From contig NC_013204.1 in the NCBI RefSeq assembly GCF_000024265.1, forward strand, positions 1,042,180-1,106,179: a stretch of 64,000 nt of DNA, given 5' to 3'. This DNA comes from Eggerthella lenta DSM 2243 (GTDB lineage: Bacteria > Actinomycetota > Coriobacteriia > Coriobacteriales > Eggerthellaceae). Of this stretch, positions 1 through 64,000 are shown one piece after another (the stretch's first letter is position 1; every line of letters starts with the position of its first letter). Made by a program: the position numbers and the translations under genes. Under the pieces are notes generated by a model that saw only the letters and a list, made by a program, of their open reading frames with translations, ran no database searches and had not been told where the DNA came from.

Positions 1-69
1 GGGCGTGAGCCGGACGCCATCGACCTTGCTGGCGATATCGCTGGCAACCTCTTCAAGGTCAATCAACAT
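1..69 (-). CDS. Probable AbiEii-type toxin, N-terminus only (cut by window edge)
   Basis: An ATG at 69 opens a frame that overlaps the last 11 bases of the AbiEi-like gene and runs off the left edge. Only about 22 residues are visible, beginning MLIDLEEVASDI. In AbiE loci the AbiEi antitoxin gene is followed, with this kind of translational coupling, by the nucleotidyltransferase toxin AbiEii. The call rests on that context, since no catalytic motif lies inside the window. Confidence 0.45.
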   Translation of the reverse strand, partial: MLIDLEEVASDIASKVDGVRLTP

Positions 70-598
70 CCACTTCATCCCAATCGATAAGCTCCAGGCT
101 GCGCTTCCTCGAGACGAGGTCGTGCAGGCAGCGCTCCTCGGTCGCGATCGGCAGCCGATTCCTCGGCATACGGTCGATTATTCCCCGTTTGACGGCATCC
201 AAATCATCATCAGTATGTACAAATTCGATGGCGCCGAACCGGGTATCGACGAGGCCTTCCGCGCCCGTCGTCACGCACGAGATGCGCCCGAGCGGGATTT
301 GCGAGATAAAGCCCCACTGCGATGCCGCGGACTCGAGACTTTCATAGGTGGCGCCGCCGGGGCGTAGAAACGCCGCGATGTGGCCGAGCAGGTCGCAGCC
401 GTTGGGATGGGAAAGCAGGTAGAGGTACGCGTCGTGGGCGACGCGCTCGAGGATGCCGTCTGCGGTGAGCCTCTTGATGGTCGAGCGGAGCGTATCGCCG
501 TGCTCATCGAAAAGAGCCCCCAGCTCGCGACTCCGGAAGAGGATCCGGCCCTCCAGGTCGCACCCATGCAGGATCTTGATCGCCTCGACGCTTTTCAC
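59..598 (-). CDS. AbiEi-family type IV antitoxin / winged-helix regulator
   Basis: This 179-residue protein has an N-terminal winged-helix region (about residues 20-60, with LRSTIKRLTADGILERV) and a C-terminal part with the LxxRFGxIEFVHTDDD and ATEERCLHDLVSRKR features seen in AbiEi antitoxins. AbiEi binds its own promoter and neutralises the nucleotidyltransferase AbiEii, whose start overlaps this gene. The start is a GTG behind a GGGAGG ribosome site. A perfect TATAAT box lies upstream. The gene has neither the shared palindrome nor the C-terminal tail found in its neighbours, so it is probably regulated separately. Family assignment is fairly secure; the pairing is partly inferred because the toxin is cut off. 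Confidence 0.75.
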   Translation of the reverse strand: MKSVEAIKILHGCDLEGRILFRSRELGALFDEHGDTLRSTIKRLTADGILERVAHDAYLYLLSHPNGCDLLGHIAAFLRPGGATYESLESAASQWGFISQIPLGRISCVTTGAEGLVDTRFGAIEFVHTDDDLDAVKRGIIDRMPRNRLPIATEERCLHDLVSRKRSLELIDWDEVDVD

Positions 599-625
599 GG
601 AAATCCTCCCATCTTCCTCTCATCA

Positions 626-631
626 ATTATA
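626..631 (-). promoter_or_regulatory. -10 box (TATAAT) of the AbiEi-like gene
   Basis: A perfect TATAAT on the minus strand lies about 28 bases upstream of the GTG start, in an AT-rich patch (about 620-660) that contrasts with the surrounding GC-rich sequence. The -35 region is not clear. Confidence 0.5.
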
Positions 632-781
632 ACAGTATGGTCTATATTTAAACCACTTACCCTAGGAACACTGGCTAATCAACCAGACCTCCCAAAGTCT
701 CCCTGGAACCCGAAAAGCCATCCGCCATTAGAGAAACCCTACGCATGCAAATCGAAACAGCCCCCCAATAGACGCAAGAAG

Positions 782-807
782 GCGCCCTCGGAAACCGAGG
801 GCGCCTT
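782..807 (-). terminator. Hairpin terminator after the NUMOD1-repeat gene
   Basis: An 11-bp stem (GGCGCCCTCGG) with a 3-base loop lies 15 bases after the stop of the gene ending at 822. It is followed on the minus strand by TTCTTGCG, a weak T tract. Confidence 0.6.
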
Positions 808-821
808 ACCGACTGCGACCA

Positions 822-1529
822 TTATACCGAGTGCCGATTCCGCTGCATACCGTCCGGGACGCTCGCGCAACCATTCCCCGCGGCGGCCTTTGCCGCGGCC
901 GCCATCGCCGCAGGGCTCTTGCCGCCTTTGACCTTCGTCGGCTTGAAGAACTCCGGCGCCGGCTTCGGCTCGTCCCCATGGTAGAAATGGAGCCCGTTGA
1001 CGGGCGATCCGCAGCGGACGGCCTGGCTGATCGCGGCGGGCGATACATGCAGGGGACGGGCTGTGCCCGAGTTGCCCATGAAGGTCTCGCCGGTTTCCAG
1101 GCAGACGATGGGTCTGATTTTCGAATGGCGCTCCTTAAAGAACTCGGGAGCCGGCTTCGGCTCATCGCCGTAGTAGAAATGGAGTCCGTTGCGCTCGACG
1201 CCCGTGCTTGCCGATGTGCGCACGCCTCCGGCAGCGATGCCGAACGCGCGGCCCGCCTGGAACGCCGACTCGAACATCTCGCCGGTATCGAGGCATACCA
1301 CGGGACGCGGCGGCCTGTTGGGCGGGATGAAGAACTCCGGCGCGGGCTTCGGCTCATCGGCATAGTAGAAGTGCAGCCCTTGGGTGCAGGTACCGCGCTG
1401 GATGGAACGGAAGATGTTGCGCGAGTCGGCGAAACCGAGCTCCTTGGCAGCCCGGTAGGCGGAGTCGTAGGTCGCCCCGGACTCCAGGCACGTGACGGGC
1501 CTCTTGCGCTTTGCGTCTTGGCTATCCAT
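822..1529 (-). CDS. Triple NUMOD1-like repeat protein with shared C-terminal tail
   Basis: The 235-residue protein is built of three repeats of about 65 residues (roughly 11-67, 76-131 and 140-195). Each begins RPVxCLxTG and ends GLHFYYxDEPKPAPEFF. The pattern resembles NUMOD1, a small helix-turn-helix unit found in homing endonucleases, but no nuclease domain is present, so sequence-specific DNA binding is the best guess. After the third repeat come SPAAMAAAAKAA and a short basic end, the C-terminal tail shared with many proteins in this window. It lies 10 bases downstream of the gene ending at 1540 and has a GAGGG ribosome site, so it is the second gene of the operon driven from the promoter at 2900-2948, ending in the hairpin at 782-807. 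Confidence 0.8.
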   Translation of the reverse strand: MDSQDAKRKRPVTCLESGATYDSAYRAAKELGFADSRNIFRSIQRGTCTQGLHFYYADEPKPAPEFFIPPNRPPRPVVCLDTGEMFESAFQAGRAFGIAAGGVRTSASTGVERNGLHFYYGDEPKPAPEFFKERHSKIRPIVCLETGETFMGNSGTARPLHVSPAAISQAVRCGSPVNGLHFYHGDEPKPAPEFFKPTKVKGGKSPAAMAAAAKAAAGNGCASVPDGMQRNRHSV

Positions 1530-1539
1530 GGTGGTCCCT

Positions 1540-2865
1540 CTACTGCTTGATTCCGGCGCGGCTGGCGCAATCGCCGGCGGTCGAGCTGGCCGCGGCGGTT
1601 GCGCGGCGTCCCAGCTCGGCGGGATCGGGCTTTACCGCGACGGCGATCTCGGGCTTCTTCTCGTTATACTCGATGCGCCCTCTGAAGGGATCAGAGAAGC
1701 CGAAGCAGTCCTGGGGTGTGTACAGGTCGATGCGGTCGGACTTCCACTCACCGCGCACGGGTTCCATCATCGTGTACGAGATGTCGTGCGGGTCGATCTC
1801 GAAATCACAGTCGAGCACGGTACCCATGGTGCCGCCGCAGCCGCCAACGGGGTCGTAGATGCCCAGGATGGGCTCATACCCTCCAGGCTTGACCGTGAAG
1901 GTGCCGGCGTTTTCGCAGTCGCCGCGGCAGATTATCGAGAGGCCGGCGTCAACGAACGCGTCGAGAGGCAGCGTCGCGAGGACCGCAAGCCCGACAGGAC
2001 GATTCTGCGGCATGTTGAAGATGTCCTCGCGGAAGCTGCGCTCGAAAGGCGTCACGGGGTCGTTGACGACCTTCTCGATGGTTGTTCCCTGCGAGGCGCA
2101 CAGCTTGTCGAAGATGCTTTCGGGGATGTCGGCGGGACGCGTGAAGGATCGGTAGTCCTCGGTGGGCTCGTACTCCCACCTGTCGTTCTCGCCCTGGCCG
2201 CCCCTATGGCAGACGCACGGCAGGTAGTCTTCCTGCCAACCACGCGCTGCATCGATGACGTCGCCCTCAGAATACAGGCCGTTGACGGACAGTATGAGCG
2301 AGGTCTTGAAGGAAAGCCCGCTGAAATCGATGTCGTAGAAGAACCCGAACTTATCGGTCAGGTCGCCGCGGAGGCGTTCACTGTCGACGTAGGACTCACG
2401 CCCGAGGCACCCCGAGCCGAGCCGCGATTCGATTGCCTGGGCGAACTCATCGGCGATATTCTTGCAATCCGCAAGTCTCGCCTCATCGAGCCCGTCGTTG
2501 AACCTGTCCGTGAGCACGCAGGTGACGGCATGCGACAGGTCGCCGGCGGTTAGCCCCTTGTGCGTCTTGATCTTATCCGGGTCGATGAGGCCATCGGCCC
2601 ACGCAAGCGAGGTGTCCGCGAGCAGTTCGCCGCAGATGCGCGCGGCATAGCCGTACTCCCCGTATTCGGGCCAGTAGTCGAGGTGGATATCCCCTCCGCT
2701 CCGGATGGCCTTCAAGATTTCCTGCCGGTTGAAACGGTTGCCGACGACATCCGCGAGCATCGCGGCGGCCTCGTCGGCGCCGAACAGGTTCACGACGTCA
2801 TCGTAGCTGTCGATCTCGAGGTCATCGGTAAGGGTCGCGCTGTCATTAGGGTTGATATCGGCCAT
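1540..2865 (-). CDS. Unknown 441-residue protein with tail, first gene of its operon
   Basis: I do not recognise this protein. It is acidic, soluble-looking, without signal peptide or membrane segment. Short cysteine and histidine clusters (CVCHRGGQG near residue 217 and ICRGDC near 310) could bind metal. The C-terminus, PAELGRRATAAASSTAG followed by AGIKQ, is a diverged form of the shared tail. The start is ATG behind a GGAGGTGCC-type ribosome site. The promoter with the 14-bp palindrome lies 70-83 bases upstream, and the NUMOD1-repeat gene follows after 10 bases. Confidence 0.8.
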   Translation of the reverse strand: MADINPNDSATLTDDLEIDSYDDVVNLFGADEAAAMLADVVGNRFNRQEILKAIRSGGDIHLDYWPEYGEYGYAARICGELLADTSLAWADGLIDPDKIKTHKGLTAGDLSHAVTCVLTDRFNDGLDEARLADCKNIADEFAQAIESRLGSGCLGRESYVDSERLRGDLTDKFGFFYDIDFSGLSFKTSLILSVNGLYSEGDVIDAARGWQEDYLPCVCHRGGQGENDRWEYEPTEDYRSFTRPADIPESIFDKLCASQGTTIEKVVNDPVTPFERSFREDIFNMPQNRPVGLAVLATLPLDAFVDAGLSIICRGDCENAGTFTVKPGGYEPILGIYDPVGGCGGTMGTVLDCDFEIDPHDISYTMMEPVRGEWKSDRIDLYTPQDCFGFSDPFRGRIEYNEKKPEIAVAVKPDPAELGRRATAAASSTAGDCASRAGIKQ

Positions 2866-2899
2866 GTCGGCACCTCCAGTGAAACGGTTGTCCCCATCG

Positions 2900-2983
2900 A
2901 TGCTACCCGCCGCGAACCCGCACGGAAACGCCCCTTCCCGAACGGGAAGGGGCGCCCCTCCACCACCGCGCCGAGGGTATCCT
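2900..2983. promoter_or_regulatory. Divergent regulon promoter, palindrome copy 1
   Basis: The palindrome TTCCCGAACGGGAA is at 2935-2948 and sits inside a 12-bp perfect stem (2929-2954). On the minus side TAGCAT (2900-2905) is exactly 29 bp away and serves the gene starting at 2865. On the plus side TATCCT (2978-2983) is also exactly 29 bp away and serves the gene starting at 3015. The -35 regions are poor matches, which suits activator dependence. Confidence 0.75.
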
Positions 2984-3014
2984 TTTGCAAAAGACCCGTC
3001 AGTTCGGAGAGGAC

Positions 3015-3467
3015 ATGACCGTAGAGCGAAAGTTCGATGCGAAGTCGATGCTGGGGATGCTGAGGAGATACGAGGCCACGGTCGGCGACCTTTTCGCCGT
3101 CGTGCCTCCCCTGATGCCCCGGGACAGCGTGAAGGCCGCCGACATCGACGGGGTGACCCTTAGGCGCATCTCAGTGAAAGACCTGACGGAAGGCATCCTG
3201 ATGCCGGAGGAAAAGGTGGAGGGGGACGAGCTCATCCGGGTCGATGCGGCCAAGGCGGACCGTTACTGCCTGCGTGCGGGCGATATCCTGATGCCGAGGA
3301 TGCTGCCCAGGCACAAGTACGCGGACTACATGGTGGTGAGCGCGGGGTATGCGGAGCAGGACCTTGCCACGTCCCACAACATGATAACCATACGCCCGCG
3401 GGCCGCGGATATGGCCGAAGGGGAGCGCATAGCGTATTCCGAGATGATGGCGACATGGCGCTTATAG
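3015..3467 (+). CDS. HsdS-like (type I restriction specificity) protein, C-terminus lost
   Basis: The 150-residue frame has the look of a type I restriction S-subunit target-recognition domain: ISVKDLTEGILMPEE near residue 52, then a CLRAGDILMPR stretch near residue 86 and SHNMITIRPR near 123. S subunits are usually about 400 residues, so this is half or less. The ATG at 3015 has a GGAGAGGAC ribosome site. It is transcribed from the plus-strand arm of palindrome copy 1. The last residues overlap the sugar-transferase scar that begins at about 3455, so the 3' end was probably replaced by recombination. No shared tail is present. It may be inactive or a short specificity decoy. Confidence 0.55.
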   Translation: MTVERKFDAKSMLGMLRRYEATVGDLFAVVPPLMPRDSVKAADIDGVTLRRISVKDLTEGILMPEEKVEGDELIRVDAAKADRYCLRAGDILMPRMLPRHKYADYMVVSAGYAEQDLATSHNMITIRPRAADMAEGERIAYSEMMATWRL

Positions 3468-3627
3468 GCCCAAGGCCTGAACGCCCGGCTTTTTGCGCCG
3501 AGTTCGAGAAGCGCATTCACGGCTGGAACTATCGCGCTCTAGTGAAGCCAGGGCTCAGCGACCTCGCGCAGGTGAGGGGCGGCTATGACCTTTTGCCGAA
3601 GGAGAAAGTTGCACTCGACTTGTGGCG
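3455..3627 (+). pseudogene. Fragment of a bacterial sugar transferase
   Basis: The reading frame contains ALIGPRPERPAF, then RALVKPGLSDLAQVRGGYDL and KEKVALDLW, the hallmark C-terminal core of polyprenyl-phosphate sugar-1-phosphate transferases (Bac_transf family, WcaJ/PglC-like). Everything before this motif is missing and the frame stops matching the family after about 3625. It is a remnant joined on the left to the HsdS-like gene and on the right to an IS3 fragment. Confidence 0.8.
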
Positions 3628-3795
3628 CGTGGGGTATCCCAGCCTGCGCATCGCGCGTGTCACCGACCCGCCGCACTCCTCGATCATATCGACGGCCCTG
3701 CGCTTCTGCTCGTCCGTGCAGCTCGGCTGGACCGATTCGGTCCAACAATTTGTCCGCATCCCCATTTGTCTCGAATGCAACGACGCGATGTCCAA
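3628..3795 (-). pseudogene. Fragment of an IS3-family transposase OrfA
   Basis: On the minus strand the frame reads CTDEQKRRAVDMIEECGG and then SVTRAMRRLGYPTR, the N-terminal helix-turn-helix of IS3-family OrfA proteins. Homology stops at about 3628, where the antisense of the sugar-transferase fragment begins. The rest of the insertion sequence is absent. Confidence 0.75.
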
Positions 3796-3965
3796 CTATG
3801 GCTCAGCCTTCGCAACCTGCTGGACTGCTCAGTAGCGCCCAGTAACTACTTAGTAGATACACGGTAGCTGCGGTGTGGCGAAAGTAGGCGGCGATGAAAG
3901 ACGCGGGGTGCGCCTTGCGGCCCGTCCTAGATGACGCCGCACGGTAGCGCTATCGGACAGCTGCG

Positions 3966-4715
3966 CTACCGCAGGTAGACGCTCTTGAGCACCTCGACGA
4001 CCTGCTGCGCCCCGACGCCCTTGATCTTGAGGGCCTTGGGGTCGACGGGGTCCGACTCGTAGGCCTCCAGGAAGCGTCGCATGTCGGCGCGGACCCCCTC
4101 GCTCATGGCGGGGTGCTCGCCGCCCGCGAGCAGCGTGGCGAGGCGGCAAACGTCGTTTCGGTGCTTCTTCACGCTCTTCTCGTCAACGGCCTGGTCGCCC
4201 GCCCGCCTGGCGGAAAGGTCGAGCCACGCCTTGGCCTTGAAGGGGATCAGCCCCTCGACCGACAGGACGGCGACGCCGCCGGCCGACGTCCTGTTTTCGA
4301 CGAGCAGCCGGTAGTACTCCTCGTCGAGCAGGATCGCCGAAAGGCTCGACACCTCGTCGTCGATGTGGATCGGCATGAGGCCGGACTCCGCGTCGCGCAG
4401 GTCGACGTCGGTGCGCGCGAACAGCTCCAGCATGGCGGGGAAGGCCGGGTCCTCCGGCTTGGAGAACCGGTAGAACTGCGGCTTTCCGCCGCTCTTCTGC
4501 CTGTTCTCGTACCCGCCCTCCTTGACGAAATCCCAGAAGACGCGGCCGAACTCGGGCGTCAGCGCCTCCACCAAAAGGACCAGGTCGAGGTCCTTGGTGG
4601 CCCTGAAGTCCTGCCCGGCCTCGCCGAACAGCAGGTCGCAGGCGCCGCCGCCGATCAGGACGTACTCGCCATCGTGGCCCGCAAAGCGCTCCTTGAACTT
4701 ATCGATTCCCCTCAT
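3966..4715 (-). CDS. Nucleotidyltransferase toxin of a type IV-like toxin-antitoxin pair
   Basis: Residues 15-50 carry the nucleotidyltransferase signature IGGGACDLLF followed by TKDLDLVLLV (the GG and DxD metal-binding pair). Further on comes the KAKAWLDLSARR region with a later KKHRNDVCRLATLL helix, as in AbiEii/MenT-type enzymes. Such toxins transfer nucleotides to tRNA or another target. The ATG at 4715 overlaps the stop of the partner gene (4699), which indicates translational coupling; another ATG exists at 4727. It has neither the shared tail nor the regulon palindrome. Confidence 0.75.
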   Translation of the reverse strand: MRGIDKFKERFAGHDGEYVLIGGGACDLLFGEAGQDFRATKDLDLVLLVEALTPEFGRVFWDFVKEGGYENRQKSGGKPQFYRFSKPEDPAFPAMLELFARTDVDLRDAESGLMPIHIDDEVSSLSAILLDEEYYRLLVENRTSAGGVAVLSVEGLIPFKAKAWLDLSARRAGDQAVDEKSVKKHRNDVCRLATLLAGGEHPAMSEGVRADMRRFLEAYESDPVDPKALKIKGVGAQQVVEVLKSVYLR

Positions 4716-5688
4716 GATCGCCTCCAAGCACTCGGTTCAAGACGTTCTCGATCTCGCCCGCGACGCGCGGGTCGTCCCTCTCGTCGGCGGGAAGGGACAG
4801 GATGGCCGAAAGCGGGTCGACCGCGCATCCCGGCGCCGGCACGGGCTCGTAGCGCAGCACCTGCACCACGCACGCGGGATCCTCTGGCTCGTCGAGGCCA
4901 GTGTCGCGCGCGTCGGCCGCCAGCCCCAGGGTGCGCTCCTGCGCTTTGGTTGCGGCGAAAGTCGGCCAGGGGTCGTCCTGCAGCATCGAGAGTCCGCACA
5001 GCGCCGAGAGCCCGCCAAGGGGAAGCTCCGCATCGGGCACGCGGCCCAGGCGATGCTCCCTCGCGACCGGGCTCGACATGCGCGGCTCCAAGTGACGCCA
5101 CATCGCCATCTTGTCCCTGCCGGGGCGCAGCACCCGCCGCCGCCCCTCGGCGGCGACAATCGAGGGGTCGGCGGCCGCGAGCTCGTCGAATGCGCGAGAG
5201 GCGGTCATCTTCGCCGCGCCGAGGAGGCCTGCCGCCTGGGTGACGCTGGCGCCGTCGAGGTCGCCGTAGAGCGCCATGAGCGCGAGGCGCTGCGCCTGGG
5301 GCGAGAACGTGCCAACGTCTGTCTGCCGCCTGTCGCGCGCGTGGCTCCTTCTGCTGCTCAGCGCGATTCCCAGGAACGGCAGGTATACCTGTCCGCTCGG
5401 CTCGATGAAGGGCAGGCCCGCCTCGAGCATCCGCCCGACCCTGTAGGCCGTGGCGCCCTCGAGGGCGAAGGCCACGGGGGTCCCCAGGGCCGCCTCCAGG
5501 GCGTCGCGGTGCTTCGCCATGGTCTTCGCCGTCGGGCTTTCGACGGGGGAGGCCACGGCGAACGGCACGCCGAAGGCGGTCCACCGCTCCAGGGAGTACA
5601 GCCCCCTCAGGTAGAGGGGGAGCCCCGAGGCGTCGACGGGCTCGCAATCGACTCTCGTGTGCAGCGTCTTCTCGACGTACTCCCTCAT
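4699..5688 (-). CDS. Winged-helix antitoxin/repressor paired with the nucleotidyltransferase
   Basis: The 329-residue protein has a central winged-helix region (about residues 150-200: LALMALYGDLDGASVTQAAG, then TASRAFDELAAADPSIV and RRRVLRPGRD), which reads like a MarR/AbiEi-type DNA-binding domain. The N-terminal half is of unknown type. The ATG at 5688 has a strong AGGAGG ribosome site. Gene order, overlap with the nucleotidyltransferase, and an operator-like inverted repeat upstream at 5722-5744 all fit an autoregulating antitoxin. The exact family is uncertain. Confidence 0.65.
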   Translation of the reverse strand: MREYVEKTLHTRVDCEPVDASGLPLYLRGLYSLERWTAFGVPFAVASPVESPTAKTMAKHRDALEAALGTPVAFALEGATAYRVGRMLEAGLPFIEPSGQVYLPFLGIALSSRRSHARDRRQTDVGTFSPQAQRLALMALYGDLDGASVTQAAGLLGAAKMTASRAFDELAAADPSIVAAEGRRRVLRPGRDKMAMWRHLEPRMSSPVAREHRLGRVPDAELPLGGLSALCGLSMLQDDPWPTFAATKAQERTLGLAADARDTGLDEPEDPACVVQVLRYEPVPAPGCAVDPLSAILSLPADERDDPRVAGEIENVLNRVLGGDHEGNR

Positions 5689-5721
5689 GCCCTGCCTCCT
5701 CATGTAACTAAACAATTATCA

Positions 5722-5744
5722 ATGTACCATTATGAATGGTACAT
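5722..5744 (-). promoter_or_regulatory. Operator-like inverted repeat upstream of the toxin-antitoxin pair
   Basis: Perfect 10-bp arms ATGTACCATT and AATGGTACAT are separated by 3 bases, 34 bases upstream of the antitoxin start, in an AT-rich patch. This is a likely binding site for the antitoxin. Confidence 0.55.
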
Positions 5745-5884
5745 AGCAAATCAATTAGTTACACTTAATGACGCCTTGCGAGCCCTCGTGGTCTTTCGGA
5801 ATCGCGATGCGTCTAGCAGGGCGCTCCGCTCGGTTTTCCCTGTGTTTTCGTCTTGGCAAAAGGGATATCTCACCAGGGGCCGAG

Positions 5885-6220
5885 ATGATCGCGAGGTTCC
5901 TGGACGTCCTGGAGGATACCGTGAAGAACCTGACATGGCGCCCGGCGGAGCTCCAGGCGATCGACGCGCCGTCGGCACTGGACTACCGGACGCCAGACTA
6001 TACGGCAAATGCAGCGAAGTACATGGATCTGTACGGCGCCAAGCGCCGCGCGGAGGCCAAGTATGCGGAGGCCCTGGAGAGGGCCGAGCAGGCCCGCAGG
6101 AATGTCGCCGTCGTCCTCGAGAAGACATCTCCCGCCACCCTCGCGGCCGCGGCAAAGAAATCGGCGGCCGCCGGCATAGCCGACAGCCGCCGAGACGATC
6201 CCGCAAAGACGATCCGTTAG
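5885..6220 (+). CDS. Small tail-bearing protein of unknown function
   Basis: This 111-residue plus-strand protein starts at an ATG behind AGGGGCCGAG. It is mostly helical and charged (AEAKYAEALERAEQARRNVA around residues 58-77) and ends SPATLAAAAKKSAAAG followed by a basic end, an excellent match to the shared tail. It converges on the minus-strand gene ending at 6239. No copy of the palindrome precedes it, so it is one of the few tail genes apparently outside the regulon. The longer frame starting at 5768 has an implausible N-terminus. Confidence 0.65.
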   Translation: MIARFLDVLEDTVKNLTWRPAELQAIDAPSALDYRTPDYTANAAKYMDLYGAKRRAEAKYAEALERAEQARRNVAVVLEKTSPATLAAAAKKSAAAGIADSRRDDPAKTIR

Positions 6221-6238
6221 CCGGTAGGCATCGACGCC

Positions 6239-6634
6239 CTAGTGCTTGATGCCGCCGGCCTCGTCCGCATGCGAACCGGCAGTTCGGTTTGCCGCCGCGC
6301 TCGCGGCCTTGGCGAGATCTGCGGGACGACTATCACCGTCATGCGCTTGCGCGCCGTTATGCGCCGGCGTGCCCTTCACGGGATCGAGCGTCATGGCGTC
6401 CCCGTCGAGGTGAACATCGGTCCGGTGCACCGGTTCCGAATCGCGCCCGTCGTAGGTGAAGACATGCACCGGCGTCGGGTAGTCATCCTGAAGCTCAGCC
6501 GGCGCCGCCTCGATGAAGGCGAGCTGCCCGCTGCCCTTCCCATCGGGCAGGTTGATATCGACGCTGATGCCGCCTGCGAACGGCGTGGCAATCAGCTCGC
6601 CGAAATCGGTCATTACAGAAATATGCTCGTTCAT
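6239..6634 (-). CDS. Free-standing copy of the HRTDVHLDGD domain, with tail
   Basis: The whole 131-residue protein matches the C-terminal 130 residues of the 406-residue protein encoded at 8369-9589: both have GELIA, GISV-x-IN, YPTPV-x-x-FTY-x-GRD, HRTDVHLDGD and the tail (here PADLAKAASAAA, ending GGIKH). It is therefore a single-domain paralogue within the same operon. Its start overlaps the stop of the upstream gene by 4 bases (6631/6634). The function of the domain is unknown. Confidence 0.8.
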   Translation of the reverse strand: MNEHISVMTDFGELIATPFAGGISVDINLPDGKGSGQLAFIEAAPAELQDDYPTPVHVFTYDGRDSEPVHRTDVHLDGDAMTLDPVKGTPAHNGAQAHDGDSRPADLAKAASAAANRTAGSHADEAGGIKH

Positions 6635-7377
6635 AACATACGCTCCTTGATACCCAAATTGCCATCAGATTCGTTCACGCTCCGTGCCGCCGCCCAGGCG
6701 GCCACGGTGGCGTCGGGGAAGCGTTCCCGGGCGCGGCTGAAATCGGGCGCGACGGTCTCGCACCAGCAGAAGTCGTAGCCGCAGGTCCACACCTTCTCGC
6801 CGCCCACCTCGACGGGCACCGACATGTGTACGGGCGTGCCGTCGAAGGCCTCGATCACGCGCTCGCCGTCGAACAGGACGGGGAAATCGTCCCCATCGTC
6901 GATCAGCTGCGCGACGATCTGCTCGATGGACTCGCGCGGGAAGTAGTAGATCGGGCCGTAGTTCCAGCCGACCCCCATGGGGTCGCAGTAGGCGCGGAGT
7001 CCGTCCGGGTCCCCGGTGCGCTCCGCGTAGATGCCGTCGATATCGACATGGCATGCGAAGAGGCAGTCGGCGCCGCAGGTCTCCCCGACGGGAGCCCGCT
7101 CGGCGACCTCGGTGAAATACGAGTCCAGCCACCTGGCCGCGGCGGAGCGCATCCCCGCGTTTTCCCTCAATGCCCCGACGATGCCGTCGCAGGCAAGGCA
7201 GCCCCGGATGATATCGCCCCGGGTTGCGCCCCGGGGGAGCATGAAGGCGGGGTCGTCTGGACCGAAGCGGCAGGCGACCTCGTCGCCACGGCGCTCGAGC
7301 TCGATGGCACCCTGCGCGCGGGCGATATAGATATCCTCGAAGGTGGGGAAATCGGGTTTACGGGAGAAGTAGTCCAT
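6631..7377 (-). CDS. Unknown protein, third gene of the 9.6-6.2 kb operon
   Basis: The 248-residue protein starts at MDYFSRK behind AGAAGGG. It contains several cysteines (RGCLACDG, ETCGADCLFACHVD, TCGYDFCWCE), possibly metal-binding. I recognise no family. The end, ATVAAWAAARSV and then LGIKERML, resembles a degenerate shared tail. It lies 13 bases after the stop of the preceding gene at 7391 and overlaps the next gene by 4 bases. Confidence 0.75.
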   Translation of the reverse strand: MDYFSRKPDFPTFEDIYIARAQGAIELERRGDEVACRFGPDDPAFMLPRGATRGDIIRGCLACDGIVGALRENAGMRSAAARWLDSYFTEVAERAPVGETCGADCLFACHVDIDGIYAERTGDPDGLRAYCDPMGVGWNYGPIYYFPRESIEQIVAQLIDDGDDFPVLFDGERVIEAFDGTPVHMSVPVEVGGEKVWTCGYDFCWCETVAPDFSRARERFPDATVAAWAAARSVNESDGNLGIKERML

Positions 7378-7390
7378 GCAGATCGCCCTT

Positions 7391-8353
7391 CTAGATATGG
7401 AGCCCGGTGCCGCCATCGGCCCCGCCTGCGGTATTTGCCGCCGCGGTCCTCGCGCCCTCGAACAGGCGCTCTGGGATACGCCCGGGGATTACCTTCCTAT
7501 CTACCCTTTTGGCGTTTGCCCGATACGCCTTCACGGCCTGGACCACATCGTCGATGCCTCTGGCGGCCTTCTCGCTGTACGAGGGGGCGCACTCGATCCA
7601 GGCGGGACAGTTCACGACGAGCGCCTTGACGGATTCGATGTCATTCGCCACAAGGCCGGCGGAGAGCCCGTCTGGGTCCATGCCCACGGCGTCCTCGAAC
7701 CAGTCGAGGCGGTTGAGGCACGAGCCGTCCCAGCCGTCGTCGAACCCGAAGGAGGGCACGTCGTTCAGCGTGACCCCGCCGAAGAGCTCGAAGAATTTGC
7801 CTGGGAGCCCGTCGCCGCCGAAGGCGGCGAACACGTTCAGCAGGTAGCCGTTACAGGACGGGTCGGGGTCGACGGCGTCGGGGCACCAGTAGTACCCGAC
7901 CGGTAGGCTCTCGATATCCTCGATGGGCCCGCGCACCAAGTACGAAGGGCTCTCGAAGCGCCTGAGCGCCGCCGTGATCTCCTTCACGCTGCACGTCTCG
8001 GCATCGGGGCCGCAATAGCGATTGAAGCATCGAGCCCATGCGGCGCCGGTGGCGGTCGTCTCGCTAGCGATCCAGTCTTTGAGTGCCATGTCGTCCGGGA
8101 AGGTGACATCCACGGTGGAGTCCACGGCCATGTCCATCCAGGACCAATCGGGGTCCCCGGCCGCGTAGCGCTCGGGGCTGTCGAGCCCGGTCCCGAGCCT
8201 CACGTCATAGCTTCCGTCATCGAGGCGGCTGATAAGGATGCCCGGTTCGTTCTGGCGCCCGGAATACCCGAACGGGCACCAGAGGAAGCCGTTCTCCGCG
8301 TCCAGGTCGTGCAGCGTCGGCGTCCCCTCGATAATCTGATAGGTCTCTTCCAT
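7391..8353 (-). CDS. Unknown tail-bearing protein, second gene of the operon
   Basis: The 320-residue acidic protein is rich in aromatic residues and glycine. It has no recognisable domain, signal peptide or membrane segment. Near residues 165-200 it is especially Gly/Phe-rich (AAFGGDGLPGKFFELFGGV). The C-terminal ERLFEGARTAAANTAGG followed by TGLHI fits the shared tail, including the short terminal basic or histidine-containing motif. It sits 15 bases after the gene ending at 8369. Confidence 0.8.
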   Translation of the reverse strand: MEETYQIIEGTPTLHDLDAENGFLWCPFGYSGRQNEPGILISRLDDGSYDVRLGTGLDSPERYAAGDPDWSWMDMAVDSTVDVTFPDDMALKDWIASETTATGAAWARCFNRYCGPDAETCSVKEITAALRRFESPSYLVRGPIEDIESLPVGYYWCPDAVDPDPSCNGYLLNVFAAFGGDGLPGKFFELFGGVTLNDVPSFGFDDGWDGSCLNRLDWFEDAVGMDPDGLSAGLVANDIESVKALVVNCPAWIECAPSYSEKAARGIDDVVQAVKAYRANAKRVDRKVIPGRIPERLFEGARTAAANTAGGADGGTGLHI

Positions 8354-8368
8354 GGCTATGCCTCCCTC

Positions 8369-9589
8369 CTAGTGCTTGATGCCGCCGGCTCCGTCGGAGT
8401 CGGGCTTGACGCTCTTGGCGGCAGCCTCCTTGGCGGCCGCGGCGATATCGGCGGGTAGATGCGAGGGGATCTCGGCAGCCATCTGTCCCTCGAGGACCAT
8501 GTCGCCGTCGAGATGCACGTCGGTGCGGTGGTCCGGTTCCTCGTCGCGGCCGTTGTAGGTGAAGGCGCGAACGGGTGTCGGATAGAGGTCGTTGGCATCC
8601 GGGTTCGCATCGACGAAGGCGATATCCGCGCACTTGCCGCCGGGGATGTTGATGCCGACGCTGATGCCGTCCTCCTTGGCGTTGGCGATGAGCTCGCCCG
8701 CCTCGGTCTGGACGGAGAGTCCGCCGGCACCGACCCCCATGCGCTCCTCGAGCGCGGTGATGACGTCGCTGTATCGCCCGATGTGCTCATCGTCGATAAG
8801 GCCGCATGACAGATCGTAGCTCGCCATCGCGGCGGCCATCAACGCGCCGGTCATGCTGGTGCTGCCCTCTGCGATTCGGATATCCGCCGGATCGGTATGC
8901 TCGGCGATATAGCGCATCTCGTCGTATATGGCCGCCTTCTCTTCCAGCTTTCCGACCTGGCTCTCGATTTGTTCCACCTTCTTGTGGAGCGGTTCGTTGT
9001 AGAGGCGCTTGAGGTCGCGGTTGAAGGTCGCGATGCGTTCGTCCAGCTCTTCACTCGGCCCATCGATCTTCTTGGCGATCTCGGCGAAAACGATGCCCTG
9101 CATGAGCATCAACGCGATCCCGGAGCTTCGCACCTCGTCCATGGGAGTCTCGTTGACCTCCATGAGCGAATCGAACGTCTCGGCCTTGCGATGCTCTTCG
9201 GCTGCAAGCATCTCGTCATAGCGCACTTGCTCGGAAGGTGAGACCACCTCATCGAACTGTTCCCGCCAGTCGCGATCTACGGCGCAGTCCGGATGGTCGC
9301 CGAGGAAGACCAGTCTGCTGGACTCGTCCTCGTCATGATGAGACCAAAGGTCATATACGGCATCGTAATCCACGCCCGTGATGGCGGCGATCTTGGAAAA
9401 TACGTTCTCACGCACCAGGGAGTCCCCGACGCCGAGATACTTATAGATATCGCCGCCGTCCGCCATGCATTTCACGGCGCCGGCAAAGGTGGCGAGCGGG
9501 TTGATCCTGTAACCGAGCTCATCGGATGGAAAGGCCCGGATATACCAATCGCGGATACTAGACTTGAAATTGAAATGCTTCTTGCTCAT
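8369..9589 (-). CDS. Two-domain tail protein, first gene of its operon
   Basis: The 406-residue protein is modular. Residues 1-100 (SSIRDWY, TFAGAVKCMADGGDI, ITGVDYDAVYDL) are homologous to the N-terminus of the neighbour at 9717-10610. A helical middle (about 150-245) may form a coiled coil. The last 130 residues are homologous to the whole protein encoded at 6239-6634. The tail PADIAAAAKEAAAKSV ending GGIKH is one of the clearest. The promoter with palindrome copy 2 lies upstream and drives four genes down to 6239. Confidence 0.85.
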   Translation of the reverse strand: MSKKHFNFKSSIRDWYIRAFPSDELGYRINPLATFAGAVKCMADGGDIYKYLGVGDSLVRENVFSKIAAITGVDYDAVYDLWSHHDEDESSRLVFLGDHPDCAVDRDWREQFDEVVSPSEQVRYDEMLAAEEHRKAETFDSLMEVNETPMDEVRSSGIALMLMQGIVFAEIAKKIDGPSEELDERIATFNRDLKRLYNEPLHKKVEQIESQVGKLEEKAAIYDEMRYIAEHTDPADIRIAEGSTSMTGALMAAAMASYDLSCGLIDDEHIGRYSDVITALEERMGVGAGGLSVQTEAGELIANAKEDGISVGINIPGGKCADIAFVDANPDANDLYPTPVRAFTYNGRDEEPDHRTDVHLDGDMVLEGQMAAEIPSHLPADIAAAAKEAAAKSVKPDSDGAGGIKH

Positions 9590-9631
9590 TTCGCCAGCTC
9601 CAAAAAAGAGGGTCGGCCAGATACACCGAAG

Positions 9632-9680
9632 ATGCTACCCACATCGCCCATCAACGAGAACGGCCCTTCCCGAACGGGAA
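9632..9680 (-). promoter_or_regulatory. Regulon promoter, palindrome copy 2
   Basis: TTCCCGAACGGGAA is at 9667-9680 in a 12-bp perfect stem (9661-9686); TAGCAT is at 9632-9637, exactly 29 bp away. The -35 position reads TTCTCG. The stem also lies 31 bases after the stop at 9717 and could help terminate that gene. Confidence 0.75.
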
Positions 9681-9716
9681 GGGCCGCCATCTGACCGCGG
9701 CGAAACTAAGAAGGCG

Positions 9717-10610
9717 CTAGATATGCTTGCCGCTGCCGGCCCCATCGGCCGACACGTTGGCACTGGCCGCTTTCTTGGCCGCCGCAACTATGTTAGTTGG
9801 GCTGTTCTTGGCATTGCTCCGCTTCTCGATATCGGCAACGGCCTCTCTGGCGACGGCAAAACGAGGGTGAGTAAATGCACCAAGGCAACAAGCCAAGATA
9901 TAACGACGTGAAAACGGATGAGAGGTATAGACGGATTCGAAATGCATCTTATCCGTCGTCGGCTTCGCGCAGTCAAGCGCTTGAAGAACGAAGTCCGCCT
10001 GTATGAACGCCAACTGGACCTGGCAGGCCGCGAACAGCTCGGTGGCATGGCTCCGAACGGCCTCGAGGTTGTAGTGCTCGGCGTGGCGATCGCAATAGAC
10101 CGTATTGATGGCATCGATAGCGATAGAATCGGTGCGCCACTCGAGATTGGGCAGGACTCGCTCCGCAATACCGTAGAGAACAGGGTCGTCAAGGGATGAC
10201 ATAACCTCGTTCAGCATAGCGTGATTTGCGATGGCGAAGGCCTTGCCGAAATCGATATCGACAGTGGAAATTCGCCTAGATCTGGGCTCGATCACGAGCT
10301 TGGCGGCCTCAATGAGGCGCAGTTCGTCCTCGTCGATGAAATCGCTATTCATCGGCCCCTCGTGACAGACATTTGAAACGGTCTCGTAACTCTCCCCGGT
10401 GATCTCAGCCAGTTTCGCGAGCACGATGTTGCCGAAAATCTCGCTATTGGAACCGATAAGGTCATTCAAATCGACACCGTTCGCCATGCCCACGACGACG
10501 TCTGCGAACGTGATATCGGGACGAGTCCACACCTGGAAGCTATTCCTCGGGCAGAAGTCCCTATACCAATCGAGGACGCTCGAATCGAGTTCGTATTGTT
10601 TTGCCGCCAT
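9717..10610 (-). CDS. Tail protein with the DWY N-terminal domain
   Basis: The first 90 residues (SSVLDWY, TFADVVVGMANGVDL, LAEITGESYETV) match the N-terminus of the 406-residue neighbour. The rest (about residues 90-265) is helical with no similarity I can name. The tail is PTNIVAAAKKAASANV ending GSGKHI. It is a single-gene unit with its own copy of the promoter (10653-10701). Base composition in its 3' half is less GC-rich than its neighbours, which may reflect recent acquisition. Confidence 0.8.
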   Translation of the reverse strand: MAAKQYELDSSVLDWYRDFCPRNSFQVWTRPDITFADVVVGMANGVDLNDLIGSNSEIFGNIVLAKLAEITGESYETVSNVCHEGPMNSDFIDEDELRLIEAAKLVIEPRSRRISTVDIDFGKAFAIANHAMLNEVMSSLDDPVLYGIAERVLPNLEWRTDSIAIDAINTVYCDRHAEHYNLEAVRSHATELFAACQVQLAFIQADFVLQALDCAKPTTDKMHFESVYTSHPFSRRYILACCLGAFTHPRFAVAREAVADIEKRSNAKNSPTNIVAAAKKAASANVSADGAGSGKHI

Positions 10611-10652
10611 AAACCATCAGCTCCAAAAACAAGTCAGCCAGATACATAGAAG

Positions 10653-10701
10653 ATGCTACCCGCACCGTCCGACAACGAGAACGACCCTTTCCGAATGGGA
10701 A
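10653..10701 (-). promoter_or_regulatory. Regulon promoter, palindrome copy 3 (variant)
   Basis: The variant TTTCCGAATGGGAA is at 10688-10701; TAGCAT is at 10653-10658, exactly 29 bp away; the -35 position is TTCTCG, as in copy 2. The palindrome lies 35 bases after the stop at 10737. Confidence 0.7.
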
Positions 10702-10736
10702 AGGCCGCCATCAATCGACAATGAGAACGGTCCGCA

Positions 10737-12146
10737 CTAGATACGCTTCCCGCCGCCACAGCCGTCACCCGATAGCTTCGCCGCGGCCGTCTTCTTGGCC
10801 GCGGCGGCCATATCGGCAGGGTTGTAGGCCTTCTGAACGGGACGCACGTAGGTGGCCTTCATCTTTTCCGGTTCCTCGACGCCCACGATAGTGAAGTCCC
10901 CGTTGACCGTCTTGCCGACCATGCCGCACAGCTCCTCCGCGGTATAGCCGGAGAAGAAGATCTGTTCGTCGATATCGAGCGGTTCCGTGTCCTGCTCGCA
11001 GAAGAGTCGATATTGGGCGGTACCGGGCTCGTCCGGGAAACTGACCCACACGGGGATGACCGTGACCTCGGTCACGGCATTCTTGGCCGCCTCCGCCTGA
11101 ACGCTGGGTTCGGGTACGACATCGGTGGCCTTGGGGATCGGGAGCGCTTCGCGGCTCTTGAGCCCCGGTGCCTCGATGCCGAGCCTGACGCACGCGCGCG
11201 CCGCCAGGCGGTCGAGCCCGATATTCTCTGCGAACTCGCGGGCCTCCTTGCCGTCGAGGGTCCAGAAGTCCGGTCCGATGGTGGCGCCGGACCAGGAATC
11301 GGCGTTGAGGTCATACCCGATGGTCGTCTCATGGCAGAAGAGCTTCCTGCCGCCCACATCGGGGGCATGCGTGATGGGGGAGAAGTTCAGGATGATGTTA
11401 TGCTCACCCGACGGGAAATCGATGCCGATGGCGTCGACGGAAAGCGAGTCGGGATAGCCCGTTCCCCAACCGTAGCCGAGGCCGGAGAAATCGACCCTAC
11501 CGAGCCCGTGGACCGCCTGCTCTTTTTTCATGGGGACGACCTTCGACGTTGTCTCCGACTTCTTTGTCTTGCCGACCACGGCCGTGTCACCGAGCCCGAG
11601 TTCGCGGCGGCGCGGGACCATCCTCTCGTTGAAGGCGAGCACCGCCGCGCGGCACTCATCGGCTCCCGCGGACGGGATGATCGGGCGCCCGTCCAGCTTC
11701 GCGATCTCCTCGGAGTCCATGAGCGTGAGGTTTTGGAAGAATGTCCTCGCCTCGACCTCGGAAAAGTCCGCCATCGTGCTCTCGCAGAGCCAGTCGCGGG
11801 CGGTGTCGTGGTCGGTGAACTGGTCAGCGTCCTCGATGATGGCGAAACAGCGCGAACGCACCTCGTTGTTGCCGAGCTCGTGGTCCCAGTCGTCGGCTAG
11901 GATGCGCGCTCCCACCGTGAACGCGTCGGGGAAGTACGCCTCATGGTCGCGGCGCTCCGCGGGCGTGTCGTCGTCCCAGTCGAGCAGCATGCCGTCAAAA
12001 AGCCCGCAGGTCCCGGTGGGGTCGAGCTCCATTTCTGTATAGTCCCAGCCCAACTCCTCGACGTTGCCGGAAGACATCACGTTGACGGCGGTGAAGCCGT
12101 TGCAGACGACCGCCGCCCACCTGTCGAGCTCGTATTTCTCGGCCAT
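10737..12146 (-). CDS. Unknown 469-residue tail protein
   Basis: The ATG at 12146 is better spaced from AAAGGAT than the one at 12152. Around residues 125-150 it has SEVEARTFFQNLTLMD and LDGRPII, also present in the protein at 30753-31877 (SEVDARRLMQDLTLVD, DRSRPLI), so these are distant paralogues. The later part (residues 390-440) has a DIDEQIFFSGYTAEELCGMV stretch. The end NPADMAAAAKKTAAAKL then GGGKRI is a textbook copy of the tail. It follows the gene at 12171 by 24 bases in the operon from promoter copy 4. Confidence 0.8.
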   Translation of the reverse strand: MAEKYELDRWAAVVCNGFTAVNVMSSGNVEELGWDYTEMELDPTGTCGLFDGMLLDWDDDTPAERRDHEAYFPDAFTVGARILADDWDHELGNNEVRSRCFAIIEDADQFTDHDTARDWLCESTMADFSEVEARTFFQNLTLMDSEEIAKLDGRPIIPSAGADECRAAVLAFNERMVPRRRELGLGDTAVVGKTKKSETTSKVVPMKKEQAVHGLGRVDFSGLGYGWGTGYPDSLSVDAIGIDFPSGEHNIILNFSPITHAPDVGGRKLFCHETTIGYDLNADSWSGATIGPDFWTLDGKEAREFAENIGLDRLAARACVRLGIEAPGLKSREALPIPKATDVVPEPSVQAEAAKNAVTEVTVIPVWVSFPDEPGTAQYRLFCEQDTEPLDIDEQIFFSGYTAEELCGMVGKTVNGDFTIVGVEEPEKMKATYVRPVQKAYNPADMAAAAKKTAAAKLSGDGCGGGKRI

Positions 12147-12170
12147 GGCCATATCCTTTCAAACGCGCTT

Positions 12171-13106
12171 TTACAGCTTGATCGCGCCGGCATCCCCGGT
12201 GCCGTCGCCGGCGGAACACCCGGCGGCTTTCTTCGCGGCCGAGGCGACCTTGCCCGGGACGGGCTTCTTCTCCTCGTCGGCGAGCTCGCGCATGGAGTAC
12301 CGATAGCACCACGCTTTCGCCTCTTCGGCGGAGGCGAAACGGGTTCCCGCATCCTTGCCGACAGTCTCTCCCGCCGAGACCATGACCTTATAGGGCTTGT
12401 CCGTGCCGCTGGTTTCACAGTAGATATCGAACACCGTCTCCCCGAAGCGGTAAGACTTCTGCGCCGCGCCGTAGGCACGCTCCGCGAAATGCGGCAGCGA
12501 GCACGGCCCGACATCGGACACATCGTAGAGGTTGCCGAGGAGGATATGGAAATCATCTAGGTCCATCTTGCCGGGCGCGTAGCGCTCGCCTCCGAGCCTG
12601 AACCCCTTGCCGTCGAACGATACCCCGGAGATGAGCCGCACGTCCAGGTAGGCGGTGCCGTCATGGTGGGACGCCTCGATACTGAACGTGCCGTTCGTGT
12701 CGACGATGCGGTCGATTTGGCAATCCACGAGGGCATCCGCGCTGCCCTTCCCGTCGATGAGGTCGCGCAGCGAGTTGGCCGCGACGAGGCCGCGGGAGGG
12801 AACGTCCCAGCGCCCGACCGACCCCATGGCGACCACGGAGATCTCAGCCGGGTGCTCCGGGTCGTCGCCGCACTTCAACTCGCGGAGCATGGAATCGAAG
12901 TTGGCGATCTCGTCGTCGAGATAGAGGTCGATGTCCCTGTCGAGCGCATTGCGGACCTCCTTCATGAGCTCGTCGGAGTACAGCACTTCGCCCACGTCGA
13001 CTCCGTGCTCCTCGGCGACCTCGAAGGCGTAGTCTTTCTCCGCCTCATCGGAGAGGTAGTAGGCCCGGTCGTAGAGGACGCGTTCCGCGGGCATGAAGAG
13101 ATTCAT
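12171..13106 (-). CDS. Unknown 311-residue tail protein, first gene of its operon
   Basis: No known family is evident. The sequence is acidic and mixed alpha/beta in appearance. The last 60 residues before the tail (DKPYKVMVSAGETVG and FASAEEAKAWCYRY) look like a small separate domain. The tail is VPGKVASAAKKAAGCS ending GAIKL. The start has AAAGGACTTCGCC before ATG, the ribosome-site spacing typical of this regulon. It is followed by the 469-residue gene after 24 bases. Confidence 0.8.
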   Translation of the reverse strand: MNLFMPAERVLYDRAYYLSDEAEKDYAFEVAEEHGVDVGEVLYSDELMKEVRNALDRDIDLYLDDEIANFDSMLRELKCGDDPEHPAEISVVAMGSVGRWDVPSRGLVAANSLRDLIDGKGSADALVDCQIDRIVDTNGTFSIEASHHDGTAYLDVRLISGVSFDGKGFRLGGERYAPGKMDLDDFHILLGNLYDVSDVGPCSLPHFAERAYGAAQKSYRFGETVFDIYCETSGTDKPYKVMVSAGETVGKDAGTRFASAEEAKAWCYRYSMRELADEEKKPVPGKVASAAKKAAGCSAGDGTGDAGAIKL

Positions 13107-13167
13107 GGCGAAGTCCTTTCGGTTGGAAACGAAGGCACGGGACCGGTCCGGTCACCGCTATAGACCG

Positions 13168-13226
13168 ATAGTACCCGCCCGAATCGCCAACAGTCATGGC
13201 CACGCACCCTCTTTCCCGAACGGGAA
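13168..13226 (-). promoter_or_regulatory. Regulon promoter, palindrome copy 4 (39-bp spacing)
   Basis: TTCCCGAACGGGAA is at 13213-13226; TACTAT is at 13168-13173, 39 bp away, one helical turn more than the common 29 bp. Confidence 0.65.
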
Positions 13227-13255
13227 GTCGACAGGCCTGCTGGGGTCTTGAACGC

Positions 13256-13288
13256 AAAAGGCCCCGGACCCGAAAAGGGCCCCGGGTC
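13256..13288 (-). terminator. Imperfect GC hairpin with TTTT after the gene ending at 13317
   Basis: On the minus strand a GC-rich imperfect stem (arms around GGGGCCC and GGGTCCGGGGCC) is followed by TTTTGCG at 13254-13259. It is positioned as terminator for the 565-residue gene upstream. Confidence 0.5.
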
Positions 13289-13316
13289 AAATATCACGCC
13301 GACGCAAGCCAATTCG

Positions 13317-15014
13317 CTAGAGACGGCACCCGGCCTCGACCGCGTTACCCCGCCCGCTGAGGCGATCATTCATCGCGAGCGCCCCCGCGGCGAGCTTCGC
13401 CGCCGCGGCGTTGCCGAGCGAGGCGCGGTAGGTGAGCGTGTCGACGCCGTAGGCCTGGACCCTGCATCCCGTGATCGCGCCGAGCATCGCCATGGCCTCG
13501 TCCCGGTTGCCGAAGTGTCTGACCACATCGGACATCCCAGCATCGACACGGCGCACGGCGATATCGCACAGCGGCTCAAGCCCGCGGGGGGATTCCTCGA
13601 GATAGGCGAGGACGCAGTCGATGCCGTTGGAGGCCGCCGCCGCGGAGACCTCGTCGAAACCGATTTTCGAGCAGTCGAGCTTGACGCCGCCGACCTCGAA
13701 GCCTTGCTCCCCGTCGCGCATGCAGTACCACAGGCAGGGGACGCCCGCGCCCGCATCGGCATCAAGGGTGCGCGACAGGAACGCCACCCCGTCCTCGTCC
13801 TCCCAGGGCGTGAGCGGCGTGACGTCGCGCGGGGCATCCTGCGCCACATAGAGGGGCGACATGAACGTGTCGTCAGCATAGGCGCCGAGCACGGTGCCCG
13901 CGCGGCTGTACTCGGTCTCGCCGAACGCTCCGTCGATCGCGCGCAGCACATCGTCCGCATCGGTGCCGGCGGCAAAGCCGCGCCAGTCGCGGAAGAGCAT
14001 GCCAAAGCGGTCGACGTTGTCCGCGAGCTCCTTATAGAGTCCGTGGACGGTTCCGGGCAGGTCGTAAGCGTCCTCCGGGGCGATGGGCCGCCCGGCGAGC
14101 ATGAAGGCCTCGCCGTCGCGGATGTCCTGGTCGACAAGCGTCTCGGGGTGAAGTCCCGCTTCGGGCTCGCCCGCCGCGGTCCTGTCGACGAGCATGGCCG
14201 CGTAGCGGGCGTCTCCGCCGGCAATCTCGAGGAAGTCGCCCCAGCGGTAGGTCTTCTCGTCGGGCGCATTGCCGTCCGGTACGTACTCACAATCGAGGTA
14301 GGCCTTTACCGCCGCGAGGCAGTCGGGGCATTCATCAGGAAGGTGCCGGGCGATTTCGAGGATATCGCTGTCGGCGAACCCGTATCTGCACGACAGCTCC
14401 TTGGCGTAATACGAGAAGTCGAGGAGGCTCTTCTTCGTATAGGGACCGACGCGCATATCCGCCTCGCCGGGCACGCCGAGCCAGAAACCGTCGAACAGTT
14501 CGAGATCGCATCCGATGGCGTCTTCAATGGAATCGACCGCCTCGCGCGGGTCGAGCCCGCGGCTCACGCCGGGCGTGTACTTGAACGACCTTCCGCTGAA
14601 ATACTCCAGGAGATCGACCCCGAACTCGGAACGCGGGAGGTCGGCGGCGGGCAAGTCGAACGACCCCGCCTCAAATCGCTCGGTATACGCCCCGGTGGCG
14701 TCGTCGACATCGTTGCGCAGAAACGCGATCTGGATCAGGTCCGCCCCGTCGTGGGACACCGGGCGGAACAGCGCGACTCCGTCGCTAAGACCGCAGCACC
14801 CGACGATTTCGCAGGCATAGGCATGCTCTGGCTCATCCCCCTCGTACTGGCCGCCGGTCGATACCATATCGATGGTATCCATGGCGCTGTAGACGTGGCC
14901 GCCCGCGATCCCGAGGAAATCGTCCCAGCGGTACGCGTCCGTATGGCCCTCGGGCGTGTACTCCACATCGGTATATCTGAAAATACCCGTATCGTTCCGT
15001 CTGTCTGCGTCCAT
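13317..15014 (-). CDS. Unknown 565-residue tail protein with an internal repeat
   Basis: The start MDADRRND at 15014 is chosen because the longer frame would translate through the palindrome and promoter. Two copies of a YRWDDFLGIAGG / YRWGDFLEIAGG motif, about 240 residues apart, suggest duplication of an N-terminal module. No signal peptide, membrane segment or known fold is visible. The tail is LGNAAAAKLAAGALA ending EAGCRL. It is a single-gene unit between promoter copy 5 and the hairpin at 13256-13288. Confidence 0.8.
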   Translation of the reverse strand: MDADRRNDTGIFRYTDVEYTPEGHTDAYRWDDFLGIAGGHVYSAMDTIDMVSTGGQYEGDEPEHAYACEIVGCCGLSDGVALFRPVSHDGADLIQIAFLRNDVDDATGAYTERFEAGSFDLPAADLPRSEFGVDLLEYFSGRSFKYTPGVSRGLDPREAVDSIEDAIGCDLELFDGFWLGVPGEADMRVGPYTKKSLLDFSYYAKELSCRYGFADSDILEIARHLPDECPDCLAAVKAYLDCEYVPDGNAPDEKTYRWGDFLEIAGGDARYAAMLVDRTAAGEPEAGLHPETLVDQDIRDGEAFMLAGRPIAPEDAYDLPGTVHGLYKELADNVDRFGMLFRDWRGFAAGTDADDVLRAIDGAFGETEYSRAGTVLGAYADDTFMSPLYVAQDAPRDVTPLTPWEDEDGVAFLSRTLDADAGAGVPCLWYCMRDGEQGFEVGGVKLDCSKIGFDEVSAAAASNGIDCVLAYLEESPRGLEPLCDIAVRRVDAGMSDVVRHFGNRDEAMAMLGAITGCRVQAYGVDTLTYRASLGNAAAAKLAAGALAMNDRLSGRGNAVEAGCRL

Positions 15015-15059
15015 ATCGATGCACTCCAATTCGCAAAAGCCGGCACTCTGATACCCGAG

Positions 15060-15118
15060 ATGGTAGGGCCGCCGTCCCGCGATGCGGCCCGGCGGCCCGT
15101 AAGGTTCCCGAACGGGAA
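15060..15118 (-). promoter_or_regulatory. Regulon promoter, palindrome copy 5 (39-bp spacing)
   Basis: TTCCCGAACGGGAA is at 15105-15118; TACCAT is at 15060-15065, 39 bp away. It lies between the stop at 15125 and the start at 15014. Confidence 0.65.
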
Positions 15119-15124
15119 ACCCGG

Positions 15125-15538
15125 TCACTTCCTCTGCCGCTTGGTCGGCGTCAGCTTGCCCGAGCCGGTCTTCTTGAGGATCGACTTGGCGGCATGGGCC
15201 ATCTGCGGCGGCGTCTTCTCGTAGAGCTTCCCGGCCTCGACGTCGTCGACGAGCCGTTCGGCCTCGCCAGGCGTGAGCGTCTGGGCGCAGACCTGCCTAC
15301 AGCTCAGGTCCTCGGACTCCACGGCATCCACGACCTCGATTCCCTCGCGGCGGCACGGCGCCCCGACCAAGTCGAGCGGAGCGCGGACGCGTCCCGCCTC
15401 GATGAGCGCGGCGACCTTCTCGCGGGCAGCCTCGGCGTCCGTGGCGAGCGCGGGATAGCTGAAGGTGACGGACTCGGAGACCGTCACCATATAGTATTCG
15501 GCGCCGGTCTCGGCCGCGGTCTCGAGTCTTTCAACCAT
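15125..15538 (-). CDS. Small tail-bearing protein, end of a long operon
   Basis: The 137-residue protein starts at MVERLE (ATG 15538) downstream of AAGGAG. The N-terminal half predicts as a small beta-containing domain (EYYMVTVSESVTFSYPALA). A segment AQTLTPGEAERLVDDVEAGK follows. The end PPQMAHAAKSILKKTG and the basic KRQRK make a strongly positive version of the tail. No family recognised. It ends the gene row that begins at 20797. Confidence 0.7.
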   Translation of the reverse strand: MVERLETAAETGAEYYMVTVSESVTFSYPALATDAEAAREKVAALIEAGRVRAPLDLVGAPCRREGIEVVDAVESEDLSCRQVCAQTLTPGEAERLVDDVEAGKLYEKTPPQMAHAAKSILKKTGSGKLTPTKRQRK

Positions 15539-15552
15539 ATAGACCAATCTCC

Positions 15553-17181
15553 TTACGACGATCCCTTGCCCGTCGGCGGTTTCTTCTTCTTGCCGCGGTC
15601 CTTCGCGGTCCTGGCGGCGGCGCTCTTCGCGTGTCCCGCCGTCTCCCGCGGCGGCCTGCCGTGGGGGTAGTACTTCTCGGGCGGCGCCACGGGCTCGGGC
15701 TTGGCCTCAGGTGAGCGCCGGCGCCGCATCGCATGGCGCTCGGGGCCGCCGGCTTCGCCGTCGCCCTCTTCGCGGCGGTAGCGCCGCCCGCGGGGACGCA
15801 GGACGTCGACCTCCCCGCCGTCGTCCGCTCCGCGCTCCATCGGCCGCCCGTGGCGTCCCAGTCGCTCCCGTCGGCGCTCATGGGCCTCTGCGCGCGACTC
15901 CGCGAGCCGCCCGCCCTCTCCGGCCGGTACGGCCCCTCCTGTATCGCCAGCTGTGCCCCGATCTGTTTTCGCATCAGGGCTTCTATCGCCGGCCCCTGCG
16001 GCCCGCATCGGCACGGGAGGGGTCACGGGGCAGGGTTCCGCCCCCGTATGCGCCACCTCAAGGCTCCCGCCCTGGGGACCCGCCCCGAGAGGGCTTGCGA
16101 TGCCGTCCTTCCGCGCGAAGTGCCGCCCGGTGGCGCCGGCATCCCCGACGCTTTCCATAGAAGAGGGGACCGCGGTCTCGATACCCGCCCCATCGCCATC
16201 CGCCCTGGAATGCCTGCCGATAGCCCTCATTGCCTTCTCGATGGGCTCGCGCGCGAGCTCTCCCACATCGACATGCAGCCCGGCGCCGTTTTTGGAGACC
16301 TCTAGCGGCAGTGTTTCCATCGGTGTAGGGCGGTCACCGCTTTCCAATAAGCGGGATTCCTCCACGCCCCCCGCCTTCCCCGCGATGCCGCTCTCGGCGG
16401 CGCCGCGCACGCTCTCCCTCGAGGGATCGCTTTCGGGGATGACGTACCGGCGGTGCCTCTCGAAGGCGGCGCGGTAGCCGTTGCGCATCTGCCTGATGAG
16501 GGGCGCAGCGGTCTTCACGATCTCGTTGACGTACCTCTTGAGCGAGGAGGCCTTGGCCCTCACGTCGTCGGGAGGCAGCACGGGGCTGGCGCACCCGGGG
16601 CCCTGGGCACGGAAGTGCGCCTCGATGACGAAGCGCGTGTTCTCGTCGAGGTCGTCCCATGCGACGGGCACGCGCTCGGCCTCCGGCGCCGCGTCGGCGT
16701 CGCCGTCCATGTCGGCTATGTTGACCAGGCGGTGCAGCCCGGCCTTGGCGTCATTCCACGACGCGGAGGCGATATCGACCGACAGGTCGAGCACGCGGGC
16801 CGCGCCCCTGAGCCTCGTGGGCGGCAGCCCCACGAGGAGCGCCGGCGGGAACAGTTCGTCCACGTAGAACAGCCCGCCGCCCGACCCGCGCGGCCTGGAC
16901 TTGACGCCGTAGACGCCGCGGCACCCGTCGGCTGCCTTGATGTCCGCCCCGGGGAAGAGCGATCTCCATGTGGCGATCGGCAGGATCTCGCGGGACTCGT
17001 GCCAGTCGGATGCGGCGAGCCCGGCGCAGTTCATCGCCGACAGGTTGTAGAAGGCGTTGGCGCAACCCGTGTGCCGGGAAAGCGTCTCGAGATAGCGCCG
17101 CCATCCCGCTTCATTTGAGGCGGCAAAGACCAGATAGTTTTGGTTTTGCGCGTTTACCGTTCGGACGGTCGGGGCGGCCAT
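15553..17181 (-). CDS. ArdC-like N-terminal domain protein with long disordered basic C-terminus
   Basis: Residues 15-120 follow the pattern of ArdC/LtrC-type N-terminal domains of conjugative elements: a W-x-x-YL segment, an N-x-x-A region, ATWRSLFP, a D-G-x-R-G-V-Y-G-V stretch and LFYVDELF. ArdC proteins bind single-stranded DNA and protect incoming DNA from restriction. Residues 200-270 are helical; from about 280 the protein is low-complexity, Gly/Arg-rich and probably disordered. It ends AGHAKSAAARTAKDRGKKKK, a basic relative of the tail. It starts 7 bases after the stop at 17188. The ArdC relation is a motif-level judgement and could be wrong. Confidence 0.6.
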   Translation of the reverse strand: MAAPTVRTVNAQNQNYLVFAASNEAGWRRYLETLSRHTGCANAFYNLSAMNCAGLAASDWHESREILPIATWRSLFPGADIKAADGCRGVYGVKSRPRGSGGGLFYVDELFPPALLVGLPPTRLRGAARVLDLSVDIASASWNDAKAGLHRLVNIADMDGDADAAPEAERVPVAWDDLDENTRFVIEAHFRAQGPGCASPVLPPDDVRAKASSLKRYVNEIVKTAAPLIRQMRNGYRAAFERHRRYVIPESDPSRESVRGAAESGIAGKAGGVEESRLLESGDRPTPMETLPLEVSKNGAGLHVDVGELAREPIEKAMRAIGRHSRADGDGAGIETAVPSSMESVGDAGATGRHFARKDGIASPLGAGPQGGSLEVAHTGAEPCPVTPPVPMRAAGAGDRSPDAKTDRGTAGDTGGAVPAGEGGRLAESRAEAHERRRERLGRHGRPMERGADDGGEVDVLRPRGRRYRREEGDGEAGGPERHAMRRRRSPEAKPEPVAPPEKYYPHGRPPRETAGHAKSAAARTAKDRGKKKKPPTGKGSS

Positions 17182-17187
17182 GGCGCG

Positions 17188-18156
17188 CTAGAGCTTCTTG
17201 CCGCCGGCATCGCCCTCGGCCGTGGCCGATTTTGCCGCGGCCGCCTGGGCCTTGGCGCAAATGAGCTGCGGATCGCGATTCTTGCTTGCACCGATGCAGT
17301 AGGTACGCACCTCGCGCAGGGCCGGGGCGATGTCCTCCTCATCCGCATCCTCGACGGCGAGGGATTTGCCCAGGCTGGAGCCGAAAAGGTACACGTCGGC
17401 ATCCGTGCGCAGGAAGAAGCGCACCTCCTCGGGCTTCTCCGCGAAGTCGTCGACATGGACCTCACGGGCGCCAACGTCGTCGAGGTCGCGGATCGTGATG
17501 GGTCCATCGCCGATCTTGCCGGCATCGACCTTGTAGACGGCCAGGTCTCGCTCCCCGAAAGTGACGGGGCAGACGGAGACATGCACACTGCCGCCGTCGA
17601 CCGCGGGCCAGACGTTGACGGTGGGATAGAAGTCGCCGTCGCAGTCGAAGACCTGCTCGTAAAACTCAATGACCTGCTTGCTGTGTCCGACCTCCAAATC
17701 GAACGAGCTGGGGTCGAGACAGTCATGGATGACGCCCCAGCCTTGGCTGTAGATGGTGTCGTCGATATGGTTCCCGAGCTGGTCGATGGCGAAATCTACA
17801 TTCTCCTCGGTTGCGGGGATGGGGAAGCCGAAGTTGCCCCAATCGCTCTCAAGCGAGTCGGCGATGTCCTTGCGGCGCCAACGGAGCGTGATGAACTCGT
17901 CATCGTAGAGCTTGCCGCCGGTCGGCGCGTAATCGCGGCCGCGGCCCTTCTCGAAGCGCAGCTTGGCGCGCGTCACGTCGTCGAAGCGCTCGATCGACTC
18001 CCAGGTGCGCGAGTCCGCTTCGTAGCCGCTGGCCACGGCATACGGGAGGCCTGCGCCGTCGGCGACGCGTCCGCCGTCGGCCTCGGTCATCGCCAGCAGG
18101 GCGAGACCGCTCTCGTCGTCATACTCGAGGACGAAATGGTCCAGCTTGTCGTTCAT
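17188..18156 (-). CDS. LEYD-family paralogue 1, with tail
   Basis: The 322-residue protein belongs to a family of four tandem paralogues. Shared features in order are FVLEYDD near residue 8, a LPYAVASGY segment, SRTWE, D-x-T-x-AK, GRDYAPTGGKLYDDEF, RWRRKDIA, and FPIPATEENVDFAI (about residues 112-125). A second half (DLEVG to AVYKVDAGKIGD) is also shared with the paralogues at 18216 and 19853. The tail is DPQLICAKAQAAAAKSATA ending GGKKL. I cannot assign a function. It lies in the row of genes transcribed from promoter copy 6. Confidence 0.8.
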   Translation of the reverse strand: MNDKLDHFVLEYDDESGLALLAMTEADGGRVADGAGLPYAVASGYEADSRTWESIERFDDVTRAKLRFEKGRGRDYAPTGGKLYDDEFITLRWRRKDIADSLESDWGNFGFPIPATEENVDFAIDQLGNHIDDTIYSQGWGVIHDCLDPSSFDLEVGHSKQVIEFYEQVFDCDGDFYPTVNVWPAVDGGSVHVSVCPVTFGERDLAVYKVDAGKIGDGPITIRDLDDVGAREVHVDDFAEKPEEVRFFLRTDADVYLFGSSLGKSLAVEDADEEDIAPALREVRTYCIGASKNRDPQLICAKAQAAAAKSATAEGDAGGKKL

Positions 18157-18215
18157 GTTGGGTCTCCTAACGGATAGGGCGGTGGAAGCAGGCGTCCGCC
18201 GCTGGTTACTGGTTC

Positions 18216-19166
18216 TTATGTCCTCGATATACCGGCCACGCCGCCGCGCCGCCGAACGTGGCGTGGCGGCGTGGCCGTCTCGGGCGGGTCGATCGGGTGC
18301 GAGATGTGCTGGCAGCGCTGCGCGGTTTGGCGCAGGTAGGGCGAGATGTCGCGTTCTTGCTCCCTGACCGAATCGCTAGGTGCCGGGATATAGGCGCAAA
18401 GGGGGTCGACGAAGGCGCGGACGACGGGCGATGAGCTGGCGAAGGCACGGACTTTACCGATATCCGCATCGATACCGTCCACGCAAAGCTCGATTTTCCC
18501 ACCCAGTCGGTCGATCTTCTCGAAGGTGACGGGTTCGTTGACGATTGCCGCGGCCGGAATCGTGCGGACGATGAGCCCGAACGAGGGGCCGTCTCCCAAG
18601 CGGCAATGGGACACATGAACCGCATTGCCGTCGCCCGACGGCCAGAACATCGAATTGTGGTGCGCGGTCACGTCGTATACGCCCCTGTAGAAGTTATCCG
18701 CCTGGGAGCTGCCGAGACCGAGGTCGAGACGTTCCACGCGGATGGAATCGACCATCTCCCTCCATCCATGCTCGATGAGACGGTCCCGGACATGCGCGAT
18801 TTGCCTGATCGCGGTATCGATGTTCTCCTTCGTCGCGGGGATAGGGTAGTCAAGCGACTCCTCCAGGATCCCGGCGATATCGCCGCGGCGCCAGCGGCAG
18901 GCGATGATCTCGTCGTCGTGGAGCCTGCCTTCGTTGGGTGTGTAGTCGCGGCCGACGCGGTGCTCGAAGACGACCTTGGCGCGCGTGATGTCGCCGAACG
19001 GCGTTGCCCTGGCCCAGGTGCGCGATCCGCGGTGGTAGCCGCTCGTGACGAGATAGGGCATGTCGGTGCCGCCTCGGACGGCCGAGCGGGCGTCGTCGGT
19101 CAACGCGACCAGCGCGCAATCGCTCCACTTGTCATACTCGAGGACGACATGCGGGACGGTCTCCAT
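18216..19166 (-). CDS. LEYD-family paralogue 2, tail degenerate
   Basis: Alignment by eye with the paralogues at 17188 and 19853 runs through VVLEYDK, LVTSGY, GRDYTPNEGRLHDDEI, CRWRRGDIA, YPIPATKENIDTAI and the second half to about residue 285 (ISPYLRQTAQRC). After IDPPETATPP, where the others have the Ala-rich tail, this frame continues PRHVRRRGGVAG and stops. The +1 frame over the same bases ends in GHKNQ, closer to other tail ends, so a small frameshift near 18270 may have destroyed the tail. Confidence 0.75.
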   Translation of the reverse strand: METVPHVVLEYDKWSDCALVALTDDARSAVRGGTDMPYLVTSGYHRGSRTWARATPFGDITRAKVVFEHRVGRDYTPNEGRLHDDEIIACRWRRGDIAGILEESLDYPIPATKENIDTAIRQIAHVRDRLIEHGWREMVDSIRVERLDLGLGSSQADNFYRGVYDVTAHHNSMFWPSGDGNAVHVSHCRLGDGPSFGLIVRTIPAAAIVNEPVTFEKIDRLGGKIELCVDGIDADIGKVRAFASSSPVVRAFVDPLCAYIPAPSDSVREQERDISPYLRQTAQRCQHISHPIDPPETATPPRHVRRRGGVAGISRT

Positions 19167-19207
19167 TTCGATACTCCAATCATATTGCCGCGGACGGTGT
19201 GGCGGCC

Positions 19208-19315
19208 CTATTGTTTCTTGCCGCTTCGTCCGAGCTCGGCTCCATCGCGATTCAGCGCGGCCTTGGCGGCCGCTGCGGCCATGGCTTGCGGCTCGCGTGG
19301 ACTTTCCTTCCGTCA
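19208..19315 (-). other. Intact tail sequence behind an in-frame TGA
   Basis: Directly after the TGA that ends the 159-residue frame (stop at 19313-19315), the same frame continues without interruption as RKESPREPQAMAAAAAKAAL and ends RSGKKQ at a TAG (19208-19210). This is a well-preserved copy of the shared tail. A CGA to TGA change would explain it; translational readthrough is the alternative. Confidence 0.75.
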
Positions 19316-19792
19316 GGGATCTATCGATGCGCGGAGCCTGCGGTCCTTCTCGAGCCTCAGGTCCGCGTACCTTTTTCGGGCGGCGTAGTATGCGGCGCTG
19401 TCGCTCTCGCTGCCGTCGAGGCCGTGGACATGCGCCATATGGGCATCAACGTGCTCGACCATTGCGGCGCCCGCCTTCTCGATTTCGTTTGCGAGCTCCG
19501 CATCGGTGAACCCGCGGATATCCGACGTGGCGGAACCGCCCCGGCGCATGACCCCGTCAAGCGAGTATTCCCGCCCGCGCAATCCCTCGTAGGCGAGCTT
19601 CGCCTTCACGATGTCGTCGAATAGCGTGCAGTCCTCCCACTCGCGGGTCGGATGGTCGTATCCCGTGGCGACGACGTAGGGCGTGTTGTACCCGTCGATG
19701 GCCGGCACGACCCCGTCGACGGCACCGGCGATGAGGGCGCACCCGGCAACGTCGTCGTGCTCGAGGATGATGAAATCGATAGTTCCATCCAT
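19313..19792 (-). CDS. Short LEYD-family paralogue 3, stop codon before its tail
   Basis: The 159-residue frame has the family N-terminus (IILEHDD, TPYVVATGY, REWED, LRGREYSLDGV) but lacks the ATEENID and second-half regions, replaced by a short helical segment (AELANEIEKAGAAMVEHVDA). It ends SIDP-stop. The tail that other family members carry is encoded just beyond, in frame (see 19208-19315). With that codon read as sense the protein would be 194 residues. It follows the strong terminator at 19810-19843, so expression depends on readthrough or a promoter I cannot see. Confidence 0.75.
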   Translation of the reverse strand: MDGTIDFIILEHDDVAGCALIAGAVDGVVPAIDGYNTPYVVATGYDHPTREWEDCTLFDDIVKAKLAYEGLRGREYSLDGVMRRGGSATSDIRGFTDAELANEIEKAGAAMVEHVDAHMAHVHGLDGSESDSAAYYAARKRYADLRLEKDRRLRASIDP

Positions 19793-19809
19793 GTTGAAAC
19801 TCCCAAACG

Positions 19810-19843
19810 AAAAAACGCCGCGGCAGGAACCGCCTGCCGCGGC
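19810..19843 (-). terminator. Strong intrinsic terminator after LEYD paralogue 4
   Basis: An 11-bp perfect stem (GCCGCGGCAGG) with a 5-base loop is followed on the minus strand by GTTTTTTCG. It lies 10 bases after the stop at 19853 and separates this gene from the three paralogues downstream. Confidence 0.85.
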
Positions 19844-19852
19844 AAAGTGAAC

Positions 19853-20797
19853 TCAGCGCTTGTTGCCGACGAGCTCGACGGCGCCCTTCGCGCCGCCCTC
19901 GGCGGCCGACAGCGCCGCGGCGGCGATGGCCTGCGGGTCGAGGGGCTTCTGCGCGGCCGTGCGGGCATCCTCGGTCACCTTGCGCAGCGTCGGCGCGAGG
20001 TCGGGCAGCTCGCCGTACAGGTTGTTGACCCCGAAGCGCTCATCGAACCTATCGACCGCGACGCGGTTGGCGAAGGCTCGGATGGCCTCGATGCCGTCGA
20101 GGCCGTGCTTGTACACGCACAGCTCGCGTTTGCCGCCCAGGCGCTCGATATCGTCGACGGTGATCTCGTCGTCCCCGATGAGGCCGGCATCGATCTTGTA
20201 GACTGCCAGGTCGCCGTCCTCGCCGTCCACGGCGGAAGTCATGACGAACGCGGCGTCCCTATCGCTGCTCGGCCAGACGACGGCCTCGGTGAAGCTCGAG
20301 AGCCCGAAGGCGTCCCTGTAGAAGTCCGCGCCCTGTTTGGTCGAGATGCCAAGGTCGAGCGCATCCTCGTCGATGATGGCGCTGATGGTCTCCCAGCCGT
20401 CCTCGATGGAGCGGTCCTGGAAGCCGTCATGCGCCATGAGCTGTCCGATCGCGGCATCGATGTTCTTCTCGGTGGCGGGGACGGGGTAGGAGAGGAAGTC
20501 GGAAAACGCTTCCGCGACGTCATCGCGGCACCAGCGGATCGTGCAGAACTCGTCGCCGCGCAGCTTGCCCTCGGCGAGCGGGTAGGGATGGCGGCACGAG
20601 CGCTCGTAGTCGATCTTCGCTTGGGCGATGTCGGTGAAGTAGTGCCCGGCGCCCCAGGAACGGGACTCGAAATCGTATCCGTCGGCGACGATGTAGGGCG
20701 ATGCGTGCCCGCTCAGGACAGGCTCGTGGCCGCCCGAAGTGGCGACGACGAGCGCGGTGCGCGTGTTCTCGTCATATTCGAGGACGATATGCTCCAT
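19853..20797 (-). CDS. LEYD-family paralogue 4, first gene, with tail
   Basis: The 314-residue protein is the promoter-proximal member of the tandem family: IVLEYDE, SPYIVADGY, SRSWGAG, FTDIAQAK, GKLRGDEF, YPVPATEKNIDAAI, then the shared second half (DLGISTKQGADFYRDAF and LAVYKIDAGLIGDD). The tail is DPQAIAAAALSAAEGG ending VGNKR. The regulon promoter copy 6 lies upstream and the strong terminator follows at once. Function unknown; family expansion suggests that variation between copies matters. Confidence 0.85.
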   Translation of the reverse strand: MEHIVLEYDENTRTALVVATSGGHEPVLSGHASPYIVADGYDFESRSWGAGHYFTDIAQAKIDYERSCRHPYPLAEGKLRGDEFCTIRWCRDDVAEAFSDFLSYPVPATEKNIDAAIGQLMAHDGFQDRSIEDGWETISAIIDEDALDLGISTKQGADFYRDAFGLSSFTEAVVWPSSDRDAAFVMTSAVDGEDGDLAVYKIDAGLIGDDEITVDDIERLGGKRELCVYKHGLDGIEAIRAFANRVAVDRFDERFGVNNLYGELPDLAPTLRKVTEDARTAAQKPLDPQAIAAAALSAAEGGAKGAVELVGNKR

Positions 20798-20857
20798 GGC
20801 GCAGCTCCTTAAAGGGATCCGCCGCGGAAAAGCGGCGGCGATGTGGATATTGCCCTG

Positions 20858-20906
20858 ATGATATGGTCGGGGCGCGGCCGTGTGAACGCATGTTCCCGAA
20901 CGGGAA
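20858..20906 (-). promoter_or_regulatory. Regulon promoter, palindrome copy 6
   Basis: TTCCCGAACGGGAA is at 20893-20906; TATCAT is at 20858-20863, exactly 29 bp away; the -35 position is TTCACA. It lies between the stop at 20916 and the start at 20797. Confidence 0.75.
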
Positions 20907-20915
20907 GCGCCGTCC

Positions 20916-21875
20916 CTAGAGCGCGGGCCTGCGCCCGTCGGCCGTCCCGTCCTGTTTGCTCGAACCAGCTGCCCTCTTGGCGCCGCGGGCCTGCGTGCAC
21001 GGGTCGGTGAGCGAGCGGGAGCGCTCTCGCGACTCGGCGGCGAGGCGCGCCACGAGGCAGGGGTCGGCCGTGTTGGGCGACAGCGTGGCGCACGATGCGG
21101 CCAGGGCCGCGTCGGCGAGCCTCTTGACGCCGTCGGCGCCGTCCGGGACCTCGCGCATGTAGTCTCTCGAGTCCTCTGCGGTGTCCACGAACCCGAAGAA
21201 CGCGCGCTCCCTCCCGCCGTCCGCGATGGGATAGGCGGCGCCCTCGATCAGGACGCCTCCGTCACTGCGCGCGTCGACGCAGTTGACTCCGATCTCGGCG
21301 GTATCGGTCCCGCCGAGGCCGATCGTGACGGAGAACAGCCCTTCGGAGGTGCCGATCGCTTCAGGGACCTTAACGCCGAACTGCCGGGCCGTCGATATCG
21401 CCGTCTCGGCGGCCATGAGCGCGGTGGCGTACAGCTCCGGGCTCGACAGCCCGCGCACGAGCGCGGCGCGGCAGCACCCGGCGAGCGTGTAGGAGTTCGC
21501 GGCGGGGGCGATGCCTCTCGGGAACACGGGGATGCCGGGCGTGTTGGCCTTGAGGAGGGGCGAGGCGGCGGCGAGCTGTTCGAGCTCGAAGCGCGAGGGC
21601 GTCTCGTCGAGCAGGTCGGCGAGCGCGTCGGCGACGGCGTCGAGCGGGTCTCCGGCGATGCGGCACCAGGTCGGGACGTCGACGGCGATGCAGGCGGCGT
21701 GCCCGGTCAGCCGCCCGGCCTCGCGGTCGATGTCGCGCACCTCGACCCTGTTGAGCGTGTACCCGCCCGCCCCGCTCCCGACGGGGCAGGTCAGGATGCT
21801 GGAGTTCTCCCGGGAGATGATCGTGTAGTGCGCGCCGTCGCAGAATACGGCGGAGTCGATTTCGAGCGGCTGCAT
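20916..21875 (-). CDS. Unknown 319-residue protein after the polyvalent gene
   Basis: The start MQPLEIDSAV at 21875 has AAAGGACAAGCC before it. The protein is soluble-looking with Ala-rich helices (ALVRGLSSPELYATALMAAE). No family recognised. The end DPCTQARGAKRAAGSS then a basic RRPAL is a diverged tail. It follows the 2194-residue gene by 94 bases, with the 13-bp hairpin at 21900-21928 between them, so it is either the second gene of that unit or separately transcribed. Confidence 0.75.
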   Translation of the reverse strand: MQPLEIDSAVFCDGAHYTIISRENSSILTCPVGSGAGGYTLNRVEVRDIDREAGRLTGHAACIAVDVPTWCRIAGDPLDAVADALADLLDETPSRFELEQLAAASPLLKANTPGIPVFPRGIAPAANSYTLAGCCRAALVRGLSSPELYATALMAAETAISTARQFGVKVPEAIGTSEGLFSVTIGLGGTDTAEIGVNCVDARSDGGVLIEGAAYPIADGGRERAFFGFVDTAEDSRDYMREVPDGADGVKRLADAALAASCATLSPNTADPCLVARLAAESRERSRSLTDPCTQARGAKRAAGSSKQDGTADGRRPAL

Positions 21876-21899
21876 GGCTTGTCCTTTCGGTTTCAAGGG

Positions 21900-21928
21900 G
21901 ACAGGGGGCCGGAGACCGGCCCCCTGTC
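21900..21928 (-). terminator. 13-bp perfect hairpin after the polyvalent gene
   Basis: Arms GACAGGGGGCCGG and its complement enclose a 3-base loop. No T run follows (CCCCTTGAAACC), so it may be an attenuator or RNA-stability element rather than a full terminator. Confidence 0.5.
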
Positions 21929-21969
21929 GGACGTGTCCTTCATGGCATATACCCTAAAAGCGCCCCGGC

Positions 21970-24900
21970 TTACATGCCGGCTTTGCGCTTCTCGCCCTCG
22001 GCGTGCCCATCGTGCGCGGATGCGGCCGCCGAGCATCGCGCGGCCTCGGCGATGTCGCCCGGGACACCGAGCGCGACGCCGTTGGGCACGGCGGTCGCCG
22101 CATTGTGCGCGGCGGAGTCCTCGCAGATGAGCCCCTGGCGGCGCAGCTCCGCCATGCGTGCGGCCTCGCGGGCCTCGTCGTCGGCCGCGGCGGCGCGCTC
22201 GTGCTCGCGCTCGGTCTCGCGCTCCTCCTCGACGCCCACCTCGATCGCGGCGGCCTCGGCCTCGTCGCGCTGCGCCTGCTCGCGCTGGCACTGCAGCTCG
22301 GCCTCGATGCGCTCCTGCTCGAGGACGGCCAGGCGTTGCTCGAGCTCGTCGAGCTCGGCCTGCTTGGGGAACGGCTCCTTGGCCGCCTTCTGGGCGTCGG
22401 CGAGCGCGTGCTGCGCTTCGCGCAGCTTCAGCTCGATCTCGGCGGGGCCCTTCGCGTCTCGGGCGATGATGCGGTCCATCTGGGTGAGCACGGTGAATGC
22501 TCCTTTCTCTCCGGAAGGGAAGACCCTGTCCGACATGTGAACGTGTTTGGCGGCATCGACCGCGAGGCCGATATAGGGCAGCCAGTCGTCGTCGAGGACG
22601 TGCTGGCGGCGGCACACGACCGACAGGCCGCGGTAGATCCCGATGGTCTCCTGGCAGCCGGGTCGGACGTCGTAGGCGGCGCGGCGCAGGGCCCGGATGG
22701 CCTCCTCCTTGTCGGCGATGTGCGTGCCGCCGACGGTGAGGAAGCTGTCCTTGGAGCCGAGCGTCTGCTGGCGGACCAGGTCCGCCTCCGCGAACGGAAT
22801 CTCGTCGTCGGCGAGCATGTCGCGCTGGGAGGTAAGCGCCTCGACGAGCGGGCGGTACTGCGTCTCGATCTTGTGCTGGACGTCGGCCAGGCCCTCCAGG
22901 TGCGATGCCATCATGAGCTTGAGCTGGCCGATCTTGTTCTCGACGTCCATGCGCTCGGCCACGGTGGGGTCGCCCTCGGCGATCTGCTTCATCTGCGCGA
23001 GCGACAGCACGGTCTCGTCCAGGTCGTCCATCGTTCGCACGGGCGACTTGTTCGTGAACACCTGGCTGATGAAGCGCTGCTTGCGCTCGACGATGGAGTA
23101 GAGGTAGCTGTCGAACGTGCCGGTCGAGACGTAGCGGAGATCGTGGACGTGGTCGAAGCCGTTGCCCTGGCGCACGATGCGCCCCAATCGCTGCTCGAGG
23201 TCGGACGGTCGCCACGGGCAGTCGAGGTCGTGGATCGCGGCGAGTCGCGTCTGCACGTTCGTTCCGGTGCCGAGCGTCGTGGTCGACCCCAGCAGGATGC
23301 GGATATCGCCGTCGCGCACCTTCTCGTACAGCGCCTCCTTCTGCTTCGACTTGCCCTTGGCGTCGGTCACGCAGGCGATCTCGGACTCGGGGACGCCGGC
23401 CTCGATGAGGCGGCGGCGCACGTCGTCCTGGATGTTCCAGCGCCCGGAGGCGGGCGTGGAGGAGTCTACGAACACGAGCTGGGCGCCGCGCTCGGCCTCG
23501 GTGTGCTCGCGGATGTCGAGGATGTTCTGCACGCATGCGTCGACCTTGCCGCCGGAAAGCGGCTCCATGTCGGGGTCGTCCTCGAGGTAGAGCAGCTTCG
23601 GGTCGAGCGCGACCTTCCTGCCGTCGCCGGTGATCTTGAGCATGTTGTCCACGCTCGGGTCGCAACCGGCATGGACCTTCTCGCCGCGCTTCACCAGCGC
23701 CTCGACCTCGGCGAGCTGTTCGGGCGTCGCGGGCACCGCGACCGCGTGGCTCTCGAGCTCGGGGAGGTCGAGGTCGAGGTCGTCTGCGGTCATGATGTCG
23801 CTGTAGCAGTGGAACGAGCTCATGAGCTCGGGGAGGTTCTGGAACCTGGCGAAGCGGCGTTTGATGTCCAGGCCGCCGCCCTCGGGCTTCGGCTCCAGTG
23901 TCTCGGTGACCTCGCCGAAGGTCTTGGCCCACGCGCTGAAGTTCGAGACCCCCTGGCTGGCCAGCAGGCTCGGCGAGAGATAGCGCTGCATGTTGTAGAG
24001 CTCGGCCATCGTGTTCGTGACGGGCGTGCCCGTGGCGAACACGATATTGCTGCCGCGCCCGTTGCCGCGCAGGTATTCGCACTTCATCAGGAGATCTTCG
24101 CACTTGGCGGCGTCGCTGGTCTGCATGCCCGGCACCGAGCCGCCCGACACCGCGAGGTTCTTGAAGTAGTGGGCCTCGTCGACGAATATCGCGTCGCAGC
24201 CGACCTCCTCGAACGTCGCGCCCTCGAGCGTCTTTGATGCGTTTCGCTTCTCGAGCGACTGGAGCTTGCTCTTGAACTTGTCGCGCACGCCCTCGATCTG
24301 CTTGACCGAGAAGTCCTTCTCCCCGGCGCCGTCCTCCAGCTCCATGAGTCTGGATTCCTCGAGCTCGTCGATGCGCGCCGTGAGCGCCGCCTTCTGCGCC
24401 CCGTAGGACATCTGCAGCTTCTCGAAGCGGCTGAATCCGACGATGACGGCGTCCCAGTCGCCCGATGCCGCCTGGCCCCAGAACCGGCGCACCGAGTCCG
24501 GGCTTTTCGCCGCGGCGTCGGTGAGGACGAGCAGCTTCGCGTCGGGGTAGAGCTTGAGGTAGTCGGCGGCCCACTGCTCGGTGAGGTTGTTCGGCACGAC
24601 GATCATCGGCTTGCGGGCTCGCCCCAGGCGCTTGAGCTCGTGCATGGCGGCGATGCCGGTGAATGTCTTGCCGGCGCCGACCGTGTGCGCGATCAGTGTG
24701 CCCTCGCCGTCCTGGATGATGCGCGCCACCGCGTCGCGCTGGTGCTTCCTGAGCTGGATGTCGGGCGACATCCCCGGCAGCGAGAGGTAGTCGCCGCTGT
24801 ACGCGCGCGGGGCGACGCGGTTGAGCTTTCGGTTGTAGATGTCGGCGAGCATGGCCGCGCGGCCCTCGTCCTTCCAGACCCACTCGCGGAAGGCCTCCTC

Positions 24901-27900
24901 GAGCTCTCGGCGCTTGGCGTTGGCGGCGGCCGTGGCCACCGGGTCGGGGATCTTCTTCTTGGACTTTTCCGCGACCGGGTTGTAGTCGGGGTTGTCCTTC
25001 TCGATCTGGATGAGGCCGCCGTTGAGTGCGGCGGTGAGGATCATGAAGCAGTTGTAGGAGCCCACGCCCCACTTTTTCGCGACCGACTCGTCCATGCCGC
25101 CGCTGGCGGACGTGACGCCCCACCTGCCGGAGACCTCGGAGTAGCGGACCTCGAGGCCGCGCGCCTGGGCGGCGGTCTGGTAGCTGCCGCGCACCCGGCT
25201 CTCGTGCCCGTAGCCGATTTTGAAGGTCTCGAGCGCGAAGTCGCGGATCACCGACGCGGGGACCCAGGAGCTTCCGAGCTGGCAGGCGATCTGCCCGGGG
25301 ACGAGCTTGACCGGCTGGACGGCCTCGAGGCGCGATTCCAGGCGCTCGAGGGCCGCGACGCGGTCCGGATCTACGGGCGGGACGGCGAGCTTGGCGGCCT
25401 CCATGAAGTGCGCCTTGTACTCGCGGAAGCGCTCCAGCCCCTCCTCGGTGGCGAGGTCGGACAGCTTTGCCGGCTCGCCGGAATAGTAGTCGACCAGGTA
25501 GGAGGGGCGGCCGTCGCGGCGGAGCAGATCGGCTTTCGTGACACGGTCCTCGGAGCGCTGCTTCCGCTCGATGCGGTACAGGTACTCGACGGCATCGGGT
25601 GCCGCCCTGAGGGCGCGGGCCAGGCGCATGCCGTTCTCGATACGCGCCTCCCTCACGGAGACCTCCCCGTAGGACGAGCGGACGGGCGGCTCGATCTCGA
25701 CGCCGGCGACCGCGCGGAAGGTCTCGAAATACTCCGACCTGTTGAGGATGCCTGAGCCGCCCGCGGCGAAGAAGGCGCCCAGCTCCTCATCGGAAAGGCC
25801 GCTGTCGCAGACTAGGTACTTGATCGCGTGCGCGGGCGTCTTCGCGACGTCCTTGTCGATCTGGCCCGAATAGAAGTCGCCGAGGCCGCGGGCCAGCAGG
25901 TCGATCAGCGGGTTGCCGGTGGACACCGACGCGCGGTCGTCGCCGTCTTGCACGGCGATCGGGCGCGGACCGTCGTATGCCTCGAGCGCGAGGGGGATGA
26001 GCGCCGGCCAGCAGTCCCAGTTGATCCGGCGGGCGCCGCGGTCGAGGCCTTCGGAGTGCGCGAAACCGTCTACCGCGAAGCGCGATGTCGTCGGGTTCAG
26101 GCTGCTCTCCCATAGGTGCGTCTTGCGCAGCTGCGCGAGCGCGTCGCGGGCGTCGTCGGGCAGGCCGTCGGCATCGACGGAGAACCCGAGGTGTTCGTTC
26201 CAGGCCTGACGGGTCTGGCGCTCCGCGCGCCCGCGCTCGGCGTCCAGCAGCGCGCGGACGTGCTCGAGCTTGCCGCCCACGTCGCCGGAAAGGTACTCGT
26301 CGGCGGTCATTACGTGCGTCGCGTCGTCGGGGTCGGAGACCACGAGGTCGCCCAGGCGCTCGAGCGCGGTCCGCACGTCGGTCTCCATGAGGTCGGCGAG
26401 GAAGTCCATATCGACCCCGCCGCGCGCATCGATCGTGACGGCGAGGGCGTCCGAGGGGTTGCCGACGTGCTCGGGCGTGGGCGCCTCGGGGGTGACGAGG
26501 CGCTTCTTGAGGATGTCCGCCTTGCCGGTCACCTCGCCGTTGGAATCAACCTTCTCGAGGCTCAGGAGGTTGAGGGCCAGCGAGTGGTCCGTGAACCCCT
26601 TGGAGGGGAACACGGCGAGGTTCTTCTTGGAGTTGATGCGGCCGTAGCGCTCGAGGAAGGAGTCGTATTCGGCGGAGAGCCCGGCGATGGCCTCCTCGAC
26701 CTCGTCGTCGTCCGCGCCGGGGTCGCGCTCGAGGGCGAGCAGCGCGCGGGCGCCGTCGCGAAGCAGGAGCATGGCGCGGGCGCGCTCGGGGCCGGTCTTG
26801 CCGCCGCCGGGCGTGAAGGGCTCCACGGCGTCTTCCGTGCCGTACCAGATCGTGCCGTCCGCGGCGACGGAGAACTCGAACTTCGTGGGCGCGGTCGGGA
26901 CCGCCGAGACCCCGGCGGCCTCCTCGGCTGCGGCCATCTCGACGACGTCGGCGCGGTCGACGCTGTCGCGCAGCAGGTCGGAGACGCGGTCGCCGAGGGC
27001 GGTGGCCCCGCCCTTGAAGCTGACGCCGAGCGTCGGGCCCATGGGACCGCTGACGATCGACATGTCGCCGATGGCGCGGCCGGGATGCTCGTTGAAGTAT
27101 CGGTTGATGTTGACGGTGTCCTCGAAGGGCGAGGTCTCGACCCACTCGGGAAGCTCGTCGTCGGACAGGGCGATGGGCTCGGGGCGGCGGCGGAGCAGCA
27201 GGATGTCGCTCAGCGCCTCGGTTCCCGCCTGGCGCCTGAACGTCTCGGCCGGCAGGCGTACCGCGCCCAGGAGCTCGGCCTTCTCGGCCATGGCGCGGCG
27301 GGTCGCGGTCGAGTTCTTGTCGAGCGTGTATCGGCTGGTGAGCACCGCGACGATGCCGCCGGGGCGCACGGACTCGATGCTCTTCCTGATGAAGTAGTCG
27401 TGGATCGGCATGCCGTCGATCTTGATGTCGCCGCTGTAGGGGACGTTGCCGATCGCGGCGTCGAAGGAGGCGGGGGAGACCCGGCACTCCTCGAGGCCGG
27501 CGGCGGTGATGTGCGCCTTGGGGCAGAGCGCCTGCGCGATGCGCGCGGAGATCGGGTCCAGCTCCACGCCGTGGAAGTCCAGGGCGAGGTCGGCCGGCGC
27601 CAGGCGCATGAAGTTACCGGTGCCGCAGCCCGGCTCGAGGATGGCGGCGGGATTGTCGCCCCGGCCGATGCCGGCCTCGCGCAGCGCGTCGTAGATGGCG
27701 CCGATGACGGGCGCCGGCGTGTAGAAGGCGGTGAGGACGGTATGGCGCTGGGACGCGAACTCGTCCTCGCTCAGCAGCTCCCTGAGCCTGTCGCGGATCT
27801 CGCCCCACTCGCCCTCGGCCTTCTCGGAGAAGGCCTTCTGCGCGCCGCCCCAGCCCGAATAGGCCTCCATGGCGACAATCTCGGCGGCGGTGGCGCTGCC

Positions 27901-28554
27901 TCGCTCCTCGGCGGCGGCAAGCGCCTCCAGGGCGGCCAGGTTCTTCCTGGCGCGGGCGATGGGGCTGCCGGCGCACTGCGAGTCCACGCCGGCGACCGCG
28001 TCGATGGTCGCCGCGTCGTCGGCAGGCTCGTCGATAGGCGTCGGGGTCTCGGCCTCGGCGGCCCCTACATGGCCTCGATGATCTCCTTGATCGCGATCTC
28101 GGTCGCCATCGCCTCGGCGGAGTTCGCCTTTTTGATGAAGCTCGGAAGGTCGCTCGAGCGAAGTTCCGGCGTCGCCCCGCACGACTTCATGCAGCCCGGC
28201 GTGAGCTCGCTGATCCGGTTGCGGTACGCCGTCTCGATCTGCTCGAGATACGATTCCGTCTCCCCGGATGCCTTCAGCTCGGCTACCTTCTCCGGCAGGT
28301 TGTCCAGCATGAACTGGTACCTCATGCCGCGTACTCCCGTATACGGTTGCTTCAGGACGGCCATCTTCGTCTCCCTTCCGAGATGCGTCGGCGGGCGGCT
28401 CGCCCGCGATTTGGTTTACATAAGACCGCGACTCGGCGGCTTTGTCAACGGCATTCTCCGTGTTTTCAGTGACGGCGAACAGGAAGTCGTCGGTCATGGC
28501 GAAAAGGGAGAGCTGTCCTTCTGCCTGAAGCGTCTTGCGGGAGCGGCGCGCCAT
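21970..28554 (-). CDS. Giant DarB-like polyvalent protein: DNA adenine methylase plus SNF2/DEAH helicase
   Basis: 2194 residues. MEAYSGWGG (about 229) and LEPGCGTGNF (about 306) are the SAM-binding region of an N6-adenine methylase; GNVPYSG (about 369) is the variant catalytic NPPY motif typical of these proteins. VGAGKT (about 1291), DEAHYFKN (about 1459), ATGTPVTN and LEQRLGRIVRQGN (about 1783) are superfamily 2 helicase motifs. A charged coiled coil (about 1990-2140) precedes the tail PGDIAEAARCSAAASA. Relatives such as phage P1 DarB enter the cell with the DNA and protect it from restriction. The regulon promoter copy 7 is upstream. The start at 28554 (RBS AAGGCGAGG, then QLSLF) is uncertain because the frame from about 28365 to 28065 overlaps a TnpV-like gene and there looks like a shadow. 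Confidence 0.85.
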   Translation of the reverse strand: MARRSRKTLQAEGQLSLFAMTDDFLFAVTENTENAVDKAAESRSYVNQIAGEPPADASRKGDEDGRPEATVYGSTRHEVPVHAGQPAGEGSRAEGIRGDGIVSRADRDGVPQPDQRAHAGLHEVVRGDAGTSLERPSELHQKGELRRGDGDRDRDQGDHRGHVGAAEAETPTPIDEPADDAATIDAVAGVDSQCAGSPIARARKNLAALEALAAAEERGSATAAEIVAMEAYSGWGGAQKAFSEKAEGEWGEIRDRLRELLSEDEFASQRHTVLTAFYTPAPVIGAIYDALREAGIGRGDNPAAILEPGCGTGNFMRLAPADLALDFHGVELDPISARIAQALCPKAHITAAGLEECRVSPASFDAAIGNVPYSGDIKIDGMPIHDYFIRKSIESVRPGGIVAVLTSRYTLDKNSTATRRAMAEKAELLGAVRLPAETFRRQAGTEALSDILLLRRRPEPIALSDDELPEWVETSPFEDTVNINRYFNEHPGRAIGDMSIVSGPMGPTLGVSFKGGATALGDRVSDLLRDSVDRADVVEMAAAEEAAGVSAVPTAPTKFEFSVAADGTIWYGTEDAVEPFTPGGGKTGPERARAMLLLRDGARALLALERDPGADDDEVEEAIAGLSAEYDSFLERYGRINSKKNLAVFPSKGFTDHSLALNLLSLEKVDSNGEVTGKADILKKRLVTPEAPTPEHVGNPSDALAVTIDARGGVDMDFLADLMETDVRTALERLGDLVVSDPDDATHVMTADEYLSGDVGGKLEHVRALLDAERGRAERQTRQAWNEHLGFSVDADGLPDDARDALAQLRKTHLWESSLNPTTSRFAVDGFAHSEGLDRGARRINWDCWPALIPLALEAYDGPRPIAVQDGDDRASVSTGNPLIDLLARGLGDFYSGQIDKDVAKTPAHAIKYLVCDSGLSDEELGAFFAAGGSGILNRSEYFETFRAVAGVEIEPPVRSSYGEVSVREARIENGMRLARALRAAPDAVEYLYRIERKQRSEDRVTKADLLRRDGRPSYLVDYYSGEPAKLSDLATEEGLERFREYKAHFMEAAKLAVPPVDPDRVAALERLESRLEAVQPVKLVPGQIACQLGSSWVPASVIRDFALETFKIGYGHESRVRGSYQTAAQARGLEVRYSEVSGRWGVTSASGGMDESVAKKWGVGSYNCFMILTAALNGGLIQIEKDNPDYNPVAEKSKKKIPDPVATAAANAKRRELEEAFREWVWKDEGRAAMLADIYNRKLNRVAPRAYSGDYLSLPGMSPDIQLRKHQRDAVARIIQDGEGTLIAHTVGAGKTFTGIAAMHELKRLGRARKPMIVVPNNLTEQWAADYLKLYPDAKLLVLTDAAAKSPDSVRRFWGQAASGDWDAVIVGFSRFEKLQMSYGAQKAALTARIDELEESRLMELEDGAGEKDFSVKQIEGVRDKFKSKLQSLEKRNASKTLEGATFEEVGCDAIFVDEAHYFKNLAVSGGSVPGMQTSDAAKCEDLLMKCEYLRGNGRGSNIVFATGTPVTNTMAELYNMQRYLSPSLLASQGVSNFSAWAKTFGEVTETLEPKPEGGGLDIKRRFARFQNLPELMSSFHCYSDIMTADDLDLDLPELESHAVAVPATPEQLAEVEALVKRGEKVHAGCDPSVDNMLKITGDGRKVALDPKLLYLEDDPDMEPLSGGKVDACVQNILDIREHTEAERGAQLVFVDSSTPASGRWNIQDDVRRRLIEAGVPESEIACVTDAKGKSKQKEALYEKVRDGDIRILLGSTTTLGTGTNVQTRLAAIHDLDCPWRPSDLEQRLGRIVRQGNGFDHVHDLRYVSTGTFDSYLYSIVERKQRFISQVFTNKSPVRTMDDLDETVLSLAQMKQIAEGDPTVAERMDVENKIGQLKLMMASHLEGLADVQHKIETQYRPLVEALTSQRDMLADDEIPFAEADLVRQQTLGSKDSFLTVGGTHIADKEEAIRALRRAAYDVRPGCQETIGIYRGLSVVCRRQHVLDDDWLPYIGLAVDAAKHVHMSDRVFPSGEKGAFTVLTQMDRIIARDAKGPAEIELKLREAQHALADAQKAAKEPFPKQAELDELEQRLAVLEQERIEAELQCQREQAQRDEAEAAAIEVGVEEERETEREHERAAAADDEAREAARMAELRRQGLICEDSAAHNAATAVPNGVALGVPGDIAEAARCSAAASAHDGHAEGEKRKAGM
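28065..28364 (-). CDS. TnpV-like small protein overlapping the polyvalent gene
   Basis: A 99-residue frame, offset from the polyvalent frame, starts at ATG behind GGAAGGGAG. It reads RYQFMLDNLPEKVAELKASG, then YLEQIETAYRNRI and MATEIAIKEII, matching the pattern of transposon-encoded TnpV proteins (LxxSGxLxxYLxxIxxxA and xxxATEIVxxELI). In this stretch its composition is more protein-like than that of the polyvalent frame. Function of TnpV is not established. Either it is a genuine overlapping gene or it marks an insertion into the N-terminal linker of the polyvalent gene. Confidence 0.7.
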   Translation of the reverse strand: MAVLKQPYTGVRGMRYQFMLDNLPEKVAELKASGETESYLEQIETAYRNRISELTPGCMKSCGATPELRSSDLPSFIKKANSAEAMATEIAIKEIIEAM

Positions 28555-28595
28555 CGGTGCCTCGCCTTCATGGTCTGGTTTGCGTTATCTCGGAT

Positions 28596-28644
28596 ACCGT
28601 ATCCCCATGGGACGCCAGCGCCAACGCGCCTTCCCGAACGGGAA
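28596..28644 (-). promoter_or_regulatory. Regulon promoter, palindrome copy 7
   Basis: TTCCCGAACGGGAA is at 28631-28644; TACGGT is at 28596-28601, exactly 29 bp away; the -35 position is TTGGCG. The distances support transcription starting upstream of 28554. Confidence 0.75.
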
Positions 28645-28743
28645 GCGACGGCCCGGGGGAGCCTCGACCGAGGCATGGCGTCAGATGTCGTTTCCTCTAT
28701 CCCGGGTATTCAGATAATGACGGTTGACGTTGGGAAGAATTAA

Positions 28744-28774
28744 CCACGGACCTGAAATTAACTTTATGCCGTGG
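28744..28774 (+). promoter_or_regulatory. Inverted repeat upstream of the zinc-ribbon gene
   Basis: CCACGG and CCGTGG are separated by 19 AT-rich bases, about 50 bases before the plus-strand start at 28826. Possible operator; no partner known. Confidence 0.3.
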
Positions 28775-28825
28775 GTACGATTGCGATTATGGGCAGCAGT
28801 TATCTAGGTTGGTGTTGTTTGGCAA

Positions 28826-30058
28826 ATGATCAGAAGCGTATTCATCGCAAGGAACCGAAACACTGGCTTCCATTCGCTGTTCGAGGTAATCGGGTCCGAC
28901 AATCCGGTACCGGCGACAGCGCCTATGGACTTCGATCTGGCCGAGCACTTGCTTCGGTGGGGCACGCTCGACGAGCTCGTCGCGGCAATCTCGGAATCGG
29001 GCCCGCTCATCGATCGCAGTATCTATAAAGAGGAGAATAGGCGGTTGTCTATCAACGAGGCCATCGAGGTCGTGGAGGAGTCCGTCGGCGGCGAGCGTGG
29101 TTTCACGCGTTGCGACGAAGACTTCCTCTATCTCCAACTGTGCCTTGAGGGGGTGTCTGCGACGGGCAGCGCCTCGTCTCTTTATCCGTCTCGGGCCTCC
29201 GTCTCGCGCGATATCGAAAGGCACGGCCTTATCGAATCCGATGGCCTTGCCGAGCTGAGAAGGTGGCGGGAGGCCGATCCTGGATGCACTGTCGTGGTCG
29301 AGCCTCTGGAGGATATCGTACTGTGCCGAAACCTCGGGTCGTTGGTACTGAGGCTGACGGCGAACATCAGGTCCGGATGCGGCGACGTACTCGAGAGAAG
29401 CGGTTTCAGGCACTTCGACAAAATACACCGATCCCGCATCGCCGGGGAGCTCGAGGACTCCTATTACGTCTTGCCGTTTAAGCATAACTCGTCTTTTGAC
29501 AGAACTCTCAACTACTCGTCGAAGTGGTTCGAGAACGTCTTCGGCTATATGGTCATCAACCCGTTGGAGACGCGGATTCTCGACCTGAGTCCGAAGAAGG
29601 ACAAGGTTCTTTTCGGATCAGTCCCCAACGCGGTTCTGATAACCGCGCAGATAAAGACCGGCGAGGGCGCGCCGTTCTTCGACGTCTGCTGGAAGCCGGA
29701 AATCGAGAAGACCCAGCTGTATCTCAGCATCGATGATGGAGGCAATCAGAGAGACGAAGCGGTCGCTTTCGTGGAATCTACCGTCGAGATGCTGCGCGGG
29801 CTGACTACGAAAGACGGCGAACCCCTCGGATGGTCCGTAAGCGAGCCATCGATTTTCGATAACGAGCCTTTGCCCAGGTATCTATTCCACTCCGCGGCTG
29901 CATCGATGTTCGGCTCGATTATCTACCGTTACGGATATGTCCCCGCGACGTGTAAGAATTGCGGGAACGGCATTTTGGTTAAAACCAGGGGGAAGAGACG
30001 CGAGTTCTGTTCCCCGTCGTGCAGGACGCAGTATTCGAACCGAAAGGCGGGACTCTAG
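28826..30058 (+). CDS. Unknown 410-residue protein with C-terminal zinc ribbon
   Basis: One of the few plus-strand genes. The body is of unknown type. The C-terminus has CKNCGNG (about residues 376-381) and FCSPSCRTQYSNRK (about 394-407), a four-cysteine zinc ribbon preceded by a Tyr-rich segment (IIYRYGYVP), as in DUF6076-like proteins of gut Gram-positives. The base composition is less GC-rich than its neighbours. It has no shared tail and no palindrome, so it is probably an independent insertion between regulon units. The ribosome site is weak, which makes the start at 28826 less certain. Confidence 0.75.
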   Translation: MIRSVFIARNRNTGFHSLFEVIGSDNPVPATAPMDFDLAEHLLRWGTLDELVAAISESGPLIDRSIYKEENRRLSINEAIEVVEESVGGERGFTRCDEDFLYLQLCLEGVSATGSASSLYPSRASVSRDIERHGLIESDGLAELRRWREADPGCTVVVEPLEDIVLCRNLGSLVLRLTANIRSGCGDVLERSGFRHFDKIHRSRIAGELEDSYYVLPFKHNSSFDRTLNYSSKWFENVFGYMVINPLETRILDLSPKKDKVLFGSVPNAVLITAQIKTGEGAPFFDVCWKPEIEKTQLYLSIDDGGNQRDEAVAFVESTVEMLRGLTTKDGEPLGWSVSEPSIFDNEPLPRYLFHSAAASMFGSIIYRYGYVPATCKNCGNGILVKTRGKRREFCSPSCRTQYSNRKAGL

Positions 30059-30167
30059 GGGAATCCGCCTTTCGCTCTGGCGATGCGCTCTCCGCCCTAG
30101 TGGCGCCGGCCCGGGCCTCCCCGGTCGGTTTCTTTACTGCATGCAGGAACATTCGGACCTCCGGAAA

Positions 30168-30737
30168 TCAGTGACGCGCGAGATGCGTGGCGGCATCTTC
30201 CATCTGGACACGGCTGCGCCGTGCGGCAGCCGCCGCCCTATGCGCTAGGTCGACCGGACTTTCCGCCGGAGCTTCCGGGTGCTGCTCCGCGCCTGCTTTC
30301 CCATTGGGGGTATTCGCGCCCACATCGCCCTTCTTTTCCATATCCAAGGCCTCCTTCTCACTGAGTCCGCTGAGGACCGTGCAGGTGCCGCCGAACCTCG
30401 CGAAGCCCCAGCGGACGTCGGCGAGGGCTTCCGATGGAGTATGGTCGTCATCCGCGAACGTCTCGAATCTCTTGAAGATCTTGCCGGCCAGGTCGCGCGG
30501 GGTCTCGAAGACGAGATCGGACATGTAATCGACTCCGTCGAGCCACTTCCCCTCACGTAAGAGATCGTCCTTTCCGACCTCGAACAGGAACGTGAGCCGG
30601 GTCGAATCGGGTTCCTCCAGATCGAACTGCGACGTCGCCGCCATGGTCTCGAGCCTTTGCGAGAAGACTGCGACGTCGTCTTCCCCGATGAGCGCGGCGG
30701 CTCGGTCCGCCGGCATCTGCCTTACATTGAAAGCCAT
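30168..30737 (-). CDS. Small tail-bearing protein, third gene of its operon
   Basis: The 189-residue protein starts at ATG 30737 behind AAAGAGG. Residues 1-120 look like a small globular domain (RLTFLFEVGKDDLLREGKWL); after about 130 it is linker-like. The end PVDLAHRAAAAARRSR followed by THLARH matches the shared tail with extra arginines. It follows the gene at 30753 by 15 bases. Confidence 0.75.
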   Translation of the reverse strand: MAFNVRQMPADRAAALIGEDDVAVFSQRLETMAATSQFDLEEPDSTRLTFLFEVGKDDLLREGKWLDGVDYMSDLVFETPRDLAGKIFKRFETFADDDHTPSEALADVRWGFARFGGTCTVLSGLSEKEALDMEKKGDVGANTPNGKAGAEQHPEAPAESPVDLAHRAAAAARRSRVQMEDAATHLARH

Positions 30738-30752
30738 CACACATACCTCTTT

Positions 30753-31877
30753 CTATCTGTGAACCTTGATGTCTGCGCTTCCGGTCTCACCGGCATGCGC
30801 TGCCGCCTTGGCGGCTGCCGCTATGGCCGCGGGGCTCATGCCCTTCGCAGGCGCCTGCGCGAGGGCATCGACGGCCGCGCCGACCTTCGCCTCGATCTCG
30901 TCGCAGCGCGCGGAAACCCTCTCGCACTCCTCCTTGACGTACTTGAGTGCCGCCGGGACGGGGACGCCGAGCTCGCGCATGGCGCTCTCCGCCTCGGCGG
31001 AGAGCGCCGCGAGGTCGAAGTCGCGGGCAAGCCTCGCGCTCGGCATGTCGTGTCGGATGGAGACCGTGGAGCCCCCGAACGAGAGGGGGGAGGACTGGAA
31101 GCCGTGCCAGCCGAGGCGCCTCGAGCTGAAGGTGAGGATGGTGCCGGTCTGCGGTCGCACGGTCGCGCAGAACCCGTCGGCGAGCGTGCAGGAGATCTCG
31201 ATGTCGCGCCCGTGGACCGTGACCGTGCCGAGCTCGCGGGACCTGTCGCGGCCGAGCGTGCGGACGACGTTGAAGTCATCGGTCATCAGCCGGTCGAAAA
31301 GCTCGACATCGACAGACGATGCGCGAAGCTCCTCCATGCTGTCCAGAAACGCCAGGATGCTCTCGCGCGCCTGCATGCCCAGGCCCTCGATGAGGGGGCG
31401 GGAGCGGTCGAGTCTGGCGATATCTACGAGCGTGAGGTCCTGCATGAGGCGGCGCGCGTCCACCTCGCTGATCGAGGTCCTGAAGTTCTTGCCGATCCAC
31501 TGCGACGCTGCGAACGGGTGTCCCGCGAAATCGATCATCGAGGCGCCGGCACCGCCGAGCTCGATGCAGTTGCGGCGTACCGATTCCGCTACCGACTTCG
31601 CCGCGGCGTCGATCGCGTGCGCGTCCCGGCCGTCGGCGTAACCCTCGGCGACGCGGTCGAGCGCGAGCAGGCGGGCGCCGGCGAAGATCTCGGCGGTGGG
31701 GTAGATCGCCGCGTCGGCGACGCCCTCGCCCAGGCCCTCCAACGTGCCGTCGTGGCAGATGAGTGCGCCCGAGATGCGGTCGATGGAGGCCTCGCTGCAA
31801 TCGAAGCCGCCGTGCTCTGATTGGAAGGCGAGGCAGATGCCCTCGCCGTCCGTCATGGTTGCGTGTTTTCTGGTCAT
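30753..31877 (-). CDS. Unknown 374-residue tail protein, paralogue of the 10.7 kb gene
   Basis: SEVDARRLMQDLTLVD and DRSRPLIEG (about residues 140-170) correspond to a motif in the protein at 10737-12146. A later part (about 220-290) reads like a beta-rich domain (VTVHGRDIEISCTLADGF and GGSTVSIRHDM). Residues 305-350 are helical. The tail SPAAIAAAAKAAAHAG ending IKVHR is one of the best. ATG 31877 has CCCGGAG before it. Second gene of the unit from promoter copy 8. Confidence 0.8.
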   Translation of the reverse strand: MTRKHATMTDGEGICLAFQSEHGGFDCSEASIDRISGALICHDGTLEGLGEGVADAAIYPTAEIFAGARLLALDRVAEGYADGRDAHAIDAAAKSVAESVRRNCIELGGAGASMIDFAGHPFAASQWIGKNFRTSISEVDARRLMQDLTLVDIARLDRSRPLIEGLGMQARESILAFLDSMEELRASSVDVELFDRLMTDDFNVVRTLGRDRSRELGTVTVHGRDIEISCTLADGFCATVRPQTGTILTFSSRRLGWHGFQSSPLSFGGSTVSIRHDMPSARLARDFDLAALSAEAESAMRELGVPVPAALKYVKEECERVSARCDEIEAKVGAAVDALAQAPAKGMSPAAIAAAAKAAAHAGETGSADIKVHR

Positions 31878-31892
31878 GGTAGCTCCGGGAGT

Positions 31893-33020
31893 CTAGTGCT
31901 TGGGCCCGCGTGCCTGCGCGGGCTCCTCTTCGGCGGGCTTGGCCGCGGGAACGGCCTCGATGATTTCCTTGGCGACGGTCCACAAATTGATGCCCTCCGT
32001 GGCGCGCATGCGGAAGTCTTCGTCGAAGTACTCGGCGTCCGCACGCGCATGCTCAAGTGCGGCTTCGGCGAGCATGGTGCCGATTGCCGCGAAGGGGTTC
32101 TCGTAGATGCCGGACTCGTCGACGTAGCCGTATTCGATCATCTCGTCGATGCCTTCCAGGAGGGGACGGCCGATCTCGTCGGCCATGTCGTGGTAGTCAT
32201 CGAGGTAGGATGAGGCGGTGTCGTGATAATACATGCCGTCGCCGTGGCCGCCCTCCTTCCACTCCAGGAGCTTCCCCTTGGCCTCGGCGAAGGCGGCCTC
32301 CATGGGATTGATGGCATCCGGCAGCTCGGGCATGTCCTCGAATTTCCTGTCCGCGAGCAGGCGTCCGATCGCGCGCTGGTTCTGCTCGGTGGCGACGGCG
32401 AGCGCCCCGAGGAGCACCGGCATGTCCCGGTCCTTGAGCTTTTCGTAGAACGCGAGCTTGTCGAGCGCGATAGAGCTGTCCTCGGCGCGGCGGCACGCCT
32501 CCAGCGCCTCGCGGTACGGGTCGAGGTCTGCCAGCTCCTCGCGCACGCGGTCGCGGACCACCCCCAGGGCGAGCTCGGATGCCTTGCAGATGGGGGAGGT
32601 GATCAGGAAGAAGCCCGTTTCGTCGGAGAGCTGGAAGGACAGCGACTTGCGCCCGTCCCTGTATTCCTGGATCCCGGCGGTCCATCGACCGCCGGACATG
32701 TTGGCGACAAGCGTGGCCATGCGTTTGACTGACTGGGTGAGCTGATCGTCCAGCTCATTACACTCGTCCAGGTAAAGGGACCCGGAAAGCCAGAGCTCGG
32801 CCGCCTCGCGATTCGAGAAGGTTTCGCACGTCCGGGTGTCCGGGTCGAAGTCGTACGCCTCCCAGGTGGCGACGCCGAGTTCGTTGCCGCAGCGTCGGAC
32901 GAGGTTGCGGCCGGTCTCGACTTCCATTCCGGGCTCGACGGCACGCGTGAAGTCCTCGCCGTAGAGCGAGGCCATGCGCTCCGCTTCTTCTTTGTCGCTG
33001 ACGTCGTAGTTCCACAACAT
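31893..33020 (-). CDS. Unknown 375-residue protein, first gene of its operon
   Basis: The start MLWNYDV at 33020 follows AAAGGACCGACC. The protein is acidic and largely helical. It has no known domain. The C-terminus (AVPAAKPAEEEPAQ then RGPKH) lacks the AAAAK core but keeps the short terminal motif G-x-K-H seen on tail proteins. The regulon promoter copy 8 lies upstream and the two downstream genes carry full tails. Confidence 0.75.
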   Translation of the reverse strand: MLWNYDVSDKEEAERMASLYGEDFTRAVEPGMEVETGRNLVRRCGNELGVATWEAYDFDPDTRTCETFSNREAAELWLSGSLYLDECNELDDQLTQSVKRMATLVANMSGGRWTAGIQEYRDGRKSLSFQLSDETGFFLITSPICKASELALGVVRDRVREELADLDPYREALEACRRAEDSSIALDKLAFYEKLKDRDMPVLLGALAVATEQNQRAIGRLLADRKFEDMPELPDAINPMEAAFAEAKGKLLEWKEGGHGDGMYYHDTASSYLDDYHDMADEIGRPLLEGIDEMIEYGYVDESGIYENPFAAIGTMLAEAALEHARADAEYFDEDFRMRATEGINLWTVAKEIIEAVPAAKPAEEEPAQARGPKH

Positions 33021-33075
33021 GGCGGTCGGTCCTTTCATCGGGCGCCGTCCGGCGGCGCGGGTATATTCGCCATCG

Positions 33076-33134
33076 ATGCTATCCGCGCTGGACCCCGACC
33101 GCCCCCGCGCCCGTCCATGTTTCCCGAACGGGAA
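33076..33134 (-). promoter_or_regulatory. Regulon promoter, palindrome copy 8 (39-bp spacing)
   Basis: TTCCCGAACGGGAA is at 33121-33134; TAGCAT is at 33076-33081, 39 bp away. It drives the three genes from 33020 to 30168. Confidence 0.7.
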
Positions 33135-33176
33135 GCACTCACCCGCACCCCAGACGCCCTGGAACGCGAAAGGGAA

Positions 33177-33203
33177 GAGCCGCCGCCCGATGGGCGACGG
33201 CTC
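33177..33203 (-). terminator. Terminator after mIHF
   Basis: A 12-bp stem with one mismatch (GAGCCGtCGCCC) and a 3-base loop is followed on the minus strand by TTCCCTTTCG. It lies 54 bases after the mIHF stop. Confidence 0.6.
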
Positions 33204-33257
33204 CGGGGCCTCGCATATGGTTCCTCATTGCCCGTTGGGGCAACGCAGCGTGCGCAT

Positions 33258-33587
33258 CTACCCGAAAAGCTCGATGAGCTTTTCGGCCTGGCGCTGCCCG
33301 ATGCCCGCGACGCGGCGGGACTCCGCGATGCCGATTGCGGTCATGGCGCTTTGCGTCTTCGCCGAGCCGATACCCGGCAGGGCCATGAGCAGACGCTTCG
33401 CCTTGATGCGCCCGACGACGGGATTATCCTTGCCCTCGGCCAGGGCGGTCGCGATGGTCACTTCGCCCGATTTGACGCGGGCAAGGTACTCGGCGCGCGC
33501 GGCGCGCATCTCGGCGGCGCGCTTCAGTGCGGCGGCCCGCTGTTCGGGGCTGAAGTTGTTCCCGAAGGCGGCCTTCTTCTCGGTCAT
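33258..33587 (-). CDS. mihF: Actinobacterial integration host factor (mIHF)
   Basis: The 109-residue protein has the full mIHF pattern: FSPEQRAAALKRAAEMRAAR, then EYLARVKSGEVTIATAL, VVGRIKAKRLLMALPGIGSA, and AGIGQRQAEKLIELF at the end. mIHF is the nucleoid protein of Actinobacteria that bends DNA and supports phage and element integration. It is close to the usual size. The start has CTGAAAGGAAACGACC before ATG. It has no tail or palindrome. It may be the host copy or an element-borne copy; the accessory surroundings favour the latter. Confidence 0.85.
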   Translation of the reverse strand: MTEKKAAFGNNFSPEQRAAALKRAAEMRAARAEYLARVKSGEVTIATALAEGKDNPVVGRIKAKRLLMALPGIGSAKTQSAMTAIGIAESRRVAGIGQRQAEKLIELFG

Positions 33588-33630
33588 GGTCGTTTCCTTT
33601 CAGTCCTGCGGAATCGCGGTCGCGACCCGC

Positions 33631-33924
33631 CTAGAGCCATTCGACTACGGTATCGCCGGAATGGACCGAGGCGAAATCGACGCACAGGGTCCGGCGGCGT
33701 CCCGGCTGCGTGTGCCTGCCGTCGTTCACGGTGAAGATAGCGAAGCTGTCGAACACTTGCGCGAGCGTGCAGCGCACCTTCGCGAGGTTCGCCGCGGTGC
33801 CGCGTTTCGAGCCCATGTGCCCCGAGATGGTCGCCCGATGGCCCACCTTGCCCAAAAACTGTTCGCGGTATTCGGCGATCGTGAGCCGCCCGTCCCTCGC
33901 GGGATCGCACTCCCAACCGAACAA
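33631..33924 (-). CDS. Uncertain small ORF upstream of mIHF
   Basis: A 97-residue frame opens right after a TAG, with a TTG as the only early start and a weak GGCGG site. It has plausible composition (LTIAEYREQFLGKVGHRATI) and ends 44 bases before mIHF. It could be a real small gene or the 3' remnant of a longer one. No family recognised. Confidence 0.3.
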   Translation of the reverse strand: MFGWECDPARDGRLTIAEYREQFLGKVGHRATISGHMGSKRGTAANLAKVRCTLAQVFDSFAIFTVNDGRHTQPGRRRTLCVDFASVHSGDTVVEWL

Positions 33925-34364
33925 CTATACCGCCGCCATGCAGAGCATATGGGCGCCGTGTTCGCCGGCAGGGTCGATGATCGACTTCATAGATACTCAC
34001 GCCTTCAAGAGATCTTTCAGATTCGGCAGGAGGTATACCCCGCAACTGCCTAAAAGATGCGCTCAGACCGCATAAACCTTACATCCTCGACCGGATATGG
34101 AGAAATGGGGCCGCCAGATGGAACGCCGCGCCACAAGGTAGAATCGATAGCAAGCGGAACCCGTTCCTTATGCTGTCACACCTTGGGAACGCGGGCAACG
34201 CAGGTGCGCGCCCCGGGGCCGGGCGAAAACGGCCCCTCTCCCTTCCCTCAAAACATATCTCCGATTGCAAGCGGCGCCCTGCCGAAACCGACAGGGCGTT
34301 CGCCCTGTTCATCCGCAGGAGACCCAAGGGCGATATGTACCCGGACGCCATGCCCACGGGCTAC

Positions 34365-34404
34365 CGTCAATCGTCCCAACGGATCATCGTCAATCGTCCC
34401 AACG
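34365..34404. repeat. Two 17-bp direct repeats, 23-bp period
   Basis: CGTCAATCGTCCCAACG occurs at 34365-34381 and again at 34388-34404. Closely spaced identical repeats in a non-coding stretch can be protein-binding sites, but there are only two. Confidence 0.5.
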
Positions 34405-34489
34405 CAGCAGGTAGACGCCCATATTAGATTGGCTGGAATTGAAGGGCGACGCACCCCGCGAGCAGGCGGGCGGCGGGGTTGTCGCAGAA

Positions 34490-34515
34490 AAAGGCCGGGA
34501 GTGCAGCCCGGCCTT
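34490..34515 (-). terminator. Hairpin with T run downstream of the XRE regulator
   Basis: Arms AAAGGCCGGG and CCCGGCCTT with a 7-base loop; on the minus strand the hairpin runs into TTTTTCTGC. On the plus strand it is followed by TTTAAA, so it could act in both directions. Confidence 0.55.
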
Positions 34516-34796
34516 TAAACCTGAAATCCGCATCGCCCGCGTAACTGGCTAGCAACCTGCGCAGGGTCCGCTTCGTTCACCTGTGATTCTACCCGGTGGA
34601 CCGGAGTTGATACGCAGATGCCCGGGGTGGAGCCCGGGCATCTAACCAAAGCTGAAAACTAGGCCGCCCGCGCTCCTTGTTGCTCACACGGGGACGCATC
34701 GTCTTCTACGGCCATCTTACCCAACTCCGGCAAGGTATAGACGCGCCCTCAGATTCTATATTTGAGCATATCGACCTCGGCCGTCCGCCGATCTCC

Positions 34797-35051
34797 CTAG
34801 CGCTTCGCAAGTGCGGCGATAAGCTCGGCGCGCTGCGCTTCCGTGAGACTGTCCGCATTGCGGGCTACGTGGTGCACGGCGTCATCCAGCTCCTGATCGC
34901 AGGAGGTTCCGATGATGTCCGACGGTTCGACCCCGAGGGCGCGCGACATCGCGGCGATCGTGGCAGGCCACGGCAGCCGCTCGCCGTTGACGTACCTGCT
35001 CACCGAGGCCGGTGTGAGGCCTGCCGCCTCGGCAAGCTCCTTTTGACTCAT
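34797..35051 (-). CDS. XRE-family helix-turn-helix regulator
   Basis: The protein (84 residues from ATG 35051, or longer from a GTG at 35090) begins MSQKELAEAAGLTPASVSRY, continues VNGERLPWPATIAAMSRALG, and ends with a helical tail rich in Ala and Glu. This is a standard Cro/C1-type DNA-binding domain. It sits alone between the gene-poor stretch and the end of the Tad operon. Its target is not evident. Confidence 0.75.
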   Translation of the reverse strand: MSQKELAEAAGLTPASVSRYVNGERLPWPATIAAMSRALGVEPSDIIGTSCDQELDDAVHHVARNADSLTEAQRAELIAALAKR

Positions 35052-35172
35052 ACCCCGTTCCGCCGAAGCCGGCCGCGAGGCGTTTCCCACATCCGGCGGC
35101 CCTACGGGACGGATGGGGTCCCTCCATGCCGCCACCCATGGAAAACGCGAAGGCAAACCGGGCGCGATACCC

Positions 35173-35202
35173 AAAAGCCGTCTGCCTACACAGGCAGACG
35201 GC
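35173..35202 (-). terminator. Terminator of the Tad operon
   Basis: An 11-bp perfect stem (GCCGTCTGCCT) with a 4-base loop is followed on the minus strand by TTTTGGG. It lies 20 bases after the stop at 35223. Confidence 0.8.
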
Positions 35203-35222
35203 GGCATTGCGGCCGAAATCGC

Positions 35223-35603
35223 CTATTTCCTCTTCTTCGGGCGCGCGATCTCGGCCGGTCTGTCCGCGGGGTCGAACGACCCGGCGCGGAACTCAACGCA
35301 GCCGGTGGCGCCGCGCGGCGCGGCGAAGAACCGCCAGGGCTTGAGCGCGACATCGAGCGATACCGCATCGAGCTCGCCGGGCTCGCCCTCGCGCACCCAG
35401 ACGACGTCGATGGGCACCCGCATCATGCAGGTGTGGATCGACCGGCAGCCGGGGAAGTACAGGCCGCACGCCTCGGGCACCTCGCGTTTGAGCATGAGCC
35501 CGCAGAAGCGCTCGAGAAAGCCCCGGCAGGTATGGGTGAGGATCGGGACCCTCTTGCCCGAGGCCGTGACGGCCACGGCCTCGTCGAGATATCTGTCGTT
35601 CAT
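35223..35603 (-). CDS. DUF192 family protein at the end of the Tad operon
   Basis: The 126-residue protein has the DUF192 pattern: a short N-terminal part, LMLKREVPEACGLYFPGCRS and IHTCMMRVPIDVVW, then a C-terminal CVEFRAGSFD. DUF192 proteins are often encoded at the end of actinobacterial Tad loci; their role is unknown. It follows tadC by 25 bases and precedes the operon terminator. Confidence 0.8.
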   Translation of the reverse strand: MNDRYLDEAVAVTASGKRVPILTHTCRGFLERFCGLMLKREVPEACGLYFPGCRSIHTCMMRVPIDVVWVREGEPGELDAVSLDVALKPWRFFAAPRGATGCVEFRAGSFDPADRPAEIARPKKRK

Positions 35604-35628
35604 ATCGGATGGCTCCTTGATCGGAAGG

Positions 35629-36495
35629 TTAGAAGAACTGACCGAGCTGTAGGATCATCGGCGCGAGCATGAGCATGATGATCGAGGGCAGCATGAGCAG
35701 AAGCATGGGGAAGAGCATCTTGGTGGACAGCTTGTTGGTCATGTCGTCGACCCTCAGGCGGCGCTCGGTGCGGACGGACTGCGCCTGCATGCGGATGATG
35801 TCGACCAGAGAAGATCCCGCGCGCTCCGCCTGCACGAGCGATGCCGTGAAGAAGGTGATCGAGTTCACCTGGGCGCGGTCGGCCAGTCCCAGCAGGGCCT
35901 CGGAACGGCTCGAGTAGGCGGCCTCCTTGGCGACGCGGGCGAAGGCCTCGGCGATCGCCCCGTCCATGCGGGTGCCGACCGATGCCAGCGCGCCCTCGAA
36001 CGACGACCCGGCCGAGATGCAGATGGCCATGAGGTCGAGCGCGTCGGGCAGCTGGCGGTCGAGCTCGTCGCGCCATTCGGCGCGGCGGGCGAGCAGCCAC
36101 GCCTGCGGCGCGGCGAGCCCGGCGACGGCGAGCGCGCCCGCCGCTGCGAGCCCCTGCACGCCTCCGACGAGCGGCATGGCGATCAGCCCCGCGGCGGCGC
36201 CGGCCGAGAACGACGCCACGCGGATGGCCCAGAACGACGCGGCGGGCATGGTGACGCCGGATCGCGAGAGCATGTCGCGCGTGGCGTCGGCGACCTTCTC
36301 GCTCATGGGGACGTAGCGCGTGACGCTGTAGGTGAGCGTGTCCAGGCGCGTCTCGCCGCGCCGGCGCCGGCTCGGCCGCTTGACCGGGCCCGACTCGATG
36401 CCGCCGAGCCGCCTGAGCCCCAGGAAGGACAGCAGGCCGGCGACCGTGGCGGCGCAGAGCGACAGCGCGACGCCGCGCAGGATTTCGATGTTCAC
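35629..36495 (-). CDS. tadC: TadC, inner-membrane platform protein of the Tad pilus
   Basis: The 288-residue protein has several membrane segments (near residues 5-25, 90-130 and at the C-terminus, LLLMLPSIIMLMLAPMIL) and the type II secretion F domain with LPDALDLMAICISAGSSFEG around 150. TadC pairs with TadB to form the membrane platform that couples the ATPase to pilin assembly. The gene lies 26 bases after tadB. Confidence 0.85.
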   Translation of the reverse strand: MNIEILRGVALSLCAATVAGLLSFLGLRRLGGIESGPVKRPSRRRRGETRLDTLTYSVTRYVPMSEKVADATRDMLSRSGVTMPAASFWAIRVASFSAGAAAGLIAMPLVGGVQGLAAAGALAVAGLAAPQAWLLARRAEWRDELDRQLPDALDLMAICISAGSSFEGALASVGTRMDGAIAEAFARVAKEAAYSSRSEALLGLADRAQVNSITFFTASLVQAERAGSSLVDIIRMQAQSVRTERRLRVDDMTNKLSTKMLFPMLLLMLPSIIMLMLAPMILQLGQFF

Positions 36496-36521
36496 GGTGC
36501 TTCCAATCTATCCGGCGCCGC

Positions 36522-37412
36522 CTAGTCGAGCTTGACGTCGCCCATCTTCCTCATCATGAGGTAGGCGAGCGTGTCCAGCACGACGGCCAGCGCGATAAGT
36601 GCCCAGCCGGAGGGCTGGCTGTAGAACTCGCGGTGGGAGGGCGAGATCGCGAGCAGCGCCGCCATCATGAAGACGGGCAGGCCGACCATGATCTGCGACT
36701 CGATGCGGTTCAGCGAGGTCTTCGACCTGATGGCCTTGCGGGCCTCGACGCGGGCGCGGACGGTCTGGCCGACGTTCTCGGTGATGTCGGCGAGCGAGCC
36801 GCCGGTCTGCTGCGAGATGTCGACGGCCGTGGCGAACAGGCGCAGGTCGCGGCTTCCGGTGCGGTCGGCGACCTTGTCCAGCGCCTCGGGTACCGGGGTT
36901 CCGGCGCGGATATCCGAGGTCAGGCGCCTGAACTCGGACTTGATCGGGTCGCTCATGTTCTCGGCGACCGGCCCGATGGCCTGTGCGACCGACGACCCCG
37001 CGCGCAGGTTCGACGCGATCAGCGGCATCGCCTGGCCCAGCTGCTCCTCGAACTTCTTCTTGCCGGAGTCGCGGCGGACCTTGAGGTAGAGGGGGAACCC
37101 GGCCGCGCAGACGGGGAGCAGCAGCAGCGACAGGGGTCCGACGCCGAGCGCGAGCGCAGTGAGCGCCGGCAGCGTCGCGGTCGCCGCCCACACGATTTCG
37201 GCCTCCTGGACCGACAGCTGCGGGGACGCCTGCTCGCAGACGGAGACGAGCGCCGCGGCGACCTTGCCGCTCGGCCGCTCGTCTGCGGACTCAACGCCGG
37301 CCTGCTCGCGGGCGATGCGCCCGCGGCGCGCGATGACGAGCATCGCGACGCCGAGCGCAAGACCTGGCAGGGCCGGCAGCAGGTTGACGATGTTGGAAAG
37401 CGACCCGCCCAT
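36522..37412 (-). CDS. tadB: TadB, inner-membrane platform protein of the Tad pilus
   Basis: The 296-residue protein starts at MGGSLSN, one base after the tadA stop codon. It has an N-terminal membrane segment, paired central segments, the T2SF motif (LGQAMPLIASNLRAGSSVAQ near 135-155, ISQQTGGSLADITENV near 225), and C-terminal membrane segments. Its role is with TadC as the pilus assembly platform. Confidence 0.85.
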   Translation of the reverse strand: MGGSLSNIVNLLPALPGLALGVAMLVIARRGRIAREQAGVESADERPSGKVAAALVSVCEQASPQLSVQEAEIVWAATATLPALTALALGVGPLSLLLLPVCAAGFPLYLKVRRDSGKKKFEEQLGQAMPLIASNLRAGSSVAQAIGPVAENMSDPIKSEFRRLTSDIRAGTPVPEALDKVADRTGSRDLRLFATAVDISQQTGGSLADITENVGQTVRARVEARKAIRSKTSLNRIESQIMVGLPVFMMAALLAISPSHREFYSQPSGWALIALAVVLDTLAYLMMRKMGDVKLD

Positions 37413-37413
37413 G

Positions 37414-38754
37414 CTAGAACACCGCCTGGGGGTTGAACCAGTCGTCATCGACGAAGACGCCCTCGTTCGCCATCTTCTCGATATGGCGGCGCATGAAGCG
37501 CTCGCCGGTCGGGACGAACCAGCCGGAGTGCTCGGGGTCGTTCGGGTCGTGCTCGAAGCGGACGATCGGGGCGATCGTGACGACGTCGCCCTGCATGCCC
37601 TGGACCTCCGCGATCTCGGTCACGCGGCGCACGCCGTGGGAGCGCTCCGTGTAGATGATGAAGTCGATGGCCTGGCTGATGTACTCAAGGATCTCGCGCG
37701 AGGACATGCCGGTGTTAGCCTGCTGGACGAGCGTGCGCAGGCGCGTGGGCACCTCGCGGCAGTTGTCGGCGTGGATCGTGGTGAGCGAGCCGTCGTGGCC
37801 GGTGGTCATGGCCTGGAGCATGTCGAAGGCCGCCGCGTCGCGGCACTCGCCGACGATGATTCGGTCGGGGCGCTGGCGCAGCGCGTTGGTCACGAGGTCG
37901 CGGTAGTCGATCCGGCCCTTGCCCTCCACGTTGGCGTCGCGCGTCTCCATGCGGGCGACGTGCGGCTGGTTCAGGCGCAGCTCGGGCGTGTCCTCGATGG
38001 TGATGATGCGCTCCTCGGGCGGGATGTAGAGCGAGATGGCGTTGAGCAGCGTCGTCTTGCCCGATCCGGTGCCGCCGGCCACGATGGTGGACATGCGGCC
38101 CTGCACGATGGCGCGCATGATCTCGAGCATGCGGCCGTCGAACGACCCGTTGGCCATCAGGGCCTCGGGGGTGAGCGCGTCCTTGCGGAACTTGCGGATG
38201 TTGATGAGGTGGTGGTCGACCGCGACGCCCTTGAGCACCGCGTTGACGCGCGAGCCGTTGAAGGGCGTGCCGGGCCGGACGATGGTGCAGTCGCACAGCG
38301 GCGAGGCCTCGTCGCAGCGGCGGTTCATGCCGGCGGCGATCCGGTCGATGGTGAACTTCACGTGGTCGTCGTCCTCGAAGCAGACGTCGGTGAGCATGAG
38401 CCTGCCGGAGCGCTCGACCCACACCGACTCGGGCCCGTTGACCATGATCTCGGAAAGCGACTCGTCGTACAGCAGGTCCTCGAGCGGCCCGAAGTAGTAC
38501 AGGTCGTTGATTGCCGCGCGCAGCACCTCCTGGTAGGCGTCGTCGGCGATGCGGCCGGTCTGGTCGATGAAGCGCTCGGGCACGAGGTGGTAGAAAGCCG
38601 GGTCGTCGATGATGGGGCCGATGACCGAGGCCGCGTCGCGGTCGCGACTGCGCACGTCGGCGTCGGGCTGCTCGGTCTGGTTGTCGGATGAGAGCTGTTC
38701 ACGCGCGGCGCGGTATACGGCGCGCTCGAGCGCGATGAGGTCCCTATTCAGCAT
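37414..38754 (-). CDS. tadA: TadA/CpaF, pilus assembly ATPase
   Basis: The 446-residue protein has the N-terminal domain of CpaF-type ATPases (PLEDLLYDESLSEIMVNGPE near 95), Walker A GGTGSGKTT (about 226), an Asp-box/Walker B region around RIIVGECRDAAAFDML (about 298), and the His box GHDGSLTTIHAD. It hydrolyses ATP in the cytoplasm to power Flp pilus assembly. The stop is one base before the tadB start, and its start overlaps the end of the SAF-domain gene by 11 bases, so translation is coupled. Confidence 0.92.
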   Translation of the reverse strand: MLNRDLIALERAVYRAAREQLSSDNQTEQPDADVRSRDRDAASVIGPIIDDPAFYHLVPERFIDQTGRIADDAYQEVLRAAINDLYYFGPLEDLLYDESLSEIMVNGPESVWVERSGRLMLTDVCFEDDDHVKFTIDRIAAGMNRRCDEASPLCDCTIVRPGTPFNGSRVNAVLKGVAVDHHLINIRKFRKDALTPEALMANGSFDGRMLEIMRAIVQGRMSTIVAGGTGSGKTTLLNAISLYIPPEERIITIEDTPELRLNQPHVARMETRDANVEGKGRIDYRDLVTNALRQRPDRIIVGECRDAAAFDMLQAMTTGHDGSLTTIHADNCREVPTRLRTLVQQANTGMSSREILEYISQAIDFIIYTERSHGVRRVTEIAEVQGMQGDVVTIAPIVRFEHDPNDPEHSGWFVPTGERFMRRHIEKMANEGVFVDDDWFNPQAVF

Positions 38755-40042
38755 CGCTGGCCCCCTCGGCGGTCTGCGGGATGGCCGTGAGCGTCACGTT
38801 CGGGTTCGCCACGATGGCCGCGGCCTGGTCCTCGGTGACGTCGAGCGTCACGAGCGAGTACCCGGCGTCCGGCGAGCCGGACAGGGCGGAATCGAGGGCG
38901 ATGATCTTGACGTTGGCGCACACCGTCTCGGCGCTCGACGTCGCGCCGTCGGAGACGACGGCCATGACGTTGACGCGGTCGCCGACGCGCAGCAGCGGCG
39001 ACAGGCTCTTGGAGGAGTCGAGCGACAGGGCGATGGCCACATGGCCGTCCTCGATGGCCGACGTGATGTGCGCCGGCGAGCTCGATGCCTGGAGGGAGGA
39101 CAGCGAGATGGAGGTCCCGGCGGTCTGCGTGGTGAGCGAGGTGTGGCCGGCGACATCCGAGACCTTGGTCGCGGCGTCGGTCGGGCAGTACGCCTTGGGG
39201 ACGGCCTGCGTCTCGAGGTCGGCTTCGGTGATGGTCTCGCCGGCGGCGACGTCGCGGTTGGTCACGACGACGTTAACGGAATTCGCCTCGTTCTTGGCGA
39301 TGATCGCCGAGGACTCCGCGACCCGCATGCCGGAGAACACGGTGGCTCCCACCGACACGGCGATGGCCGCGGCGGCCACCACCGTGAGCGCGCGCGTGCC
39401 CTTCGAGGGGCCGGCGGGGGCGGGCTTGGGCGCCGCGCGCCGCGGCGCGGTCGAGGGATCGCGCCCCTCGGCGGGCTTGGCATCCTTCTTGCCCTCGGCC
39501 TTGCCGAAGCGCCCGCGGCGCTTCTCCTCGCGGCTACCGCCGCGCTCCTCGGCAGCGGCCTCGGTTTTCGCACCGCGGTCATCGCCGGCGTAGGCCGGGC
39601 GGCTCGGCTCGGGGCGGTATGCGCTCTCCTGCGCGGGCTCGTGGCGGTATGTATTCTCCTGCTGGTGGACGTCGGCCTCCATGCGGCGGGCGTCGCGCGC
39701 CTCGCGGCGGGGTGCAGGGGCTCCCTGCGGCGCGGACGGGGACGCGGGCTGCGGGGCCGGGGCCGATTGGCGCGGCGCGGGGCCGTGCTGGTCCTCGTAG
39801 GCGGGACGGCCCTGCGCGGGTCGCTCGTCGCGGCGCTGCGGGAAGGGCGCCCCCTGCGGTGCGGACGGGACGCTTGCCGATGCCGCGGGCATGCCCGTGA
39901 TGGGGTCGATGGTACCGCCCGCGGCGGACTCGAGGCGCGCGAGGTCGGCGCCGATCGCGTCGGCGCGGCCGAAGTCGCCGCGGTTGATGGCCTCGGCCCT
40001 CATGGCGCGAAGTCGCTGGATCTCGTCTCGGTTATCGTTCAT
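38744..40042 (-). CDS. cpaB: CpaB/RcpC-like SAF-domain pilus assembly protein
   Basis: The 432-residue protein has an N-terminal helical segment (LRAMRAEAINRGDFGRADAI), then about 170 residues of Pro/Ala/Arg-rich, probably disordered cytoplasmic sequence, one membrane segment (about residues 212-235), and an outside SAF domain (VVVTNRDVAAGETITEADLE near 255) with the RVGDRVNVMAVVSDG stretch typical of CpaB. The long disordered cytoplasmic arm is unusual for the family. Confidence 0.85.
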   Translation of the reverse strand: MNDNRDEIQRLRAMRAEAINRGDFGRADAIGADLARLESAAGGTIDPITGMPAASASVPSAPQGAPFPQRRDERPAQGRPAYEDQHGPAPRQSAPAPQPASPSAPQGAPAPRREARDARRMEADVHQQENTYRHEPAQESAYRPEPSRPAYAGDDRGAKTEAAAEERGGSREEKRRGRFGKAEGKKDAKPAEGRDPSTAPRRAAPKPAPAGPSKGTRALTVVAAAAIAVSVGATVFSGMRVAESSAIIAKNEANSVNVVVTNRDVAAGETITEADLETQAVPKAYCPTDAATKVSDVAGHTSLTTQTAGTSISLSSLQASSSPAHITSAIEDGHVAIALSLDSSKSLSPLLRVGDRVNVMAVVSDGATSSAETVCANVKIIALDSALSGSPDAGYSLVTLDVTEDQAAAIVANPNVTLTAIPQTAEGASDAE

Positions 40043-40081
40043 GTAGCTTGGTTCCTTTCTCGGGGACGGCCGCCGGCCGTC

Positions 40082-40714
40082 TCAGTCTCCGCTTTCCCCG
40101 CTGCCTGGGTTTCCCTTGGCCGCCGCCGCGCCGCGCACGGCGTCGAGCAGCGCGCCCGGGGCGTCGGCGAGCCGGGTTGCCGTCTCCTTGCGGCCGGTCA
40201 CGGTGCCGTCCTCGAACGTGGCCTCGAGACTCCCGTTGCCGACGGCCGCCGGCCGGTACACGTTGCCGGTCGAGTAGGGATGGATGGTCCAGACGGCCGT
40301 GGACCTTGCGGTCAGCTTGTCGCGGCCGGCGAGTTTGAGGAAGGTGGTCTCCGTATCGTTGGAAAGCCTCACGTAGACGCCCGCGTAGCGGTCGTTGGAG
40401 CCCGACTCGGACTCGGGCAGCTCCGCATACCAGATCTCGGCGGTGCCGGTGTATCCGTTGTCCGAAAGCAGCTCGACGACCTCCTCGCGCGCCTCGCGCC
40501 CGGGGTTCTCCGAGTACTTGACGGCGTTCGACATCCCGAGCGACGACTGCCGGACGGCCTCGAGCACGGCTTCCTGGCCGGTCTTGGCCGAATAGGCCGT
40601 GCTGACGTCCACGCCGAGGCCCACCGCGATGAGCAGGCAGCTGATGGCCACGACGAAGATGACGGCGACCTGGCCGGGAAGGCCGCGGGTACGCAGCGGT
40701 TTTCGCGATGCCAT
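40082..40714 (-). CDS. Tad-domain pilus-associated protein (TadG-like)
   Basis: The 210-residue protein has a short basic N-terminus, a membrane segment (VAVIFVVAISCLLIAVGLGV) starting directly after LPGQ, and an extracellular domain. The segment resembles the pseudopilin leader but the conserved Glu at +5 is replaced by Ile, as in TadG/Tad-domain proteins. The ATG at 40714 overlaps the stop of the gene upstream. Confidence 0.75.
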   Translation of the reverse strand: MASRKPLRTRGLPGQVAVIFVVAISCLLIAVGLGVDVSTAYSAKTGQEAVLEAVRQSSLGMSNAVKYSENPGREAREEVVELLSDNGYTGTAEIWYAELPESESGSNDRYAGVYVRLSNDTETTFLKLAGRDKLTARSTAVWTIHPYSTGNVYRPAAVGNGSLEATFEDGTVTGRKETATRLADAPGALLDAVRGAAAAKGNPGSGESGD

Positions 40715-41205
40715 CACAGCACCTCCCAGTCCGTATAGGTCGTATAGCTGTGCGAGACGTGGCGCGTGAGGGTCGTCTTGCGCCCGAGCGAGAGCGGGTC
40801 GTTGTACTCGTAGGCGATATCGGCCTCGACGGCGACGCGGCGCGTCTCGGTCCTGAGCGTCGAGGCCCCCAGATCGCTCGCGATGGAGTCGCCGTCGTTG
40901 ACGGCACCGCTTGTATCGGCCTTGACGCGCGCGTTGGTCACGGTGAGCCTGCTCTTGTCGAGGTCAGTGCCGTCGCAGACGAGGTCGCGGACGAGCTCGT
41001 TTCGGTCCTGCTCCTGCCATCCGGCGGGAAGCGCGTCGGCGAGCGTCGCCAGCGAGTGCTGGATCACGGTGTTCTGGTAGGAGAGCATCGCGAACGACCC
41101 GATGGCGAAGAGGAACGTGAGCAGCACCGGCATGATCAGGATGAACTCGACCGAGCCCTGGCCGGGAAGGTGCGCATGCGCGCGTGCCGTTGGAAAGGCT
41201 GCCAT
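40714..41205 (-). CDS. tadE: TadE-like pseudopilin
   Basis: The 163-residue protein has LPGQGSVEFILIMPVLLTFL, a prepilin-peptidase site (G before QGSVEF, Glu at +5) followed by a hydrophobic helix. It fits TadE/TadF pseudopilins, minor components that assemble with the Flp pilus. Confidence 0.85.
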   Translation of the reverse strand: MAAFPTARAHAHLPGQGSVEFILIMPVLLTFLFAIGSFAMLSYQNTVIQHSLATLADALPAGWQEQDRNELVRDLVCDGTDLDKSRLTVTNARVKADTSGAVNDGDSIASDLGASTLRTETRRVAVEADIAYEYNDPLSLGRKTTLTRHVSHSYTTYTDWEVL

Positions 41206-41206
41206 G

Positions 41207-41674
41207 TCACGACCTCTCTATCTCTGACCTGATGGACGACGTCTCGGAATGGACCTGCCAGCCGTCATCGGTGGCGCCCTTCACGCCGAGCGACTTGAGC
41301 GGGAAGATGCAGCCGACATCCTCGACGACCTTGACGGTGACCTTCTCTCGCGCATAGCGCGCGGTGACCGACTTGTCGCCGCTCTTGAGCGTCACCGGCT
41401 TCGACGGCGCCTCCGCCGATGTGACGGTGACGGTCGCGCCGTCGCCCAGGGCGCACGCCTCGCGCACGTAGGCGGCGATCGCGTCGTTCGACAGGGTGGG
41501 GTTCGCCGCGGCGTAGCGCGCGCCCTCGGAGCTCGCGGCCTGCACGTTCGCGGTCTCGCGCGCGACGTGCGCGTAGTCGGCGACGGCGACGAGCATGAGG
41601 ACCAGCAGCGGCAGGATGAGGACGAATTCGACGGTCGCCTGACCGCGCCGCCCGCGCGCCCTGGCCGCGCTCAT
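41207..41674 (-). CDS. Second TadE-like pseudopilin
   Basis: The 155-residue protein has RRGQATVEFVLILPLLVLML near its start, again with the Gly and Glu+5 pattern. The start at 41674 overlaps the end of the prepilin peptidase gene by 4 bases. Together with the previous gene it forms a TadE/TadF-like pair. Confidence 0.85.
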   Translation of the reverse strand: MSAARARGRRGQATVEFVLILPLLVLMLVAVADYAHVARETANVQAASSEGARYAAANPTLSNDAIAAYVREACALGDGATVTVTSAEAPSKPVTLKSGDKSVTARYAREKVTVKVVEDVGCIFPLKSLGVKGATDDGWQVHSETSSIRSEIERS

Positions 41675-42447
41675 GACAGCGCTCCCGCCGCGAGGGCCGC
41701 GATGAGGGCGAGCGAGATGACGGGGGCGAGCGGCATGGCGTCGGTCTTGACGCCGATGCGCCGCGAGCATGCGATGAACAGCAGCGCGGCCGCGCCGAGC
41801 GCGGGCACGAGGCCGACGATCAGCGGCGTCGCGGCGGTCGACCCCAGCACGCAGCCGAGCATGAGCGAGTCGCCGTCGCCCCACTCGCCGCCGGCCCGGC
41901 GCACGGCGGCGCCGAGCGCCCAGGTGACCCCCATGCCCGCGGCGGTGAGCGCGGCACCGGCAAGGGTGGGGCAGAAGGCCGCGATAGACGAGGCGGCGAG
42001 CACCGCGAGATGCGGGAGCGGTACGATGCGGAAGCGGATATCGCTTGCGGCGATGGCGAGCGAGCTCACGGCCGCCACGGCGGCCGCCGGCGAGTATGCC
42101 GCGCCGGCGAGCGCGGCGGCGAGATATGCGGGGACCCAGTAGGCCTCGCCCGCGAGCGTGGGGTTGTAGCGGCGCGCGTAGGCGCCCGACTCGCCGTCCG
42201 CCAGCAGGTCCGCGTCGATGTCGCCGGAAGCGGCGAGCGCTGCGATCGTGGAGGGCGCGACGGCCTGGATGGCGACCTGGGCGCCGATAGCGGCCAGCCA
42301 GTCGCGTCGCTCGGCGGGATCGGCGCCGTCCGCGAGCATGGCCGCGTCCTCACGCTCGTAGAAGGAGTAGCGCAGGGATTGGTAGGCATGTTGCGCGAGC
42401 CAGCCGGCGGCGGCCGTCCCGGCTGCGAGCGTGAGTGTTCCGAGCAT
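41671..42447 (-). CDS. Prepilin peptidase (A24 family, TadV/CpaA-like)
   Basis: The 258-residue multi-spanning protein has the two catalytic aspartate regions of A24 peptidases: ASDIRFRIVPLPHL (about residues 132-145) and WGDGDSLML (about 190). It would cleave the leaders of Flp and the TadE-like proteins. It has an extra N-terminal region of about 100 residues before the catalytic core. The start has GGAGGGAG. Confidence 0.8.
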   Translation of the reverse strand: MLGTLTLAAGTAAAGWLAQHAYQSLRYSFYEREDAAMLADGADPAERRDWLAAIGAQVAIQAVAPSTIAALAASGDIDADLLADGESGAYARRYNPTLAGEAYWVPAYLAAALAGAAYSPAAAVAAVSSLAIAASDIRFRIVPLPHLAVLAASSIAAFCPTLAGAALTAAGMGVTWALGAAVRRAGGEWGDGDSLMLGCVLGSTAATPLIVGLVPALGAAALLFIACSRRIGVKTDAMPLAPVISLALIAALAAGALS

Positions 42448-42477
42448 GCGGCTCCCTCCGGTGCTGTGGTTATCTGG

Positions 42478-42499
42478 AAAGCGCGCCCTGTCGGCGCGC
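42478..42499 (-). terminator. Attenuator-like hairpin between flp and the peptidase gene
   Basis: Arms GCGCGCC and GGCGCGC with a 5-base loop, followed by TTTCC on the minus strand. A second GC-rich hairpin (about 42515-42545) precedes it. Such partial terminators after flp would give more pilin than assembly proteins. Confidence 0.45.
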
Positions 42500-42562
42500 G
42501 GGAAGGTTCGGGATGCCCGGGGGCGGGGGTGTCTGCCCCCGGACGGATGGCTCCGGGATGCG

Positions 42563-42814
42563 CTAGTGGCCGCCCTGGCCGGGGACGGCGCCGGAGATGC
42601 CGGTTTTGGACAGCGTGTCGGAGACCGTGTTGATCTTGACGTTCATCTGGTTGGACAGGTAGATCAGCGCGGCGATCAGCGCGACGGCGATGCAGACGAC
42701 GATGACGACCCACTCGATGGAGCCCTGGGCGGACAGGGCCTCCTTGGCGCGGCGCTTCATGTTGAAAAGGCCGCAGGTGGCGATGGCCGCCGGCTTGGCG
42801 AGGATATCGTTCAT
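42563..42814 (-). CDS. flp: Flp-type major pilin
   Basis: The 83-residue protein has a basic leader and then AQGSIEWVVIVVCIAVALIA, with Glu at +5 from an Ala rather than the usual Gly at -1, followed by one hydrophobic helix and a short C-terminal part. Size and position at the head of the Tad operon fit the major pilin. The start MNDILAKP has AGGAGG. Confidence 0.85.
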   Translation of the reverse strand: MNDILAKPAAIATCGLFNMKRRAKEALSAQGSIEWVVIVVCIAVALIAALIYLSNQMNVKINTVSDTLSKTGISGAVPGQGGH

Positions 42815-42993
42815 TGGACCTCCTCCTCTCTTGGATGTCTGCGCGGGCACATGCCCGCGCGAAGCCTGTGCCCCATCCGGGGCGATACGGCATAAACTAT
42901 GCCCCCGGCGGGAGGACGGGTCAGCACCCTGCCCAGAAATGGGAAAGGTTCGGGATTGTCCCAGCTCAGGACCTATTTCCGCTTGTGGAGGAA

Positions 42994-44463
42994 TTATGGA
43001 GCCGCCTTGCGGGCATACACCTCGAAGGTCCCGTCGTCATGCACCCGTGAGAACCCGAGTTCGGCAAGCCCGTCCTCGAGAGCGGGGTAGGCCCCCGAGG
43101 GGACGACTGCGAAATCGGCGCCGGTGCCCTCGATGGCCTCGGTATCGCCCGCCAGCATGGCCCGGGCGGCGCCCCAGGCATCCGTGCCCCCGTTGAGCTC
43201 GGGGCAGTAGAGCTCCGCCCGCGTGTCGAGCAGAGGCCGGTACCCCGCGAGTTCGAGTTCGCTCCCCACGTCGATATCGCAGATGACGGCCTCGCCCCCG
43301 TCTGCCTCGGCATCCTCGAGGGCGGCGATCGCCGCCTCCGCGGACTGCTCGAGCGCGGTCTTGGCCGACACGGTCGCGGCGAGGCACCCGACGGCGGCGA
43401 CGAGCGCAGCCGTGCAGCATGCGGCGAGGGCAAGGGGTCTCCGCGCACGCGGCCCCGCCACCTCGCCCTGGATATCGGAAAGGGAGAGCGCCATGGAGGC
43501 GAACAGGAAGAGCTCGTTTCTCACGTTGGCGAGTGCGAGCGCGAGCGTGCCGAGCACGAGGACGTCACCGGCCTCTAGAAGCACCCGGCCGCCGCTTCGC
43601 CCGCGAACCCGGCACCGGAACAGCAGGAGCGCCGCGGCGAGGGTGCAGCCGCAGGCGGCTTGCACGGGCGCGGCCTGCGTCCACGGCGCGAGCTCGCCGA
43701 TCCCCACCGATTTCAGCGACTCGGCGCCCATGGTGAGGAAGGGCAGCATGAGCAGCCCGGCGCCGTAGGGGTTGAGCATGCAGGCGGCCACGGTCGACAT
43801 CGCCGCCGTGAGCGCCTTGAGCCTGCCGTACCGGTCGAGCCTGCCGTCGAGGACCAGGCAGCACGGGACCATGGCGGCCACGGTCCACAGCGCCCCGTGG
43901 AGCTGGGCCATGGCGAGGCCAGCGGCGGGGAAGACGGCAAGCAGGGAGTCCCGCCCGCCGCGCGCCCACTTCCCGCCCGCCGCGTAGCAGATGCACAGGG
44001 CAATCACGTCGATGCCGCGGGGCGTCGAGTTGCAGAGCGCCGCTATGACCGCGGCGAGCGCCGCCGAGGCCGCCGCATGGACGGCCCCGGTCCTGCCGCG
44101 GTCGAGCGTGCATGCCCAGACTGTCGCCGCCGCGGCCATGTCGAGCATCGCCGCAGCGCACTTGATCCCAGCCTCCCCGAACGTATCGAAGACGGCCGCA
44201 GCCGCGAGGCACAGCGGCCACTGCTGGCAGGTGTAGGCAAGGCCCCCGGTGAGCGTCAGGGGGTCGGTCGTCGGCAGCGCGCCGTTCTCGATGATCCAGC
44301 GGCCGATGGCGACCATGTAGCGGGTGTCGGGTTGGAAAAGCGACCATCCCGTGAGCGAGACCGCCGCGAGCGCCGCCGCGCATGCGGCGAGCGTGGCCGC
44401 GAGCGACGCCCACAGCAGGATGCGTCCGCGGCGCATATCTTCCCCGCGCTCCACGCTATTCAC
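42994..44463 (-). CDS. Multi-spanning membrane protein, GT-C-like (paralogue 1)
   Basis: The 489-residue protein has about 10-12 membrane segments. DTRYMVAIGRWIIENGALP and a later TCQQWPL resemble the loop region of GT-C membrane glycosyltransferases, and the neighbour at 44456 has the equivalent DSDVWFLLATGREIARNGIP and VAQQWLHD. The GTG start (44463) lies in an 8-base overlap with that gene, behind GGAAGG. Both sit beside the Tad operon, so glycosylation of pilus or surface protein is a reasonable guess. Confidence 0.65.
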   Translation of the reverse strand: MNSVERGEDMRRGRILLWASLAATLAACAAALAAVSLTGWSLFQPDTRYMVAIGRWIIENGALPTTDPLTLTGGLAYTCQQWPLCLAAAAVFDTFGEAGIKCAAAMLDMAAAATVWACTLDRGRTGAVHAAASAALAAVIAALCNSTPRGIDVIALCICYAAGGKWARGGRDSLLAVFPAAGLAMAQLHGALWTVAAMVPCCLVLDGRLDRYGRLKALTAAMSTVAACMLNPYGAGLLMLPFLTMGAESLKSVGIGELAPWTQAAPVQAACGCTLAAALLLFRCRVRGRSGGRVLLEAGDVLVLGTLALALANVRNELFLFASMALSLSDIQGEVAGPRARRPLALAACCTAALVAAVGCLAATVSAKTALEQSAEAAIAALEDAEADGGEAVICDIDVGSELELAGYRPLLDTRAELYCPELNGGTDAWGAARAMLAGDTEAIEGTGADFAVVPSGAYPALEDGLAELGFSRVHDDGTFEVYARKAAP

Positions 44464-45964
44464 AGCCTTCCGTCGGCCTGAAGAGGGTGTATCCGCCGCC
44501 GGCCGCCACCTGCTCGACGGCGCCTCCGGACCGCAGCGCGTCGGCCTCCTCGTCCCTCACGAGGAACAGGTCCCAGCCCCATTCCGCGGTGCTCTCCTTC
44601 AGCGAGGTCGAGCCCTGGAGGACGTCGACGACCTCCCGGTAGGCCGACCTCGACCCGGCCCCGGCGATGCGCTCGCCCCAAATCTCGGGGCGCATGTCGC
44701 ACGGCACCTTGAACCCCTCCCATTCGAGTTGGTTGTACACCGACACGTCGCTCGAGAAGACCAACGTGTCCGCGCCGGCCTCGTAGATGGCCGAGAAGAT
44801 GGGAGACATCTCCGATTCCGTGACGGCGAGCACGCCGCTGGCCCCGCTGGATTGCGGCACCAGCGATACCCAGAGTCCCGAGAGCGCGGTGATCAGGCCG
44901 AGCGCGGCGCCTGCCGCCGCAGCGGCCCGCCGCGGGCGGGCGATGGACTCCCCGAGGGCCGCGGCGACGCCGTAGGCGAGGCACAGCCCGCAGAACAGCC
45001 CGGCGATCCACATGCAGCGCGAGTGCAGGGTGCCCGCGACAAGCCCGGCGAGAAGCATGGCCCACGCGCCGGCCGGGACCTTGGCGCCGCTGCGCAGGCA
45101 TAGGGCCGCCGGCCCCAGCGCCATCGCCGCGACGGGTACCGCGAACAGGGGGCCGAGCGAGACCCAGAGCGGCTGCATCTCGATGATGGCGCCGCCGTAG
45201 CCGGCCTCGCCGAGCGATTTCAGCACGTAGAGCGAGCCGTCGGTCCCGTAGGGGTTGAGAAGCGACGCCGCACACATCCCGACGACCGCCGCGCAGATCG
45301 TCAGCGCCCGCGCGGACCACGCGCGGCAGGCCCCGGCGTCGGCGAGCTCATGCGGGTACGGTAGGGCGAAGGCCGCGGCGCACGCGGCGAGCAGCGGCCA
45401 TTGCGCCGCCTGGAGGTTGACGCCCGCCACCGCCACGGCAAAAAGCCACAACAGCACCCGGCGCCCACCGCCCCGGAGGTATCTGAGCATGATCCTCGCC
45501 GTCACGGTGCACAGGAGCGCGGTCCAGACCGTCGGTCTGACAGATATGTACATGCAGATGCACACAGACGGCACCGCAAGGCAGAAGGCCAGGGCCGCTG
45601 GCGAGAGCTTCCCGTCGGCGGCGTCGAGCATGAGGCGGGACAGCTGCCAGAAGAGGAGCCCGGCGGGCACGCAGACGGACACGGCCACTGCGGTATAGCC
45701 GCCGCGCGTGTACCACGCCCAGAGCCAGACATCATGGAGCCACTGCTGCGCGACCATGCCCCGGCCGGGCCAGATGGAGAACGGGTTGATGCGGGGTATG
45801 CCGTTGCGGGCGATCTCGCGGCCGGTCGCGAGGAGGAACCAGACGTCGGAATCGAGCGTTCCCGTTCCCGCCAGGGCGCGGGCGAGAATCGGGCCCGCGA
45901 TGAGGAGGGCGCATAGGGCGGATATGGCGAGGCGCGTGCGGCCGGCCTGAATGGTTGCTTTCAA
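44456..45964 (-). CDS. Multi-spanning membrane protein, GT-C-like (paralogue 2)
   Basis: The 502-residue protein is a diverged paralogue of the downstream gene, with the same N-terminal loop motif and a C-terminal extracellular domain of about 110 residues (DTLVFSSDVSVYNQLEWEGF). I prefer the TTG at 45964 with GGAGCCATC before it; an ATG at 46000 is possible but would put the ribosome site inside the gene. It ends in an overlap with the next gene. Confidence 0.65.
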   Translation of the reverse strand: MKATIQAGRTRLAISALCALLIAGPILARALAGTGTLDSDVWFLLATGREIARNGIPRINPFSIWPGRGMVAQQWLHDVWLWAWYTRGGYTAVAVSVCVPAGLLFWQLSRLMLDAADGKLSPAALAFCLAVPSVCICMYISVRPTVWTALLCTVTARIMLRYLRGGGRRVLLWLFAVAVAGVNLQAAQWPLLAACAAAFALPYPHELADAGACRAWSARALTICAAVVGMCAASLLNPYGTDGSLYVLKSLGEAGYGGAIIEMQPLWVSLGPLFAVPVAAMALGPAALCLRSGAKVPAGAWAMLLAGLVAGTLHSRCMWIAGLFCGLCLAYGVAAALGESIARPRRAAAAAGAALGLITALSGLWVSLVPQSSGASGVLAVTESEMSPIFSAIYEAGADTLVFSSDVSVYNQLEWEGFKVPCDMRPEIWGERIAGAGSRSAYREVVDVLQGSTSLKESTAEWGWDLFLVRDEEADALRSGGAVEQVAAGGGYTLFRPTEGCE

Positions 45965-46008
45965 GATGGCTCCAAGGGGTAGATATTCGACCGGGAGCAT
46001 ACGCCGTC

Positions 46009-46050
46009 GCGGCGAAAAGAAGAACCCCGCTCCCAAAAGTGGGAACGGGG
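46009..46050 (-). terminator. Intrinsic terminator before the GT-C-like genes
   Basis: Stem CCCCG-TTCCCA / TGGGA-CGGGG with one mismatch and a 4-base loop, followed on the minus strand by TTCTTCTTTTCG. Confidence 0.7.
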
Positions 46051-46086
46051 CACCGAAAAGGCAGATTGCCGCGGTCGTGATATCGG

Positions 46087-46119
46087 CAAAAGGATGGCGG
46101 CCGGTGAGGGCCGGCCGCC
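46087..46119 (-). terminator. Second terminator downstream of the Tat-exported protein
   Basis: A 9-bp perfect stem (GGCGGCCGG) with a 6-base loop, followed on the minus strand by ATCCTTTTGCC. The stretch 45965-46332 otherwise holds no gene. Confidence 0.6.
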
Positions 46120-46332
46120 GATGGGGGAATGGCGGCATATTGGGGAGTCCGCCATTGCATATGGGGCCGACTGGATCGGATGGTGGGTCGGCCGGGTCGC
46201 CGTGACATGGTTTATCGGAAGGAGTGACGGCGTTGCCTTGACTATACCCTTTCGCGATATACGCTAATCACGTCATTGGCGGAAATGTGTTCCCATCGTG
46301 TACGGGTCCGGTCCGTACGGCACGGTCCGCGC

Positions 46333-49281
46333 TCAGCCCTTGCTGCTCGCGACGCCCTCGGCCTTCGCCTCGGTCCATTTGATGTAGAGCGTGACGTCGC
46401 GCTTGGCGGTGACCGAGGAGACCTTCTCGGTGCCGCTAGCCGAGGTCAGCCAGCATTCCGGGACGTATCTGCGCCATGTCTCGTCGGCGATCATGGCGAA
46501 CACCTCGCCGGGTTTCACCGGCGTGACGCTCTCGCCCCAATAGAGCGCCTTGTGCCCCTGCCCGTCGTCGCCGATGGTCGCGAGCGCCAGGCCGTCGAGC
46601 CTGTGCTTCTCCGTGGACAGGGAGAAATCGGGGAGCTCGAAGGAGGAGCGCGCATCGGGTTTGTACATGAGCGGCGCGGTGCGGTAGATGCCGGCGTCCT
46701 CGGGCTTGAGTGACCCCTCGGCGTACTCGACGCGCACGGTGCAGCGGTTGCGGCCGTAGAGTTTGAGCGTCTGGTCCTTGACGATGGTGACATTCGCGGC
46801 GGGCTGGGTGAGCTCGGGATCGAGGAACCAGCCCGAGAACCCCGTCGAGGGGTTCTGCCCGTATTGCTCGTCGAGGTTGCAGGTGTCCTTCAGGGCCTTC
46901 TGCGTCGCGATGGCGGCGGGGTTGTAGATATCGCCGCCTTCGACGTCGAGGTCGCGATACACCATGTCCTTCTGCTCGATGCCGTCGGCATAGTACTCGA
47001 CGCACGTCGTGACGACTCGCACGCCGCGGGAGACGAGCGTGCCCAGATAGCGGTCGGTCCATACGTAGCGGTCGGTCTTGCTGACGGTGCGGATGCCGAG
47101 CATCGCGGCGGCGTAGAGAAATCCCGGTCCCCAGGAGGCGTCGGCAGCCAGGTTTTCGCTGTCGGAGAACTCTCTGACGACGCGACCGCCCTGCGGCTTG
47201 CGCACGAGGTGGATGTTCATGCCGCAGATCTTGTTGCCGTCGCCGCCGTCCGGCTCGATGCCGGCTGCGGGTGCGGTGTTGACGTCGAGCGGCGCCGAGG
47301 CGGAACAGTTGACATAGACCGGGCCGGACCACTCGCCGCTCCCGTTGAGCAGCTTGGTCCTGATCTCGAGGTCGTAGTGGTCCGCTATCTCGCCGGTGAG
47401 CCAGACCTTCACCCTGCCGAGGATATCCGACTCGGCATCGAGGATGTGCACGCCGTCGGAGCCTTCGACCCACTCGCCCCCGCTGTAGCGCTGCGCGGCG
47501 TAGTGGATCGATCCGGGGAACGCGGAACCCTCGAGCCTGAGGCCGAGGCCGTAGATAGAGTGGCCTCCATGGGGGTAGCCGATATGTCGGTGCGCGAGCG
47601 ATTCCTGCTGCCACCCCCATGTGGCCACGCCGCACTGGGCGAAGATGGAGGCGTTGTCCTCGGGGAGGTCGTCGTCGATGTCGGACATGTAGAGCCTGAA
47701 GATCGGCCTGACCGGCAGGTCCGATTCGTTCTTGCATCCCAGGGCCCAGCCGGAGGGCCTGATTCCGACATCCGGGTCGTCCGGGTCTGCATTATGCCAT
47801 CCGCAGATCTTCGCCTTGTCGCCGATCTTGAGCGCGTCCTCGTCGCAATGGACCGAGACCTTGCCCTCGATGCGGGCCTCGACGAGGTTCCACTGGGCGT
47901 TCTTCTGGATGGCCCAGCGCCCGGGGCATGCCGCGGACTGGACGGATACGCTTGCGACGGAGTTCGACGTGACCCCGTTAGTGTCGAGGCGCAGGCCGTC
48001 GGCATCCGAGGTGATGAAGTAGCAGGAGTGGTCGGTCTCGTTCGAGTCGTCGGGCTCGTGGTGGATCCACCATGCCTTGCTCCGGCCGTCGGAGTTGTTG
48101 ATGTCCCAGATGTCGGCATGGCTGTTCTGGACGACTCCGTGGTCGACCACGGGCGCCGCATGGCCGCTGTTGTTCAGCATGTGCGTCAGGTTCGGGCCGA
48201 CCATGTTGGCTAAGGCGAACGTGAAGGTGTCGACGCCGTCGTTGGTATAAGGCTTGAGCATCCAGGTCTGGTTGACGCCGTGATAGTTCTCGTAGAGGCA
48301 CACGCCGCGCCCGTTATCGTACATGGCTTTGGGTTTACCGTCGCTATATGTGCCCTGCACCAAGTCGAGCTGGATGTCCGGCGCGGAGACGGGCCTGATG
48401 TAGAAGATGCCGCCGTAGAGCGTGACATCGTTGCGGATGTAGATCTTCTCGACCCTGAAATCGCGGGAAGGGGTGGTCTGGCTCAGGAACCAGTAGTTCG
48501 GGGCGTCGTTTTCCTTGATGACGTTCTCGTGCATCCCGAAGTGATTGTAGTCCACGTTGTAGACCTGCAGCTTGCTGGACACGCTGTGGCGCGCCTCGCC
48601 CTTCTGCCTCTTGACCCAGAAGGACGGGCGGGTCGATCCCCAGTACGTGCTCCCCTGGAAGTCGTTGAAGTCGTAGAAGCCGTAGGAGATCCAGTCGTAG
48701 TACCTGTAGCCGATCTGGTTCCTGAAGTCGCCGGCGAAACGGGAATCGGCGAACTCGGCGCCGTCGAGGTAAACGTACCCCTTGTTGTCGCCGCCATCGG
48801 AGATGGTATCGACCCAAAGGCCGTTGCCATGCTGCAGGTCCTTGCTGGAGCACCATGCGAACGGCCTGACGACTACGAGGGTGTAGAGCTCGTTGGCGTA
48901 ATTGCACTCGAAGACGCAGGCGAAGGCGTACCTCAGCCATTGTCCGTAATGGTTTATATAGTAGCTGGTGTTGGCGGGGGCGGCGCAGAGCCATTCATGG
49001 TAGCCGTTCGCGAAGCCGAAGAACATGTCCCCCTCGCCCTGACGAGGGTCCGAATGGACGAGCAGCGAGTCGTCGGCGGCTCCGAACCAGCCCTGGCCGA
49101 GGTTGAAGTTCATGCCTGCGAGCGCTTCCGCCTTCCGGACGGGTCCGAGCAGGGCCAGTCCCGCCGCGCAGGCGAGCGCGGCGAAGGCTCCTCGACGGGA
49201 GATCGGAAGCTCGAGCAGCCCCGTCTTCTCGCTGTCCCCGTCCCGTACCGGGACCATATCGGTTTCTGGCGAGGTGTTCAA
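46333..49281 (-). CDS. Large Tat-exported cell-surface-type protein
   Basis: The 982-residue protein has a twin-arginine signal (ISRRGAFAALACAAGLALL, about residues 27-45, then AEA). Near residue 285 comes a region that resembles a ricin-type lectin repeat (RGVCLYENYHGVNQTWMLKP). Near residue 830 it has a Listeria-Bacteroides (InlB B) type repeat (FSGWFLDPELTQPA). It ends in a repeat-like domain without an LPXTG anchor. It starts at a TTG behind AGGAGGAG. It follows the small membrane gene by 6 bases. The substrate is unknown; carbohydrate binding or adhesion is likely. Confidence 0.75.
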   Translation of the reverse strand: MNTSPETDMVPVRDGDSEKTGLLELPISRRGAFAALACAAGLALLGPVRKAEALAGMNFNLGQGWFGAADDSLLVHSDPRQGEGDMFFGFANGYHEWLCAAPANTSYYINHYGQWLRYAFACVFECNYANELYTLVVVRPFAWCSSKDLQHGNGLWVDTISDGGDNKGYVYLDGAEFADSRFAGDFRNQIGYRYYDWISYGFYDFNDFQGSTYWGSTRPSFWVKRQKGEARHSVSSKLQVYNVDYNHFGMHENVIKENDAPNYWFLSQTTPSRDFRVEKIYIRNDVTLYGGIFYIRPVSAPDIQLDLVQGTYSDGKPKAMYDNGRGVCLYENYHGVNQTWMLKPYTNDGVDTFTFALANMVGPNLTHMLNNSGHAAPVVDHGVVQNSHADIWDINNSDGRSKAWWIHHEPDDSNETDHSCYFITSDADGLRLDTNGVTSNSVASVSVQSAACPGRWAIQKNAQWNLVEARIEGKVSVHCDEDALKIGDKAKICGWHNADPDDPDVGIRPSGWALGCKNESDLPVRPIFRLYMSDIDDDLPEDNASIFAQCGVATWGWQQESLAHRHIGYPHGGHSIYGLGLRLEGSAFPGSIHYAAQRYSGGEWVEGSDGVHILDAESDILGRVKVWLTGEIADHYDLEIRTKLLNGSGEWSGPVYVNCSASAPLDVNTAPAAGIEPDGGDGNKICGMNIHLVRKPQGGRVVREFSDSENLAADASWGPGFLYAAAMLGIRTVSKTDRYVWTDRYLGTLVSRGVRVVTTCVEYYADGIEQKDMVYRDLDVEGGDIYNPAAIATQKALKDTCNLDEQYGQNPSTGFSGWFLDPELTQPAANVTIVKDQTLKLYGRNRCTVRVEYAEGSLKPEDAGIYRTAPLMYKPDARSSFELPDFSLSTEKHRLDGLALATIGDDGQGHKALYWGESVTPVKPGEVFAMIADETWRRYVPECWLTSASGTEKVSSVTAKRDVTLYIKWTEAKAEGVASSKG

Positions 49282-49287
49282 AGCGAT

Positions 49288-49683
49288 CTACTCCTCCTTG
49301 AGGCCGGAGACGGCGAAACAGGTGAAAGCGGTGGCGAGATAGCCGATGGAATACGGGTCCAGGCGGATGGCGCTGCGGACCGTGAGGGCGAAAAGGACCG
49401 CGGCGATGCCGAGGTCGAGGGCGCGGCTCCGTACCTTGCAGGCGATGCCGGCGACGATGAGCAGGATGACCGGGACCCACACGGCGCCCAGGCAGCCCCT
49501 GGTCAGAAACCACGCTGCCGACGCTGGAGAGTAGTAGTCTGTCGGGCAGGACAGGATGACCGACGCGGCGCTCTGCAGCTGGAAGATGGCGGGCGGCAGC
49601 GCGGTCAGGATGGCGGCCAGCGCGATGCGCCTCAGCTCATGCGGTTCGATATTTGAGTGCTTGACCAAATCGATGGGATTCAA
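49288..49683 (-). CDS. Small membrane protein upstream of the Tat-exported protein
   Basis: The 131-residue protein starts at TTG 49683 (NPIDLVKH) behind AGGAGG. It has four probable membrane segments (IALAAILTALPPAIF, CLGAVWVPVILLIVAGIA, ALDLGIAAVLFALTV, IGYLATAFTCFAVSG). No family recognised. It sits 8 bases after the HTH gene and 6 bases before the exported protein, so all three form an operon. Confidence 0.65.
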   Translation of the reverse strand: MNPIDLVKHSNIEPHELRRIALAAILTALPPAIFQLQSAASVILSCPTDYYSPASAAWFLTRGCLGAVWVPVILLIVAGIACKVRSRALDLGIAAVLFALTVRSAIRLDPYSIGYLATAFTCFAVSGLKEE

Positions 49684-49691
49684 TTGTCCTC

Positions 49692-49964
49692 CTACAGTCC
49701 AAGGAACCAGGACACGCTCGTGTCCTCGAAATACCTCGCGGTCTCGATCAACGTGGAGGTGGACATGAGCGTCTGCCTGTTGAGGATGCGCGAGAGCGTC
49801 GAGCTCGAGATGCCGACGGCGCGGCAGTAGTCCTCTTTCGAGGTGCCGGTCCTCGACAGCGTGAAGGCAAGGCGCGATGCGCACAGCTCCTTGGCGTAGT
49901 CACGGTCGCGCTGCCGCTGCATCTCGGTCCTGTCGTTCCGTTCGTTGTCGGAGCCCCGCTGCAT
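49692..49964 (-). CDS. Small helix-turn-helix regulator
   Basis: The 90-residue protein starts at ATG 49964 behind GGGGGAC. The C-terminal half (SKEDYCRAVGISSSTLSRIL, then NRQTLMSTSTLIETARYFED) is a Cro/XRE-like HTH. It heads the operon with the membrane and exported proteins and likely regulates them. The 267 bases upstream hold no gene; I cannot pick out its promoter. Confidence 0.7.
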   Translation of the reverse strand: MQRGSDNERNDRTEMQRQRDRDYAKELCASRLAFTLSRTGTSKEDYCRAVGISSSTLSRILNRQTLMSTSTLIETARYFEDTSVSWFLGL

Positions 49965-50231
49965 GCTGTCCCCCTGCGATGTCCTGGCCTCTACACTGAT
50001 GTCACCCGCACCAGCATATGCCGGCATCGGATGCCCTTTCTGGCGGATGCGGCGGCGGGGCGGTCGAAACTCGGGCCTGCGGTTCGGATTCTGCCGCCGC
50101 GCGCTCCCGCGCACCAGGCCGCGGCGATGCGTTTGGGTGACGATTGGGTAGCTGGCTGCGGCCTGATTGCAAAATTGATACCCGTGCAAGCCCGAATATA
50201 TACATCGCCGCCGCGCCGGGCCCGATTTTTT

Positions 50232-51278
50232 TCAGATGTGCTTCCCGTCCGGCCCGCCGTCCCCTCCCGGCTTCGCGGCGAGCTGCGACACCAGCGCGGC
50301 GATGTCGGAGGGCGTCCGCCCCGCCCGCTCGATCTGCTCGCCGAGGGTGCGGCGCACCTCCCTCGCGAGCTCGGCGGTTGCCCGGAAGGGGCCCGACGAG
50401 GGGTCGGCGAAGCGCTCCTTGGCGCTCTCGATCGCCCACCCGGGCAGGTCGACGAGCCCGCCGTCCCGGCCCGTCGCGACGACGAGGAAGCCGCCGCGGA
50501 TGATTTCGGTCTCGCCGTCGCGGCACAGGGTCCGGTTCGGTTTGAGCGCGGACCCTTCCTCGTCGCCTGCGCGCAGCAGCTTCACGGTGACGCCCCCATA
50601 CTCGGCCAGGGTCTCGGTCTCGGGGCGGTCGAGCCCGATGGAGGCCAGGGCGCGGTCCATGTCGGGAAAGACCGTCGTCTCTCGCGGCAGGTCGCCCACG
50701 GGCACGTAGACAGCGGCGACCTTGGCGCCGCCGCGGTATCCGCCGCTTGCGATGCAGCGCGCGATGTCGGCATCGGCGGCATCGATCTCGAAATCGCATC
50801 CGGCGGCGTAGGCCCTCGCGGTCTCGGCGAGCGCATCCTGGACGTCGAGCACGGTATCGGCCGGAAGGCCCAGGTGCGGCGTGTCCTGGAGCAGGATACC
50901 GAATCCCCGGTGGTCGGCCAGCAGCGTCTTCATGTAGTAGCGGCCGATGAGATACGGCAGGGGCTCTATATCCTTGATGTTGCGCGCCGCATCGGGGCGG
51001 TCGTCGCCGCGATGCAGGTAGAACTCGACCATGGGCAGCCCGCCGGAACAGGACAGGGAGCGTTCGAGGTGGGTTTCGTACGGGTCGTATGTGACCATGT
51101 CGTCCTTGCCGTAGCGCGCCCCGGGAAGGACCAGGTGCATCCAGACCGACTCGCCCTCCTTCGCGCCGTCGCACTCGATCTGTACGTCGTCGACGAGCGC
51201 CGAGACGGAATCGGGCGCGACGCCCTCGCGCAGGTGTGCCAGCAGGTTCTCGATATCCTGCTCTTTATAGGTGCTCAT
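50232..51278 (-). CDS. Unknown 348-residue tail protein
   Basis: No recognised domain. The N-terminus (KEQDIENLLAHLREGVAPDS) and the region before the tail (ELAREVRRTLGEQIERAGRT) are helical; the middle is mixed. The tail PSDIAALVSQLAAKPG ending DGKHI is complete but less Ala-rich. Its upstream gene ends at 51347, 69 bases away, with no palindrome between, so it probably shares that transcript. Confidence 0.8.
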   Translation of the reverse strand: MSTYKEQDIENLLAHLREGVAPDSVSALVDDVQIECDGAKEGESVWMHLVLPGARYGKDDMVTYDPYETHLERSLSCSGGLPMVEFYLHRGDDRPDAARNIKDIEPLPYLIGRYYMKTLLADHRGFGILLQDTPHLGLPADTVLDVQDALAETARAYAAGCDFEIDAADADIARCIASGGYRGGAKVAAVYVPVGDLPRETTVFPDMDRALASIGLDRPETETLAEYGGVTVKLLRAGDEEGSALKPNRTLCRDGETEIIRGGFLVVATGRDGGLVDLPGWAIESAKERFADPSSGPFRATAELAREVRRTLGEQIERAGRTPSDIAALVSQLAAKPGGDGGPDGKHI

Positions 51279-51346
51279 GGTGGCTCCAATGGATCGGAAT
51301 CGTTATTCGTGTGGGACCGCCCCGCGCGGCCCGTTGTCCAGACCGG

Positions 51347-52757
51347 TCACAACCGGTTACCGGCCGCGGTGGTCGCCCCGCGGGCCGTGGCCAGTGCCGC
51401 CGCCTGGGCCCGCTCGACGAGCGCCGGGAAGCTGATATTGACACCTCCGGGTCTGGACGCGCGCATCGCGGCGCCTTCGGGACCGCGCTCGGTCTTGCAG
51501 GTCGGCTCGCCGCCGGCGACGTCGCAGCGCTTCATCGAGGGGATGAAGTTGTCGATCAGCCGGTCCGGCACCGTGCCGGGGTGCCGGAAGGCGATGTTCC
51601 CGTTGGCATCCTGCTCTAGCAGGATCGGGCATCTTGAGACGACTTCCCGGCCATGGGGGTCGTAAGTCGCGCGTTCCGGATGGAACCTGGCGACCGCATA
51701 CGCCCCGCGCTCCTTCCTGTCGAAGCTCAGGCCCCACACGCCGCCCTGATCGCCGGCGCATCTGGCCTCCATGTAGAAGCCCTTCTCGCACCGGTAGGTG
51801 AGCGCGGCGGCGAGCGCCGCGGCGACCTTCGGGCAGGCGTCGAACTGCCACGCGCGCATGCGTGTTTCGGCGCCGTCCCTAAACGAGAACTCGAGCCCCC
51901 GGAAGCCGCTCACGCCGAAGTGCCAGGCCTTCACGGGCTCCAGGCTGGTGCAGCCCCACACGGTCTCGACGAAGTCGGCTACCGACGTTGCGCCGTAAAG
52001 CCTGGCGTTCTCCTCGGCGAGCTCGCCTGCGTCCGCGAACGCGTCGAGGTCGCGGCAGACGAGCCTATCGTCGCGGGGTCCGTCCCCGACCGGGAAGGCG
52101 TTCGCATCGAAGGGGTGCTCGGGGCTCCACCCGCTATGGCCCCTCAGGACCTTGACGAGTCCCGAGAGCCCGTCATTCAGGTGCTCGGTCCAACCGGGCC
52201 CGGCGATGCCGTCCTCGCGCGCCGCGCGTCTGGCTGATGCGAACTCCATCATGACGTCCGCGACGACTCCCCAGCTGAGCGGGTGGAACTCGTCTGGCAG
52301 GACGGTGAGTTCCCTGGGGTCGATGGAGTTCTTGCCGTCTGGCGTACAGCGCCGCGTCGTAGGGGATGCCGTCCTCGCCCTCATCGACCAGGGTGGCGAG
52401 CGGGGTTTCCGTACAGTAGAACCCGTATAGCTTGCCCTCGCAATTTGAGTCGAGGATGAAAGTTTCGCCGGTGCGGACGTTGTAGATCGATTCCCACTCA
52501 GGCAGGACGGGGACCATGAGCTCGCGGACCGCCCGCTCGCGGAAGCGCTTATGCTCGGCGATCTCGCGGGTTGCGTCGTCTCCCATGACGGCGATCACCT
52601 CGTCGGGGGTCTTGAGGACCTTGTCGCCATCGGGTCCGTGCAGCACGGCATCCTCGTCGTTGTTGTAGCTGTAGGAGAGATCCCCGAACGGCTCGCAGAA
52701 TACGCGAAGCACATCCAGCGCATCCGCGGCGCTCATCGGCTCGATATAGCTCTTCAT
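51347..52757 (-). pseudogene. Frameshifted gene for a tail protein
   Basis: Two overlapping frames make one gene. The first (from MKSYIEPM at 52757) reads sensibly through ETPLATLVDEGEDGIPYDAA and then turns into Arg-rich shadow sequence after about 52345. The second picks up at TPDGKNSIDPRELTVLPDEF, one base out of phase, and continues to the tail FPALVERAQAAALATARG ending AGNRL. A single-base insertion near 52345, natural or a sequencing error, explains this. Intact, the protein would be about 470 residues. No family recognised. Confidence 0.7.
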
Positions 52758-52783
52758 ATGCCATCACATCCAAGATAACAGGG

Positions 52784-52817
52784 AAGGGCGCCCGCGGGAC
52801 AGTGCGCGGGCGCCCTT
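52784..52817 (-). terminator. 13-bp perfect hairpin after the gene ending at 52851
   Basis: Arms AAGGGCGCCCGCG and complement with a loop of 8 bases; the following minus-strand sequence (CCCTGTTATCTTGG) has only a weak T tract, so partial readthrough into 52757 is likely. Confidence 0.55.
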
Positions 52818-52850
52818 CTGGTGCGGGTTGCGGAGGTCGCGGGCGCGCTG

Positions 52851-53336
52851 CTAGAGCTTGGCGGCCTGCGTGGCCTCGGTGCCCTGCTCGGCGGTACCGT
52901 GGGCCGCGGCGACTGCCGCGGCGGCCTGGGACTGCGGGTTGGGCGCCTCGGCGCTCATCTTGGCCTTGTAGGCCTCGCGCGCGGCCTTGACGGCCTTGGT
53001 CAGCTCGAACGGGTCGACGTCGAGGGTCTTGAGCTGGTCGTTCTCGTCATACTTGAACAGATGGACGGGCATGTCCTTCTTGACGGTGACGGTGGTGCCC
53101 TTGCCGTTGGCGATATCGGACTCGGTCCAGGGCTTGCGGAAGGTCTTGAACTTGTAGCCGGAGATGTCGATGCCGTTCATGTCCGTCCCCGTGGGGATGG
53201 TGCAGAGGACGGCAGGCCAGGTCTCGGTCTTCGTGCCGTTCGTGATCACGATGTCCTCGCCCTGCGCGTTGGTGACGCTGCACCACTTTGCGGGAAACTT
53301 GATGCTGACCTCGTTGTCGTACTTTTCCTGGTCCAT
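52851..53336 (-). CDS. Small conserved mobile-element protein with tail
   Basis: The 161-residue protein starts at MDQEKYDNEVSIKFPAKWCS behind AGGAAGAAAGG. The FPAKWCS opening and the GIDISGYKFKTF part resemble a small protein common in Gram-positive conjugative elements that has no established function. The tail NPQSQAAAAVAAAHGT ends QAAKL. It has its own regulon promoter (copy 9), which lies inside the upstream open frame. Confidence 0.8.
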   Translation of the reverse strand: MDQEKYDNEVSIKFPAKWCSVTNAQGEDIVITNGTKTETWPAVLCTIPTGTDMNGIDISGYKFKTFRKPWTESDIANGKGTTVTVKKDMPVHLFKYDENDQLKTLDVDPFELTKAVKAAREAYKAKMSAEAPNPQSQAAAAVAAAHGTAEQGTEATQAAKL

Positions 53337-53864
53337 GGCGGTACCTTTCTTCCTGCCCGTCGCGCGGTGGGCGGCGGGGCGTTGATTTGCTACGAATGTA
53401 CCCTCGGGAACGGTGTGCGTATAGATAGTTTCCCGAACGGGAAGCGGCTCGAGGCCTCCGCGGCGGCGCAGCTCATCCGCTACCTCGCGCAGCCTGGAGA
53501 TATCGCCGATGACGGGCGCGGCGAGCTGTTCTTTGGGAATGAACCCGTCGAGTGCGAGGATCGCCACCGCGCCGGGCAGGGCGAGCACCCCGGTGAGCTC
53601 CGCGCTCGCGTCCGAGTAGTAGAAGTGGATCGGGTATTTCAGCACGACGGCCGCCTCCGGCACGTTGATGCCGAGCTCGTCTACCGCGCGGCGGATGGCG
53701 GTCCTGACCTGATAGGAGAGCTCGGAGGGCAGGCCGTCGGTGGCGATGGAGGGCTTGCCCGCGTCGTACTTGGTCGCGAACAGGCTGAAATCGGTGAGCT
53801 CGCCGTTGCCGTCGGGGTAGGCCGAGCGAGCCATCGTGGAGGACTGGTTGATATCCCTGAACAT
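52851..53864 (-). CDS. Upstream open frame without its own stop, reading into the next gene
   Basis: A frame starting MFRDINQSS at 53864, 15 bases after the ArdA gene, encodes about 125 residues of globular-looking sequence (SYQVRTAIRRAVDELGINVP, then PIHFYYSDASAE). It then continues without a stop through promoter copy 9 (giving LPVRE from the palindrome) and into MDQEKY of the next gene. The natural 3' end, including any tail, appears to have been lost. Whether the 337-residue fusion is made is unknown. Confidence 0.5.
   Translation of the reverse strand: MFRDINQSSTMARSAYPDGNGELTDFSLFATKYDAGKPSIATDGLPSELSYQVRTAIRRAVDELGINVPEAAVVLKYPIHFYYSDASAELTGVLALPGAVAILALDGFIPKEQLAAPVIGDISRLREVADELRRRGGLEPLPVRETIYTHTVPEGTFVANQRPAAHRATGRKKGTAMDQEKYDNEVSIKFPAKWCSVTNAQGEDIVITNGTKTETWPAVLCTIPTGTDMNGIDISGYKFKTFRKPWTESDIANGKGTTVTVKKDMPVHLFKYDENDQLKTLDVDPFELTKAVKAAREAYKAKMSAEAPNPQSQAAAAVAAAHGTAEQGTEATQAAKL
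53395..53443 (-). promoter_or_regulatory. Regulon promoter, palindrome copy 9
   Basis: TTCCCGAACGGGAA is at 53430-53443; TACATT is at 53395-53400, exactly 29 bp away. It drives the gene starting at 53336. Confidence 0.75.
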
Positions 53865-53879
53865 CATGGCGGCCGCCCC

Positions 53880-54689
53880 CTACAGTTTCGCGGCGCGTGC
53901 GGTGCCGCCGGCACCGTCGTCGGCGCTGAGCGCCGCAAGGGCGCTGGCGGCATAGGCGATCTCGGACGGTGCTGCGGGCTTCTCCTGGGCGACACGCCCG
54001 CGCCACTCGGCCACGGTCTCGCCCCCGATCTCCTCGAACGAGTACTCGTCGAGCAGCGGCCAGTCGCCGCCCTTGTTGACATAGCAGGTCTCGCACAGGT
54101 CGACATAGCCGTTGTTCACGGCGATCTCGCCGTAGCGGTTGAAGTCGAAGCAGGAGAGGAGTTCGCCGTCTCCTCGGTTCATGAGGTTCCAGAACTCGGA
54201 ATCGTCGTTGAGGACGGTGTACGCATAGTTCTCCTGCGGCGTCGAACGCTCGAGGCAGGTCTTATGCCACTGGTCCTCGACATACATATCGTCATAGAGG
54301 TAGTCGAATACGGGCAGCTCGTCTGCCTGCGCCACGAGGTTCATGAGCTCGTCGAGATGGTCCAGGGGCTCGCCGTAATCGATAGCGGCCTGGATATGGG
54401 CCAAGTCCCCTTCGGGAAGGAGCGTGAGCTGCATCGCGAGGACGTTCAGCTTGTCGAGCCGGCCGTACTCATCGAACACCTGGGGGCAGCGGAACGGCAG
54501 CCCATCGTAGTCGGAGATATAGGTCTCCTCGTGCTCCGCGTCGACGAGCCCGTGGCTACGCAGCCAGGGCTCGATCTTGTCGGGATCAATCGGCAGGTGC
54601 ATCCAGGTATCGCGAAGCTCTCCCTCGCTGTAGTAGCCCCAGTTGCCCACGCAGACGTCGAAGCCGTCGCGGAAATCGTTATTTGCCAT
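53880..54689 (-). CDS. ardA: ArdA-family antirestriction protein with C-terminal tail
   Basis: Residues 10-130 follow ArdA closely: VCVGNWGYYSEGELRDTWMH, LPIDPDKIEPWLRSHG, EETYISDYDGLPF, then a YGRLDKLNVLAMQL helix and HLDELMNLVAQADEL. ArdA mimics B-form DNA and blocks type I restriction enzymes during establishment. At 269 residues it is longer than the usual 165-180; the extra C-terminal part ends PSEIAYAASALAALSA and RAAKL, the shared tail. The start at 54689 (MANNDFRD) is chosen because the longer frame translates the promoter. First gene under promoter copy 10. Confidence 0.85.
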   Translation of the reverse strand: MANNDFRDGFDVCVGNWGYYSEGELRDTWMHLPIDPDKIEPWLRSHGLVDAEHEETYISDYDGLPFRCPQVFDEYGRLDKLNVLAMQLTLLPEGDLAHIQAAIDYGEPLDHLDELMNLVAQADELPVFDYLYDDMYVEDQWHKTCLERSTPQENYAYTVLNDDSEFWNLMNRGDGELLSCFDFNRYGEIAVNNGYVDLCETCYVNKGGDWPLLDEYSFEEIGGETVAEWRGRVAQEKPAAPSEIAYAASALAALSADDGAGGTARAAKL

Positions 54690-54735
54690 ACAGATCAGCT
54701 CCACAGGACAGATGGCGGATAGGTGCTTGGCGTCG

Positions 54736-54784
54736 ATGTTATCCGCGCCGCATGTGCGGCACCACGGTGTTTCCCGAACGGGAA
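54736..54784 (-). promoter_or_regulatory. Regulon promoter of ardA, palindrome copy 10
   Basis: TTCCCGAACGGGAA is at 54771-54784; TAACAT is at 54736-54741, exactly 29 bp away. Confidence 0.75.
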
Positions 54785-54899
54785 GCCCCCTATGCCGCGT
54801 CACATCGATGCATCGCTCATTGAAACCTCCGATAGTCAGGTTTCGCGTTTAAGGGATTGTCCGTCCTCGCGGCGACCGTAATCCCGTGAAGAAAAACGC

Positions 54900-54947
54900 T
54901 TTCCGAACGGGAAGTGCTGAAATCACCGGGCGCCCGATGGGTATGAG
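54900..54947 (+). promoter_or_regulatory. Regulon promoter on the plus strand, palindrome copy 11
   Basis: The variant TTTCCGAACGGGAA is at 54900-54913; TATGAG is at 54942-54947, 28 bp away, followed by the start at 54984. It is back-to-back with copy 10. Confidence 0.6.
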
Positions 54948-54983
54948 TCCAGAGATTCTGCTACATACGATGAGGGGGCTGCG

Positions 54984-55349
54984 ATGGAAGACGCCGCGGT
55001 ATATCGCCATTGGACGGACGCCGAGCTCGAATTGCTCGCCGACAGGTCGCTTGCCGCCGCGGACGTGGCCGCCGCGACGGGGCGGACCGAGATGGCCGTG
55101 AGGGCGGCGCGCTCCCGCCGAGGTATCTGCCGGACCAGGTGGACGGCAGACGAGCTCGGCCGGTTGCGGGACTACGCCGCGTCGCCCAAGCAGATCGCGG
55201 CCGAGACCGGCCACTCGCTTTCAGCCGTGTACGCGAAGCGTTCCGAGATGGGCCTGCCTTCCCCGGCGGCTATACGCATGGCAGCCCGCGAGGCGGCCGC
55301 GGCGACGGCCGGGCGGGCGGCATCGGTCCAAATCGGCCTGCGCCCCTGA
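54984..55349 (+). CDS. Tandem HTH (Myb/SANT-like) protein with tail
   Basis: The 121-residue protein has two similar modules: WTDAELELLADRSLAAADVA then GRTEMAVRAARSRRG, and WTADELGRLRDYAASPKQIA then GHSLSAVYAKRSEMG. Each has the shape of a small trihelical DNA-binding domain. It ends SPAAIRMAAREAAAATAG and a basic end, the shared tail. The ATG follows GAGGGGGCTGCG. Being a DNA-binding protein inside the regulon, it is a candidate for binding the palindrome, which is speculation. Confidence 0.7.
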   Translation: MEDAAVYRHWTDAELELLADRSLAAADVAAATGRTEMAVRAARSRRGICRTRWTADELGRLRDYAASPKQIAAETGHSLSAVYAKRSEMGLPSPAAIRMAAREAAAATAGRAASVQIGLRP

Positions 55350-55367
55350 CACCGCCCCGAAAACCTG

Positions 55368-56507
55368 TCAATGCCTGACGCCGGTGTTTCGCGCCATACC
55401 CTTGACCTGTTCGGGCTGGTAGTCATAGAGGAAGTCGCTGAAGCCGTCCATGGCGTGGTCGCGGCACCACTCGCGTACCGCATCGGCGGCGGCCTTAGAG
55501 CGCTGTTCGGGATCGAGGTCGGCACAGCAGTTGCCGAGAAGTTCGGCATATTCGTCGATATCGGCATCGGTGAATATGAGCGCATCGACGTCTCGACCGT
55601 AGCGCATGGCATACTTCCCCTTGAGCGCCGCATCGAGGGCGAGGCCGGTATCCCGCGTCAGCTCCTCGGCGAAGATCTTCACGGCTTTGGAGGTGTCCAT
55701 GTAGCGGACGTCTCCTAGGCCGCGCGAGACGGTATCGAAACACCGGTTCTGCATGTGGTGGAACCCGGTAATGAGGAGACTCTGCGCGAGCGCGCAGTCG
55801 CTGACGCCCGCGGCGGAGCCCTCGGTCGCGCGGATCAACCCGACGGCGCGGGACATCACATCGAACAGGCCGCTGTTGGACCGCAAGCCCTTCGCCGCGG
55901 AGACGATGAGGGCCTGCTTCGCGACGCTCATCCCGTCCCGGTTGCACAGCAGGGTGTCGATAGCGCCGCCGCGATGGTAGTTCTCCACCGATTGGAGTGC
56001 GTCGGCGAGCATGTCGCGGGTGAGGGGGTCGTCGGGCATGGCGGGGTTGTCGAGCCTGTAGAAGACCGGTATTGCCTCCGTCGTCTCCGGGACGGAGAGC
56101 GGCAGCGACAGGATCGCTCCGCGGATTGCCTCGGCCGCCGACTTCCTCGCGCTGTCGCTCAGACTGTCCTTCTCGAAGGAATACGGCAGATTCGGTAGGT
56201 ATTCATCCTCGACCTGCGAGAAGACGGCCCCGCCGGGGAGCACCATGTCCGCGACATAGTCGGCGCGGGAGACGTCCCCGATAACGCCACCCTCGCCCTC
56301 GACGAGTTTTCCGGTCCTGTCGCACGACAGGCTGCGCCAGGAGAAGGAATAGCCGCTAGGGTAGTCCGGGTCCTCGACAAGGGAGGCCTCGAGGAACTTG
56401 ACGGGCTCGCCGTCCTCCTTGAAGGCCCAGAGGGCATAGGCGCTCTCGCACTCGTCGGGACCGAACTCGGGATCGTTCGGCGTGAGCTCGATATCGTAGT
56501 CGTCCAT
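55368..56507 (-). CDS. Unknown 379-residue protein, third gene of its operon
   Basis: The N-terminus (ALWAFKEDGEPVKFLEASL, YPSGYSFSWRSL, DRTGKLVEGEG) resembles that of the next upstream protein (ATWVVKEPGKPIGFFYSRL, SPSGLGFAV, DEDGTLDDFY), so the two share a domain. The rest is helical. The Ala core of the tail is missing but the protein ends TGVRH, like the GIKH/GPKH ends elsewhere. It lies 14 bases after the gene at 56522. Confidence 0.75.
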   Translation of the reverse strand: MDDYDIELTPNDPEFGPDECESAYALWAFKEDGEPVKFLEASLVEDPDYPSGYSFSWRSLSCDRTGKLVEGEGGVIGDVSRADYVADMVLPGGAVFSQVEDEYLPNLPYSFEKDSLSDSARKSAAEAIRGAILSLPLSVPETTEAIPVFYRLDNPAMPDDPLTRDMLADALQSVENYHRGGAIDTLLCNRDGMSVAKQALIVSAAKGLRSNSGLFDVMSRAVGLIRATEGSAAGVSDCALAQSLLITGFHHMQNRCFDTVSRGLGDVRYMDTSKAVKIFAEELTRDTGLALDAALKGKYAMRYGRDVDALIFTDADIDEYAELLGNCCADLDPEQRSKAAADAVREWCRDHAMDGFSDFLYDYQPEQVKGMARNTGVRH

Positions 56508-56521
56508 ATCTATGCTTCCCT

Positions 56522-57397
56522 CTACTGTGCGCGGCGGGGACGGTAATGCGCGCCGCTAGGTCGCGCCGTGCGCGCGGCGGCGTCCTTGGCGCGGTCGATG
56601 GCCTGCGCGCGCTCGAGCGCGGCGGCCCGCTGTGCGGGCTCCCTCTTCTCGGCCTCGCAGGTGATCGTCCAGAACGGATGCGTGACGGATGCCGGGCCGT
56701 TCATGTCCATGACGGTCGCGACGTTGCATCCCGCGCACCAGGCCTCCTGCTTGCGGTCGTAGACCGCGGCGCCCTCATAGCCCTCGACGTCGACCAGCCT
56801 CTTGGCCGCCCTCATGGCCTCGCCCAGGGTCTCGAAGTCGCCCTTCTCGTCGTCGCCGCATGAGCAGTCGGTCGAGACGACCGAGAAGCGCAAGGCCTCG
56901 GCGCCGCCGACCTTCACGCGCTCGCCGAGGCCTTGCGTCTTGAGGTACATGCTGATGTAGTCGTTGCGGTAGAACTCGGGGCAGGCGTCGATGCCGGCCT
57001 CGTCGGCCTCGTCGGTGAGCATATCGACCGCCGCGAGCACGGTGTCGCGCGCGCGGTAGCGCTCGCCCTTGTCCTGGCTCCAGCTCGTCGGGATGTCATA
57101 CGGGTTGAGCCCGTCGCATCGCACCGCGCAGCTGAACTTATTGGGGTAGGCCGCTATCAGCTCGTCGGCCGCGCCGTAGTCCCAGAGGATATCGCTGTAG
57201 AAGTCGTCGAGCGTGCCGTCCTCGTCGATGCGGAAGGCGTCGACGGCGAAGCCGAGGCCCGACGGCGAGAGCGCATCGTCGAACAGCCGCGAGTAGAAGA
57301 AGCCGATGGGCTTGCCGGGCTCCTTGACGACCCAGGTGGCCGAATCGCAAAGGCAGTGGACCCAGTTGAAGTCCGGGTCGCTACAGGTCTTGAACAT
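56522..57397 (-). CDS. Unknown 291-residue protein with basic tail, second gene of its operon
   Basis: Shares its N-terminal domain with the protein encoded at 55368-56507. Cysteine-rich spots (VSTDCSCGDD and EAWCAGCNV) may bind metal. The C-terminus (EPAQRAAALERAQAIDRAKD, then AAARTAR and a basic end) is a longer, more charged version of the shared tail. It follows the gene at 57433 by 35 bases. Confidence 0.75.
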   Translation of the reverse strand: MFKTCSDPDFNWVHCLCDSATWVVKEPGKPIGFFYSRLFDDALSPSGLGFAVDAFRIDEDGTLDDFYSDILWDYGAADELIAAYPNKFSCAVRCDGLNPYDIPTSWSQDKGERYRARDTVLAAVDMLTDEADEAGIDACPEFYRNDYISMYLKTQGLGERVKVGGAEALRFSVVSTDCSCGDDEKGDFETLGEAMRAAKRLVDVEGYEGAAVYDRKQEAWCAGCNVATVMDMNGPASVTHPFWTITCEAEKREPAQRAAALERAQAIDRAKDAAARTARPSGAHYRPRRAQ

Positions 57398-57432
57398 GGT
57401 GGCCTCCCGGGCCGTTGTCTCGTCTGAAATGT

Positions 57433-58350
57433 CTAGCCCATGTGCGCGCCGTGCGAGGCCTTGGGGAGATGGCGCGTGGGCACGTTCGCCGTGGCGTCGG
57501 CGCAGTGCTTGGCGGCCGCCGCCACCGAGCGCGGGTCCTTGGCGGCCGCCGCCTTGATCTCCTCATAGCCCTTGCCCATGAGCTCGGCGGCGTCGCGCAC
57601 GGCGTCCGAGATGCCCTGCGCCGCGGCGGACAGCACGAACGGCACGCACTTCACCTTGTCGGCGAACGCCCGTCCGCGCGCCGAGATGTTCTGGGCCGCG
57701 CGGGTGCATGCGGCCTGGACGGCTTTGATGTCGCGGGACATGAACTCGAGGCAGGTCTGCACCTTCGCGGATCCGGCGGCGGCCAGCTCGCTGAACTTGT
57801 AGCGGATGCCGGTGCGGTCGAGCTCGCGGCTGAACTCGGCGACCTCCTCGCTGTTCTCCTCGATCGTGCCGTCCATGAGGGGCACGCACATGTCGAACTC
57901 CTCCTCGGCGGCGGGCACGGGGGCGTACGGGCCGTGTTCATCGGCCAGGCCCACGGCGGCGCGGTTGAGCTGCTTGTGGAACAGCTTGCTGTTCGTTCGC
58001 GCCTGGGCGAGCGCCTGGTGGTTGGCGAGGTCGACGACGTACTGCTTGACGTAGGCCTTGGCCGCGGCCGGGTCGCCGGTGATGATGTCGGTCTTGTCCG
58101 GGAAGTGCTCGACGAGCGACGCCGCCAGGCGGCTCGTCATCTCGTCGGCCGAGATCCCGTCCACGGCGAGCGTGCCCGCGGTCGAGCCCGCCTGCGCCTG
58201 GGTGACGGACGAGAAGTTGCCCGAGCCGTCCGGGTTGACCCCGAAGTATGCGGCGGCCTCGCGGCACGCCTCCGTCCAGACGCCCATAAGGGCGAGCTTG
58301 CAGTTAAGGGTCTCGTTCTGGTTCATGCGGAGGTCATCATTGTCCGGCAT
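57433..58350 (-). CDS. Unknown 305-residue tail protein, first gene of its operon
   Basis: Near residue 30 it has TEACREAAAYFGVNPDGSGN followed by F-S-S, a motif it shares with the proteins at 58471-59574 and 59610-60677. The rest is predominantly helical. The tail is DPRSVAAAAKHCADATAN and a basic/His-containing end. Promoter copy 12 lies upstream and drives three genes. Confidence 0.8.
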   Translation of the reverse strand: MPDNDDLRMNQNETLNCKLALMGVWTEACREAAAYFGVNPDGSGNFSSVTQAQAGSTAGTLAVDGISADEMTSRLAASLVEHFPDKTDIITGDPAAAKAYVKQYVVDLANHQALAQARTNSKLFHKQLNRAAVGLADEHGPYAPVPAAEEEFDMCVPLMDGTIEENSEEVAEFSRELDRTGIRYKFSELAAAGSAKVQTCLEFMSRDIKAVQAACTRAAQNISARGRAFADKVKCVPFVLSAAAQGISDAVRDAAELMGKGYEEIKAAAAKDPRSVAAAAKHCADATANVPTRHLPKASHGAHMG

Positions 58351-58387
58351 GGCTTCCCCTTTCGACGGAAAGTTGATATTCCAGGCA

Positions 58388-58446
58388 ATCGTATCGGCGG
58401 GCGTCGTCTTTTGGGTATGCGAAAGCCCCCGTTTCCCGAACGGGAA
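58388..58446 (-). promoter_or_regulatory. Regulon promoter, palindrome copy 12 (39-bp spacing)
   Basis: TTCCCGAACGGGAA is at 58433-58446; TACGAT is at 58388-58393, 39 bp away. The palindrome is inside a larger hairpin (58424-58455, outer arms AGCCCCCG) 16 bases after the stop at 58471, so it may also act as terminator for that gene. Confidence 0.65.
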
Positions 58447-58470
58447 GCGGGGGCTGACGGAAAGGAGACG

Positions 58471-59574
58471 CTACCTGAGGTTGAGCGAGTAGTTTCTGAC
58501 GGGCGCCGCGGCGCTCGCGCATGCAGCGCCCGCCGCCGCGGCGACGCGCGCCGGGGGGACGGCCGGAATGCGCGAGTCGATCGCCGCGCTGCGCTCCCTC
58601 TCGCGCTCGGCGTCGCGCGGCTTGAACTCGACGATGTTGTCGGCCGCGGCCGGCTCGTCGATCTCGTCGAGGGCGACCTTGGCGCGGGCGGCGTGGCGCC
58701 CCCGCGTGCCTGCCGGGAATCCGGACCTGAGCGAGGTGCCGATGCCGTTGATGAGGTCTCGCAGGCGCTCGTCGTCCGCCGCGGCCGCCGGCTTCGCCGC
58801 CGCATGCTTCGGTGCGGGCGCTGCCTCGGCCGGCTCGGCTGCGGACTCGAGCCCAGCCTCGCGCGGCACCGGAGCCGCCGCCGTTGCCGGGGCGGGCGCC
58901 GGGGACGCCTGGCGCGGTTCGGCCGTGGCCTTCGCGGGTTTGGGGACGGCGCGCAGGCGGCGCATCAGCTCACCCAGGGCCTGGGCGATGCGCTTGCGCC
59001 CGGCGGCGAGAACTTCGGAGACCTTGAGGCCGTGGAGCGAGGAGATCGTCTTGGCGGCCTGCTCGCGTGAGAGCTCCCCGATGTAGTCCGAGATGCGCGA
59101 TTGCGCATCGAAATCGGCGGGCACGGGGCTCCCTATCTCGGCAAGGGCGCGCTTCGCGAGCAGGTCGACGCACTCGCGCCGGAAGTCGGCGCTGCTCTTG
59201 TAGATGGAGGCGTTGGCGGCCGCGAAGGCGTCGAACGCGGAGTTGAAGGTGTTCTTCTGGTCGGGCGATGCCGTCATGCCCATCGATGCCGTCAGGGCGT
59301 CGATGGTGCCCTCGAACTCGGCGTCCAGCGCGCGGCGGTATTCCTCGAGCCCGCCGCGGGCGGACTTGGCGGCGAGGTTGCCCCTCACCGTCTCGACCGC
59401 GCGCTCGCGGGCGGCGCCGACCGCCGCCATGAGCTCCGCGTCGTTTTCCATAGCAGCTGCCACGAGTCGATACGCCTCCTCGATATCGATGCCGTCACCG
59501 AGCCCGGATCCGATTGCTCCGATATCGAGCGTGACCGAGCGTTGTCCCGACGCTGCGGGGGGTGCGTCCGCCAT
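58471..59574 (-). CDS. Unknown 367-residue tail protein
   Basis: The start MADAPPAASG at 59574 is 35 bases after the upstream stop; the longer open frame is shadow sequence. Residues 60-150 (ALTASMGMTASPDQKNTFNS, then AFDAFAAANASIY) are homologous to the upstream gene's product. Residues 210-300 are Ala/Pro-rich and probably flexible. The end is PPARVAAAAGAACASAAAP with a short basic end, a variant of the tail. Confidence 0.75.
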   Translation of the reverse strand: MADAPPAASGQRSVTLDIGAIGSGLGDGIDIEEAYRLVAAAMENDAELMAAVGAARERAVETVRGNLAAKSARGGLEEYRRALDAEFEGTIDALTASMGMTASPDQKNTFNSAFDAFAAANASIYKSSADFRRECVDLLAKRALAEIGSPVPADFDAQSRISDYIGELSREQAAKTISSLHGLKVSEVLAAGRKRIAQALGELMRRLRAVPKPAKATAEPRQASPAPAPATAAAPVPREAGLESAAEPAEAAPAPKHAAAKPAAAADDERLRDLINGIGTSLRSGFPAGTRGRHAARAKVALDEIDEPAAADNIVEFKPRDAERERERSAAIDSRIPAVPPARVAAAAGAACASAAAPVRNYSLNLR

Positions 59575-59609
59575 GAGTCGACCCTGCCTTTCCAGAGGTT
59601 CAGATGGGC

Positions 59610-60677
59610 CTAGTAGCCCTGCTTGTAGGTGCTGCCGTAGGCGTCCTGGCCATAGGGGCCGTACTGCCCGCGGATGTCGCCATGGGTCTCGGGTCGGGCA
59701 TATCCCGCTCCCTCTCCCTGGTAGGCGTCCTGGTAATCGTCCTGTCGGTACGTCTCGGGCTGGACCGGGGCCGACGTCGCCTCGCCCGGGCGGGCGGGGT
59801 GATCGGTATCGGGGCGCGCGATGATGCCGGTTGCATCCGCGTCGAGGCCCTGCGCCGCATCGACCGCGTCCTCGAACTCGGCATCGGTCTCGTCGGTGTA
59901 TACCGGGCGGAGCGCGTCGTCGAAGTGGTCGACGGTTTTGTGCTCGAAGGCCGCCTGGGTCACGGCGAACTGGACGGCTGTCTCGGGGACGCTGGGCGTC
60001 GAGGTCGCGGCCTTGACGTTCTCGATCGCGATGCAGGCGTCGTTCAGGTGGATGAAGCTGTCGGGGGTCGTGACGTTGTCGTTGATGAACTTGTCGGCGA
60101 ACTCGACGGACGCGTCCGTGTCGAGCTTGAACCCGCGGACGCTGTTCATGGCCTGCTGGTAGGCCATCTTCGAGATTCCCTCGGCCACGTAGAGCTGGCA
60201 GGGGACGGGCATGTCGGCGGCGTAGCCGTCGAACTCGAGGCAGGCGTTTCGCGCCAGGAACTCGCAGAAGCCGTCGACGATCTGGGGTGCGGCGCCGTAG
60301 AGGTCGCAGATGTTGGCCGCGAAGGCGTCGACCGCGGACTTGAAGGTGTTGTTGCCGTCCTTGGAGAAGCCGAAGCGGCACGCGGCGTCCTTGCAAGCCT
60401 CGCCGAACACCGGGATGAAGGAGTCCTTGAAGCTCTTGATGCGCTCGGCCCAGACGGTGAGCACGGCTTCGCCGAACGCCGCCTCCTGCGCCTCGGCGAA
60501 TGCCGCGGCGAGCTCTTCGTTGCCCTCGAGCTCGGCATCCATGACGGCGTAGAGCCTGGGGAGATCGGAGGGGTTGATCTTGCAGTTGACCTTCTTGGAG
60601 CGGACGCGCTCGACCAGGGCGTCGTAGCCGTCGAGCTCGAAGGTGACGTCCGCGCCGTCGAATTTCATATTTCCCAT
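59610..60677 (-). CDS. Unknown 355-residue protein, first gene of its operon
   Basis: The start MGNMKFDGADV at 60677 follows the regulon promoter; a longer frame would translate the palindrome. GEACKDAACRFGFSKDGNNT and FKSAVDAFAANICDLYG (about residues 95-130) define the family shared with the next gene and with 57433-58350. The C-terminal 70 residues are Gln/Tyr/Gly-rich and disordered (QYGPYGQDAYGSTYKQGY); no shared tail is present, the main exception among first genes of regulon units. Confidence 0.8.
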   Translation of the reverse strand: MGNMKFDGADVTFELDGYDALVERVRSKKVNCKINPSDLPRLYAVMDAELEGNEELAAAFAEAQEAAFGEAVLTVWAERIKSFKDSFIPVFGEACKDAACRFGFSKDGNNTFKSAVDAFAANICDLYGAAPQIVDGFCEFLARNACLEFDGYAADMPVPCQLYVAEGISKMAYQQAMNSVRGFKLDTDASVEFADKFINDNVTTPDSFIHLNDACIAIENVKAATSTPSVPETAVQFAVTQAAFEHKTVDHFDDALRPVYTDETDAEFEDAVDAAQGLDADATGIIARPDTDHPARPGEATSAPVQPETYRQDDYQDAYQGEGAGYARPETHGDIRGQYGPYGQDAYGSTYKQGY

Positions 60678-60719
60678 TGAGAGGCCCTTTCGGTGAGAAG
60701 CGGTGAGGGGTATTCGACC

Positions 60720-60768
60720 ACGGTATGGCCGCGGGCCGAAGTTTGTAACCCTTTTTCCCAATCGGGAA
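60720..60768 (-). promoter_or_regulatory. Regulon promoter, palindrome copy 13 (variant)
   Basis: The variant TTCCCAATCGGGAA is at 60755-60768; TACCGT is at 60720-60725, exactly 29 bp away; the -35 position is TTACAA. Confidence 0.7.
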
Positions 60769-60812
60769 GCGTTTCATACCGATATGCGGGCACGATGCTC
60801 GATTTTTGGGAA

Positions 60813-62135
60813 TTACAGATGGAGCCCCGTCCGCTTCGCCGCTCCGGTCGCGCAAACGGCGCCCATGTCGGGAACCATGAACCCGCGCCCGCCGCTGATC
60901 TCATGGGCGTGCCTGGTCAGCATCATGGCGCGCAGGTCGATCGCTTCCCTGATTTTGTCGATTCTGCCGCGCTCGTTGGCGATGAACGGGTTGCCGAGGA
61001 GGATGTCGCAGGCCTCCTCCGAGAAGCCCTTGAGCCCGGACGGGTCGAACCAGGACAGGTCGCGGCAATATCTGCCGAGTTGTTCGTCGATCTTGCGGGC
61101 GAAGGGACGCATCATGCCGGCCCGCGGGGTCGTGTAGCCGTCGAAGGGCTGGGAGAGCTCGCGGTCGCACCAGAGGGCTTCGCCGGTGTCGAACACCGGC
61201 GCCGCGCGGAGCCATTCCCTGCTCTCGCTGTCGATGAGCACGCCGAAGTTGTTCCAGTGCCTATCGAAGTTCGCCATGAGGTAGTCGATGACGAGCATCT
61301 TCTCCACGTCCTCGCGCACGTCGAGCCCGTGGGCGGCGCAGGCGGACACGTAGAAATCGTGCAGCCCGAGGTCCGAGGGGCGTTTCGACGAGCAGAGCAG
61401 CGCCCAGGCCGGCACGAACTCGGTGACCTGGTCGGTCATGGGTTTGCAGCGGGAGGTCCACTTCATGAAGCCGCCGTCCTCGAGCTCGTAGGCGACATAG
61501 TCGCCCTCGTCGAGCAGCCGCGAGCACAGGACGCTGGCGATCTTCTCGTTGAACGGTTCCTGGAACCTGCCGGAGGATCGCCCGGACTTGACCAGCATCC
61601 GCTGCCCGCCCTCGATCGTCCAGCGTTTCGGCAGGTTGCCGTTCAGGGCCGCATCGGGTGATGAGGCGAGGAGGTCGGCGTTGCCCCTGATCTTCTCGAT
61701 GAGGGAGGGGACCGACGAGGCGTCGTGCGGAAGAAGCAGCTCGCCGAGCTCTTCGCTGAAATCGTTCTCGAAGCAGTTGACGTCGCGCCATGTAGATGCT
61801 GATCCGGCGGGGCGGATCCAATATTGGTCGGACAGCGATGCGCCGAAACCAGAGGCCATGAGGGAGGCGGCCGACGGGTAGCCGACGGCGCGAAGGCGGT
61901 CCGCGGCATCGGGGCGGAAATCGGGGATGCCCCTGTTCTTGAACCAGCTCGAGAGCCTGTCGCGCGTGATGTTGCCCGATGGGTCGGTCGCCATAAGGGG
62001 GGCATGCGCCGCATCGAGGACGTGGGTCTTGCCGGTCACGGCCTGGCGGTCATGGTTCCAGGTGAACTCGGCGACCTCGTGGTCGCCGCACATGAGGGTG
62101 AGCCGCGAGAGCTCGGGCTGCCTGCTGTCCATCAT
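60813..62135 (-). CDS. HipA-like kinase domain protein
   Basis: The 440-residue protein has a HipA/PI-kinase-like C-terminal half: FNEKIASVLCSRLLDEGDYV, then VIDYLMANFDRHWNNFGVLI (catalytic Asp and Asn) and APVFDTGEALW (the DFG-like metal-binding Asp). HipA kinases phosphorylate a tRNA synthetase or another target and usually pair with an HTH antitoxin; none is adjacent, though the N-terminal third could have its own role. The protein ends TGLHL, resembling tail ends, but lacks the Ala core and a palindrome. Confidence 0.7.
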   Translation of the reverse strand: MMDSRQPELSRLTLMCGDHEVAEFTWNHDRQAVTGKTHVLDAAHAPLMATDPSGNITRDRLSSWFKNRGIPDFRPDAADRLRAVGYPSAASLMASGFGASLSDQYWIRPAGSASTWRDVNCFENDFSEELGELLLPHDASSVPSLIEKIRGNADLLASSPDAALNGNLPKRWTIEGGQRMLVKSGRSSGRFQEPFNEKIASVLCSRLLDEGDYVAYELEDGGFMKWTSRCKPMTDQVTEFVPAWALLCSSKRPSDLGLHDFYVSACAAHGLDVREDVEKMLVIDYLMANFDRHWNNFGVLIDSESREWLRAAPVFDTGEALWCDRELSQPFDGYTTPRAGMMRPFARKIDEQLGRYCRDLSWFDPSGLKGFSEEACDILLGNPFIANERGRIDKIREAIDLRAMMLTRHAHEISGGRGFMVPDMGAVCATGAAKRTGLHL

Positions 62136-62225
62136 CTGGCTCCGATCGTTGCTTAATTGACTATGGCGTTGCCGTCATTTTATCGCACGGCGGGCGCCGG
62201 CGCGCGAACCGTTACGAAGACCCGT

Positions 62226-63341
62226 CTACTCCCAGTGCCCGGCCACATCCACGACCCAGTGCCTACCGGTCGCCTGCTGCTCGTAATGTCCCTGGTCCTC
62301 GCTTGTGGTATATGAGTCGTCGGTGTAGCCATCATGGTTCTGACCTTGAGCATACATCGCGTCGCTATGGGCATAGAATCCGTTCTTCGAGTCGAAGGTC
62401 GCGCCGCAGGCGTTGCAGATGAAGCGGCCGTGGCGCACGTACACGACGTTCGGGACCCAGACCTGGCCGTAGTCGGTCTCCCAGTGCCCCTGCTCGGGGA
62501 CCCACTTCTTCTGGGATTGCGCGGAGCCGGATGCCGACGAGCTCGAGGACGAGCCGCCGGACGCCTGCGTCGCCGCGTTGCCCTTCGAGTCGTTCTTCTT
62601 GGTATCGGACTTGGTGTCCGCCTTGGCGCCGGAATCGTCGGCCTTCGCGCTGCCGTCCTCGGCCGTCTCGGACTTGTCGCCCTCGTCTGCCTTGGGGGCG
62701 GCTCCGGCCTCGATCTTGCCGCCGGCCGAATCGGTCACCGTTCCCGCGTTCTGTTCGTAGCCGGCGTCATGCACGCCGTCGGAGTTCCAGACGCCGTCGG
62801 ATATCACATGCCCGCCCGAGCCGTTGACGACCTCCGCGGTGGTGCCGCCGGAGGGCGCTGCGGCGGGCGAGTTCGTGACGGCGACCTGGACGTTGCCGCC
62901 TTCGTCGACCGCGGCCCAGGTGACGGTCTCGATCGTCTTGCCGCCGGTCTCGCATCCGTCGAGCGAGCGGGCGAGCGCGGCGCTGCGGCGGGCGGTGGAG
63001 TCCACGGTCGCGGCGGCATCGTCGTCGGCGCGCTGCGTCACGAAGACGCGGCCCTTGCCGGTCGTGACGGTGACCTCGTCGGCGGGGGCGCCGACGTCCT
63101 GCCCGTCGAGCGTGAGCGTCGGGCATATCTTGGCGATGTCGGCGGGGGCGACGGATTCGGCGCCGGCCTTCTCGACGGCGGACGGCGAGCTGTCGATCGG
63201 TTCGGGTCGGTTGGATGCGATGACGATTCCGGCCCCGCCGATGGCGAGGACGGCGACGACACCGGCGCAGATTACCGCCTTGCGGCGCGCGGCGGGCTCC
63301 GCCAAGAGGTCGCGGATCTTGTCGATAGGGTTGTTCTTCAT
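62226..63341 (-). CDS. Membrane-anchored extracellular protein with C2H2-like zinc motif
   Basis: The 371-residue protein has a short cytoplasmic N-terminus, one membrane segment (about residues 22-42), a Ser/Ala/Asp/Lys-rich linker (about 195-270), and a C-terminal domain with VPEQGHWETDYGQVWVPNVV and FICNACGATFDSKNGFYAHS. CxxC followed by spaced His residues is a zinc-finger-like motif seen in surface proteins of gut Actinobacteria and Firmicutes. The role is unknown. It has AAAGGACC before the start. Confidence 0.7.
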   Translation of the reverse strand: MKNNPIDKIRDLLAEPAARRKAVICAGVVAVLAIGGAGIVIASNRPEPIDSSPSAVEKAGAESVAPADIAKICPTLTLDGQDVGAPADEVTVTTGKGRVFVTQRADDDAAATVDSTARRSAALARSLDGCETGGKTIETVTWAAVDEGGNVQVAVTNSPAAAPSGGTTAEVVNGSGGHVISDGVWNSDGVHDAGYEQNAGTVTDSAGGKIEAGAAPKADEGDKSETAEDGSAKADDSGAKADTKSDTKKNDSKGNAATQASGGSSSSSSASGSAQSQKKWVPEQGHWETDYGQVWVPNVVYVRHGRFICNACGATFDSKNGFYAHSDAMYAQGQNHDGYTDDSYTTSEDQGHYEQQATGRHWVVDVAGHWE

Positions 63342-63410
63342 GGCATGGTCCTTTCGAGATATATGCCTGATGGTCTTTTCGCTGCTTGTTTGGTCCCCTT
63401 CGGTGTGTCC

Positions 63411-63683
63411 CTAGCGCACCGAGGAGTATTCCGGGAGCGCGGGAATGCGCTCGCGGGGCGCGGACGGATGTTCCACGGGCTTCTCCTTCTTCGCTCCCGC
63501 GTGTCGGCGGCAGGCGGAGATGAGGGCCCAGGCCCCGCGTCCGACGAGGGCGACCGCCCCGATCGCGCATGAGGCGACGAGCAGGGCGAGCGATCCCGCG
63601 AGCTTGATGAGCTCATAGCCCAGCTTGATGAAGGGCCAGAGGATTGCGAGCGCGAACGCTCCGATGATGATGGTGGGCAGCAT
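63411..63683 (-). CDS. Small membrane protein
   Basis: The 90-residue protein has two membrane segments (TIIIGAFALAILWPFI and LALLVASCAIGAVALVG) and a basic, Pro-containing C-terminus. The start has AAAGGATCGACCC. It lies 69 bases before the membrane-anchored protein gene and is probably co-transcribed with it. Confidence 0.65.
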   Translation of the reverse strand: MLPTIIIGAFALAILWPFIKLGYELIKLAGSLALLVASCAIGAVALVGRGAWALISACRRHAGAKKEKPVEHPSAPRERIPALPEYSSVR

Positions 63684-63717
63684 GGGTCGATCCTTTCCCT
63701 CGGGTTTTACTATGTGC

Positions 63718-64000
63718 TCAGTCTTCGGTATCGGGAGGATCGAGCGGCGCGATGGCGACGTAGTCCTCGTTGCGCCGGCGGAGCACGAACGTGATCCGGT
63801 GGTCGTGGGCGTTCCGGCAGAACGTGAACAGGCGGCGCAGCACCCTCGTGTATTGGTTGCAGGCGTATTTTCCCATTGTCCTGTATCCCGGGTCCACGGG
63901 GACGATGGCGACGTATGCCCGGCCCTGCTTGAGCACGGTGCAGGGCACCGACGTGTCGTGCACCCGCTTCGCGATCGAAGCGAAGTTGTTCTTGAGTTCG
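63718..64000 (-). CDS. Phd/YefM-like antitoxin, 5' end beyond the window
   Basis: The frame is open to the right edge. The visible part reads ELKNNFASIAKRVHDTSVPC then TVLKQGRAYVAIVPVD, which fits the Phd/YefM pattern (a helix with N-F, a short loop, a strand and a G-x-x-V-A-hydrophobic strand). Such proteins bind their own promoter and neutralise a toxin. A GTG at 63963 could be read as a start, but it would remove the family helix. The C-terminal half (QYTRVLRRLFTFCRNAHDHR) is unusual. No toxin gene is visible between its end and 63683. Confidence 0.55.
   Translation of the reverse strand, partial: ELKNNFASIAKRVHDTSVPCTVLKQGRAYVAIVPVDPGYRTMGKYACNQYTRVLRRLFTFCRNAHDHRITFVLRRRNEDYVAIAPLDPPDTED

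Follow-up and report, generated by a model that had tools for sequence, protein, structure and literature searches.

What is the role of a C-terminal tail that is shared by anti-restriction proteins and by many other proteins of a single mobile element? The question is raised by a 64,000-nucleotide stretch of the Eggerthella lenta DSM 2243 genome (the window), most of which belongs to an integrative conjugative element whose ends were set from similarity to Gordonibacter copies alone (Table 1). An earlier note proposed that ArdA, a DarB-like methylase/helicase and an ArdC-like protein, together with some 20 unknown proteins, end in one tail or a basic variant of it and enter the recipient either alongside the DNA or before it. 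The shared tail has held up, while the count proved too low: the E. lenta element encodes about 28 tailed proteins with otherwise unrelated bodies (18 strong tails and about 10 variants), among which are two known anti-restriction types, ArdA and the DarB-like protein.

Table 1. Features of the window and of the element that holds most of it, in window coordinates
Feature	Coordinates	Strand	Evidence
Integrative conjugative element, ~84 kb	~5.6k to ~89.8k		
Tail protein	822..1529	(-)	held-out E 1.8e-5
Tail protein, acidic	1540..2865	(-)	held-out E 0.069; operator 2935 upstream
Operator TTCCCGTTCGGGAA	2935..2948	(-)	-10 at +29
Tail protein	5885..6220	(+)	held-out E 2.4e-4
Tail protein	6239..6613	(-)	held-out E 7.5e-5
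Tail protein	7391..8353	(-)	held-out E 0.11; G067 orthologue keeps tail features
Tail protein	8369..9589	(-)	held-out E 1.4e-6; operator 9667 upstream
Operator	9667..9680	(-)	-10 at +29
Tail protein	9717..10610	(-)	held-out E 1.7e-4; variant operator 10688 upstream
Tail protein	10737..12152	(-)	held-out E 0.0022
Tail protein; G223 homologue with G223-type tail	12171..13106	(-)	held-out E 6.3e-6; phmmer 1.2e-9
Operator	13213..13226	(-)	-10 at +39
Operator, upstream of 13317-14966	15105..15118	(-)	-10 at +39
"ArdC-like" protein, basic tail variant	15553..17181	(-)	no family match; homologue in G087 bears G087-type tail
Four acidic paralogues: 17188-18156, 18216-19166, 19313-19792, 19853-20797	17188..20797	(-)	operator 20893 upstream
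Operator	20893..20906	(-)	-10 at +29
Tail variant protein	20916..21896	(-)	PCTQARGAKRAAGS 28 from C-terminal end
DarB-like methylase/SNF2 helicase, tailed (tail codons about 21970-22062)	21970..28554	(-)	ResIII/SNF2/Helicase_C (Pfam)
Operator of DarB-like gene	28631..28644	(-)	-10 at +29
Tail/tail-variant operon: 30168-30740, 30753-31877, 31893-33038	30168..33038	(-)	30753 held-out E 0.0015; operator 33121 upstream
Operator	33121..33134	(-)	-10 at +39
Actinobacterial IHF, without tail	33258..33587	(-)	NF041260 E 3.9e-31; ORF assigned via length and H2TH match
Tad (type IVc) pilus cluster, without tails	35223..42814	(-)	T2SSF x2, T2SSE, RcpC/CpaB, TadE, Flp
Tail proteins 50232-51278, 51347-52384, 52851-53867	50232..53867	(-)	weak held-out recovery, E 0.8-9.4
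Operator, inside ORF 52851-53867	53430..53443	(-)	-10 at +29
ArdA antirestriction protein, tailed (tail codons about 53880-53969)	53880..54689	(-)	PF07275 E 4.6e-25
Operator of ardA	54771..54784	(-)	-10 at +29
Tail protein	54984..55349	(+)	held-out E 5.3e-4
Regulon genes with tail variants: 55368, 56522, 57433, 58471, 60813	55368..62135	(-)	operators 58433, 60755
Operator	58433..58446	(-)	-10 at +39
Integrase of element	87369-88685		Phage_integrase E 3e-21

To evaluate the tail, each tail was left out of the profile and then sought among the C-termini of 2252 ORFs in the surrounding 264 kb, which recovered 12 of 18 at E<0.02. This held-out test replaced a pairwise shuffle comparison of C-termini, which is weak since chromosomal control ends that are rich in Ala score in it as well (13 hits). 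When the whole 3.63-Mb genome was searched, the 18-tail profile gave 18 window matches at E<=0.001. The best match outside the window, at E 0.00105, lies near -33.9 kb in window coordinates and is again a C-terminal end, here of a protein from a neighbouring element; the next match is at 0.003. The tail is a real feature that, within this genome, is confined to the E. lenta element and one protein of its neighbour. Significant matches fall at the extreme C-terminus, where the tail proline usually stands 26-33 residues before the end. A short signal terminates unrelated proteins, as in T4SS C-terminal translocation signals. A basic residue occupies one of the last two positions in 37/58 vs 46/167 cases (P 1.5e-6), and the tagged bodies, with a median charge of -8.3 per 100 aa, are more acidic than chromosomal controls at -2.3 (P 4e-5). 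Class-wide profile matches in five distant genomes (G295, G314, G243, G133 and G378) are not C-terminal tails of called genes and were taken as false.

The two known anti-restriction proteins carry the tail and have regulon promoters, as the earlier note stated; in each, a TANNNT -10 follows the operator after exactly 29 bp. ArdA (PF07275 89.5 bits, gathering cut-off 27) ends in PSEIAYAASALAALSADDGAGGTARAAKL, which was recovered at a held-out E of 0.012, and its body has a net charge of -15 per 100 aa. The DarB-like protein ends in PGDIAEAARCSAAASAHDGHAEGEKRKAGM (held-out E 1.2e-4) and aligns with P1 darB (AF234172) over query residues 253-1656, across the methylase and helicase regions (26%, E 4e-17); on this alignment P1 darB is a true homologue, and the relatives include DarB-like proteins of many phages too. 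Scans of viral contigs with ArdA and the protein at 30753 gave no relatives. For the third protein (15553-17181) the claim stands in part. Its end contains the basic tail variant PRETAGHAKSAAAR 32 residues from the C-terminus, which is compatible with tail spacing, but it has no tail-profile match at E<10. The ArdC label is unproven, because the protein has no Pfam (at 0.05), NCBIfam or PDB sequence match, the ArdC-N domain included, and its translation lacks the HEXXH motif of zincin metallopeptidases. An AF2 model was unusable (pLDDT 30), and a plasmid search gave no match to this protein or to 46436-49281.

Expression of this set appears to be coordinated. Exact copies of the operator occur 10 times in the whole genome, every one within the window, and each of the 10 has a TANNNT -10 downstream at a distance of exactly 29 or 39 bp. 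An operator upstream of the -10 in two phases that are one helical turn apart is expected of an activator site, and an ordinary activator site is the preferred reading. A promoter active in ssDNA was judged improbable: exact sites show no variation in the loop, the conserved stem spans no more than 5-6 bp, and the -10 keeps its 29/39-bp phase. The same regulatory sequence precedes several operons that include antirestriction genes, as in establishment regulons of the pLS20/p576 type. Together, tail and operators provide good support for a conjugative element whose anti-restriction proteins belong to a larger set under common regulation and with a common tag. Regulon gene 59610-60668 has no tail variant. 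Two of the four acidic paralogues (18216-19166 and 19313-19792) are now tailless, apparently after frameshifts; their orthologues and the other two paralogues are tailed. A structure model of the 19853 family reached pLDDT 59 and gave no PDB match with E<=0.001.

A new observation comes from related Coriobacteriia elements which, judging from their C-termini, mark their own cargo with an element-wide tail of another kind, such that homologous bodies take the local tail. The G087 element uses xxDAARxFAxKAS on unrelated bodies (4/6 held-out tails ranked ahead of non-tail ORFs, E<=0.0053), G323 and G252 use P[SG]TxxLKxxLA, also on unrelated bodies (weaker held-out support, 3/6 at E<0.1), and G223 uses [SG]LD[DE]LxExKxxEA on 16-17 proteins (14/16 recovered at E<0.1). 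For example, 52851-53867 has a homologue in G223 (23696-24205, E 2e-33) that bears the G223 tag, as do the counterparts of 12171 and 30168 (G223 199 and 1479), and homologues of 19853 and 15553 bear the local tag in G087. Different tags on homologous bodies would look like an address that is read by an element-encoded receptor. Tagged proteins of these relatives also include a Fic domain (G323, E 1.8e-18) and a MuF_C domain (G087, 4e-6), which are typical of delivered effectors.

We put it at close to an even chance that the tail is an element-specific address tag on establishment and anti-defence proteins, most likely recognised by the T4SS coupling protein. The tag would consist of a Pro-capped short Ala/Lys helix followed by about 14-18 flexible residues, usually basic at the very end. 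Its bearers would be co-regulated, mostly acidic establishment proteins of the conjugative element, with a presumed anti-defence function for the family-less bodies. Its most likely reader would be the element's own VirD4-type coupling protein. The T4SS may then carry tagged proteins to the recipient, alongside the DNA or before it, where they would blunt restriction and other defences. The T4SS genes lie immediately right of the window (virD4 at 81338-83371), with VirD4 CD1115 (403.9 bits, cut-off 250) and VirB4 CD1110 (765.8 bits, cut-off 325) family matches in NCBIfam. The tag, the regulon, the element-wide tag replacement in relatives and the T4SS can all be read directly from the sequences. 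Several observations count against an address. No relaxase was recognised among the element proteins scanned with Pfam and NCBIfam (there may be an unrecognised one), and adjoining relaxases (96205-97482 and -6996..-4936) are untailed. The DarB of G323 has no recognisable tail, and the core of the G223 tag is acidic, contrary to classical T4SS signals. No T4SS genes occur in the 80 kb examined of the G223 contig, with homologues on other contigs. Since T4CP homologues (36-41% identity) are present in many genomes of the family that give no match to the tail profile, this T4SS type alone does not imply this tag. Export may also be unnecessary if establishment genes are expressed in the recipient after entry (PMC8708921).

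Replacement of a tag throughout an element demands only a partner that the element encodes and that matches the tag; no secretion channel is required. The tail might instead dock proteins, with no secretion, on another hub encoded by the element (a scaffold, a DNA-bound complex or the pilus base) that would concentrate anti-defence proteins at the element when it enters a cell or once it is excised. Tad pilus genes and a 974-aa protein family (46333-49257) do occur together with the tag in three elements (E. lenta, G323 and G223), but no candidate hub was identified, and the strict C-terminal place, near-constant spacing and basic end resemble secretion signals; we regard docking as unlikely. 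Ala-rich C-terminal tags can be degrons, and a tail of this kind could make establishment proteins short-lived so that host defences are suppressed only briefly. Such proteins are indeed expected to act transiently (PMC8708921). However, tags that differ wholly between related elements are unlike a host-protease tag, the ends are basic rather than ssrA-like LAA, and no element-encoded protease adaptor was seen, leaving a degron distinctly improbable.

It is very unlikely, in our estimate, that the shared 3' ends are functionless in the protein and merely reflect recombination or gene conversion between cargo genes. The cargo region is a mosaic that evolves faster than the T4SS region (DNA identity mostly 80-97% vs 98%), yet codon sharing at identical tail residues is not above expectation (0.373 observed vs 0.447 expected), which argues against recent DNA copying of tails and speaks against their origin as a recombination site. 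Orthologous tails also diverge while keeping the pattern, as with ArdA here (PSEIAYAASALAAL..AAKL) and in Gordonibacter (PTDLARSASAAAAT..APKL). We give still less credence to the phage-like route raised by the earlier note, in which the set is packaged in a particle and injected as P1 DarB is. Homology of the DarB-like protein to its phage counterparts would suit this route, but no virion genes were found among the 49 window proteins scanned, and what the element does encode is a T4SS, an integrase and a Tad pilus.

The address-tag reading, which we favour, has partial parallels in known systems. Polyvalent proteins, also termed early-phase effectors, of phages and conjugative elements have been proposed to transfer with DNA (Iyer et al. 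2017, PMC5512222) and share with the present set ArdA, a DarB-like methylase/helicase and, in relatives, Fic and MuF_C on conjugative elements. They are, however, multidomain proteins with an N-terminal ArdC-N 'header', whereas here separate proteins carry an element-specific C-terminal tag, a feature not described in the part of that article drawn on here. The establishment regulons of pLS20 and p576, described as transiently expressed in the recipient, likewise comprise several variable operons with antirestriction genes and the same regulatory sequence before each, and combine variable cargo with a conserved transfer region (PMC8708921). The T4SS region here is similarly near-identical between Eggerthella and Gordonibacter elements while cargo varies, but no C-terminal tag is reported for those regulons in that article, and the E. 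lenta element adds both a tag and activator-like operator phasing. The BID and positively charged T4SS signals of Bartonella and Agrobacterium are also C-terminal on unrelated proteins, including Fic, and a Fic toxin is sent along with a conjugative plasmid (PMC5675462). The present tail differs in its length of about 30 residues, the absence of a BID domain, its element-specific sequence, the acidic G223 core and the lack of a tailed relaxase. The F plasmid delivers anti-SOS and maintenance proteins into recipient cells by way of its conjugation machinery, but in a Gram-negative system and with no shared tag described in the portions of those reports used here (PMC8406263, PMC11288057). Tn1549/CTn-type ICEs resemble the E. 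lenta element in both T4SS families, and they differ from it in its Tad pilus, its large tagged-protein regulon and its lack of a recognised relaxase.

Little is known of T4SS signals in Gram-positive elements, and predicting them is difficult. One tag throughout each element, exchanged as a set between relatives, provides a direct handle on which machinery reads it. It also singles out some 20 to 28 proteins per element, most of them family-less, as anti-defence candidates from common bacteria of the human gut. It is plausible, though we would place it somewhat short of even, that Coriobacteriia conjugative elements evolve private C-terminal address codes. Most cargo proteins of an element would bear its code, and a co-evolving receptor encoded by the element would dispatch to the recipient an arsenal of over 20 acidic anti-defence proteins, mostly unknown. 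If true, such private codes would list new anti-defence proteins from C-termini alone.

At E<=0.001, a profile built from 18 aligned tails hit the window 18 times. Profiles that left out each tail under test, along with its paralogues, recovered 12 of the 18 at E<0.02 among 2252 ORF C-termini. Almost every tail has its anchor proline 26-33 residues before the C-terminus, and the last two positions are rich in basic residues (37/58 vs 46/167). Where tail residues are identical, their codons agree in 37% of pairs vs 45% expected, which speaks against recent DNA copying as the source of the shared tail. ArdA and the DarB-like methylase/helicase are as identified in the earlier note, and both end in the tail. 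The third protein named there, the 'ArdC-like' one, ends in PRETAGHAKSAAAR, which fits the tail spacing but is not matched by the profile, and none of the tests run supported its assignment as ArdC. Two E. lenta paralogues, 18216-19166 and 19313-19792, have lost their tails, apparently by frameshift, while the Gordonibacter copies retain them. Outside the window, the strongest profile match in the genome (E 0.00105) falls on the C-terminus of -34852..-33818, in the element left of the window (negative positions); this protein closes with two tail-like repeats. Two other genes of that element (-61743..-61150 and -51927..-51433) have LAQRASDAR..AS in common near their C-termini, maybe the left element's own tag.

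Three further element lineages were located via the T4SS coupling protein (T4CP), DarB-like and 46436-49281 proteins. Those in genome G087 are related to this element in T4CP (58%), VirB4 (56%) and DarB (42%), those in G323 and G252 in Tad (44-55%), DarB (43%) and T4CP (30%), and those in G223 in Tad and surface proteins. In each lineage, cargo proteins unrelated to one another end in a tag that differs from those of the other elements. The G223 tag, [SG]LD[DE]LxExKxxEA, occurs on 16 proteins, with 14 recovered held-out at E<0.1; the top supposedly untagged match closes with PSLDSIAEVATEAASS and is probably a seventeenth tagged protein. Held-out recovery was 4/6 for the G087 tag and 3/6 at E<0.1 for the G323 tag. 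Homologous bodies bear the tag of their own element, the exception being a G323 DarB without a recognisable tag. For example, 52851-53867 and G223 23696-24205 (E 2e-33) end in an Ala-rich tail and in GLDELCEQKTAEAN, respectively. The tag therefore goes with the element and not with the body that bears it. Yet another C-terminal end, DVP[ML]PDP, is shared by two genes of human gut record MT836399 (L077, MT836399.1), a DarB-like protein and its neighbour; this record is entered as "bacteriophage" but is more likely a conjugative element.

The host genome is closed (3,632,260 bp; window G000:C1:1042180-1106179), and the mobile element spanning ~5.6k to ~89.8k is also present in two Gordonibacter genomes, G066 (G. 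pamelaeae 7-10-1-b) and G067 (Gordonibacter sp. 28C). Its cargo region is mostly 80-97% identical in DNA to the Gordonibacter copies, and its T4SS end (64919-89817) is 98% identical to G067 over 25 kb, which across two genera points to recent movement of this region between Eggerthella and Gordonibacter. The element also encodes a peptidoglycan hydrolase, a topoisomerase, a SpaA-type adhesin and an untailed actinobacterial IHF (33258-33587). Its Tad pilus cluster, which the elements of G323 and G223 have as well, could supply a mating pilus. A large surface-protein-like family (46333-49281) occurs in 6/398 class genomes, all with elements bearing tagged cargo. Over its first 5.7 kb the window matches G096 and not Gordonibacter; an AbiEi-type antitoxin at this edge of the element (59-598) is present in G096 too (93%).

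Principal features of the element
Feature	Position	Location
'ArdC-like' protein	15553-17181	
DarB-like methylase/helicase	21970-28554	
Tad pilus cluster, complete-looking	35223-42814	within window
ArdA	53880-54689	
VirB4-like ATPase	76094-79333	in element, right of window
VirB6-like	79769-80914	in element, right of window
VirD4	81338-83371	in element, right of window
integrase	87369-88685	in element, right of window

The operator TTCCCGTTCGGGAA has 10 copies in the genome, all inside the window and in a single orientation, with 0.5 expected by chance in the window even allowing two mismatches. All ten exact sites are followed by TANNNT at exactly 29 bp (six sites) or 39 bp (four sites), spacings that hold also in G066, G067 and G096. 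They are not chance, since only about 0.25% of positions carry TANNNT. The operator thus lies upstream of the -10 at two distances that differ by one helical turn, which suggests a putative activator site. The operator precedes ardA and the DarB-like gene, bearing out the regulon promoters proposed for them, as well as the tail operons; no exact copy was found before the T4SS genes. One operator (53430-53443), with a correctly spaced -10, falls within ORF 52851-53867, and Gordonibacter has this site as well; it may be an internal promoter, or the ORF's start codon may lie elsewhere. Establishment operons with common promoters are already known from pLS20/p576 (PMC8708921), which this regulon resembles in its repeated promoter.

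The tagged bodies are acidic, with a median net charge per 100 residues of -8.3 vs -2.3 for chromosomal controls (P 4e-5) and -1.2 for untagged element genes (P 1e-5). The most acidic is ArdA (-15), a DNA mimic. G323 58866-59843, a Fic protein, and G087 27936-28700, a MuF_C protein, are among the tagged proteins of other elements.

The tag, its replacement from one element to another, the regulon and the T4SS can be read directly from the sequences; from them we infer a receptor, transfer and a function for the uncharacterised bodies. The T4SS coupling protein would be the best candidate receptor, because the signal is strictly C-terminal, a kind of signal already known for T4SSs, and because cargo of such kinds is reported or proposed to travel with DNA in other systems (PMC5512222, PMC8406263, PMC5675462). 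Against a T4SS signal, the G223 tag core is acidic, many elements with a related T4SS gave no match to the tail profile, and no protein within the element was recognised as a relaxase. Two PF03432 relaxases lie in neighbouring elements and are untagged. Of the neighbouring relaxases, the one at 96205-97482 (right of the window) is MobP1-like, is accompanied by ParA/ParB and adjoins the element; the Gordonibacter copies lack it. A hub concentrating tagged proteins on the DNA of the element would fit much of this evidence too, as would a degron that limits them to brief action.

The literature searched, which took in few subscription journals, offered no precedent for a tag that some 28 proteins of a single element share and that gives way as a set to another tag in relatives. 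Such a tag may be a private address code whose receptor the element itself encodes; this would explain both its uniformity within elements and its wholesale difference between them.
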